Below, one piece after another: positions 1 through 36,625 of a DNA stretch of 36,625 bases. Origin of the DNA: an uncultured Ruminococcus sp. (GTDB taxonomy: Bacteria; Bacillota; Clostridia; Oscillospirales; Acutalibacteraceae); the NCBI GenBank assembly GCA_902776375.1, contig CACYPV010000017.1, forward strand, positions 1 through 36,625, in the 5' to 3' direction. The notes below the pieces were generated by a model, which had not been told where the DNA came from, did no database searches, and was given only the letters and a program-made list of their open reading frames with translations. The position numbers were made by a program, and so were the translations under genes. Position 1 is the first letter of the stretch; every line of letters begins with the position of its first letter.

Positions 1-82
1 CGCTTGCTGCGCTCTTTCCTTTTTTGTATGCAAATTCAACTACCGCTTGCTTTTTCTTTGCTTCTTGTGTTACAATGTTCAT
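1..82 (-). CDS. Probable transposase/HTH protein, N-terminus only (cut by window edge)
   Basis: An open frame begins at an ATG at 82 and runs off the left edge after 27 codons. The peptide starts MNIVTQEAKKKQAVVEF and continues YKKGKSAAS. This looks like the start of the helix-turn-helix region of transposase/integrase orfs common in gut Clostridia, where a KGKSxAS segment leads into a recognition helix. A purine-rich AGGAAGGAAG lies upstream of the start. An extended -10 hexamer and a pair of inverted repeats lie further upstream, as for a self-contained element gene. The family call rests on only 27 residues, so any HTH regulator is also possible. Confidence 0.5.
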   Translation of the reverse strand, partial: MNIVTQEAKKKQAVVEFAYKKGKSAAS

Positions 83-155
83 GAGAAGTAACTTCCTTCC
101 TGGTTAATGTGTTTTGTGGTGATTCCATTATACCATATTTTTGAAGTTACTTCTC
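83..155 (-). promoter_or_regulatory. Promoter with two palindromic operator-like sites
   Basis: On the minus strand there is a TATAAT (127-132) preceded by TGG, i.e. an extended -10; no good -35 is seen. It is flanked by a perfect 13-bp inverted repeat: GAGAAGTAACTTC at 83-95 and its reverse complement at 143-155. Each arm contains the 11-bp palindrome GAAGTNACTTC. One site touches the start codon of the partial gene and the other covers the -35 region, which suggests autoregulation. Confidence 0.5.
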
Positions 156-187
156 TTTTTATTGGTTCATATCATTTTAACACATAC

Positions 188-259
188 ACATTTATTAGAG
201 AGGTACTAGGTACATTTATTAGAGAGGTACTAGGTACATTTATTAGAGAGGTACTAGGT
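188..259. repeat. Three perfect tandem copies of a 24-bp unit
   Basis: Three identical 24-base copies lie at 188-211, 212-235 and 236-259. The unit begins ACATTTATTAGAG and ends GGTACTAGGT. The last copy runs directly into the heptamer array that starts at 255. There are no spacers, so this is not a CRISPR. Confidence 0.95.
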
Positions 260-317
260 ATTAGGTATTAGGGGTTAGATAGTTCAAAGTTCAAAGTGTA
301 AAGTTCAAAGTTAAGGG
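255..317 (+). repeat. Phase-locked heptamer array, left arm of locus 1
   Basis: Nine consecutive 7-base units without a phase slip: TAGGTAT twice, TAGGGGT, TAGATAG, then TTCAAAG, TTCAAAG, TGTAAAG, TTCAAAG and TTAAGGG. The unit sequence changes halfway but the 7-base register is kept. It faces the inverted array at 483-538. Confidence 0.9.
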
Positions 318-353
318 TCGCTTCGCTTCGATTTATATTGGTGCGTGTTTAGC

Positions 354-388
354 AGAAAGGCTCCCCTTACACAGGGGAGGCTTCATTT
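354..388. repeat. Hairpin-forming intergenic sequence
   Basis: CTCCCCT (361-367) and AGGGGAG (373-379) form a 7-bp stem around TACAC. The flanking AAGG and GCTT bases extend it imperfectly. There is no adjacent coding gene on either strand and no T-tract, so it is not scored as a terminator. Similar C-rich/G-rich hairpins occur at 14778-14795. Confidence 0.55.
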
Positions 389-391
389 TTC

Positions 392-480
392 AGAAGCGTT
401 TGGTGCATTGCCGAGGGGGATTCTTCGACTTCGCTCAGAATGACAGTGGGAGGCAACGGCAAAGCACAAACGTTTCCTCT
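392..480. repeat. Core of locus 1: terminal inverted repeats around a hairpin
   Basis: The left arm (392-413, AGAAGCGTTTGGTGCATTGCCG) is repeated in imperfect inverted form at 457-480, which reads on the minus strand AGAGGAAACGTTTGTGCTTTGCCG. Between them, ATTCT and AGAAT (419-440 region) close a hairpin, followed by GACA. The motif TGCATTGCCGAGGGG recurs at 30932-30947 in locus 5, and the CGACTTCG...CTCAGRATGACA segment recurs at 14800-14842. Confidence 0.75.
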
Positions 481-482
481 AC

Positions 483-538
483 ACCCCTAATACCTAACAC
501 CTGATACCTAACACCTAATACCTAATACCTAATACCTA
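483..538 (-). repeat. Phase-locked heptamer array, right arm of locus 1
   Basis: Eight consecutive 7-base units read on the minus strand from 538: TAGGTAT three times, TAGGTGT, TAGGTAT, CAGGTGT, TAGGTAT, TAGGGGT. It is inverted relative to the array at 255-317, so the two form terminal inverted repeats around the core at 392-480. Confidence 0.92.
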
Positions 539-617
539 CCTTCTGCAAACTCCCTATATACTTAAAAAAATTACATACTTTTATATATTTTTTTCAGTTT
601 TGTAAAAGTCCTATAAA

Positions 618-710
618 AACCCTCTACAACCCTCTACAAGCTTAAATATCAGCATAGATAAGCCATTATTTTATGTAGAGGGTTGCGGTAACCCTCTACT
701 AACCCTCCAT
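618..710. repeat. Cluster of AACCCTCTAC repeats with alternative hairpins
   Basis: AACCCTCTAC occurs as a perfect tandem pair (618-627, 628-637) and again at 690-699, with its inverted copy GTAGAGGGTT at 675-684 and a degenerate copy at 701-710. 675-699 forms a perfect 10-bp hairpin with a 5-base loop, just downstream of the amidohydrolase stop. On the minus strand the tandem copies are followed by TTTTTAT, so pairing of the 675-684 arm with a 618-637 copy would be terminator-like and would compete with the 675-699 hairpin. The rest of the gap (539-617) is AT-rich with no gene seen. Confidence 0.7.
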
Positions 711-716
711 TGACTG

Positions 717-1517
717 TCAGAGAATACCTAAGATTTTTTCGGCATTTTTGTGAAAAATCATGTCTTCGGCTTGCTTGCCCAGTCCGAACGCTTTTATGTA
801 CTGTATGTAATCGTACTGGCTGTCCCACGGGGAATCGCTGGCAAAAAGGATCTTGTCGGCTCCGTGGCGCAGGATTATCTCACGGCACTTATCGGGATAA
901 GGCCGCAAAACGGCGGCGGTGTCCATGTAAACCGGCGCGCCGATAAGCTTCTCCAGCACCTCGTCGGGCATTTCGTAGCCGCCCAGATGCGCGAGGATGA
1001 GCCTGTTGTCTATAACGCCTTTTAATTCTTTTAAGACATTAAGAATCATATCGGGCGAACAGTGCAGATGATCGCGGTAGGCTGGGTCCCAGCCCGCGTG
1101 TGTGACGATATACAAACCTCTTTTTGCCGCCTCTGCCATGATATTGATATAGCGCGGGTCGTCAAAATGCACGCCCTGATAGTCGGGGTGGAATTTTATG
1201 CCGAACAAGCCGCTTTCCTTTATATAGTCGAGCGTCGCGCAGACGTCGGGGCAGTCGGGATGGATGCCGCCGGCGAAGAAAACATGGTTTTTGCCGTTGT
1301 TTTCAGCCGAAACGCGGTTGATGGTGCGCTCCTGCTTGGGGTTTGTGACAACGGGCAGCACGACGCTGTAATCGACTCCGCTGCTTTTCATGCTGTCGAT
1401 AAGCGCGCCGAGCGTGCCCCTGCGGTAAGGAAGGATACCGCCCTTTTCGGTAAGATACGCGATAGTTTTATCGGCTATCGCGTCGGGAAATGTATGTGTG
1501 TGAAAATCGATTATCAT
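717..1517 (-). CDS. Amidohydrolase family metal-dependent hydrolase
   Basis: A 266-residue soluble protein of the amidohydrolase-2 (TIM-barrel) superfamily. Metal-site motifs are in the expected order: HTHTFPD near residue 6, GIKFHPDYQG in the middle, THAGWDP, ILAHLGGYE, and FASDSPW near the C-terminus supplying the last aspartate. The length is normal and the start fits FHTHTF as strand 1. The physiological substrate cannot be read from the sequence; decarboxylases and hydrolases share this fold. It is the last gene of the nusB-dnaE direction, but 93 bases of heptamer repeats (1518-1610) separate it from dnaE, with one array ending 19 bases before its ATG. The RBS is weak (CGGAG). Confidence 0.85.
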   Translation of the reverse strand: MIIDFHTHTFPDAIADKTIAYLTEKGGILPYRRGTLGALIDSMKSSGVDYSVVLPVVTNPKQERTINRVSAENNGKNHVFFAGGIHPDCPDVCATLDYIKESGLFGIKFHPDYQGVHFDDPRYINIMAEAAKRGLYIVTHAGWDPAYRDHLHCSPDMILNVLKELKGVIDNRLILAHLGGYEMPDEVLEKLIGAPVYMDTAAVLRPYPDKCREIILRHGADKILFASDSPWDSQYDYIQYIKAFGLGKQAEDMIFHKNAEKILGIL

Positions 1518-1536
1518 GTTATACTCCGTTGTTGGT

Positions 1537-1610
1537 TAGGTATTAGGTACTAGGTATTAGTTTTTAGATAATAGATACCTAATCTCGCTAATACCTAATC
1601 TCGCTAGTAC

Positions 1611-1613
<3 letters not shown>
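1537..1613. repeat. Locus 2: facing heptamer arrays filling the dnaE-amidohydrolase gap
   Basis: On the plus strand 1537-1578 holds six in-phase units: TAGGTAT, TAGGTAC, TAGGTAT, TAGTTTT, TAGATAA, TAGATAC. On the minus strand, from 1613, two related 16-base units occur (TAGGTACTAGCGAGAT and a variant). The arms are complementary: TTAGGTATTAG (1536-1546) pairs with 1588-1598 over 11 bp, and GGTACTAG (1546-1553) with 1604-1611. The first TAG of the minus-strand arm (1613-1611) is the dnaE stop codon. Confidence 0.9.
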
Positions 1614-5108
<3,495 letters not shown>

Positions 5109-5132
5109 TGATGCTACTCCGATTTATATTGA

Positions 5133-6350
5133 TTATGAATTATCGATCGCTTTCGCAGTCAGCTTTCCGTCTGAAAAGGTCAGTGTGAAGGGTTGCTCCT
5201 TATCGAGCTCCGCCGCCGCTTTTATCACTCTGCCGTCCTGTTCGGTCAGCGTGAAACCCCTTTTGAGTATCGCCACAGGGTTGAGGCTTTCAAGCTTGTC
5301 CGCGGATTTTTGTAATTTTAGTTCTTCTAAAGAAATTTTATTTGTGACAATTCCCTGCAATTGCTTTTGGTAAAAGGAAAGCTGATTCCAAAATCTATCG
5401 ATCCTGCCCGGTATATCCGCTCCGTCGAGCGCGCGGCGGTACAGGATTTGCCTGTCGGACTGCTCTCTTATTCGGCTGTCGATAAGGCTTTGCACATAAT
5501 GCCGCTGCGACATGTAGTGCGCTTTGAGCTCCTGCGCGTCGGGTACCGCGAGCTCGGCGGCTGCGGACGGTGTAGGCGCGCGCATGTCGGCGACAAAATC
5601 GCAGATGGTAAAGTCCGTTTCATGGCCGACGGCTGAGATGACAGGCGTGCGGCAATTGTAGACAGCGTAGGCGAGCTCTTTGTTGTTGAACGCCCATAAA
5701 TCCTCGATGGAGCCGCCGCCCCTGCCTATGATGATAACGTCGCATCTGCCGTCGTTGTCGAGCTTGTTTATCGCTGAAACTAGCTGAGGCGGTGCGCCCG
5801 CGCCCTGAACCAGCACAGGGCAAAGAATCATCTCGATGCCCGGAAAACGCCTGTAAAGGATATTTCGGATGTCCTGGACCGCCGCGCCCGTTGGCGAGGT
5901 GATAACGCCCACGGTTCTCGGAAAGCGCGGAAGCGGCTTTTTGTGCGCCGGATCAAACAAGCCCTGCCGACTCAGCTCATTTTTGAGCTGCTCGTATGCT
6001 AGCGCAAGAGCGCCCATGCCGTCGGGCTGCATGTCCTCGATGTAAAGCTGATACTGCCCGCTCGGCTCGTACACCGACACCCTGCCCCTGCACAGCACCT
6101 TCATGCCGTCCTGCGGGCGGAACTGCAGCCGACGCGCATTGCCGGCGAACATGACAGCGCGGATAACGCTTTTTTCGTCTTTGAGCGAAAGGTAGATATG
6201 ACCGCTGCGGTAATGATCGGTCAGGTTGGATATCTCGCCGGACAGAATGATTGTGCTGAGCCGCGGGTCGTTGTCTATGATCGATTTTAAGTAGTAATTG
6301 AGCTGCGAGACCGAAAGGACGGTCGGCTTTGGTATTTTAGGTGTGTACAT
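5133..6350 (-). CDS. xseA: Exodeoxyribonuclease VII large subunit
   Basis: The large, catalytic subunit of exonuclease VII, which degrades single-stranded DNA to oligonucleotides. It has 405 residues. An N-terminal OB fold (about 10-105, starting VLSVSQLNYYLKSIID) is followed by the catalytic domain with GVITSPTGAAVQDI, IIIGRGGGSIEDLWAFN and SAVGHETD, all hallmarks of XseA. A helical segment and a short C-terminal domain (GFTLTEQDGRVI) end the protein. It starts one base after the TsaD-like gene's stop and precedes dnaE. The small subunit gene xseB, usually directly downstream, is absent here: only 24 bases separate xseA from dnaE. Confidence 0.97.
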   Translation of the reverse strand: MYTPKIPKPTVLSVSQLNYYLKSIIDNDPRLSTIILSGEISNLTDHYRSGHIYLSLKDEKSVIRAVMFAGNARRLQFRPQDGMKVLCRGRVSVYEPSGQYQLYIEDMQPDGMGALALAYEQLKNELSRQGLFDPAHKKPLPRFPRTVGVITSPTGAAVQDIRNILYRRFPGIEMILCPVLVQGAGAPPQLVSAINKLDNDGRCDVIIIGRGGGSIEDLWAFNNKELAYAVYNCRTPVISAVGHETDFTICDFVADMRAPTPSAAAELAVPDAQELKAHYMSQRHYVQSLIDSRIREQSDRQILYRRALDGADIPGRIDRFWNQLSFYQKQLQGIVTNKISLEELKLQKSADKLESLNPVAILKRGFTLTEQDGRVIKAAAELDKEQPFTLTFSDGKLTAKAIDNS

Positions 6351-6351
6351 G

Positions 6352-7284
6352 TTATCTCTCTGATAAATATGTCAAATAAGCTATGCCCGCCGCGTTGTCG
6401 GACGAATAGACAGGCGGTGCGAAGCTCGCTTTGTATTTTTCTGTAAAAGAATTTTTGATGATGGTGTTCGACATGACTCCGCCCGCGTAAACAAGCGGAA
6501 GCTCCCCGTATTCGCAAAGCAAACTGTCGGTCATGCCCTCGAGCGTATTGCGGATATATTCAAGGCAATACGCGGCGATATAGGGCTTGCTTTTGCCCTG
6601 CGCAAGAAGCTTTTTGCATTGGTTTTCAACTCCGCTCAGACAGCAGTCGTGACCTTTTAAAGTAGCCCTGACCTTTATCGGCTCGTCGTTTTGAAGGGCG
6701 AGCTTTTCAAGCTCCATGCCGCAGGGGAACTTGAGCCCGAGCATCAGCCCCACTCTGTCCACAGCCTGTCCGGCGTTGAGGTCGAGGGTCTGCGCTATGA
6801 TCTCACAGGTGAAGCCGCAGCCGCTCCCCTTTGCCAGCACAGCCTCGGTGGTGCCGCCGCTGACATGGAAGGCGATGAAGGTCTTGTCAAACAGATCAAG
6901 CCTGCCGGAGCCGTAGAGCGCCGCGGCGATATGCCCCTCCTGATGAGAAAATCCGGTAAACGGGACTTTCAGCGCGGCGGAAATAATTTTAGCCGTGTTT
7001 TCTCCGACAGTAAAACACGGCATGTATGAGCCGCTTACGGGACGCGGCTTTACGGACGCGCCCACGGCGGCTATGCTTTTGGTATCGACGTCACGCACAA
7101 GCTCATCAAAAAGCGCGTGGAGCTGCGCGGTGTGGTGGAATACGGCGTCGCTTTGGCGCAGACCGAGCTGACCCTCCCTGACGGGAAGGAGCTTTTTTTG
7201 CTGACGCAACTCACCTGTTTCGCCGTCGTAAAGCGCGACGGAGGTGGTGTAATTCGAGGTGTCTACGCCCAGATAAAGGCTCAT
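6352..7284 (-). CDS. Divergent TsaD/Kae1-family (peptidase M22-like) protein
   Basis: 310 residues of the ASKHA fold related to TsaD, the enzyme making the t6A modification of tRNA. Seen: LGVDTSNYTTS at the N-terminus, the metal motif HQEGH (114-118), FHVSGGTTE (139-147) where TsaD usually has VSGGHT, and SSDNAAGIA near 294-302 where TsaD has a DNAAM motif. The GEAFDK-type segment is replaced by AGQAVDRVG. It is shorter than typical TsaD (about 335-340), so it is probably a paralogue of unknown role rather than the essential TsaD. It overlaps nusB by four bases and abuts xseA, so it is in the nusB operon. Confidence 0.8.
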   Translation of the reverse strand: MSLYLGVDTSNYTTSVALYDGETGELRQQKKLLPVREGQLGLRQSDAVFHHTAQLHALFDELVRDVDTKSIAAVGASVKPRPVSGSYMPCFTVGENTAKIISAALKVPFTGFSHQEGHIAAALYGSGRLDLFDKTFIAFHVSGGTTEAVLAKGSGCGFTCEIIAQTLDLNAGQAVDRVGLMLGLKFPCGMELEKLALQNDEPIKVRATLKGHDCCLSGVENQCKKLLAQGKSKPYIAAYCLEYIRNTLEGMTDSLLCEYGELPLVYAGGVMSNTIIKNSFTEKYKASFAPPVYSSDNAAGIAYLTYLSER

Positions 7285-7724
7285 TGCGCCTCACCCTCGC
7301 GGCTGCGGATGAAGGAGCCGAGAATGCCGTTGACGAATCCGCTTTCGTCGATGGTGTACTTCTTGGCAAGCTCGACAGCCTCGTTGACAGACACGCTCTC
7401 GGGTACGCTGTCAAGGTATTTTATCTCGTAAACCGCGAGCCGAAGGATAGCCAGCGACGTGCGCGAAATGCGCTTTAACGACCAGCCCTTTTTGAGAAAG
7501 CGCGAGATATCGGCGTCGATCTCATCCTGCACCGCTTCAATCGACGGAACAACAGCCTGAGCATAGCCGCAGACGCCGCCCTCAAAAAGCTGCTCGGCAC
7601 AGCTCACGGTCTCCTCCCAAGGCTCCTCTACGAACGAGCGCGAAAAAAGTATCATGAACGCCTGTTCGCGCGCCTCGCTGCGGGTAAGCTTTACTTCATT
7701 TTGCGTATTTTGCTCTGCACACAT
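7281..7724 (-). CDS. nusB: Transcription antitermination factor NusB
   Basis: A 147-residue all-helical RNA-binding protein that, with NusE/S10, binds boxA and supports rRNA antitermination. Seen: the N-terminal TRSEAREQAFMILFS helix, and the C-terminal block LRLAVYEIKYLDSVPESVSVNEAVELAKKY followed by FVNGILGSF, which is diagnostic. It begins an operon nusB, TsaD-like, xseA, dnaE with its own sigma-A-type promoter at 7757-7785. This separates it from the sporulation operon immediately upstream. The RBS is weak. Confidence 0.96.
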   Translation of the reverse strand: MCAEQNTQNEVKLTRSEAREQAFMILFSRSFVEEPWEETVSCAEQLFEGGVCGYAQAVVPSIEAVQDEIDADISRFLKKGWSLKRISRTSLAILRLAVYEIKYLDSVPESVSVNEAVELAKKYTIDESGFVNGILGSFIRSREGEAQ

Positions 7725-7756
7725 ATTAACCCAACTTTACATTTTTATTCACAATA

Positions 7757-7785
7757 ATTATACCACAATGAGTCGAAAATGTAAA
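7757..7785 (-). promoter_or_regulatory. Sigma-A promoter for the nusB operon
   Basis: On the minus strand: TTTACA (7780-7785), a 17-base spacer and TATAAT (7757-7762) preceded by TGG (extended -10). This lies 33 bases before the nusB ATG, in the gap after spoIIIAH. Confidence 0.85.
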
Positions 7786-7820
7786 GAAGATATATTTCAC
7801 AGCAAGGTATTACAGCTTTG

Positions 7821-8372
7821 TTACGACGGCGCGCCGACTATGGAAATTTTGTCGTAATCGACATTGTAATGCGAGGTCACCGCGTCGTCGATTATCAAAG
7901 CCGCGGTGTCGTTGAGCTGCTCGGCGGGCACTATAACGGTCACGCCCTCGTCGCTGATAAAGCACATGCAGTCCGAAAAGCCCTTAGCCTTTACTATGCT
8001 CTCGATGCTGTCCTGCACCGTGAACCTTTTCAGCATTTCTTCAACGCTTTTCTGAGCCTCGGTTTTATCCTCATCAGATGCGTTTTCCAAGTCAAACACC
8101 TTCTTTGCCTCGTCCAGCGCCTTGTCCTGAGTTTCCTGCCGCTTTAGCCGCTCGGCGGCAAAGTAATCCTGCTGCGACTTCGACATCGCAGACGTTTTTA
8201 CGCTTTCATCCGCCGTCGCGTTGTTGACGGTCGCGCTGACATACGACGCCTTGCCCAGCTCCTTCGGCTTTGACTGCGCCGCTCCGGCTCCGAACTGCCA
8301 GTTGACATAAACAGCCGTGCCAAGCGCCAGAACCAGCGCCGCGGAAATGATATGCTTCTTTTGGAATTTCAT
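7821..8372 (-). CDS. spoIIIAH: Stage III sporulation protein AH
   Basis: A 183-residue bitopic membrane protein of the mother cell. SpoIIIAH joins forespore SpoIIQ in the channel between the two cells. An N-terminal membrane segment (HIISAALVLALGTAVYVNW, about 6-24) is followed by a charged helical stalk and a C-terminal YscJ/FliF-like domain ending VDYDKISIVGAPS. The ATG at 8372 is chosen because the protein then starts MKFQKKH just before the membrane segment; an upstream start at 8411 would overlap spoIIIAG. It is last in the spoIIIA operon. Confidence 0.9.
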   Translation of the reverse strand: MKFQKKHIISAALVLALGTAVYVNWQFGAGAAQSKPKELGKASYVSATVNNATADESVKTSAMSKSQQDYFAAERLKRQETQDKALDEAKKVFDLENASDEDKTEAQKSVEEMLKRFTVQDSIESIVKAKGFSDCMCFISDEGVTVIVPAEQLNDTAALIIDDAVTSHYNVDYDKISIVGAPS

Positions 8373-8386
8373 AAGATGACCAACCT

Positions 8387-8836
8387 TCAATCTGATAATT
8401 TTGATATACATACCTTAGCCGTTGAGATGTCGAGCGCCTTTGTGACCGCCTCGGTTATGCGCCCTGCCGCAACGGGATCGTCGCCTCCCTCGCATATTAC
8501 AAGCACTCCGCGCACGCGCGGCTCTATCTCCTTTGTTTTGGTGGTTCCGTTTTCAAGATACACATACTCCGCGCTGTTCTCCATCGTGAGCAGCACGCGC
8601 GTTTTGCCCGCGCCCTCGATGTCGGATATCAGGGATTCCAGCCGCTCGGTTATCCTCTCGCTGTACGATGATGATGAAAAGCCCTCAGCGTCGGCGTTTT
8701 TCTGCCGATCATTGCTCAAAAAGCCCGATAAAAATATAAGGGCTATGCCCAGCGCGCCGGCTATTAGGATGATGTTGCGCAGCCTTCCGCTTTTCGCCAT
8801 TTCGCCTAAGCGGGTCTTTATTTTACTTCTGTCCAT
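8387..8836 (-). CDS. spoIIIAG: Stage III sporulation protein AG
   Basis: 149 residues. The family member in Bacillus forms a large ring in the forespore-engulfing channel. One membrane segment (RNIILIAGALGIALIFLSGFL, about 20-40) is followed by a ring-building-motif domain with SERITERLESLISDIEGAGKTRVLLTME and GVLVICEGGDDPVAAGRITEAVTKAL. It is shorter than the roughly 230-residue Bacillus protein; the loop between membrane and ring domain is reduced. It starts 3 bases after spoIIIAF. Confidence 0.9.
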   Translation of the reverse strand: MDRSKIKTRLGEMAKSGRLRNIILIAGALGIALIFLSGFLSNDRQKNADAEGFSSSSYSERITERLESLISDIEGAGKTRVLLTMENSAEYVYLENGTTKTKEIEPRVRGVLVICEGGDDPVAAGRITEAVTKALDISTAKVCISKLSD

Positions 8837-8839
8837 ATG

Positions 8840-9313
8840 CTACTCCGTTATCACGCGCGGCGTCACGGCAAAATGCGTCTGCGTAACGTCGATGATCTCA
8901 TCGCGCTTTTCCTCGGCATCCGCGCCGATGTATACGGCGATATCCGCGATGATAACATGCGTTTCGTCGCTTAAAGCGAGGGTTATCTCCGCGCGGTTTA
9001 TCACTATCCCGTTCTGCTTTAGGATGTCGGCTAGCGTTTGCTCCAAGCTGCTCTTTGTCTGCTTCAGCACGCTTTTTTGATACGCCTCGTCCATTGTCGC
9101 GTCGTATACCTGCCCTGCGCTGTATCCGCTCAGATCGGACTTAATGCCGCCGACCGCGCGGAGCGTCGGCGCGGCGATACAGCACAACATGAACGCGCCC
9201 ATGACCAACCTAAGCAGCTTTTTAGTGCCTCCGTCGGTGACGAAATGCGACAGCACAGCGAGGATGACCGAGGAGCCACAGATGACCGCCGCAACGGTGT
9301 ACAGCCCGCTCAC
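8840..9313 (-). CDS. spoIIIAF: Stage III sporulation protein AF
   Basis: A 157-residue membrane protein of the SpoIIIA complex. Two N-terminal hydrophobic segments (LYTVAAVICGSSVILAVLSHF and LLRLVMGAFMLCCIAAPTL) precede a soluble C-terminal domain resembling the ring-building folds of AG/AH. The start chosen is the GTG at 9313, which forms a GTGA overlap with the spoIIIAE stop. The longer open frame to 9376 would add a charged, non-family N-terminus inside spoIIIAE. Confidence 0.85.
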   Translation of the reverse strand: MSGLYTVAAVICGSSVILAVLSHFVTDGGTKKLLRLVMGAFMLCCIAAPTLRAVGGIKSDLSGYSAGQVYDATMDEAYQKSVLKQTKSSLEQTLADILKQNGIVINRAEITLALSDETHVIIADIAVYIGADAEEKRDEIIDVTQTHFAVTPRVITE

Positions 9314-10350
9314 GAGCCCTCGCCGCCTATCGTGAACGCCGCCGCGGTCGCTATGATGAACACCGACATCACGCACAGCAGAACCGCTATCATAGTTGAA
9401 AACACCGTTCCGATTGCTTCAAGCAGCTTTGCGCAGCCATCTATCCCCAGCGCCTCGGCGACTGCCTTGCCGATGAAAATGCAGAACGACCAGCCCAGCC
9501 CCTGCAAAACGGTAGGCAAAAACGTAACGGCGATAGCGATTATGACAAATATGCCGAGCCCCGACTTAAGTAATGTTATGCTGCTTTGAACGCTTTTATA
9601 CGCCTCGCCGAGCGCTCCGCCCACCACCGGAACAAAAGAGCTGAGGGCGAATTTTGCCGTCCTTGAGGCTACTGAATCGACAGCTCCCGCGGCGATCTGC
9701 CGCATTGAGAGCACGGCGGTGAACACCGTCATCACGAATGCCAGCAGCCACTTTACCGTTTTGCTTATCAGGCTGAGGAAGCTGTTCAGCCTGACTTCGT
9801 TTGAAATTCCGGAGGTTATGCTGACGCCGAGAAAGACGTTCATAAACGGCAGGATCAAATCGGCGCAAACTCGCGACACGCCCTGCCCCGCCGCTATCAT
9901 CGAGGCGTGATATCCCGCACCGCTTATGCCCTTGCCCGATGCCGCCAGCATGACCGCGACCACGGGAACGTAAGCCAAAAACATATTGGCGCTATGCGAG
10001 ATGATACCGCCCGCGCCGCCGATATAGCTAATGGCAGGAGCCGCCAAAGCGCAGCTTATGCAAAGGGAAGCCGCGGTGTTGACCGTTGCGCCGATATCGT
10101 CGGACAGGCTGCTTCTGTAAGCCGACAGCATGGCGCACAAAATGAGCACGGCGATAACGGTGACAAGCCCTTTTAGCGGATTATTGAAGCTTTCGCCCGC
10201 CATATTCGCAAGCTGACCCATCACGTCCTCAAAGCTGAGATGTGACAGCAGATTTGCGTCGGCGGCGTTTATCCCCATTTCATCAAGCCGCCTGATCGCG
10301 TCGTCGGAAAGGCTGTTGTAGACTCCTGAATAATCGTATGCGATGTCCAA
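9310..10350 (-). CDS. spoIIIAE: Stage III sporulation protein AE
   Basis: A 346-residue polytopic membrane protein, the likely multi-pass core of the SpoIIIA channel. After a soluble N-terminal segment (FEDVMGQLANMAGESFNNPLKGL) there are about seven hydrophobic stretches, including GLVTVIAVLILCAMLSAY and ILLKSGLGIFVIIAIAVTF. It is shorter than the roughly 400-residue Bacillus protein and has no N-terminal signal sequence. Only 11 bases separate it from spoIIIAD, so no upstream extension is available. It overlaps spoIIIAF by four bases. Confidence 0.93.
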   Translation of the reverse strand: MDIAYDYSGVYNSLSDDAIRRLDEMGINAADANLLSHLSFEDVMGQLANMAGESFNNPLKGLVTVIAVLILCAMLSAYRSSLSDDIGATVNTAASLCISCALAAPAISYIGGAGGIISHSANMFLAYVPVVAVMLAASGKGISGAGYHASMIAAGQGVSRVCADLILPFMNVFLGVSITSGISNEVRLNSFLSLISKTVKWLLAFVMTVFTAVLSMRQIAAGAVDSVASRTAKFALSSFVPVVGGALGEAYKSVQSSITLLKSGLGIFVIIAIAVTFLPTVLQGLGWSFCIFIGKAVAEALGIDGCAKLLEAIGTVFSTMIAVLLCVMSVFIIATAAAFTIGGEGS

Positions 10351-10361
10351 GCTTTCACTTC

Positions 10362-10751
10362 CTAGGTTTTCAAAATCGACAGCACGGTGTTCAAAATGTC
10401 AGCGTAGAGCGGCAGAGCGGTGACGGTCACGATTATTTTACCCGCGAGAGTAACGTTAGCCGCAAGCGCGCTGCTGCCCGAGTCGCGGCAGGTGTTGGCG
10501 GTAAATTCCGTAAGCAGGCAGATACCGATGACCTTAAGCAATATAGCCACATAGCCCGTGCTGACGCCCGAAGCGGCGACTATGCTGTTTACTGTTTCGA
10601 GCACGGAAGCCGCGCTGCCTATGACCGCAGAAAGCAGAATGACCGAGGCGGCGACTGTGAGCAGCAGAGCGATCTCGCCGTTCTTCGGGCGGAGCGTCAG
10701 CGCCAAAACCGCCGCCGTTACAGCCGCCGCGGCAATAGCTAAAACATTCAT
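10362..10751 (-). CDS. spoIIIAD: Stage III sporulation protein AD
   Basis: A 129-residue integral membrane protein with four hydrophobic helices (LAIAAAAVTAAVLALTL, IALLLTVAASVILLSAVI, VAILLKVIGICLLTEF, IIVTVTALPLYADILNTVL). The start at 10751 is chosen because it overlaps the spoIIIAC stop as TGATG and begins MNVLAIA. The open frame continues to 10889, but that part lies inside spoIIIAC and is charged. Confidence 0.92.
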   Translation of the reverse strand: MNVLAIAAAAVTAAVLALTLRPKNGEIALLLTVAASVILLSAVIGSAASVLETVNSIVAASGVSTGYVAILLKVIGICLLTEFTANTCRDSGSSALAANVTLAGKIIVTVTALPLYADILNTVLSILKT

Positions 10752-10945
10752 CAGAAGCCGAACAGCCGCTTTATGGTGCCGAACAGGTTGCTTATCTGCA
10801 TTATTATCATCGTCAGCACCACGATAAGCCCTGCCAGCGAGGTAAGCATAGCCTGATCCTCGCGCCCGCTGCGTATCAAAAGCTGGCACAGCACCGCAAC
10901 GATTATGCCTATAGCCGCGATTTTGAAAATAAGCTCTACGTCCAT
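10751..10945 (-). CDS. spoIIIAC: Stage III sporulation protein AC
   Basis: A 64-residue membrane protein with two helices (LIFKIAAIGIIVAVLCQLLI and LTSLAGLIVVLTMIIMQISNLF), the normal size for SpoIIIAC. The SGREDQ turn between helices is typical. It is coupled to spoIIIAD by a one-base stop/start overlap. Confidence 0.94.
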   Translation of the reverse strand: MDVELIFKIAAIGIIVAVLCQLLIRSGREDQAMLTSLAGLIVVLTMIIMQISNLFGTIKRLFGF

Positions 10946-10957
10946 TTTGATACCCTT

Positions 10958-11443
10958 CTAAAGGAGCATGAGCGCCGTCGAAACGCCGGCAAACAGCCCC
11001 AGTGTTTTGTATAACTTCGCCTTTTGCGATATGTCGTCCTCAGCTTCTTTTTGCTGCTTTGCAAACATCGCCTTGTACAGCTCGATATGGCTGAGCTGCC
11101 CCTCCGCATCGGTTATCCCCAAGCCGTCGCCGAATTCTTTGAGCATAGCCATGTCCTCGCTTTTCAGCCGCCAGCGCTTGGGGAACGCCTTGATTTGGTT
11201 TTGCCAAATCTCCGAAAACGGCTTATAAGCTTCCTCGCTGCTTATGCAAAATAATTCTCCACAAGAATTAACCAACCCGATAATACTTTCTCTGCGGTAG
11301 CGCATAGATGTGGAAAGGTCGTTGAGAAATACTGAAAACTCCCTGAAAAAACTGCGCCGCAGCTTTAGCCGCTGCACAAACATGCAGCCCAGCGCAAAGC
11401 CCGAAAGCGATAAAAGCAGCGCGCCGAACAGTTTAAGCGGCAA
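10958..11443 (-). CDS. spoIIIAB: Stage III sporulation protein AB
   Basis: 161 residues, related to GspF-type secretion platform proteins. Membrane segments lie at both ends (LFGALLLSLSGFALGCMFVQRL and LGLFAGVSTALMLL). The central region has RRSFFREFSVFLNDLSTSMRYRRESI and the family-typical LKEFGDGLGITDAEGQ. It overlaps the end of spoIIIAA by 11 bases. Confidence 0.93.
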   Translation of the reverse strand: MPLKLFGALLLSLSGFALGCMFVQRLKLRRSFFREFSVFLNDLSTSMRYRRESIIGLVNSCGELFCISSEEAYKPFSEIWQNQIKAFPKRWRLKSEDMAMLKEFGDGLGITDAEGQLSHIELYKAMFAKQQKEAEDDISQKAKLYKTLGLFAGVSTALMLL

Positions 11444-12374
11444 CGGGATACACCTCCCTCACCAACTCGGAAACCTCGCCCGCGCGGCTGCGCCCGCTAA
11501 GGAATACGATATCCGAAAACGCGCCGGTGTTAAGTAACCGCCTAAGAGCGGGTCGTCTTTTGAGCTCCGTCATGCTTTTGGCGTGAGCGGTCGCGATAAG
11601 CCGAACGCCGCTGTTAACGCAGCCGCGCACAGCTTGAACATCATCATAGCCGCCGAGCTCGTCGCAGATTATGAGCTGAGGCGACATGCACCGCAGCGCC
11701 TGCTCCATTGCCTGCGCCTTTGGGTAGCCGTCAAAGACGTCGCAAAGTCCGACGTCATTTTGAGGAACACCGCAGTAGACCGCCGCAAGCTCTCCCCTCT
11801 CGTCGATCAGCGACACATTGGCGCAGTCCACCGTCGAGAACAGCCGCGCCAGATCGCGCAGCACGGTAGTCTTGCCGGAGCATGGCTCGCCGCAAATGAG
11901 CGCGCCCGGGCTGTTTCTTATCGAGCGGAATAATATTTCGGCACAGCCGAGGCGCTCACGGGCTATGCGGATATTTATTGATGTAAGGTCGCGGACGTTA
12001 GTGATACCGCCGTTCGATGTGACCGCCGTGCCGCATATCCCTGCGCGGTGACCGCCCTTCATGGTGACGAAGCCGCCGATGATCTCGCGCTGACGGGCGT
12101 AAACAGAGTATTCGCAAATGCGCTGAAAGGTCGCGTCGATGTCAACTCTGCTAACGGTCAGCAGGTCGCCGTTAGGCATGTCGGTCAAGCCGCCGCTTTC
12201 CGTCACAAAACAGGTTTTGTCGGGGCAGACGACAGCCAAAGGCTTGCCGGCGCGCAGCCTGATATCCTGCACTTTATTTTCTAATACAGAAATATGTTTT
12301 TCCAAGGCGCTCAACAGCGGCGGACTAAGGCATCCTGCCGCCTGTAAAAAGCGGCTGTTTAATGATCCGTACAT
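11433..12374 (-). CDS. spoIIIAA: Stage III sporulation protein AA (secretion-type ATPase)
   Basis: A 313-residue ATPase thought to power the mother cell-to-forespore SpoIIIA machine. The Walker A is GEPCSGKTT (162-170), Walker B is LIICDELGGYDD, and there is a conserved GGFVTMKGGHRAGICGT block ahead of the P-loop. The ATG at 12374 is chosen because GGGAGGT sits six bases upstream; the TTG at 12389 lies on the edge of that RBS. It is first in an eight-gene operon with tight junctions. Transcription should be in the mother cell under sigma-E, with a candidate promoter at 12402-12428. Confidence 0.95.
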   Translation of the reverse strand: MYGSLNSRFLQAAGCLSPPLLSALEKHISVLENKVQDIRLRAGKPLAVVCPDKTCFVTESGGLTDMPNGDLLTVSRVDIDATFQRICEYSVYARQREIIGGFVTMKGGHRAGICGTAVTSNGGITNVRDLTSINIRIARERLGCAEILFRSIRNSPGALICGEPCSGKTTVLRDLARLFSTVDCANVSLIDERGELAAVYCGVPQNDVGLCDVFDGYPKAQAMEQALRCMSPQLIICDELGGYDDVQAVRGCVNSGVRLIATAHAKSMTELKRRPALRRLLNTGAFSDIVFLSGRSRAGEVSELVREVYPVAA

Positions 12375-12401
12375 TTTGATACCTCCCAAATGCTACATTG
12401 C

Positions 12402-12428
12402 ATTTTATGCGGACGGGCTGTTGTATAG
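12402..12428 (-). promoter_or_regulatory. Candidate sigma-E promoter of spoIIIA
   Basis: On the minus strand CATAAAAT (12402-12409) matches 7 of 8 bases of the sigma-E -10 consensus CATACAAT. An ATA (12424-12426) lies 14 bases upstream, slightly closer than ideal. The position, 28 bases before the spoIIIAA start and just after the ligA terminator, fits. Confidence 0.4.
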
Positions 12429-12441
12429 AACCATGGGCAAC

Positions 12442-12472
12442 AAAAAAACGCCGGCTCCGAACGGAACCGACG
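12442..12472 (-). terminator. Intrinsic terminator after ligA
   Basis: On the minus strand CGTCGGTTCC and GGAGCCGGCG form a 10-bp stem (two G-U pairs) around GTTC, followed by seven T. It starts 17 bases after the ligA stop and insulates spoIIIA. Confidence 0.9.
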
Positions 12473-12488
12473 CTATAATAAAGATTAT

Positions 12489-14492
<2,004 letters not shown>

Positions 14493-14510
14493 TTACTATC
14501 GCCAAAAGCG

Positions 14511-14557
14511 TAGTGACAGCCTATGCGGCTGTCATCTCGCCGCAGAGCGGCGAACGG
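14511..14557. repeat. Two adjacent perfect hairpins upstream of ligA
   Basis: TGACAGCC (14514-14521) pairs with GGCTGTCA (14527-14534), and TCGCCGC (14537-14543) with GCGGCGA (14547-14553). On the minus strand the first contains GATGACAG, the motif that also ends the cores at 14838 and 30997. They belong to the repeat-rich gap rather than to a recognised riboswitch. Confidence 0.65.
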
Positions 14558-14575
14558 GCGGCGGCAAGCACAAAT

Positions 14576-14624
14576 TAGGTACTAGGTATTAGGTATTAGG
14601 TATTAGGGATTAGGTGTTAGAGTC
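14576..14624 (+). repeat. Phase-locked heptamer array, left arm of locus 3
   Basis: Seven in-phase units: TAGGTAC, TAGGTAT three times, TAGGGAT, TAGGTGT, TAGAGTC. It faces the 12-unit array at 14847-14930 across about 220 bases of hairpin-rich sequence. Confidence 0.93.
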
Positions 14625-14627
14625 GGT

Positions 14628-14722
14628 GTAGGGGCGGACCCGTGTGTCCGCCCGAAAACTTTGCGCATTTCTATGCGGGCGCACACATGGGTGCGCCCCT
14701 ACGTAGTGTAATCAACGTTTCT
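14628..14722. repeat. Pair of inverted hairpin repeats (GGGCGSAC family)
   Basis: GGGCGGAC/GTCCGCCC (14632-14653) and GGGCGCAC/GTGCGCCC (14677-14698) each form a perfect 8-bp stem with a 6-base loop. They are inverted copies of one another (GTAGGGGCG[G/C]ACCC...). The G to C difference in one arm is matched by the complementary change in the other. The second copy plus its flank through ACGTAGTG and AACGTTTCT recurs at 32194-32238. Confidence 0.85.
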
Positions 14723-14761
14723 ACCCCTCTTTGGGGGTCCGTAGCCGGGCGGCAACCCTTT

Positions 14762-14842
14762 TGTCGCTTCGCGACATTTCCCCTTGAAAGGGGAATCACC
14801 TTCGACTTCGTTCCGCTTTGCTCCACTTCGCTCAGGATGACA
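14762..14842. repeat. Hairpins and CTTCG-rich element ending GATGACAG
   Basis: TGTCGC/GCGACA (14762-14776) and TTCCCCTT/AAGGGGAA (14778-14795) are perfect hairpins. They are followed by CACCTTCGACTTCG and CACTTCGCTCAGGATGACAG. The latter parallels CGACTTCGCTCAGAATGACA at 425-444. ATGACA is followed by GCTT and a heptamer array, the same order as at 30998-31010. Confidence 0.75.
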
Positions 14843-14846
14843 GCTT

Positions 14847-14930
14847 CTTATTACTTATTACTTATTACTTATAACTCACTAGCCACTAACCACTAGCCAC
14901 TAGCTTCCAGCATCCAGCATCTAGCCTCTA
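14847..14930 (-). repeat. Twelve-unit phase-locked heptamer array, right arm of locus 3
   Basis: Read on the minus strand from 14930 there are twelve 7-base units without a slip: TAGAGGC, TAGATGC, TGGATGC, TGGAAGC; TAGTGGC, TAGTGGT, TAGTGGC, TAGTGAG; TTATAAG and TAATAAG three times. Four different unit families share one register over 84 bases. The first TAG is the stop codon of the HD-domain gene. Confidence 0.95.
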
Positions 14931-15503
14931 CTTAGGTACCGCCGAGGTTCCTTTTTCTCTGAGGAACGTCGATTCAAGGTCGGCGAGGTGCAGCTTGACC
15001 GCCAGCGGATACATGTCGTACGCCTGACTTATCTGGTTGCTGTTTTTGTCGCCGAACTCGCCCATATGCCAGCGTATAGCCATGGCCTCGTCCAGCTTTA
15101 AGCGCATTTTGCGCTCGATCAGGAAAACGGACTTTTCACCGTGACCGTAGGGGAATTTATCGTCAATTGAATAGTAAGGCACCTTTTCCCACTGACCCGT
15201 CTCCTCGTTTTTGACGTTGCGGGAGCTGACCTTGTAAAACTGCGCCTTGCACAGATCGTGCAGCAGGCCGCAGATAGCAAAGCTTTCAATGCTGTCGGTC
15301 TCCTCGTCAAAGTGCTTTTCCATCATGGTGTTGAACACGCTGACGGAGTGCATGACCAGACCGTTTTTGCAGGAGCAATGGTAACGCGTACTTGCCGGCG
15401 CTTCAAAAAAATCGGTGCGCTCGATCCACTCGAGCAGCTCGTCGGCTCCCTTGCGGGTGATGTGGGTCTTGTATATTTCCAAAAATTCTTCTTTAGCGGT
15501 CAC
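14928..15503 (-). CDS. HD-domain protein (putative phosphohydrolase)
   Basis: 191 residues. HD-superfamily metal ligands are visible: H52 in GLVMHSVSV, H82-D83 in GLLHDLCK, and a late aspartate in LHLADLEST. This superfamily hydrolyses phosphate esters, often of nucleotides; the substrate here is unknown. The start is a GTG with AAGGAGG seven bases upstream. The last residues (GTSAVPK) are poorly constrained, and the stop codon is the first TAG of a 12-unit heptamer array, so the C-terminus may have been altered by the repeat. It follows the rpsA terminator. TTGCCT-N17-TTTAAT is a weak possible promoter between them. Confidence 0.8.
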   Translation of the reverse strand: MTAKEEFLEIYKTHITRKGADELLEWIERTDFFEAPASTRYHCSCKNGLVMHSVSVFNTMMEKHFDEETDSIESFAICGLLHDLCKAQFYKVSSRNVKNEETGQWEKVPYYSIDDKFPYGHGEKSVFLIERKMRLKLDEAMAIRWHMGEFGDKNSNQISQAYDMYPLAVKLHLADLESTFLREKGTSAVPK

Positions 15504-15552
15504 GGTTGTTCCTCCTTATAACTTTATTAAAAACTCTCGGAATGACACAGGC

Positions 15553-15584
15553 AAATCAAAAAGGGCACTCAAAAAGAGCGCCCT
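15553..15584 (-). terminator. Intrinsic terminator after ispH-rpsA
   Basis: On the minus strand AGGGCGCTC and GAGTGCCCT form a 9-bp stem (one G-U) around TTTTT, followed by TTTTGATTTG. It begins eight bases after the stop codon of the fusion gene. Confidence 0.88.
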
Positions 15585-15594
15585 AATGTACAAA

Positions 15595-17754
15595 TTACTC
15601 AGCGTCTGCCGCAGCTTCCTCAACAGCTTCAACTGCCTCTTCAACAGCGGGAGCAGCTTCTTCAACTGCTTCCTCAACAGCGGGAGCGGCTTCTTCAACT
15701 GCTTCCTCAACAGCGGGAGCGGCTTCTTCAACTGCTTCCTCAACAGCGGGAGCGGCTTCTTCTACTGCTTCCTCAACAGCGGGAGCAGCCTTTACGGGAG
15801 CCTGCTCGTCCTCGGGAAGCAGAGCGCGCATTGAAAGGCTGACGCGCTTTTTGTCAAAGTCGATAGCGGTGATCTTCGCCTCGACCTCTTCGCCTACGGA
15901 GAGAACATCGGCGGGCTTTTCGATCCTCTTGTTGGCGATCTGAGAAATGTGGATAAGACCGTCAATGCCGGGGATGATGTTAGCGAATGCGCCGAAGGTG
16001 GTCAGACCTACGATCTTAGCCTTAACGACTGTGCCCTCGGGATAATCTCTCTTAAGGATCTCCCACGGATTGTCGTCGGCGTTCTTGAAGCCGAGCGAGA
16101 TCTTCTTGGTCTCCTCGTTGATATCCTTAACGTATACCTCAACGGTATCGCCAACGTTAACTACCTCACTGGGATGCTTGATATGCGTCCAGGAAAGCTC
16201 GGAAATATGTATCATACCGAATACGCCGCCAAGGTCTACGAACGCGCCGTAGCTTGTGAGTGACTTAACAACGCCGGTGTAACGCTTGCCGACTTCGCAG
16301 TTCTTCCAGAACTCTTCGCGCTGTGCCGCTCTCTGCTCCTTGAGCACGCTGCGGATAGAGCCGATAGCTCTTTTATATCTGCCGCGCTGAGATACCTCGA
16401 TAAGGCGGAAGTTCACTTCCTGACCTACGAGATCCTCAAGATTCTCGTCACGTGTAGCTGTTGCCTGGGAAGCGGGGATGAATACTCTGACGCCATTGTA
16501 GATAACGATAACGCCGCCCTTAACTGCCTCTGTCACCTTGCTTGTAAGAATCTCCTGAGAGTCTACCTTTTCCTGAAGCTCCTCCCAGCCCTTCTGCGCG
16601 TCAACTCTGCGCTTTGAGAGCATGATGGTGCCTTCCTGATCGTTTGTTCTCATAATGAGCAGCTCGACCTGATCGCCAACTTTTACAACGTCTTCGGGTT
16701 TAACCGTGGGATCGTTCGACAGCTCGTCAACGGGGACAAAGCCTGTTTGCTTTCTGCCGACGTCGACCTGAACCTCGTTGGGCGCAATGCTGAGGACTGT
16801 GCCCATTACCCTTTCGTTTGTATTTAAGTTTTTGAGGGATTCTTCAAGCAGCTCCTCAAAAGATTCTTCAAGATTTGTTGTTGTTTCACCGGATTTGATT
16901 TCTTCACTCATTGTATCCAGTACCTCCTTTATTATCCTTGCAGGTGTTGAAGCGCCTGCAGTTACGCCTATTCGTTTCGCGCGGCGAACCTGATCGATAT
17001 CGAGCTCTGCGGCGGTCTCTATAAGTACGGTATCGGGGCAGCGCCTTTTGCAGATGTCAAACAGCTTTCCTGTGTTGGAGCTGTGGCGGTCGCCGATAAC
17101 TACCATAAAGTCCGACTCAGCCGCTATCAAATCAGCCTCGCTTTGTCTAACGGACGTAGCATTACATATTGTATCAAATATTTTTGCATTTGTACATAGT
17201 TTTTTTATCTTTTTTACAGATTTTTTTAATTCTTTTGTGTCGAAAGTTGTTTGTGCGACCATTTTTACCGTTTTATTATTCTTTTCAAGAATATTAGGCA
17301 GAATATTGTCCAATTCCGACTCATTTTTAAACGTGTAATATTCGCACATGCAGTTGCCGATAATGCCCTGAACCTCGGGATGGTCGCGGTCGCCGGCGAT
17401 AAGCACGATATCCTGCTCGGGATCAGCCGCCGCGACAAGGCGGTGTATCTTCTTTACAAACGGGCAGGTAGCGTCGCGAAAATCGAGCCCTCGCTTTTCG
17501 AGGTCGTCGATGACCGACTTAGGCACGCCGTGGCTGCGGATGACGAGTATTTCGTCCGCGCCAAGCTCGTCGACGCTGTTTATCGGGCGGCAGCCCTTTT
17601 GCCTGAGCTCCTCCACCATCTCCATGTTGTGGATTATGGGGCCGAGAGTGCAAACGCTTTTGCCCTGAGAGAGCAGCTCGTTCACCATTTCGACCGCGCG
17701 GCTCACACCGAAGCAGAAACCCGCCGACTCAGCCTTTTTTAAGCTCGTTTGCAT
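15595..17754 (-). CDS. ispH-rpsA: Fusion: IspH (HMBPP reductase) - ribosomal protein S1
   Basis: 719 residues. Residues 1-285 are IspH, the 4Fe-4S enzyme making IPP/DMAPP in the last step of the MEP pathway, with cluster cysteines C14 (AGFCFGV), C97 (DATCPFV) and C197 (TICNATS) and RSHGVP. A linker leads to four S1 RNA-binding domains at roughly 312-380, 395-465, 485-555 and 570-640. The GAFVDLGGVFGMIHISELSW and GAFANIIPGIDGLIHISQI blocks are the clearest. The protein ends in an acidic tail of 11-residue repeats (APAVEEAVEEA). Such IspH-S1 fusions are known in Clostridia. It overlaps the end of plsC by 26 bases, and a strong terminator follows. Confidence 0.95.
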   Translation of the reverse strand: MQTSLKKAESAGFCFGVSRAVEMVNELLSQGKSVCTLGPIIHNMEMVEELRQKGCRPINSVDELGADEILVIRSHGVPKSVIDDLEKRGLDFRDATCPFVKKIHRLVAAADPEQDIVLIAGDRDHPEVQGIIGNCMCEYYTFKNESELDNILPNILEKNNKTVKMVAQTTFDTKELKKSVKKIKKLCTNAKIFDTICNATSVRQSEADLIAAESDFMVVIGDRHSSNTGKLFDICKRRCPDTVLIETAAELDIDQVRRAKRIGVTAGASTPARIIKEVLDTMSEEIKSGETTTNLEESFEELLEESLKNLNTNERVMGTVLSIAPNEVQVDVGRKQTGFVPVDELSNDPTVKPEDVVKVGDQVELLIMRTNDQEGTIMLSKRRVDAQKGWEELQEKVDSQEILTSKVTEAVKGGVIVIYNGVRVFIPASQATATRDENLEDLVGQEVNFRLIEVSQRGRYKRAIGSIRSVLKEQRAAQREEFWKNCEVGKRYTGVVKSLTSYGAFVDLGGVFGMIHISELSWTHIKHPSEVVNVGDTVEVYVKDINEETKKISLGFKNADDNPWEILKRDYPEGTVVKAKIVGLTTFGAFANIIPGIDGLIHISQIANKRIEKPADVLSVGEEVEAKITAIDFDKKRVSLSMRALLPEDEQAPVKAAPAVEEAVEEAAPAVEEAVEEAAPAVEEAVEEAAPAVEEAVEEAAPAVEEAVEAVEEAAADAE
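15609..15787 (-). repeat. 33-bp tandem repeat coding the acidic S1 tail
   Basis: About five near-identical 33-base copies encode the 11-residue unit APAVEEAVEEA at the end of the IspH-S1 fusion. The copies are almost identical in DNA, indicating recent expansion or homogenisation. The unit is a multiple of 3 and keeps the frame, unlike the intergenic 7-base arrays. Confidence 0.9.
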
Positions 17755-18358
17755 CTTCTTCCCTCATTCTTTTTATTTCATCCATTATCTTATTGGTCGC
17801 GTTCCTCAGCTCGCGTCTTCCGCACTCAGCCGTAAAGCCGAACTCCTCAAAGCTTATCGGCTCGCCGAAATGGATTATGGTCTTTGAAAACATGCGGTTG
17901 AAGTTGCGCTTGGTGATGCAGCACGGCACGACCGGAAAACCGGTTTGCTGTGCCAAAAGCGCGCAGCCGCTGCGCGGGCGTATAAGGTCGCCCGTTTTGC
18001 TTCTGCCGCCCTCAAGAAAGATGGTCATCACATTTCCCTCGCGCAGTATCTCCTCGCCCGTTTTGATAGCCTTGCCGTCGCCCGCGCCGCGCTCAACCGG
18101 GAAAGCGCCGAGCGCGCGAATGACCGCCGCCGCGAATCTGTTGCGGAACAGCTCCTTTTTTGCCATGAAGTAAAGCCTGCGCTTCTCGCACAAGCCGAGC
18201 AGCACCGGGTCGGCGAAGGAAAGGTGGTTGCTCGCGAGGATAACCCCTCCCTCGGCGGGGATAGAGCCCTTGTTTTTGACCTTGTAGCGGTACAAAAGCT
18301 TATAGAAAGGCATTAAAAGACCTTTGCCGAAAGTGTAAAGCGCCTTGTTCTGTGCCAT
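17729..18358 (-). CDS. plsC: 1-acyl-sn-glycerol-3-phosphate acyltransferase (PlsC)
   Basis: A 209-residue membrane-associated acyltransferase that makes phosphatidic acid. The catalytic NHLSFADP (NHx4D) lies near residue 43, FPVERG near 90 and FLEGGRSKTGD near 115, the usual substrate-binding blocks. The gene starts within the cmk stop (TAATG) with AAGGAG inside cmk, and its end overlaps ispH-rpsA, so the three are translationally linked. The order cmk-plsC-ispH-rpsA is common in Clostridia. Confidence 0.93.
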   Translation of the reverse strand: MAQNKALYTFGKGLLMPFYKLLYRYKVKNKGSIPAEGGVILASNHLSFADPVLLGLCEKRRLYFMAKKELFRNRFAAAVIRALGAFPVERGAGDGKAIKTGEEILREGNVMTIFLEGGRSKTGDLIRPRSGCALLAQQTGFPVVPCCITKRNFNRMFSKTIIHFGEPISFEEFGFTAECGRRELRNATNKIMDEIKRMREEDANELKKG

Positions 18359-19026
18359 TATATGTTCTCCTTTATAACGGAAATAATTTTTTCGATGCTC
18401 TGCTCAAGGTCGAGCTCGGTGGTGTCGACCATAACGCAGCCCTCGGCAGGCTTGAGCGGAGCGGTCTCGCGGTGAGAGTCGTTGTAGTCGCGGGTGATAA
18501 CGTCCTGAAGGATGTCCTCGTACTTAACGTCCATGCCCTTTTCAACAAGCTCTTTGTAGCGTCTGCCCGCACGCGCTTCCGGGGAAGCGGTCAGGAATAT
18601 CTTTACCTGAGCGTCGGGCAAAACGACCGTGCCGATATCTCTGCCGTCCATAATGACGTTGTGGGTCTTAGCCATGTCGCGCTGCAAGTCGAGCAGATAA
18701 GCGCGCACGGCAGGGATAGCAGAAATCTTTGAAGCCATCATCGAAGCCTCGGGGGTGCGTATCTCGCCCGAAACATCCTCGCCGTCAAGCAAGACGACCT
18801 GCTCGCCCTTATCGTTGAAGGTGAGATCGACGGTTATCTGTTTGAGCATTTCCTCCACCTCGGGAGAAGCGACCGGCTCAACGCCGCGGCGGCTCGCCGC
18901 CAGACCGATGGTGCGGTAAAGCGCGCCGGTGTCGACATAAATATAATCAAGCGCGGCAGCCGCACGCTTGGCGATAGTGGACTTGCCCGCGCCCGCGGGA
19001 CCGTCCAAAGCAATTGCGATAGACAT
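18358..19026 (-). CDS. cmk: Cytidylate kinase
   Basis: A 222-residue soluble kinase phosphorylating CMP/dCMP. The P-loop is DGPAGAGKST (8-17), followed by YVDTGALYRTI, IMDGRDIGTVVLPDAQVKIFLTA, and RDYNDSHRETAPLKPA near the C-terminus (substrate and lid residues). It starts 61 bases after the flavoprotein gene, with GAAAGGAAA as RBS. Confidence 0.97.
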   Translation of the reverse strand: MSIAIALDGPAGAGKSTIAKRAAAALDYIYVDTGALYRTIGLAASRRGVEPVASPEVEEMLKQITVDLTFNDKGEQVVLLDGEDVSGEIRTPEASMMASKISAIPAVRAYLLDLQRDMAKTHNVIMDGRDIGTVVLPDAQVKIFLTASPEARAGRRYKELVEKGMDVKYEDILQDVITRDYNDSHRETAPLKPAEGCVMVDTTELDLEQSIEKIISVIKENI

Positions 19027-19087
19027 TTTAGTATTTCCTTTCAGTTTGAATTATTTGAATGATAAATATTAAATTACAAATCACATA

Positions 19088-20323
19088 TCAATACGCCGCG
19101 CTCTGCCCCGCGAGCCTTCCGGTACTCCAAGCTATTTGCAGGTTGAAGCCGCCGGTGTACGCGTCTACGTCGATGACCTCGCCGGCGAAATACAAGCCGC
19201 TTACAAGCTTGCTCTCCATCGTTTTGGGGTCGATCTCGCCGGTCTTAACGCCGCCTGAGGTGACGATCGCCTCCTCTATCGGGCGAAAACCGCTGAGCGG
19301 TATCGTGAACGTTTTAAGTATATCGCACAGTCTGCGGCGTTCTTCGCGCGTAACGGAATGGCATTTTTTGTCAAACGGCACGCCCCAGCGCTTCAAGACC
19401 GGCACGATCATCTTGCGCGGCAAAAGCTTTGAAAAGGCGTTTGAAACGTCGCGGTTGCTGTTCTCCGCAAAGTCTCTTTGCAGCCGCTTGTCGAGCTGCT
19501 CAAAGTCGAGCGCGGGCTTTAGGTCGATCGAAGCGGCATATCTGCCCTCTTCGAGCTGCCGCAGGTGCGAGCTTGCGGAAAGTATCATCGGACCGCTGAC
19601 GCCGAAGTGCGTGAAAAGCATTTCGCCAAAGTCGCTGTAAACGGTCTTTTTGCTTTGATTATCGATTATTTTTAGCGCGACATTGCGGAGCGACAAGCCC
19701 TGCATGGACTTGCACTCGGGGTCGCTGCTCTCTATAGGCACAAGCGAGGGCTTTAAATCAACGACAGTATGCCCCGCCTGTTTCGCGAGCCTGTAGCCGT
19801 CGCCGGTAGAGCCCGTGAGCGGGTAGCTCATACCGCCGCAGCATATGATAACGCTGTCGGCAAAATAGGTGTTCTTTTTGCATTTTACGCCAACTGCCGC
19901 GCCGTCCTCAAGCTCAAGCGAAAGCGCGGTATCGTTCACTATATCGACGCCGCTGTCAAGCACAAAGCGGCGCAGTGTATCGACCACGTCGACCGCCTTG
20001 TCCGAGATCGGATAACTGCGGTTGCCGCGCTCGGTTTTAAGCGGAAGCCCCAGCCCCTCAAAGAACTCGTAAGCGTCGTCGGGTGTGAAATTGTTTATGG
20101 CGGAGTACAAAAATCTGCCGTTGACGGGAACGTTTTGGATAAAGGTCGGCACGTCGCAGTTGTTTAGGATATTGCAGCGCCCCTTGCCCGTTATCATTAT
20201 CTTGCGCCCTACGCGCGGATTCTTCTCGATAAGCGTCACCGAAGCGCCTAGCTGCGCGGCTGTGCCCGCCGCCATAAGCCCTGCGGCGCCCGCGCCGATG
20301 ACCGCTACCTTTTTACTTATCAT
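19088..20323 (-). CDS. HI0933/YhiN-family FAD-dependent oxidoreductase
   Basis: A 411-residue flavoprotein. The N-terminal Rossmann motif is IGAGAAGLMAAG, followed by IEKNPRVGRKIMITGKGRCNI, which is typical of the HI0933 family. A second half has LFTHFGVSGPMILSASS, and the C-terminus has GLYFAGEVIDVDAYTGGFNLQIAWSTGR, the second FAD-binding site. The reaction is unknown for most members; BaiN-type bile acid and other reductases belong to the same family, and the substrate here is not predictable. It overlaps the end of the rpiR-type gene by 11 bases. Its TGA stop is followed at 7-base steps by TGA and TAA. Confidence 0.9.
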   Translation of the reverse strand: MISKKVAVIGAGAAGLMAAGTAAQLGASVTLIEKNPRVGRKIMITGKGRCNILNNCDVPTFIQNVPVNGRFLYSAINNFTPDDAYEFFEGLGLPLKTERGNRSYPISDKAVDVVDTLRRFVLDSGVDIVNDTALSLELEDGAAVGVKCKKNTYFADSVIICCGGMSYPLTGSTGDGYRLAKQAGHTVVDLKPSLVPIESSDPECKSMQGLSLRNVALKIIDNQSKKTVYSDFGEMLFTHFGVSGPMILSASSHLRQLEEGRYAASIDLKPALDFEQLDKRLQRDFAENSNRDVSNAFSKLLPRKMIVPVLKRWGVPFDKKCHSVTREERRRLCDILKTFTIPLSGFRPIEEAIVTSGGVKTGEIDPKTMESKLVSGLYFAGEVIDVDAYTGGFNLQIAWSTGRLAGQSAAY

Positions 20324-21200
20324 CGGTGTTCTTCTTTACGTCGTCGTGGCTTGTGTATACGCCCTCGCGGTTCCAAACCTGCTCAAGCAGTCTGAACGTC
20401 TCGCTGACCTCGTCCTTCTTTTTGAGGACTGTCGCGACGATAAGCGCGTTTATCAGGCTGAGCGGAGCTACGAGCGAATCGACTATAGACGCCATATCGC
20501 TGCGCGCGATAAGGATGGAGTCCGCGGACGACACGAGCGGAGAAGCCATACTGTCGGTTATCGCGACGGCGTGAGCGCCGCGGCTGCGCGCGAAGTCCAT
20601 AGCCTCAACAGCCATGGTGCTGTAGCGCGGGAACGAGATACCGATGATTATATCGTCGCTCGTCATGCGAAAAATATGCTCGTAAATCGTGGTGAGGCTG
20701 GTGGTGTTGATGACCGTTACGTTGTCGAAAATAAGCTGAAAGTAGTACGCCAGAAAGCCGGCTATCGCCGCAGTTGAGCGCACGCCGAAGATATAGATGC
20801 GCTTAGCCTTGCAGATCTCGTCGACCGCGCGGTTGAAGTCCTCGTGCGAGGTCTCCTCTATAGTGCGGCGTATCTTGTCGATATCCTGCTGCAAAACGCT
20901 GTCGAGCACGCTGCTGTCGCCGATGCGGGTCGAGGTGACCTCGATACGCTGAACAGAGGTGAGCTTGCTGCGGATCATCTCTTGCATAGCCTTTTGAAGC
21001 TTAGGGTAGCCGTCGTAGCCCAGCTCGGTGGCAAAACGCACAACCGTGCTCTCAGAAACGCCGACGGTCTTGCCGAGCGTGGCGGCGGTCATGAACGCCG
21101 CCTTATCGTAGTGCTCTTCGATGTAAAGGGCGATACGCTTTTGCCCCTTTGAGAAGCTGTTCATCTGCAAATCTATTCTTGAAAGAAGATGTGTGATCAT
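20313..21200 (-). CDS. RpiR/MurR-family transcriptional regulator
   Basis: 295 residues. The N-terminal helix-turn-helix is LGKTVGVSESTVVRFATELGYDGYPKLQ. The C-terminal SIS (sugar-phosphate binding) domain spans IYIFGVRSTAAIAGF through IIGISFPRYSTMAVEAMDFARSRGAHAVAITD. Such proteins sense sugar phosphates and control sugar or amino-sugar genes. ATGs at 21209 and 21200 are both possible. AAGGAG is one base before the first and ten before the second, so 21200 is preferred. It diverges from hisH, but nothing shows that it regulates hisH; its targets are unknown. Confidence 0.9.
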   Translation of the reverse strand: MITHLLSRIDLQMNSFSKGQKRIALYIEEHYDKAAFMTAATLGKTVGVSESTVVRFATELGYDGYPKLQKAMQEMIRSKLTSVQRIEVTSTRIGDSSVLDSVLQQDIDKIRRTIEETSHEDFNRAVDEICKAKRIYIFGVRSTAAIAGFLAYYFQLIFDNVTVINTTSLTTIYEHIFRMTSDDIIIGISFPRYSTMAVEAMDFARSRGAHAVAITDSMASPLVSSADSILIARSDMASIVDSLVAPLSLINALIVATVLKKKDEVSETFRLLEQVWNREGVYTSHDDVKKNTDDK

Positions 21201-21231
21201 GGATTTCATGCTCCTTTTAAAATCTCATTTC

Positions 21232-21260
21232 ATTTTATCACAAAGACTTGCAAATTTCAA
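21232..21260 (-). promoter_or_regulatory. Promoter for the rpiR-flavoprotein-cmk direction
   Basis: On the minus strand TTGAAA (21255-21260), a 17-base spacer and TAAAAT (21232-21237), 31 bases before the preferred start. Confidence 0.7.
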
Positions 21261-21320
21261 TGACTATTGCAGGGATTTTTTATTTTTTATGGGATGACAT
21301 GAAATTTTTCTGTGTTACGG

Positions 21321-21349
21321 TTGCAAATAAAGCTATTATATGGTAGAAT
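21321..21349 (+). promoter_or_regulatory. Promoter for hisH-hisF
   Basis: TTGCAA (21321-21326), a 17-base spacer and TAGAAT (21344-21349) preceded by TGG. The predicted leader is only about 20 bases, so no T-box or other attenuator fits. Confidence 0.8.
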
Positions 21350-21377
21350 CATACATATAAAACAGGGAGATGATGAT

Positions 21378-21995
21378 ATGATAGCTATAATAGACTACGG
21401 CGCGGGCAACATCCAAAGCGTATACAAGGCTCTGCGGCACATCGGCTGCGACTGCTTTGTAACAAGAGACCGCGATGAAATATTAAAAGCCGACGGCGCT
21501 GTGCTGCCGGGCGTAGGCTCGTTCGGCGACACGGTGGACAGCCTGAATGAATTCGGTATAAAGGATACCGCGGTGGAATACATAAAAAGCGGAAAGCCGT
21601 TTTTGGGCATTTGCCTAGGCCTACAGCTGCTGTTCCCCGCAAGCGAGGAAAGCCCCGGAGCCGAAGGTCTGGGGATATTTGACGGCGCTATCACGAAGAT
21701 ACCCGCGGGCGATGGCTTGAAGATACCTCACATGGGCTGGAACAGCCTTGACATAGCAAAGGAGAGCAGACTGTTCAGGGGCATCGAGGGCAACCCATAC
21801 GTTTACTTTGTGCACTCGTATTATTTGAACGCGGCTGATAAAAGCATAGTGGCTGCGCAGACGCACTACGGCGTCACAATTGACGCGGCTGTAGAAAGCG
21901 GCAACGTGTTCGCAACGCAGTTCCACCCCGAAAAGAGCGGCGACGTGGGCTTGCAGATCCTGAAAAACTTTGCCGGTATCGTGAGAGGAGAATAA
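21378..21995 (+). CDS. hisH: Imidazole glycerol phosphate synthase glutaminase subunit HisH
   Basis: A 205-residue class I glutamine amidotransferase that passes ammonia to HisF in histidine synthesis. It begins [15 protein letters not shown]. The catalytic cysteine is in [14 protein letters not shown], and the histidine/glutamate pair is in [11 protein letters not shown]. The start at 21378 is chosen for the family N-terminus and AGGGAG upstream; the frame extends 22 codons further without family resemblance. HisF starts two bases after its stop. Confidence 0.97.
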
Positions 21996-21996
21996 G

Positions 21997-22755
21997 ATGT
22001 ACGCAAAAAGAATAATCCCCTGCCTCGACGTAAAAAACGGCAGGGTAGTTAAGGGCGTGAGCTTTGTCAACATCGTCGACGCGGGCAATCCCGTTGAGTG
22101 CGCCATTCAGTACGACAGGCAGGGCGCGGACGAACTGGTGTTTTTGGACATAACCGCGAGCAGCGACTCGCGCAACATAACTATAGACATGGTGGAAAAG
22201 GTTGCAAACTCCATCTTTATCCCCTTCACCGTCGGCGGCGGCATCCGCAGCGTTGACGACTTCAACGCCCTGCTTCGCGCGGGAGCGGACAAGGTGAGCG
22301 TGAACTCAGCGGCGGTGCACCGTCCCGAGCTTATCAGCGAGGCGGCTTACAAATTCGGCAGCCAATGCGTAGTGGCGGCTATCGACGCGAAGCGCAAGGG
22401 CGACGGCGCCTGGGAGGTCTACATAAACGGCGGCAGAAAGCCTATGGGAATAGACGCCGTGCAGTGGGCTGTCGAGTGCGAAAGGCGCGGCGCGGGCGAG
22501 ATATTGCTTACTAGCATGGACGAGGACGGTCAGAAGAAGGGCTACGACCTCGCGCTGACAAGAGCCGTTAGCGAGCGCGTTGGCATACCCGTTATAGCCA
22601 GCGGCGGCGCGGGCGCTTTGGAGCACTTTTACGACGCGTTCACCGAGGGCAAGGCTGACGCGGTGCTAGCCGCTTCCCTGTTCCACTTCGGCGAGATACC
22701 CATTCCGGAGCTGAAAAAATATCTGAATGATAAAGGAATTTCGGTTAGAAGCTAG
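21997..22755 (+). CDS. hisF: Imidazole glycerol phosphate synthase cyclase subunit HisF
   Basis: A 252-residue TIM barrel that cyclises PRFAR with ammonia from HisH to give IGP and AICAR. Seen: [19 protein letters not shown] at the start with the first catalytic aspartate, [35 protein letters not shown] with the second aspartate, and IASGGAG. The RBS AGAGGAGAA lies at the end of hisH. The stop TAG at 22753-22755 is the first of five TAGs spaced exactly seven bases. Confidence 0.97.
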
Positions 22756-22787
22756 AGGCTAGATGCTAGAAGCTAGATGCTAGAAGC
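22753..22787 (+). repeat. Phase-locked heptamer array starting at the hisF stop (locus 4)
   Basis: Five units: TAGAGGC, TAGATGC, TAGAAGC, TAGATGC, TAGAAGC, then a degenerate TGGAAAT. AACGGAAAAC follows at 22798, resembling the AACGGAAACG that follows the array at 30915 in locus 5. No facing array is seen before the next gene. Confidence 0.93.
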
Positions 22788-22821
22788 TGGAAATTTAACG
22801 GAAAACATCTGCAAAATTTAT

Positions 22822-22872
22822 GGGCTTGGCTCAAAACTCGATTAATGAGTTAGAGCCAAGCCCTTGTTTGTA
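22822..22872 (+). terminator. Intrinsic terminator after hisF
   Basis: GGGCTTGGCTC (22822-22832) pairs with GAGCCAAGCCC (22853-22863) over 11 bp. An inner AACTC/GAGTT extends the stem, and TTGTTTGT follows on the plus strand. It may also stop minus-strand transcripts from the 535-residue gene. Confidence 0.88.
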
Positions 22873-22926
22873 TCATTGTACTGTAGGGTTTGGTCTTGTT
22901 TCTGCCCCCTACATTTTATTTAAATA

Positions 22927-24534
22927 TCAGTATAAATCATCAAGACCGGTGCTTTTAGCAGAGTAAGAATACTCAAAGATACCTCGCAGATCAAACGGCT
23001 CTACAAGCAGAAGCCGCCCGTTATCATCGTAAAAGCCGTTGTTCGGCGGAATCCTTTTGCCTTGATATGCGGTACCTGTCATCGCTTTTCCCGGAAGAGC
23101 TTTTTTCTTTGCCCTTGTAAGGGTCCACTCCTCAGAATCGCTTCCGCCGCCGTCGTGAAAGCTGTAACTTTCATGAAAATGATAATACAGACTAAGATTT
23201 GTTTCTTTCAGGAAATCGATAATACCTCCTCCGCTGCCGAAATCAGCCTTAAAGCACTCGCGGTCGATCTTTATTGTAACGGAAAATACTTGCGTCGGGT
23301 GAGCAAATTTCAAAATCGATTTAACGGTTTCTCCCTTATTGTTTTTCTTCGCGTAAAGGTCAATAAACGGATGATGAAAACGCGCCGCCAAATCATAGAA
23401 ATCGTTTTTATGAGTAAACCATTTCATATAAAAATTAAAACACAGACTTCCATCATCCTCGTAAGGAGAACTCTGTTTGGGTATTTCCTTCGGAATGAGA
23501 TCTGTCATGCACCATGAAACCAACATTGCGTAAAGCGGACGATAATCCTTCCGTTCATCGGAACCGTACGTCATTGTACTTCTGGCATATTCCTCCATGC
23601 GTTTCGACAGCTGCTTCGAGGAAATCGCCTCTTTGCCTAAGCTGCGGCACGCGCCGGGATCATCCAAGTCCCAATGATATTTTTCACGGTAAAACTTCTT
23701 TTTGATCTTCAAAAAATAGTAAACTATATCGTCGCCGCTGCGCGCGGAATCATCTCCGCCCTTCTCTGTTAAAAAGTCGATATCGACGCGCTTTATCTTT
23801 ACGTCATTATAGGATTCTTCAAGAGCTTTGGCGATAAGCTTCCAATTTTGCGGCTTTTCGGGCTTGTTTTTCTTATCGTCGCGATTCTCTGTGATAGTCG
23901 CTTGCGGCGTTTTGTCTGCCGTGGTTTTATTTTTCCGGCGTTGAAGCTGAGCGCTATATCGGGCTTTTTCGCTTCCGCTCATCAGCATATCAACAGTCAG
24001 GCGTTCCTTTACCTCATTAGAAGGAAAAAAGGAGTAAAGTTTAGCGGAGGGGGTGGAAATAAAGCGGACTACAGCGTCATACAGCGAACGGACGTTACTA
24101 TAGTCGCCGCGCTTAAATGTTCTCTTATTTATGTCGTGATACCATCCGAGCAAGCCGCCTGATCCATAGTCTTGCTCGCTGTGAAGAGCCGTAACTTCAA
24201 CCTCGCTCTCTCCTACCTCAAGCGTCACCTCGCAAATGTAAATGCCGGTATCATACCGGATCTTTATTTCTTCTTTTTTGGGCAGAGGCGCTTTAACAAC
24301 AGGAGCGCATTTTTCGGCGGTTGCTTTGGGTTTTTCGGATGGAGCGTCCGTTATCTGAGGCGGCTCCGAGAGCTTTCCCGCGGCTTCTTCGGCGCTTGTA
24401 TGCTTGGACTGCTGCATAATAACCTCCGTTTTAAAAAATTTCAGATCAAGCTTTCCCCTTTTGATCTGCGCCTGCTTTACGGTAGCGTAAAACACAAAAA
24501 CAAGCAGACACAATACAATAACTATATATATCAA
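22927..24534 (-). CDS. Hypothetical single-pass membrane protein, 535 residues
   Basis: Not recognised. The N-terminus is one membrane segment (IYIVIVLCLLVFVFYATV, residues 2-19). A Pro/Lys/Ala-rich linker to about residue 90 and a soluble part follow. The soluble part has a beta-rich stretch (YICEVTLEVGESEVEVTAL), a lysine-rich linker (about 195-230), and a C-terminal region rich in aromatics and histidine (LSLYYHFHESYSFHDGGG). The start is a TTG with GGGGGA upstream; no ATG lies nearer the membrane segment. Base composition is more AT-rich than the housekeeping neighbours, consistent with accessory DNA. It follows a separate terminator hairpin, so it is probably its own transcript. Confidence 0.75.
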   Translation of the reverse strand: MIYIVIVLCLLVFVFYATVKQAQIKRGKLDLKFFKTEVIMQQSKHTSAEEAAGKLSEPPQITDAPSEKPKATAEKCAPVVKAPLPKKEEIKIRYDTGIYICEVTLEVGESEVEVTALHSEQDYGSGGLLGWYHDINKRTFKRGDYSNVRSLYDAVVRFISTPSAKLYSFFPSNEVKERLTVDMLMSGSEKARYSAQLQRRKNKTTADKTPQATITENRDDKKNKPEKPQNWKLIAKALEESYNDVKIKRVDIDFLTEKGGDDSARSGDDIVYYFLKIKKKFYREKYHWDLDDPGACRSLGKEAISSKQLSKRMEEYARSTMTYGSDERKDYRPLYAMLVSWCMTDLIPKEIPKQSSPYEDDGSLCFNFYMKWFTHKNDFYDLAARFHHPFIDLYAKKNNKGETVKSILKFAHPTQVFSVTIKIDRECFKADFGSGGGIIDFLKETNLSLYYHFHESYSFHDGGGSDSEEWTLTRAKKKALPGKAMTGTAYQGKRIPPNNGFYDDNGRLLLVEPFDLRGIFEYSYSAKSTGLDDLY

Positions 24535-24590
24535 TTGCGATCCCCCGATTCCGAAAAAATGTTGCCGCCGAAGCGATCAGATAAAATACA

Positions 24591-24640
24591 AATCCGGGCA
24601 GACATGCGCCAAAAATACAAACTGTCTGCCCGGGATTTTT
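24591..24640. terminator. Terminator hairpin between sseB-like gene and 535-residue gene
   Basis: AATCCGGGCAGACA (24591-24604) pairs with TGTCTGCCCGGGATT (24623-24637) with one bulged base, around an 18-base loop. On the minus strand ATTTGTATTTT follows, a weak T-tract; on plus, TTTTT follows. It lies 13 bases after the sseB-like stop. Confidence 0.75.
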
Positions 24641-24652
24641 AAGAATTACGAA

Positions 24653-25483
24653 TTATTCCTTCTCCTTCATATAGAACGGCTCGATGCCCTTAACAGCGTT
24701 TCTGGCAAAGTCCATTGTGAAGGGCATGATAGTCAGCGCTTCCTCGTCGTCGATGAAGGGCTTGGCAACGTCGGCGATACCCTCGAAGGTGCTGTCCATG
24801 TCGCCGAGAAAATCCACAACGATGAAGTAGCCCATCTTGCCGTCCTTCTCGATCATGCGCAGGAACGCGGCGTTGACCTGCGGCTCGGTGCTCAGGTGAT
24901 TGATGAGAGCCGCCATAAGGTCGATGGGATACTCCTCGGGCTCGCCCACTCTGACCTCTGTGCCGCTTGCGATGATGTTCTTCTTGCGGCGCATGTAGTC
25001 GTACTGCTGCTTTATTGAGATGACCATCGGCTTGGGGAAGGTGACGCTTTTGCCGAAGGCGTTGATAACAAAGCCCTCGGTGCCGGATTTGGGATCCATC
25101 ACCATGCCGGCGAGGCTGTCAAAGTCGGTCACGACCTTGTGCGAGCCTGCCACGCCGCTCCACTTGTTCATCTCGTCCATGTCGGTGAACACGCCGAAGA
25201 ACTTCTGCTTAGTCTGGTTGTTCTCGAGCAGCCTGAACTGCACCTGAGTGGAGTTGCCCATCACGGTCTTGCCGTTTTGGGTGTGGGCGTTGGGTACCTG
25301 CCTTACGTTCGCGGGCAGTATGAATTTTGCCTTGACGCATTCGGTGATCATCGCGTCGATGTTCTCCTTGCAGCCGTCCTCCTGCATTTTTTCAATAGCG
25401 GCGACCAGCTCGGGATTCTTGATATCCTCGGCGGGCACCTTGCTGTTTTCTACTTTTAAATTTCCTTCGCTCATTTTATTCAT
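24653..25483 (-). CDS. SseB-family protein
   Basis: 276 residues with the SseB N-terminal type of fold (KAKFILPANVRQ ... FFGVFTDMDEMNKWSG ... GFVINAFGKSVTFPK) and a C-terminal SseB-like domain (EVRVGEPEEYPIDLMAALINHL ... MGYFIVVDFLGD). No signal peptide or membrane segment is seen. SseB was named from enhanced serine sensitivity in E. coli; its biochemical role is not established. It lies nine bases after the amylase stop and so is probably co-transcribed. ATGs at 25483 and 25474 are both possible because GGAAGG is very close to the first. Confidence 0.82.
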   Translation of the reverse strand: MNKMSEGNLKVENSKVPAEDIKNPELVAAIEKMQEDGCKENIDAMITECVKAKFILPANVRQVPNAHTQNGKTVMGNSTQVQFRLLENNQTKQKFFGVFTDMDEMNKWSGVAGSHKVVTDFDSLAGMVMDPKSGTEGFVINAFGKSVTFPKPMVISIKQQYDYMRRKKNIIASGTEVRVGEPEEYPIDLMAALINHLSTEPQVNAAFLRMIEKDGKMGYFIVVDFLGDMDSTFEGIADVAKPFIDDEEALTIMPFTMDFARNAVKGIEPFYMKEKE

Positions 25484-25492
25484 ATCCTTCCG

Positions 25493-27562
25493 TTAAGATT
25501 CTGTTGTGTAAGTTTTGTCTGGCTCGACGATAAGCCCCTTTTCGTTCGGCGCGGGGTACTGCTCGGTTCCGCTTTCGGCGCCGTCGTTGAAGATGATAAG
25601 CGGAGTCTCCCAGTCATCGGTGAAGGTGTAGCTGTACTTGCCGTCCGCTTCCTTCTTCATCGGCTCACCCGGCCAGTCGTCGTTGAACTCATCGTCGGTG
25701 TTGTAGATGTAGACGTGAACATTTTCCTGCCACGGGTCGGGCTTTTGGAAGTAAACCTTCGTGCCCTTCTTTATCTCGTACTTGGTTTCAAAGGTGAACT
25801 CGACGCGCTCGTAGGTCTTTGCGCCATCCTTGTTCTCGGCGCGCAGCTCGACCTTTACAACATTGCCGCTGCTTGGCTTGCTGACGGTGATCTTGTCGCC
25901 GTTCTTGAATTCCTTCGCCTCGGCTCCGTCGATCGAATACGTGCCCTTATCGGCGTTTTCAAGGGTGAGGTTGACCGAAATGCTGTCCTTATCGGTCTTG
26001 AACTCGGTATCCTCAGCGACGCCGACGTTCGCCATGGGCGCGCGCTCGGTGTAGCCGTCGTTGTAAAGCACCACTACAGTGTTTTCGGGGATAGCCTTGC
26101 CGGACGTGAGCTTGCCGCCCTTTACGGTGTAAACGGTCTTGCCGTCAACGCGGTCGGTGTATTCGCCATCGGGAAGGTTGATATCGAAGTCGGCTTTTAA
26201 TTCTTTTTCAGAATTAACAATAACTGCGCCCTTTTTGCCGCGCTCTACGATGATGGCGGTCGAGTCGTTCGCGGGATTTACAAGGGTCTCCTCTTCGCCT
26301 GTCATGGCGGTGCGGAAGAAGTTGACCGCGCTGACCCTTGAGTCCTTGTACATATCGTCGCCCTGAGGTCCGATGCGGTTCATGCCCCAGTTGTTTTCCT
26401 CGGTGGCGTTATACGGACGCGAGAAGAACAGCGGCGTGCCGCCCTCGCGCGAGGCGATGATAGCCCAGCCCATGATGACCTGATCGTTGTCGAGCTCGCG
26501 CCAGGTTTGGTCGTTGATGTAGTTATCGTGGGATTCGACCCAGGTGACGAGCTGCTTCGGGTCGCGGTCTATCCAGTACTCGCTCACCACGCCGGTGTCG
26601 AGCGTGCCGTTCTTAACAGCCGCGCGGAGCTTGCCGCCGTAGGTGCTGGAGGTCGTCCTGCCGATAGCGTCAACATATTCCTCAATCATGTCGTTGCCGC
26701 CCTGCAAGACCTCGCCGTAGATGAACTTGCTGTCGTAGTCCTTTGTTTCGGTCTTCACCTTATCCCAGAAGTTATTTTCAAAGCCGTCGTTCTCCTTGGG
26801 GTCCTCGGGCAGACCGATGTGCTTTGCCGTGTCGTAGCGGAAGCCGTCGGCGCCGCAGTCGATGCAGTCGTTGATATACTTAAAGAAGTATTCCTGGAAT
26901 GAGGGGCGCTCGGTGTTGATGTCGGGCAGTCCGCCCATTTTGGCGGTCGTGCACTGCAAGCGGTCGCCGTAGTCCGTGATATCCTTCTCGTTGTTCTTGT
27001 GGAACAGCGTTTCAAAGCTGCCGCCGCCCGCGTCTATCAGATCCTGAGATACCGCGTCGAGCTGAGGCGTGGTGTGGTTGGCGATAACGTCGACGATGAC
27101 CTTCACGTCGTACTTATGGGCTTCGTCGCACATTTCTTTGAATTCGTCGCGCGTGCCGAGCTGATAGTTGCCTATCTTAAAATCGGTCGGCTGATAGTGG
27201 TAGTACCATTTGCCGTCGCCGTAAAGCTCCATTCCGCCGCCCTCGCCGACCAAGCACTCGTTTACGGGCGAGGTCTGCACCGCGGTAAAGCCCGCCGCGG
27301 CGATATCGGGCATGGACTCTTTGATGGTGTTGAAGTCCCAGCTGAACACCTGTAAAACAGAACCGTTAGCCACCCTTGCCAAGGCTTCGGGGTCGCTCTT
27401 TTTATCAGAGCTGCCGGAGGTCTGCGAGGAGCCGTTGCCGTCCGAGCTGTCAGCCGCTTTTGATGAAGCGCTGCTATCGCCCTCGCCGCAGGCGCTCAAA
27501 GCAAAAGCGGAGCCTGTGAGCATCAAAGCCGCCAGCAATGAGGTTATTATTCTTTTACGCAA
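25493..27562 (-). CDS. Lipoprotein alpha-amylase (GH13) with CBM26-type module
   Basis: 689 residues. A lipoprotein signal with lipobox LSAC (C25) is followed by a Ser/Gly/Asp linker to about 58. The GH13 barrel has DVIANH (158-163), nucleophile D244 in GFRYDTAKH, acid/base E284 in FIYGEVLQ and D346 in VESHDN. A beta-sandwich region spans about 500-595. Residues 598-689 (VYFQKPDPW ... VYIYNT ... WPGEPM ... IIFNDG) match the CBM26 starch-binding pattern. It is therefore a surface-anchored starch hydrolase. The start is TTG with GGTGAT upstream. The promoter sits inside a 60-bp near-palindrome, suggesting dedicated control. Confidence 0.93.
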   Translation of the reverse strand: MRKRIITSLLAALMLTGSAFALSACGEGDSSASSKAADSSDGNGSSQTSGSSDKKSDPEALARVANGSVLQVFSWDFNTIKESMPDIAAAGFTAVQTSPVNECLVGEGGGMELYGDGKWYYHYQPTDFKIGNYQLGTRDEFKEMCDEAHKYDVKVIVDVIANHTTPQLDAVSQDLIDAGGGSFETLFHKNNEKDITDYGDRLQCTTAKMGGLPDINTERPSFQEYFFKYINDCIDCGADGFRYDTAKHIGLPEDPKENDGFENNFWDKVKTETKDYDSKFIYGEVLQGGNDMIEEYVDAIGRTTSSTYGGKLRAAVKNGTLDTGVVSEYWIDRDPKQLVTWVESHDNYINDQTWRELDNDQVIMGWAIIASREGGTPLFFSRPYNATEENNWGMNRIGPQGDDMYKDSRVSAVNFFRTAMTGEEETLVNPANDSTAIIVERGKKGAVIVNSEKELKADFDINLPDGEYTDRVDGKTVYTVKGGKLTSGKAIPENTVVVLYNDGYTERAPMANVGVAEDTEFKTDKDSISVNLTLENADKGTYSIDGAEAKEFKNGDKITVSKPSSGNVVKVELRAENKDGAKTYERVEFTFETKYEIKKGTKVYFQKPDPWQENVHVYIYNTDDEFNDDWPGEPMKKEADGKYSYTFTDDWETPLIIFNDGAESGTEQYPAPNEKGLIVEPDKTYTTES

Positions 27563-27571
27563 TTAAAATCA

Positions 27572-27641
27572 CCGTCTTTCTGTAAAATGATGTGGAATGA
27601 TCTATACCACTTCATTATAACACAAAGACGGCGAATAGCAA
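27572..27641 (-). promoter_or_regulatory. Amylase promoter embedded in a 60-bp near-palindrome
   Basis: On the minus strand TTGCTA (27636-27641), a 16-base spacer and TATAAT (27614-27619) preceded by TGT. The stretch 27572-27631 is an interrupted palindrome: CCGTCTTT (27572-27579) opposes AAAGACGG (27624-27631), and AATGATGTGG (27586-27595) opposes CCACTTCATT (27607-27616). Both pairs share the centre near 27601. Only half lies in the transcript, so a DNA-level operator is more likely than an RNA hairpin. Confidence 0.75.
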
Positions 27642-27730
27642 ATACTTTTTTATATTTTGTTTTTACTTTATATAAAACTTCTCTATCCCGCCGCTGATGA
27701 ACGCTTGGTAAAGCGAACCTTTCCAAAGGC

Positions 27731-27747
27731 GGGCGAAAGCGCCCACC
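27731..27747 (-). other. Hairpin after the Ig-like/transglutaminase gene, possible weak terminator
   Basis: On the minus strand GGGCG-CTTT-CGCCC forms a short GC stem just after the stop at 27754, followed by only TTT. There is no proper T-tract, so it is a weak terminator at best. Confidence 0.4.
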
Positions 27748-27753
27748 GGCGCA

Positions 27754-29172
27754 CTACTCTTCGGCGTACTCCTCGTAGCCTTCATAGTCTTCCTCGTAGT
27801 ATTCCTCATAGGCTTCCCCGTCCCCCTGATCGTCCGCCGGTACGTCGTTTTGATCGGCTGAGGGCTGAGATCCGGCCTGAGTGGTCGCCTGAGTCGCCTG
27901 CTGACCCGATTCTGCGCCTACCTCGATAGCAGGAGCCTTGTCTCTGTCCCAATTGAAGAAGTATGAATAGTCGTCGATGAAGTATTGATCATCGGCGGTT
28001 CGGATAGTGAAGAACTGCGCGTCAACGTGCTTCCAGCCGTTTATGGTCTTGCTTAGGCACCACGAATGTTCGTTCACATGGTCGAGCGCACTGATGCCCA
28101 CGACCCTTATCGTCTCATAGCCGCAGCGGTTGTAAAGATAGCACAGCATCGCGCCGTGAGTAAAGCAATTGCCTTTTTCAGTTTTGAAGTAATCGACGCA
28201 GAGGTTCTCGTCGGTATCGTCCTCGTTGGCACCGTATGAAATAGCGTAGACAAAATCGAAGATTTCGCGCTTGTCGGTGCCTATCGAAAACAGCAGATCG
28301 TCAGCCATGACGGGCAGGGTGTCTACAGTAAACTTGCTGTAGTTAGTTATGTCCTCGAACGCCTTGTTGTATATCCAGCCGTAGTTGCTGCCGTATTTCA
28401 CGTGCAGCCAGTGGCCGTCGTCGCTTTTGCCGTACTGCTTGACCTGAGCGCCCTCGGGCACCTTGACAACGGACGGGAAGTTCCAGCCCGCCTCCTTTTG
28501 GAGCGCTGTGGGATAAAGGGTAGTTCTGTCGGTGTAACCGCTGTCGTTGAGCACCGTGACCTTGATATCGGCTTTCTGACCGTTGTATACAACGCCCGTA
28601 ACGGTCGCCGTGCCCTCGCCCGCCGCCGTGATCTCACCGCCGGAAACGGAAACGATGTTGCTGTCGGACGATGTGAGCTTTGCGGGTCCAAAGCCCTCGT
28701 CCTTTGCCGTTGGCTGCAGCGTCAGCGTGGTGGTCTCACCCTTTTGCAGCTTTAAAGCGCCGACCGGGAAAGCGACCTTTGCCGGAGCTTTTCGGACGGT
28801 CACATAGTACTTTGCGGTCTTGCCGCCCGCGGATTTCTTGGTAACGATAGCGTAACCCTCGGCGTTGGCGGTCATGAGCCCCGAGCTTTCATTAACGGTC
28901 AGAACGTTCGTTCTGTCGCAGGTGAAGGCGTCGCCCTCGGCTGCGGGTACCGCGGCGGTCTCGCCTACGCCCATGGTGAGCATGGGGTCGGACACTATGC
29001 TGGTTTCGGGAGGGATAGCGGAGTCGGGATTTTCGGTGGCGGACTGAGCTTTTTCCGAGCCTGAATCGCTGCCGGAGCCTCGGTTCACCGTGACGATCAC
29101 CACGATAAAGGCGGTGATGATGATCAAAGCCACAGCTATCAAAACGACTTTGTTGGTCTTGTTGGTTTTCAT
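27754..29172 (-). CDS. Membrane-anchored Ig-like/SH3/transglutaminase-like protein
   Basis: 472 residues. An N-terminal membrane segment (VVLIAVALIIITAFIVVIVTV, about 9-29) and low-complexity linker lead to two bacterial Ig-like (Big_2-type) domains at about 60-128 and 132-207 (LKLQKGETTTLTL, EGTATVTGVVYNGQKADIKVTV). An SH3-like domain follows at about 232-270 (VKQYGKSDDGHWLHVKYGSNYGWIY). A transglutaminase-like domain has C336 (GNCFTHGAM), H369 (NEHSWC) and D384 (KHVDAQFF). The tail is Gln/Thr-rich, then acidic with repeated Glu-Tyr. It probably acts outside the cell on wall or proteins; no substrate can be named. It starts 15 bases after the mini-III gene with a good GGAGG. Confidence 0.85.
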   Translation of the reverse strand: MKTNKTNKVVLIAVALIIITAFIVVIVTVNRGSGSDSGSEKAQSATENPDSAIPPETSIVSDPMLTMGVGETAAVPAAEGDAFTCDRTNVLTVNESSGLMTANAEGYAIVTKKSAGGKTAKYYVTVRKAPAKVAFPVGALKLQKGETTTLTLQPTAKDEGFGPAKLTSSDSNIVSVSGGEITAAGEGTATVTGVVYNGQKADIKVTVLNDSGYTDRTTLYPTALQKEAGWNFPSVVKVPEGAQVKQYGKSDDGHWLHVKYGSNYGWIYNKAFEDITNYSKFTVDTLPVMADDLLFSIGTDKREIFDFVYAISYGANEDDTDENLCVDYFKTEKGNCFTHGAMLCYLYNRCGYETIRVVGISALDHVNEHSWCLSKTINGWKHVDAQFFTIRTADDQYFIDDYSYFFNWDRDKAPAIEVGAESGQQATQATTQAGSQPSADQNDVPADDQGDGEAYEEYYEEDYEGYEEYAEE

Positions 29173-29187
29173 TTCGATATCCTCCGT

Positions 29188-29565
29188 TTACACAAGCTTG
29201 ATTATCATATCAAACAGCTCGTCTATCCTGCCCTTTTCGCCGCTGAGATACAAGTATCCAAACAGACATTCAAGCCCCGTTGCGCTGTGATACTCGGCAA
29301 CAGTGCCGTTTTTGGCGATGGATTTGGGCGCCGCGTTCCTGCCGCGCTTGTACACGGCTACCTCTTTTTCGCTCAGATGAGGCATCAGCTTTGAAGCAAA
29401 CTGCGCCTGACTTTTGCAGTTTACCATGGCGACCTTGGTTTTGTTGAGCTCGCCCACGGGGCGGTTAGCCTGCCGCACAAGATACTCGCGCACCAGCAGG
29501 TCGTAAACCCCGTCGCCCACAAAGGCAAGGGTGAGCGGTGATAATTCGTCTGTAGAATTATGCAT
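29188..29565 (-). CDS. mrnC: Mini-ribonuclease III
   Basis: A 125-residue RNase III-like catalytic domain without a dsRNA-binding domain. It matures 23S rRNA in Bacillus. The two acidic motifs are FVGDGVYDLLVREYL near the N-terminus and EYHSATGLECLFGYLYL near the C-terminus, and VNCKSQAQFASKL lies between them. In many Firmicutes the gene follows cysS; here it follows obgE by five bases, which still places it among ribosome-assembly genes. Confidence 0.93.
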   Translation of the reverse strand: MHNSTDELSPLTLAFVGDGVYDLLVREYLVRQANRPVGELNKTKVAMVNCKSQAQFASKLMPHLSEKEVAVYKRGRNAAPKSIAKNGTVAEYHSATGLECLFGYLYLSGEKGRIDELFDMIIKLV

Positions 29566-29570
29566 AGCTG

Positions 29571-30848
29571 TTACTCCATAAAATCAAATTCAACGTCGTA
29601 AATCGATACGGTGTCGCCGTCCTCGGCGCCCTTTTGACGAAGCGCCTCGATAACGCCGCCGTTGTCGAGCACCTTTTGGAAATAGCTGAGGCTTTCGTAG
29701 TCGTCAAAATTGATGCCGCGCATGACCTGAAGCAGCCAGTCAGCCTCAACGACATAAACGCCGTTGACATTTTTGACGGTGACGCTGTGGTCGTCGAAGT
29801 CCTCGACCCGCATAACGGGAGCGGGCTCGGGCTCAAAGGTCGCGATAGGCGGAAGCTTTGAGAGCATTTCCTGTATCTTTTTCAGCAGCGGGTCAACGTC
29901 GTAGCGGATAGCCGCCATTATCGGGAAAAAGTCGTAGCCCTGAGCGTTGACGTACTGCTTGAAGTCCTCTATCTGCTCGTCGGTCGCCATGTCGCACTTG
30001 TTGCCGGCGACTACCATCGGGCGCTCGGCGAGCTCGGGATTGAACTTTTCAAGCTCGGAGTTTATCGTTTCAAAGTCCTCTTTGGGGTCGCGCCCCTCGC
30101 TGCCGGAAACGTCTACTATATGCACCAGCATGCGGCAGCGCTCGACGTGGCGCAAAAACTGATGTCCAAGTCCGCTGCCCTGCCACGCGCCCTCGATAAG
30201 CCCGGGGATATCAGCCATTACAAAGCTGGAGCCCTCGCCCATCGAAACAACGCCCAAAACGGGAGTGATGGTGGTGAAATGGTAGTTGGCGATCTCGGGC
30301 TTAGCCTGTGAAACAACGCTCACCAGCGTGCTTTTGCCCACGTTGGGAAAGCCCACAAGACCTACGTCCGCAAGCAGCTTCAGCTCGAGCACAACGTCGT
30401 ATTCTTCGCCCGGAAGCCCGGGCTTTGCGAAGCGCGGGACCTGACGCACGGGGGTTGCGAAATGCGGGTTGCCCCAGCCGCCCTTGCCGCCCTTGGCTAC
30501 GACATGCGGCTCCTTGTCGGAGATATCGGCGAGGATCCTGCCGGTGCTCTCCTCCTTTATCACCGTGCCAAACGGCACCTTGATAACAAGGTTTTCGGCG
30601 TTTTTGCCGTTGCACCTGCCGCCCCTGCCGTTTTCGCCGCGCTGAGCGGTGTATTTTCTTTTGTATCGAAAGTCGGCGAGCGTGGACAGATTGGTGTCGG
30701 CGACAAAGATAATGTCGCCGCCCTTGCCGCCGTCGCCGCCGTCGGGACCGCCCGCAGCGACGTATTTTTCACGGTGAAAAGCCACAGCGCCGTCGCCGCC
30801 GTCGCCCGCCTTGATGCGTATATTTGCCTTGTCTACGAACAATGACAT
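29571..30848 (-). CDS. obgE: GTPase ObgE/CgtA
   Basis: A 425-residue GTPase for 50S assembly and stress/sporulation control. The glycine-rich Obg domain spans 1-158 (AGDGGDGAVAFHREKYVA, GGPDGGDGGKGGDI). The G domain starts with GFPNVGKST (166-174), followed by DIPGLIEGA and GNKCD. A C-terminal OCT domain (VKNVNGVYVVEADWLLQVMRGINFDDYESL) is present. The RBS GGAGGTG is strong. A heptamer array begins 18 bases before the start codon, so the promoter must lie inside repeat sequence or be rpmA read-through. Confidence 0.97.
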   Translation of the reverse strand: MSLFVDKANIRIKAGDGGDGAVAFHREKYVAAGGPDGGDGGKGGDIIFVADTNLSTLADFRYKRKYTAQRGENGRGGRCNGKNAENLVIKVPFGTVIKEESTGRILADISDKEPHVVAKGGKGGWGNPHFATPVRQVPRFAKPGLPGEEYDVVLELKLLADVGLVGFPNVGKSTLVSVVSQAKPEIANYHFTTITPVLGVVSMGEGSSFVMADIPGLIEGAWQGSGLGHQFLRHVERCRMLVHIVDVSGSEGRDPKEDFETINSELEKFNPELAERPMVVAGNKCDMATDEQIEDFKQYVNAQGYDFFPIMAAIRYDVDPLLKKIQEMLSKLPPIATFEPEPAPVMRVEDFDDHSVTVKNVNGVYVVEADWLLQVMRGINFDDYESLSYFQKVLDNGGVIEALRQKGAEDGDTVSIYDVEFDFME

Positions 30849-30866
30849 GGTATCACCTCCGGTTCA

Positions 30867-30915
30867 TAGGTAATAGGTATTAGATGCTAGAGGCTAGAAG
30901 CTAGATACTAGATGT
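30867..30915 (+). repeat. Phase-locked heptamer array, left arm of locus 5
   Basis: Seven in-phase units on the plus strand: TAGGTAA, TAGGTAT, TAGATGC, TAGAGGC, TAGAAGC, TAGATAC, TAGATGT. It abuts the obgE RBS. Units here are the same as those at the hisF and folD ends. Confidence 0.93.
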
Positions 30916-31004
30916 ATTAACGGAAACGTTTGTGCATTGCCGAGGGGTATATCTCGACTATTTTGCTACGCAAAATTGCCTACGGCACCGCTCGAGATGA
31001 CATG
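30916..31004. repeat. Core of locus 5: three-way-junction-like inverted repeats
   Basis: After AACGGAAACGTTTGTGCATTGCCGAGGGG-type sequence (split over 30919-30947), ATCTCGA (30951-30957) pairs with TCGAGAT (30992-30998). Inside are two smaller hairpins, both with a TAC loop: ATTTTGC/GCAAAAT (30960-30976) and TGCC/GGCA (30977-30987). The outer stem is followed by GACATG and the facing array. The first part matches the locus 1 core. Confidence 0.75.
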
Positions 31005-31053
31005 CTTATAACTTATAACTTATAACTTATAACTCACTAACCACTAGCCACTA
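31005..31053 (-). repeat. Phase-locked heptamer array, right arm of locus 5
   Basis: On the minus strand from 31053: TAGTGGC, TAGTGGT, TAGTGAG, then TTATAAG four times, in one register. The same unit order (TAGTGGC/T, TAGTGAG, TTATAAG) occurs in the array at 14847-14930. Confidence 0.95.
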
Positions 31054-31085
31054 TAATAAAACAGGGTGAGTAAACCTACCCACCC
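31052..31085 (-). terminator. Intrinsic terminator after rpmA
   Basis: On the minus strand GGGTGGGTA and TACTCACCC form a 9-bp stem (one G-U) with loop GGTT, followed by TGTTTTATT. It begins eight bases after the rpmA stop. Confidence 0.88.
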
Positions 31086-31093
31086 ATAAAAAC

Positions 31094-31378
31094 TTACTGC
31101 TCGACAGGATAAACGCTGGCGCGCTTTCTGTCCTTGCCCATGCGCTCAAAGCGCAGTACGCCGTCGATCTTCGCAAACAGAGTATCGTCGGAACCCTTGC
31201 CTACGTTCTCGCCGGGATGAATGTGTGTTCCTCTCTGCTTAACGAGGATGTTGCCCGCGAGGACCTTCTGTCCGTCAGCGCGCTTAACGCCAAGACGCTT
31301 TGACATGCTGTCGCGGCCGTTCTTGGTGGAACCCATTCCCTTTTTATGAGCAAATAACTGAATGTTGATTTTAAGCAT
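31094..31378 (-). CDS. rpmA: 50S ribosomal protein L27 (bL27), with cleavable N-terminal extension
   Basis: 94 residues. L27 reaches the peptidyl-transferase centre with its N-terminus. Here the mature start [15 protein letters not shown] is preceded by MLKINIQLF, the extension that in Firmicutes is removed by Prp after the phenylalanine. The body has the usual [17 protein letters not shown] and [11 protein letters not shown] blocks. It lies four bases after prp and is followed by a terminator. Confidence 0.97.
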
Positions 31379-31382
31379 TACC

Positions 31383-31700
31383 TTACACCTCCGAAATTTT
31401 TAAATCAATAAAGTCTGGATACTCTTCGCAAAGAGCATTTAAGTGGAGCAGCAGCCCGTTCAAAATTACCTGAGCCGGCTGTGCTTCGGCGCTTGACAGG
31501 CTTAGCTTCATAAACCCGTCGTTTACGGTGATGTCACACTTGAGCCCGAGAACGTCGGTAACGGTGTTGGCGGTCATGTACGCCGCCGAGCTTACCGCCG
31601 CGCAGACGATGTCGCTGCCCTGAGCGGAAAAATCCGAATGTCCGCTTATCTCATAGCCCGTGATGATCTTGCTTTCTACCGTAAAAACCGCCTGAATCAT
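31383..31700 (-). CDS. prp: Ribosomal-processing cysteine protease Prp
   Basis: A 105-residue protease that removes the N-terminal extension of L27. The catalytic dyad is H21 (ISGHSDF) and C33 ([18 protein letters not shown]). It sits in the canonical place between rplU and rpmA. Its ATG overlaps the rplU stop (TAATG), and the partner L27 does carry the extension. Confidence 0.93.
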
Positions 31701-32008
31701 TACGCCTCGATAGATGTGATCTTAACCTGAGTGTAAGGCTGTCTGTGACCCATAACTCTCTTTTCGTTCTTCTTGGGCTTGTAAGTAGCCACTCTGATCT
31801 TCTTGCCCTTGCCGTTCTTTACGACCTCGGCTGTCACCTTAGCGCCCTCAACAAAGGGTGTGCCTACCTTGATACCGTCGTCGGTACCGAGAGCGACAAC
31901 GTCAAAGGTAACGGTGTCGTTAGCTTCAGCGTCAAGCTTCTCGATGAAGATAACTTCGTCGTTCTGTACCTTGTACTGCTTGCCGCCTGTCTGGATTACT
32001 GCGTACAT
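31700..32008 (-). CDS. rplU: 50S ribosomal protein L21 (bL21)
   Basis: 102 residues. It begins MYAVIQTGGKQYKVQ and ends GHRQPYTQVKITSIEA, both diagnostic for bL21. The start at 32008 is chosen over the longer frame to 32119, because the extra 37 residues are translated leader RNA. Promoter and structured leader lie directly upstream. It is first in rplU-prp-rpmA. Confidence 0.97.
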   Translation of the reverse strand: MYAVIQTGGKQYKVQNDEVIFIEKLDAEANDTVTFDVVALGTDDGIKVGTPFVEGAKVTAEVVKNGKGKKIRVATYKPKKNEKRVMGHRQPYTQVKITSIEA

Positions 32009-32104
32009 AGTTTCATTCCTTTTTATTAGTCTCGCTATCGTCGGGTGAGGTATGTGAAATACCTGCTTTTGGGCGCAGCTACGCCATACCCGCAATATGC
32101 GGCC
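32009..32104 (-). ncRNA. L21-type leader RNA (probable autoregulatory 5' UTR)
   Basis: Between the predicted transcription start (about 32103) and rplU the RNA can form CCGCA-TAT-TGCGG, GGCG-TAGCTG-CGCC and AGGTAT-TTCAC-ATACCT hairpins; an outer CGGG/CCCG pairing is also possible. Firmicutes rplU operons often carry such an L21 leader; the GGGTATGG segment and position fit, but a covariance-model search was not possible here. Confidence 0.6.
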
Positions 32105-32109
32105 TTTTA

Positions 32110-32138
32110 AATATACCACGCGTTTGCGTTTTTGTCAA
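32110..32138 (-). promoter_or_regulatory. Sigma-A promoter for rplU-prp-rpmA
   Basis: On the minus strand TTGACA (32133-32138), a 17-base spacer and TATATT (32110-32115) preceded by TGG. A consensus-like strong promoter, as expected for ribosomal genes. Confidence 0.92.
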
Positions 32139-32153
32139 GTACTTTAGATTAAT

Positions 32154-32239
32154 TAGTGGTTAGTATCCGCCCGATAACGTCGCGTTATTCTGCGGGCGCA
32201 CACATGGGTGCGCCCCTACGTAGTGAAAACAACGTTTCT
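32154..32239. repeat. Locus 6, left array and GGGCGCAC hairpin core
   Basis: Two in-phase units TAGTGGT, TAGTATC (32154-32167) are followed by CGCCCGATAACG/CGTTAT and then the perfect hairpin GGGCGCAC-ACATGG-GTGCGCCC (32194-32215), CTACGTAGTG and AACAACGTTTCT. The stretch from CCGCCCGA to AACGTTTCT is a second copy of 14648-14721. Confidence 0.85.
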
Positions 32240-32249
32240 GCTAATTTAA

Positions 32250-32298
32250 TTCCGAATTCCGCATTCCGAATTCCGCATTATCTAGCTTCTAGCCTCTA
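32250..32298 (-). repeat. Phase-locked heptamer array containing the folD stop (locus 6)
   Basis: On the minus strand from 32298: TAGAGGC, TAGAAGC, TAGATAA, TGCGGAA, TTCGGAA, TGCGGAA, TTCGGAA, all in one register. The third TAG (32284-32282) is the folD stop codon; the first two lie out of frame inside the last codons of folD. Confidence 0.93.
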
Positions 32299-33139
32299 AC
32301 TGCAGCTTGCAGGCTTTGAGCGTATTCTTCATCAGCGTGGCGATTGTCATGGGTCCCACGCCGCCGGGGACGGGGGTGATGAAGGAGCACTTGTCCTTTA
32401 CGTTGTCAAAGTCCACATCGCCGCAGAGCTTGCCGTTTTCGTCGCGATCCATGCCGACGTCGATGACGACTGCGCCGTCCTTTACCATGTCAGCCTTGAC
32501 GAATTTGGGTATACCCACCGCGGCGACCAGAATATCCGCGCGGCGGCAGACCTCGGCTAAATTCTTTGTGCGGCTGTGGCAGATGGTGACGGTGCCGTTC
32601 TCGTGCAGCAGCAGCATGCCCATGGGCTTGCCGACGATGTTGCTTCTGCCTATCACAACGCACTCCTTGCCCTCGACGGGGATATCGTAGGAGTGGAGCA
32701 TTTCCATAACGCCTGCGGGCGTGCAGGGCAAAAAGTCGTATTCGCCGAGCATGATCTTGCCAACGTTGACGGCGTGGAAGGCGTCGACGTCCTTTAAGGG
32801 GCTTATAGCCTCGATGACCGCCTTGTCGTCGAGGTGCTTGGGCAGCGGAAGCTGGACGAGTATGCCGTTGATATCCTCTTTATCGTTGAGTTTTTTGACC
32901 AGCGCGAGCAGCTCCTCATGCGTAGTTTCGGCTGGCAGCGCGTACTCCTCGGACATAAAGCCCACAGCCTCGCACGCCTTCTTTTTGTTGTTCACATAAA
33001 CTCTGGAGGCGGGGTCGTCGCCGACTATCACAACAGCCAGCCCGGGCGTTACGCCGTACTTTTCCTTTAATTCCTCAGTTTGCTTTTTTACGTTTGCCTT
33101 TACCTCGGCTGACACCTTTTTTCCGTCGATAATTTGCAT
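32282..33139 (-). CDS. folD: Methylenetetrahydrofolate dehydrogenase/cyclohydrolase FolD
   Basis: A 285-residue bifunctional enzyme interconverting methylene-, methenyl- and formyl-THF. Seen: the active-site Y48-x3-K52 (VYVNNKKKACEAVGF), LPLPKH, VIGRSNIVGKPMGMLLL and the C-terminal ITPVPGGVGPMTIATLM. The start is fixed by the family N-terminus and a strong AAGGAGG, both of which lie inside the end of lgt (65-base overlap). The C-terminal LEARS and stop come from a heptamer array. Confidence 0.97.
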   Translation of the reverse strand: MQIIDGKKVSAEVKANVKKQTEELKEKYGVTPGLAVVIVGDDPASRVYVNNKKKACEAVGFMSEEYALPAETTHEELLALVKKLNDKEDINGILVQLPLPKHLDDKAVIEAISPLKDVDAFHAVNVGKIMLGEYDFLPCTPAGVMEMLHSYDIPVEGKECVVIGRSNIVGKPMGMLLLHENGTVTICHSRTKNLAEVCRRADILVAAVGIPKFVKADMVKDGAVVIDVGMDRDENGKLCGDVDFDNVKDKCSFITPVPGGVGPMTIATLMKNTLKACKLQLEARS

Positions 33140-33962
33140 AGAACGGATCCTCCTTTTTCAAATTTATGATAAGCATTATGATACCGATAACCATTATGAC
33201 CGCGGAGAGCACCTGCGACACCCTGATATCCATGCCGAACACCCGGAACGGCACATACAGGCTGTCGGTGCGCAGACCCTCTACCAGGGTGCGCTCAAAG
33301 CCGTACCACACCAGATACATGTAGAATATCTGACCCGCGTAGCGCTGGCGGTACTTGCCGTAGAAATGCAGCACCGCGACGCCCAGCAGGCACCACAGGC
33401 TCTCATAAAGGAAGCAGGGGTGCACGGCGACGTTCTGCCCGTTGATATAGGTGTTCTCGCTGAACATCCTCCACGGCAGGTCGGTCTGACTGCCAAACGC
33501 CTCCTGGTTCATAAAGTTGCCCCAGCGGCCTATCCCCTGTCCTATGAGGAAGCCCACCATTGTGATGTCGAGGATGGGCATGAATTTAAGCTTTTGCAGC
33601 TTTGCCATACCTAAGCCGCCCAGCAGCGCGCCGATAATGCCGCCGTAGATGGCAAGCCCGCCCTCGTGGATATACAATATAGATATTGGATCGTCGGCGA
33701 ATTCGTGCCACGCAAAGGCGACATAGTAAAGCCTTGCGCCGATGATGCCGGTGATAAGTCCGACGAACACGCAGTTCATCAGCTTTGAAAAGTTGACGTT
33801 GTAGCGCGGCGCTGTCCTCCACGCGTAAAGCAGCGCGAGCAGCAGACCGCAGGTGATGATGATACCGTACCAGTATACGTCGTGGCCGCCTATTGAAAAG
33901 GCGACGTTGTTGATGGTGAATTCCCAGCCAAGACCCGGGAATTGAACGTGAAAGGTCTTCAT
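33075..33962 (-). CDS. lgt: Prolipoprotein diacylglyceryl transferase
   Basis: A 295-residue polytopic membrane enzyme that adds diacylglycerol to lipobox cysteines, e.g. of the amylase in this window. About seven membrane segments are seen. The Lgt signature GQGIGRWGNFMNQEAFG lies near the middle, followed by HPCFLYESLW. The lysine/arginine-rich C-terminal tail (YRRKKGVSRGKGKRKK) is encoded by DNA that also encodes the start of folD. The ATG overlaps the upstream peptidase stop by four bases. Confidence 0.96.
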   Translation of the reverse strand: MKTFHVQFPGLGWEFTINNVAFSIGGHDVYWYGIIITCGLLLALLYAWRTAPRYNVNFSKLMNCVFVGLITGIIGARLYYVAFAWHEFADDPISILYIHEGGLAIYGGIIGALLGGLGMAKLQKLKFMPILDITMVGFLIGQGIGRWGNFMNQEAFGSQTDLPWRMFSENTYINGQNVAVHPCFLYESLWCLLGVAVLHFYGKYRQRYAGQIFYMYLVWYGFERTLVEGLRTDSLYVPFRVFGMDIRVSQVLSAVIMVIGIIMLIINLKKEDPFYANYRRKKGVSRGKGKRKKAN

Positions 33963-35248
33963 TGTGTACCTCCTTCGCCGTCGTTCTTAACAACGGACAG
34001 GGTGCAGTTGTTTACGTCGAGCATCTTCATCAGTCTGCCCTCCACATCCGCTTTTTCGGCGTTTGCGATGGCGTCGATATAGGTGAACAGCTCGTTGCCG
34101 TTAAAGTGATAGTCGGCTATTATATTTGAAATATTGCTTACGGAATTGAGCGAGGATATTATGTCGCCGTATACCGCTTTTTTGGCGATGGTGAAATCCT
34201 CGTCGCTTATACCCTCGGTCTTGATTTTGGTGATATAGCGCTTGATGGTCTCAGCCGCCTGCTCAGGCTCGCGGCTCTCGCCGCCGAACAGCACTCCGCA
34301 GTAGCCTGGGCCCTCGAACAGCTCGTAAGAGAAGGTGTTGTTTATCAGGTTGTTGTCGAGCAGCTCGCGGTAAAGCGCGCTTGTGGGCGACGCCAGCGCC
34401 GACAAAAGTATCTCGGTGTAGGCAAGCTCCGCCTCGTCGAGGGGCTCGGGCTTTTCCTTGAAGCCGAGGTTGAACAGCGGCATCGAAACGGGGAAGCTCT
34501 GCTCAACATAGGGGCTTACCACCTCGTACGGCTCGTCCTCAAAGTAATTCTCAATGGTGTGCTCCTCGCAGGGCGTTAGCATGCGGTCGCAGGTCTTCAG
34601 CACCTGATCCACAGTGACGTTGCCCGAAACGCAAAGCACCATGTTGTTGAGGTTATAAAAGGTGTTGTAGCAGTCGTAGAGCTTTTCGGCGGTGATCTGA
34701 GCTATGGTCTCCACAGTGCCGGCGATGTCGATTTTCACCGGATGGTTGTGATACATGTTTTCAAGCATGTTGAACATCACGCGCCAGTCGGGAGAATCGT
34801 CGTACATCTTGATCTCCTGACCGATGATGCCCTGCTCCTTCGCCACGGTCTCGGGGGTGAAGTACGGATCCTGAACGAAGTCGAGCAGTATTTCAAAGCT
34901 CTCGTCAAATTTGTCGGTGCATGAAAAAAGGTAGCAGGTCTTTTCAAAGCTGGTGTAAGCGTTGGCTGATGCGCCGGTTTCGGCGTAGCGCGTGAAGGCG
35001 TCGCCCTCGGCGCTCTCGAACAGCTTGTGCTCCAAATAATGCGCGATGCCGTCGGGAACTGTTATCTTCTCTCCCCCGTCAAGCGAAAAGCAGGTGTTCA
35101 CGCTGCCGTACTTGGCGCCGATTATCGCGTAAGCTGAGCGGTAGCCCTGCTTGGGGTACACGTAAATATTCAGTCCTGAGCTGTGCTTTATCTTATAATA
35201 GCTGTCGCCCGCGCGGGACGACTTGACTTCCTTTATCTCGGTATTCAT
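33959..35248 (-). CDS. M16-family zinc peptidase, catalytic member (YmfH-like)
   Basis: 429 residues of the insulinase/processing-protease fold. The inverted zinc motif HYLEH (in DGIAHYLEHKLFES, near residue 72) is intact. The downstream glutamate is expected around EQGIIGQEIKMYDD. It resembles Bacillus YmfH, paired with a partner lacking the motif. It starts ten bases after the upstream paralogue and overlaps lgt, so the two subunits are co-expressed. Substrate unknown. Confidence 0.88.
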   Translation of the reverse strand: MNTEIKEVKSSRAGDSYYKIKHSSGLNIYVYPKQGYRSAYAIIGAKYGSVNTCFSLDGGEKITVPDGIAHYLEHKLFESAEGDAFTRYAETGASANAYTSFEKTCYLFSCTDKFDESFEILLDFVQDPYFTPETVAKEQGIIGQEIKMYDDSPDWRVMFNMLENMYHNHPVKIDIAGTVETIAQITAEKLYDCYNTFYNLNNMVLCVSGNVTVDQVLKTCDRMLTPCEEHTIENYFEDEPYEVVSPYVEQSFPVSMPLFNLGFKEKPEPLDEAELAYTEILLSALASPTSALYRELLDNNLINNTFSYELFEGPGYCGVLFGGESREPEQAAETIKRYITKIKTEGISDEDFTIAKKAVYGDIISSLNSVSNISNIIADYHFNGNELFTYIDAIANAEKADVEGRLMKMLDVNNCTLSVVKNDGEGGTQ

Positions 35249-35258
35249 CTTATCCCCC

Positions 35259-36524
35259 TCACTGATTCTTCAAAACATAAACGGTGTCGAGCGTCAGCTT
35301 TTGCGCTGCGGCGATCACCTCGTCCTTGGTAACGCCGTTCATCAGCGCCGACATCTCCTCTATCGACTTAAAGCTTTCGTCAAAAAGCTGTGCCGAGTAC
35401 CAGCCCTCGATGCCGCTGACGGTGTCGTTTGAGGTCTGGTAGGCGTTGATGACAGCCATTTTGGTGGCGCTTATCTCAAAGTCGGTGATCTCGCCGTTCT
35501 TCATGTCCTCGATCTCTTTCAGTATGCCCTTTTCAGCCTTCTCGATATTCTCACCCTCAACGCCGCTGTCGATGAATACAAGCCCCTTCATCTTGTCATA
35601 GCGCGAGGAGCAGTAGTAGCAAAGGCTCTGCTTTTCGCGCACGTTGCAAAACAGCTTGGAGTGCGCGGTGCCGCCGAGGATGGCGCACATCAGCATAGAC
35701 GCGGCGACCTCTTTATCGGGCAGGGCTACGCCGGCTCTGAAGCCCATGACGAGCTTTGACTGCGCGACGTTCATTTCCTCGACTACGCGCTTCGGCTCGC
35801 CCGCAGTCCTGACGACCTCGGTAACAGCCTTAACCGGCGTGCGGTCGGTTTTTTCAAACGCGGATTTGAACACCTGCACCGCCTTGTCGGGCTCGCTGTC
35901 GCCGATGTAGATGACCTCGAACACGGCGGTGTTCAAAAGGTTTTGCCATGTATCGTAAAGCGACTGAGGCGTGGCTTGCTTTATTTTTTCAGCCGTGCCG
36001 TAGCGGTCAACGCCGAATATCTCGTTTTGGCACATGCAGCGTATGAGCTGACTGTTGGCGTAAATGCGCTTATCGTTGAACTCGGAATCTATCACGTCAA
36101 GAAGCTGCCGCCGCTCCTGCTCGACCTCGCTCTCAACAAACGCGCCGTTTTTGAGGTTGGGCTCGAAAATGACTCCGCACAAAAGCAGGGAGAGCTCCTT
36201 CGCCACGCTCTCGCCGTCAAGCGTATAGCGGTCGTCAAGCCCCGAGGCGGAAATAGTGAGCACCTGGTTGTCGCCCGCCTTGCGGATGTTCACGTTGAGC
36301 TCCGCGCCGTAAAGCGAGCTGAGCTTTTTGCTGAGCGCGGTAAAATCGGGGTAAGCCGCTGTTGAGCGCGACAGCACGCCGCAGAGCAGCGCGTTTGCCG
36401 AAGCTGTTTCAGCGCTGAGCGGAACGACTATATTTGCCGATATCTTCATCGTTTTGAACCTGCTGTCCTTAACGGCGGTAAAAAACACGCCGTCGGCAAG
36501 CGCGGTCCTGTTTATATTACTCAT
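35259..36524 (-). CDS. M16-family peptidase homologue without zinc motif (YmfF-like)
   Basis: 421 residues with the M16 fold (NIVVPLSAETASANALLCGVL near residue 31, and REKQSLCYYCSSRYDKMKGLVFIDSGV in the C-terminal half). The HxxEH zinc motif expected in the first 80 residues is absent, as in YmfF-type partners that form heterodimers with a catalytic M16 subunit. It is first in the operon with lgt and folD. The RBS is GGAGATG. Confidence 0.88.
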   Translation of the reverse strand: MSNINRTALADGVFFTAVKDSRFKTMKISANIVVPLSAETASANALLCGVLSRSTAAYPDFTALSKKLSSLYGAELNVNIRKAGDNQVLTISASGLDDRYTLDGESVAKELSLLLCGVIFEPNLKNGAFVESEVEQERRQLLDVIDSEFNDKRIYANSQLIRCMCQNEIFGVDRYGTAEKIKQATPQSLYDTWQNLLNTAVFEVIYIGDSEPDKAVQVFKSAFEKTDRTPVKAVTEVVRTAGEPKRVVEEMNVAQSKLVMGFRAGVALPDKEVAASMLMCAILGGTAHSKLFCNVREKQSLCYYCSSRYDKMKGLVFIDSGVEGENIEKAEKGILKEIEDMKNGEITDFEISATKMAVINAYQTSNDTVSGIEGWYSAQLFDESFKSIEEMSALMNGVTKDEVIAAAQKLTLDTVYVLKNQ

Positions 36525-36542
36525 TCGATCATCTCCGTTTAC

Positions 36543-36593
36543 TTATCTTAATTAGTTATCCTAAATAGTATAACACAATTCTCATTAAGATAA
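36543..36593 (-). promoter_or_regulatory. Extended -10 promoter of the M16-lgt-folD operon, within an inverted repeat
   Basis: On the minus strand TATACT (36567-36572) is preceded by TGT; no good -35 is seen at 17 bases. TTATCTTAAT (36543-36552) and ATTAAGATAA (36584-36593) form a perfect 10-bp inverted repeat whose centre falls on the -10. The remaining bases to the window edge are A-rich with no gene seen. Confidence 0.65.
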
Positions 36594-36625
36594 AAGTCCC
36601 TTTTTTAAAAAGATAAAAAGAAAAA

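Follow-up and report, generated by a model that had tools for sequence, protein, structure and literature searches.

The window, the whole stretch of 36,625 nucleotides analyzed here, contains six loci of tandem 7-base units, all of them intergenic, between open reading frames (ORFs), and none within an rRNA gene; the six loci pointed out in an earlier note were all found at about the places it gave. The first begins on the plus strand with an array whose outer part (249–278) consists of TAGGTAT-type units (class A) and whose inner part (279–313) reads TTCAAAG TTCAAAG TGTAAAG TTCAAAG TTA in the register TNNAHAR, followed by the subterminal module AAGGGTCGCTTCGCTTCGATTTATATTGG (313–345, plus strand), a core with hairpin modules (346–485), and a minus-strand right array of CCTAATA, which is TAGGTAT on minus (486–538). 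The second is a small element without a long core, in which a plus-strand TAGGTAT-type array (1536–1560) is followed by a minus-strand right arm, a 16-bp repeat with ATACCTA (1575–1613) that supplies the TAG stop of the minus-strand ORF 1611–5108. At the third, a plus-strand TAGGTAT-type array (14574–14620) precedes a core that we read from the sequence as two facing, REP-like, GTAG-tagged palindromes (14628–14702) and further hairpin-like modules (14703–14842), and the minus-strand right array has an inner part of TTATAAG/TAATAAG type (14847–14876) and an outer part of TAGTGGC and then TAGATGC type (14877–14930), which supplies the stop of the ORF 14928–15503. The fourth is a single plus-strand array of TAGAAGC/TAGATGC (22746–22792) that supplies the stop of the ORF ending at 22755. 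The fifth, the rpmA-obg composite, has a plus-strand left array of TAGGTAT and then TAGATGC type (30867–30914), a hairpin core (30915–31000), and a minus-strand right array of TTATAAG and then TAGTGGC (31005–31053). The sixth has a short plus-strand left arm of two TAGTGGT-type units (32154–32166), a core read in the same way as one GTAG-tagged palindrome plus CAACGTTTCTGCTAA (32167–32247), and a minus-strand right array of TTCGGAA/TGCGGAA and then TAGAAGC (32248–32297) that supplies the stop of the ORF 32282–33139. Cores and arrays reassort between the loci. Units change within an array without loss of register, as the earlier note had described, from TAGTGGC through TAGTGAG to TTATAAG at 31005–31053 and from TAGGTAT to TTCAAAG at 249–313.

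Base identity in the noncoding DNA of the window peaks at lags 7, 14, 21 and 28 (0.341, 0.331, 0.310 and 0.304; other lags, 0.250–0.310), while coding DNA shows period 3 only. A strict test of 437 kb of the source genome (G000, 98.9% complete), in 20 stretches of which half were chosen for containing pattern matches, gave 91 regions at lag 7 versus 0–6 at non-multiples of 7 (lags 4 to 35), so that the predicted excess of period 7 over other periods holds in this sample. Across the whole genome, matches to TAGN4TAGN4TAGN4TAG number 308 forward and 276 reverse, with several in each array; reversing the order of the pattern leaves two of each. Neighboring arrays no more than 450 bp apart are purine-rich and then pyrimidine-rich, i.e., inward-facing, in 35 of 43 pairs (five ‘++’, two ‘-+’, one ‘--’; 35/5/1/1 and one tie with slightly changed settings). 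Two details of the loci in the earlier note need correction: 22753–22801 is a single array, and the left arm at 32154 has only two units. As a basic rule, purine/pyrimidine polarity was rejected: it is true of most pairs in the source genome, but the arms of L112 face by TAG and not by purine content, and some S23p loci (see below), L266 and L270 among them, are rich in pyrimidines on their upstream side. A firmer rule, though not free of exceptions either, is that the two arms match when one is inverted. Terminator T-tracts as an insertion target were an impression from reading the sequences; on testing, T-runs at the outer array ends were weakly enriched (17 of 152 versus 5.8% of 1177 controls). 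An Rfam search of the window gave no match at the gathering threshold.

Profile searches of 59 genomes, the source genome and 58 relatives, identified a candidate partner, PF05635 (23S_rRNA_IVP, ‘S23p’, an Avd-like four-helix bundle), whose genes often lie between heptamer arrays. At 93 of the 103 PF05635 matches (ten partial or low-scoring ones were omitted), a lag-7 array is present upstream in 43, downstream in 35 and on both sides in 32, whereas lags 4–6, 8–13 and 15 give 0–3 arrays and lag 14, a multiple of 7, gives 33, 25 and 18. Eighteen plasmid loci from seven phyla, taken from 32 and 25 matched plasmid records, have arrays upstream in 16, downstream in 16 and on both sides in 15 when the downstream window begins 30 bases inside the gene end, and in 16, 13 and 13 with windows strictly outside the gene. 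Many of the plasmid S23p matches are cyanobacterial, and at one of the 18 loci, from Gemmatirosa, the repeat is 8 bases long as judged by eye. The corresponding numbers are 8, 3 and 3 of 11 on viral contigs (four being near-duplicates) and 10, 7 and 5 of 29 in a class-wide sample drawn from more than 100 listed matches; control plasmid genes gave 5, 4 and 1 of 82, and the window ORFs 6, 6 and 1 of 33. Arrays are not obligatory for S23p, because 45 of the 89 loci with both flanks readable, at the threshold used, and 17 of the 29 class-wide loci have none. In stretches not chosen by a match, we counted 61 arrays in 600 kb with S23p versus one in 267 kb without, 39 of the 61 being from the source genome and two of these flanking its own S23p gene; the stretches of G002 and G017 (C1-C3), which read N, were counted as 0 kb. 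G010 has three genes for S23p, and no array lies in its 56 kb; in G004 (81% complete, stretches chosen from matches), nine arrays were counted in 34 kb and the search for S23p found none. Among 76 array groups in 437 kb, one (L059) is known to contain an S23p gene.

The four S23p proteins of the source genome score 64–136 bits against PF05635 (cut-off 33.8); the bAvd profile matches the one at L213 with 43.6 bits (cut-off 40) and the one at L240 with 32.3, and does not match the other two. The S23p fold resembles the Avd structure 8ub7 chain B (TM 0.82, E 0.004), and the solved S23p structure is a ring of five subunits. A resident reverse transcriptase as a required partner is unsupported: RVT_1 has no match in the array-bearing G005, G007, G013, G023 and G027, and the source genome has two partial matches, at contig ends. 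We also considered a Y1 tyrosine transposase (RAYT, PF01797) moving the GTAG-tagged core palindromes. Such palindromes do lie at 14628–14702, GTAG REPs and RAYTs are described in the available part of PMC3733652, and the array-bearing G007, G012, G017, G023 and G035 have PF01797 matches. However, PF01797 has no match in G000 and G027, both array-rich, G010 has four and no arrays in its sample, and none of ten PF01797 loci has arrays on either side, so that RAYT was rejected as the partner and this explanation is very improbable indeed.

The two arms of an S23p locus match each other. The left unit and the inverted right unit differ at 0 or 1 position in 28 of 33 pairs (mean 0.70, versus 2.96 between genomes), and the inverted fit is better in 30 of the 33, tied in two and worse than the direct fit in one; among 15 plasmid pairs, 12 are inverted and three direct (L313, L321, L323). 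Four to five units make up 89 of 107 arrays at S23p loci, the lower limit of four coming from the detection length. Across nine genomes, arrays match the S23p heptamers of their own genome better than those of others (mean 0.40 versus 0.16, permutation p 0.0004), the own-genome match being strictly best in three, tied in two and beaten in four; G013 arrays, for example, match the heptamers of G000 at 0.65 versus 0.18 for their own. Exact matches between 90 arrays of the source genome and 43 S23p-flank heptamers amount to 43% versus 7% when shuffled. The more the S23p proteins diverge, the greater the distance between their heptamers (Mantel r -0.30, p 0.001, 63 loci), which fits both binding and common descent and is therefore no proof of recognition. 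In G035, the sole S23p element and the free-standing elements have both array and subterminal sequence in common. One inner module occurs in 23 copies preceded by TNNAHAR units in one register, and G030 has four copies (2 mismatches) and no S23p found.

The window arrays and their adjoining inner sequence likewise match S23p elements of the same genome. Array and subterminal module at 286–340 resemble the left end of L241 (55 bp, 84%), and the left array with adjoining inside sequence at 30880–30931 resembles an end of L213 (52 bp, 81%). The inner right array at 14847–14876 is similar to that of L240, the outer part (14877–14930) to the arrays of L213 and of L210 from G017, the single array at 22746–22792 to L213, and the right array at 31005–31053 to L240 and to L210 and L245 from G017. 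A candidate for the proteins that the earlier note thought might be supplied in trans is encoded between ends of the same type, and these results support its reading of a mobile element with ends used in 7-base steps, except that the element is not purely non-coding, since gene-bearing versions exist.

Mobility is supported by empty and filled sites. The rpmA-obg composite is missing, and no array is present, in the five closest (L070–L074) of 71 relatives compared. Identical arrays at all orthologous sites would have refuted the earlier note, and the empty rpmA-obg site shows that this is not the case. A site on plasmids exists in three states, namely empty, filled by an S23p copy, or filled by a gene-less copy, the empty sites L360 and L361 having no array. 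No target-site duplication was seen at two aligned sites with flanks 95.7% and 85.8% identical. Could S23p genes and hairpin cores instead be passengers that enter heptamer arrays already in place, the way insertion sequences enter REPs? The reassortment of cores and arrays would fit, as would the arms that run in the same direction, in three of the 15 pairs on plasmids and one of the 33 from relatives, and the small repeats of cyanobacteria reportedly lie inside heptamer arrays. Insertion into one direct array should leave the same direction on both sides, yet 30 of 33 and 12 of 15 pairs are inverted, and the empty sites above lack arrays; we consider this explanation unlikely. Ordinary heptameric repeats arising by polymerase slippage, with no mobile element, were already disfavored and are in our judgment very unlikely. 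Heptamers are over-represented in many bacteria, according to the excerpts of PMC4692102, the right arrays of two plasmids (L310 and L363, 92.6% identical) have six versus five units, and adjacent units are often a few bases apart, all as slippage would have it, but it predicts neither inward facing, S23p flanking and matched inverted units, nor the constant junction and register that 23 loci share with respect to one module, nor empty sites.

When the elements were folded as RNA, window 250–540 folded whole into one long stem, far better than shuffles (z -5.6), as would be expected if the facing arrays formed an RNase III processing stem of the transcript, as in rRNA intervening sequences, kept for regulation and spread by recombination only. 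S23p is the protein of those sequences, and at least one of them has tandem purine-rich heptamers, three GACAGAT, before the S23p ORF (available text of PMC4990558). On the other hand, two other elements, one with like arms, have only a modest folding advantage over shuffles (z -1.96 and -2.03), the S23p gene runs with both neighbors at 10 of 16 annotated plasmid loci, against both at five and mixed at one, and processing alone leaves the dispersal unexplained. As the whole explanation it seems to us quite unlikely; processing and mobility are compatible.

Taken together, the seven-base repeats appear to be the ends of a small mobile element; most of its copies have no S23p gene, which fuller copies in several phyla carry between ends of the same kind. 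The window loci are probably gene-less copies of such an S23p-associated family. A fuller copy usually has four to five tandem heptamers, a short stretch with a subterminal module, one S23p gene, and a second, generally inverted array of the same heptamers. The element would be folded, with its heptamers held by the S23p ring, each subunit perhaps taking one unit; the ring would also act in trans on gene-less copies, which would be copied, through RNA or single-stranded DNA, or inserted near gene ends by a host enzyme. The letters of a unit would change where they are free to do so, whereas contacted letters and the 7-base step would be conserved; this would account for the presence of several units in one register. 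More tentatively, these elements may be a new class, in which the Avd-like pentameric S23p ring recognizes tandem heptamers along the arms of a folded nucleic acid, each subunit reading one, and works with a host polymerase to spread copies with and without the gene and to rebuild the ends of these copies 7 bases at a time. This possible class, if real, would also account for the heptameric repeats of cyanobacteria.

S23p proteins have no known function according to the available text of PMC4990558, and slippage is the only cause given for bacterial heptameric tandem repeats in the excerpts of PMC4692102, itself citing others. Linking the two makes both testable: there is a protein, its own heptamers are the predicted target, and sites occur naturally in empty and filled form. 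In the open-licence literature searched we found no such link, except the GACAGAT repeats above in the part of PMC4990558 available; should S23p mobilize short DNA with no known transposase involved, the mechanism would be one that is undescribed in that literature. S23p genes between cas genes have been reported as having a CRISPR-associated function (excerpts of PMC3936711). Three such genes have arrays on both sides, inverted at L307 and in the same direction at L313 and L321, which suggests that they are insertions like those elsewhere.

Intergenic tandem 7-base units in many places, the criterion for the long-known short tandemly repeated repetitive heptamers (STRR) of cyanobacteria, are present in the source genome. 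Small dispersed repeats of Nostoc, reported by Elhai et al. in 2008, are said to be short and structured, to lie beside or inside heptamer arrays, and to be thought mobile; the elements here are likewise short, structured and near heptamer arrays. We know of no partner protein for the Nostoc repeats. STRR and the G-rich heptamers of Xanthomonas and Nostoc are also intergenic tandem 7-mers with few units and a species-specific unit, and the available text of PMC4692102 describes no tie of the latter to a protein or a two-ended element. The 23S rRNA intervening sequences share the PF05635 family but lie inside rRNA genes, whereas the elements here lie between genes and have a heptamer array at each end, the two matching. 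Among the rRNA insertions of CPR bacteria, longer ones with an ORF and shorter ones without it are reported at the same sites, which the excerpted text of PMC11270868 says of LAGLIDADG insertions. Avd of diversity-generating retroelements has a fold like that of S23p, but these retroelements need a reverse transcriptase, and several array-bearing genomes have no RVT_1 match. GTAG REPs are small palindromic non-autonomous repeats, and GTAG palindromes occur here at 14628–14702 and within 32167–32247, in cores only; unlike in REP/RAYT systems, the ends are heptameric, and the source genome has no Y1 transposase match. Compared with MITEs, the ends here are heptamer arrays of variable number and the partner is not a known transposase, but, as in MITEs, the gene-less copies share their ends with gene-bearing copies of the same genome.

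All six intergenic heptamer loci that the earlier note had placed in the window (within 255-32298), with tandem units that are mostly TAGNNNN, are present, and the noncoding window DNA gives identity peaks at lags 7, 14, 21 and 28; by the same measure the coding DNA shows period 3 only. In 437 kb of the genome to which the window belongs (2.64 Mb in 76 contigs, 98.9% complete), 91 regions passed a strict lag-7 test versus 0-6 at lags not divisible by 7, and the excess of period 7 over other periods, proposed as a check, is thus found. Genome-wide, four spaced TAGs matched 308+276 times and the reversed pattern 2+2 times. Neighbouring arrays face inward, as had been claimed, in 35 of 43 pairs, and four window ORFs take their TAG stop from an array. 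When Obg proteins are compared, the closest named genomes (92-95% identity) come from uncultured Ruminococcus and Clostridiales, several of them with a RUG label, which marks rumen genomes. Two other repeats lie in the window: a 24-base unit, ACATTTATTAGAGAGGTACTAGGT, stands in three perfect copies at 188-260, immediately 5' of the first array, includes TAGGTAC and appears to be a longer repeat formed on the edge of that array, and a 33-base tandem repeat (15627-15786, 4.8 copies) within the ORF at 15595-17754 is a repetitive protein segment in which heptamers are not evident.

An inner module, AGGGTCGCTTCGCTCCGATTT (≤2 mismatches), occurs in 23 copies in the window genome and its reversed form in none; one copy is at window 314 and another is in L241, an element of the same genome carrying a gene for S23p (PF05635). 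A lag-7 array lies directly 5' of 22 of the 23 copies, the remaining copy being one match under the threshold, and one register, four heptamers and then a three-base tail, precedes the module. Among the 69 module-nearest units (three per copy), which are not independent events because the copies are related, position 1 is T in 67, positions 4 and 6 are A and position 7 is a purine in all 69, and positions 2, 3 and 5 are variable. The reported change of unit without loss of the 7-base register holds: 22 distinct units stand in one register, and several can keep one phase because they share fixed letters. Of 58 relatives, 11 carry the module, and S23p was found in 10 of these, G030 being the exception.

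One composite of the window genome (L059, 8972-9555) encloses an ORF, which was identified as PF05635, and the family was then tested for flanking arrays. At 93 S23p loci examined of 103 found in 59 genomes (window genome included), with 220 bp taken before and after the match, a lag-7 array was present before the gene at 43, after it at 35 and on both sides at 32; lags 4-6, 8-13 and 15 gave 0-3, and lag 14, a multiple of 7, gave 33, 25 and 18. Neither flank had an array at 45 of the 89 loci with both flanks readable. On plasmids (n = 18; 12 from Cyanobacteriota and one each from Bacteroidota, Bacillota, Spirochaetota, Chloroflexota, Pseudomonadota and Gemmatimonadota), arrays were found upstream, downstream and on both sides of 16, 16 and 15 S23p genes with the downstream window starting 30 bases inside the gene end, and of 16, 13 and 13 with it strictly outside. 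The corresponding counts were 8, 3 and 3 of 11 on viral contigs (four being near-duplicates) and 10, 7 and 5 of 29 in a class-wide sample; controls gave 5, 4 and 1 of 82 genes on four of the same plasmids and 6, 6 and 1 of 33 window ORFs, and loci of the Y1 transposase family PF01797 gave 0, 0 and 0 of 10. Plasmid S23p genes read with both annotated neighbours in 10 of 16 cases, against both in 5 and mixed in 1.

Some loci deserve separate mention. Array-flanked S23p genes on three cyanobacterial plasmids (L307, L313, L321) are located between cas6 and cas4 or between cas2 and cas1, and the reported CRISPR-associated function of S23p may reflect insertion. Downstream of the S23p gene of Gemmatirosa (L315) the repeat has 8 bases, CCTGCCCT, not 7. 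The S23p genes of L229, L231, L248 and L250, mutually 82-95% identical, have a one-sided array at the threshold used, and in L229 and L231 that side carries an array pair.

Paired arrays at S23p loci mostly match each other. In relatives and the window genome, they differ as inverted copies by 0-1 letter in 28 of 33 pairs (mean difference 0.70 vs 2.96 between arrays of different genomes), the inverted fit being better in 30, the direct in 1 and the two tied in 2. Inverted pairs number 12 of 15 on plasmids, with three direct (L313, L321, L323), and 2 of 3 on viral contigs. Of 107 arrays at S23p loci, 89 consist of 4 or 5 units, shorter ones being below detection.

Gene-less copies resemble the gene-bearing ones. 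Array plus inner module at window 286-340 is 84% identical to L241 over 55 bp, window 30880-30931 is 81% identical to L213, another S23p element of the same genome, over 52 bp, and the remaining window-array matches are to L240 and L213 (own genome) and L210 and L245 (relative G017). In the relative G035, the one S23p element detected has the same heptamer, AGATAAC, as the free-standing elements and agrees with them in the inner sequence at each side. In a comparison of nine genomes, the mean fit of arrays was 0.40 to the S23p heptamers of their own genome and 0.16 to those of others (permutation p 0.0004), the own heptamers being strictly best in three, tied in two and beaten in four; 43% of 90 own-genome arrays exactly equal one of 43 S23p-flank heptamers (own included), and 7% when shuffled. 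Counted in stretches not chosen by hit, since counts including hit-chosen stretches are biased, and with several genomes incomplete, array density is 10.2 per 100 kb in genomes with S23p (61 in 600 kb; 8 genomes, one all N, the window genome giving 39) versus 0.37 in the 7 genomes lacking it (one array in 267 kb, one genome all N). As regards the suggested search for a protein confined to array genomes, S23p is a candidate partner, and many S23p genes have no arrays. These results support an insertion family that has two ends and includes members with and without the gene, to which the window loci probably belong.

Orthologous gaps, where empty sites had been sought, supply them. Between rpmA and obg the window carries, after a terminator, a composite of ~190 bp (30867-31053). 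The gap could be measured in 71 relatives, and the five nearest of them (Obg 92-94% identical) lack the composite; their gaps are 48, 63, 73, 106 and 260 bp, the last holding other sequence in which no lag-7 array was found. Two other relatives (L083, L102) have different heptamer arrays in this gap, L102 a clean facing pair of a different unit. In Nostoc plasmids, the gap that separates the TraM-like gene from the following gene is empty in L360, contains an S23p element in L310 and L363 (6 and 5 right units) and, as judged by eye, contains in L362 and L364 heptamer elements that lack the gene and have other units; in L364 the arms surround a core of palindromic repeats. The nrdB-nrdA gap is empty in L361 and filled in L309. 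At both plasmid sites the element adjoins the neighbouring gene's stop codon and no target duplication was seen in the aligned forms; the empty forms carry 42 (TraM-like) and ~13 (nrdB-nrdA) bases where the element stands, and either form may be older.

In examined stretches of G035, G017, G012, G013, G023 and G027, array pairs with other heptamers, mostly facing, enclose short cores; none was found in stretches of G010, G016 and G043, or of G029 after leaving out N runs. In G021 (C41:6421-6669) a module variant recurs in three copies spaced exactly 114 bases, which might be entire small elements repeated in tandem, and in G035 (L179:5469-5945) an S23p-type array and inner module precede an ORF that may differ from S23p, a possible capture of another gene.

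Window 250-540 folds into a single long stem (z -5.6). Two other elements lie closer to shuffled sequence: the composite between rpmA and obg, whose arms are unlike (z -1.96), and one from G035 whose arms are alike (z -2.03). A strong stem may therefore not form in every copy. S23p is described as a homopentamer (PMC4990558), and we suggest that its ring might hold the heptamers, perhaps one unit per subunit, that it could act in trans on gene-less copies and that host enzymes would be used for insertion. A search of the open-licence literature found no S23p-heptamer link in print.

The gene-less Nostoc element L364 shares the plan of the window composites in a different phylum. L325, an S23p encoded on a viral contig, was modelled with a mean pLDDT of 93.8, and its structure matches 2gsc (TM 0.88), 2rld, then the Avd of the DGR ribonucleoprotein 8ub7 (TM 0.82) and 4dwl (TM 0.76), a likeness also stated in PMC10053308; by Pfam bAvd, the own-genome S23p at L213 is above the cut-off, that at L240 below, and the other two are unmatched. 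S23p and the Avd of DGRs are similar in fold. A resident RVT_1 reverse transcriptase is not needed on the evidence of several array-bearing genomes in which no RVT_1 match was found.
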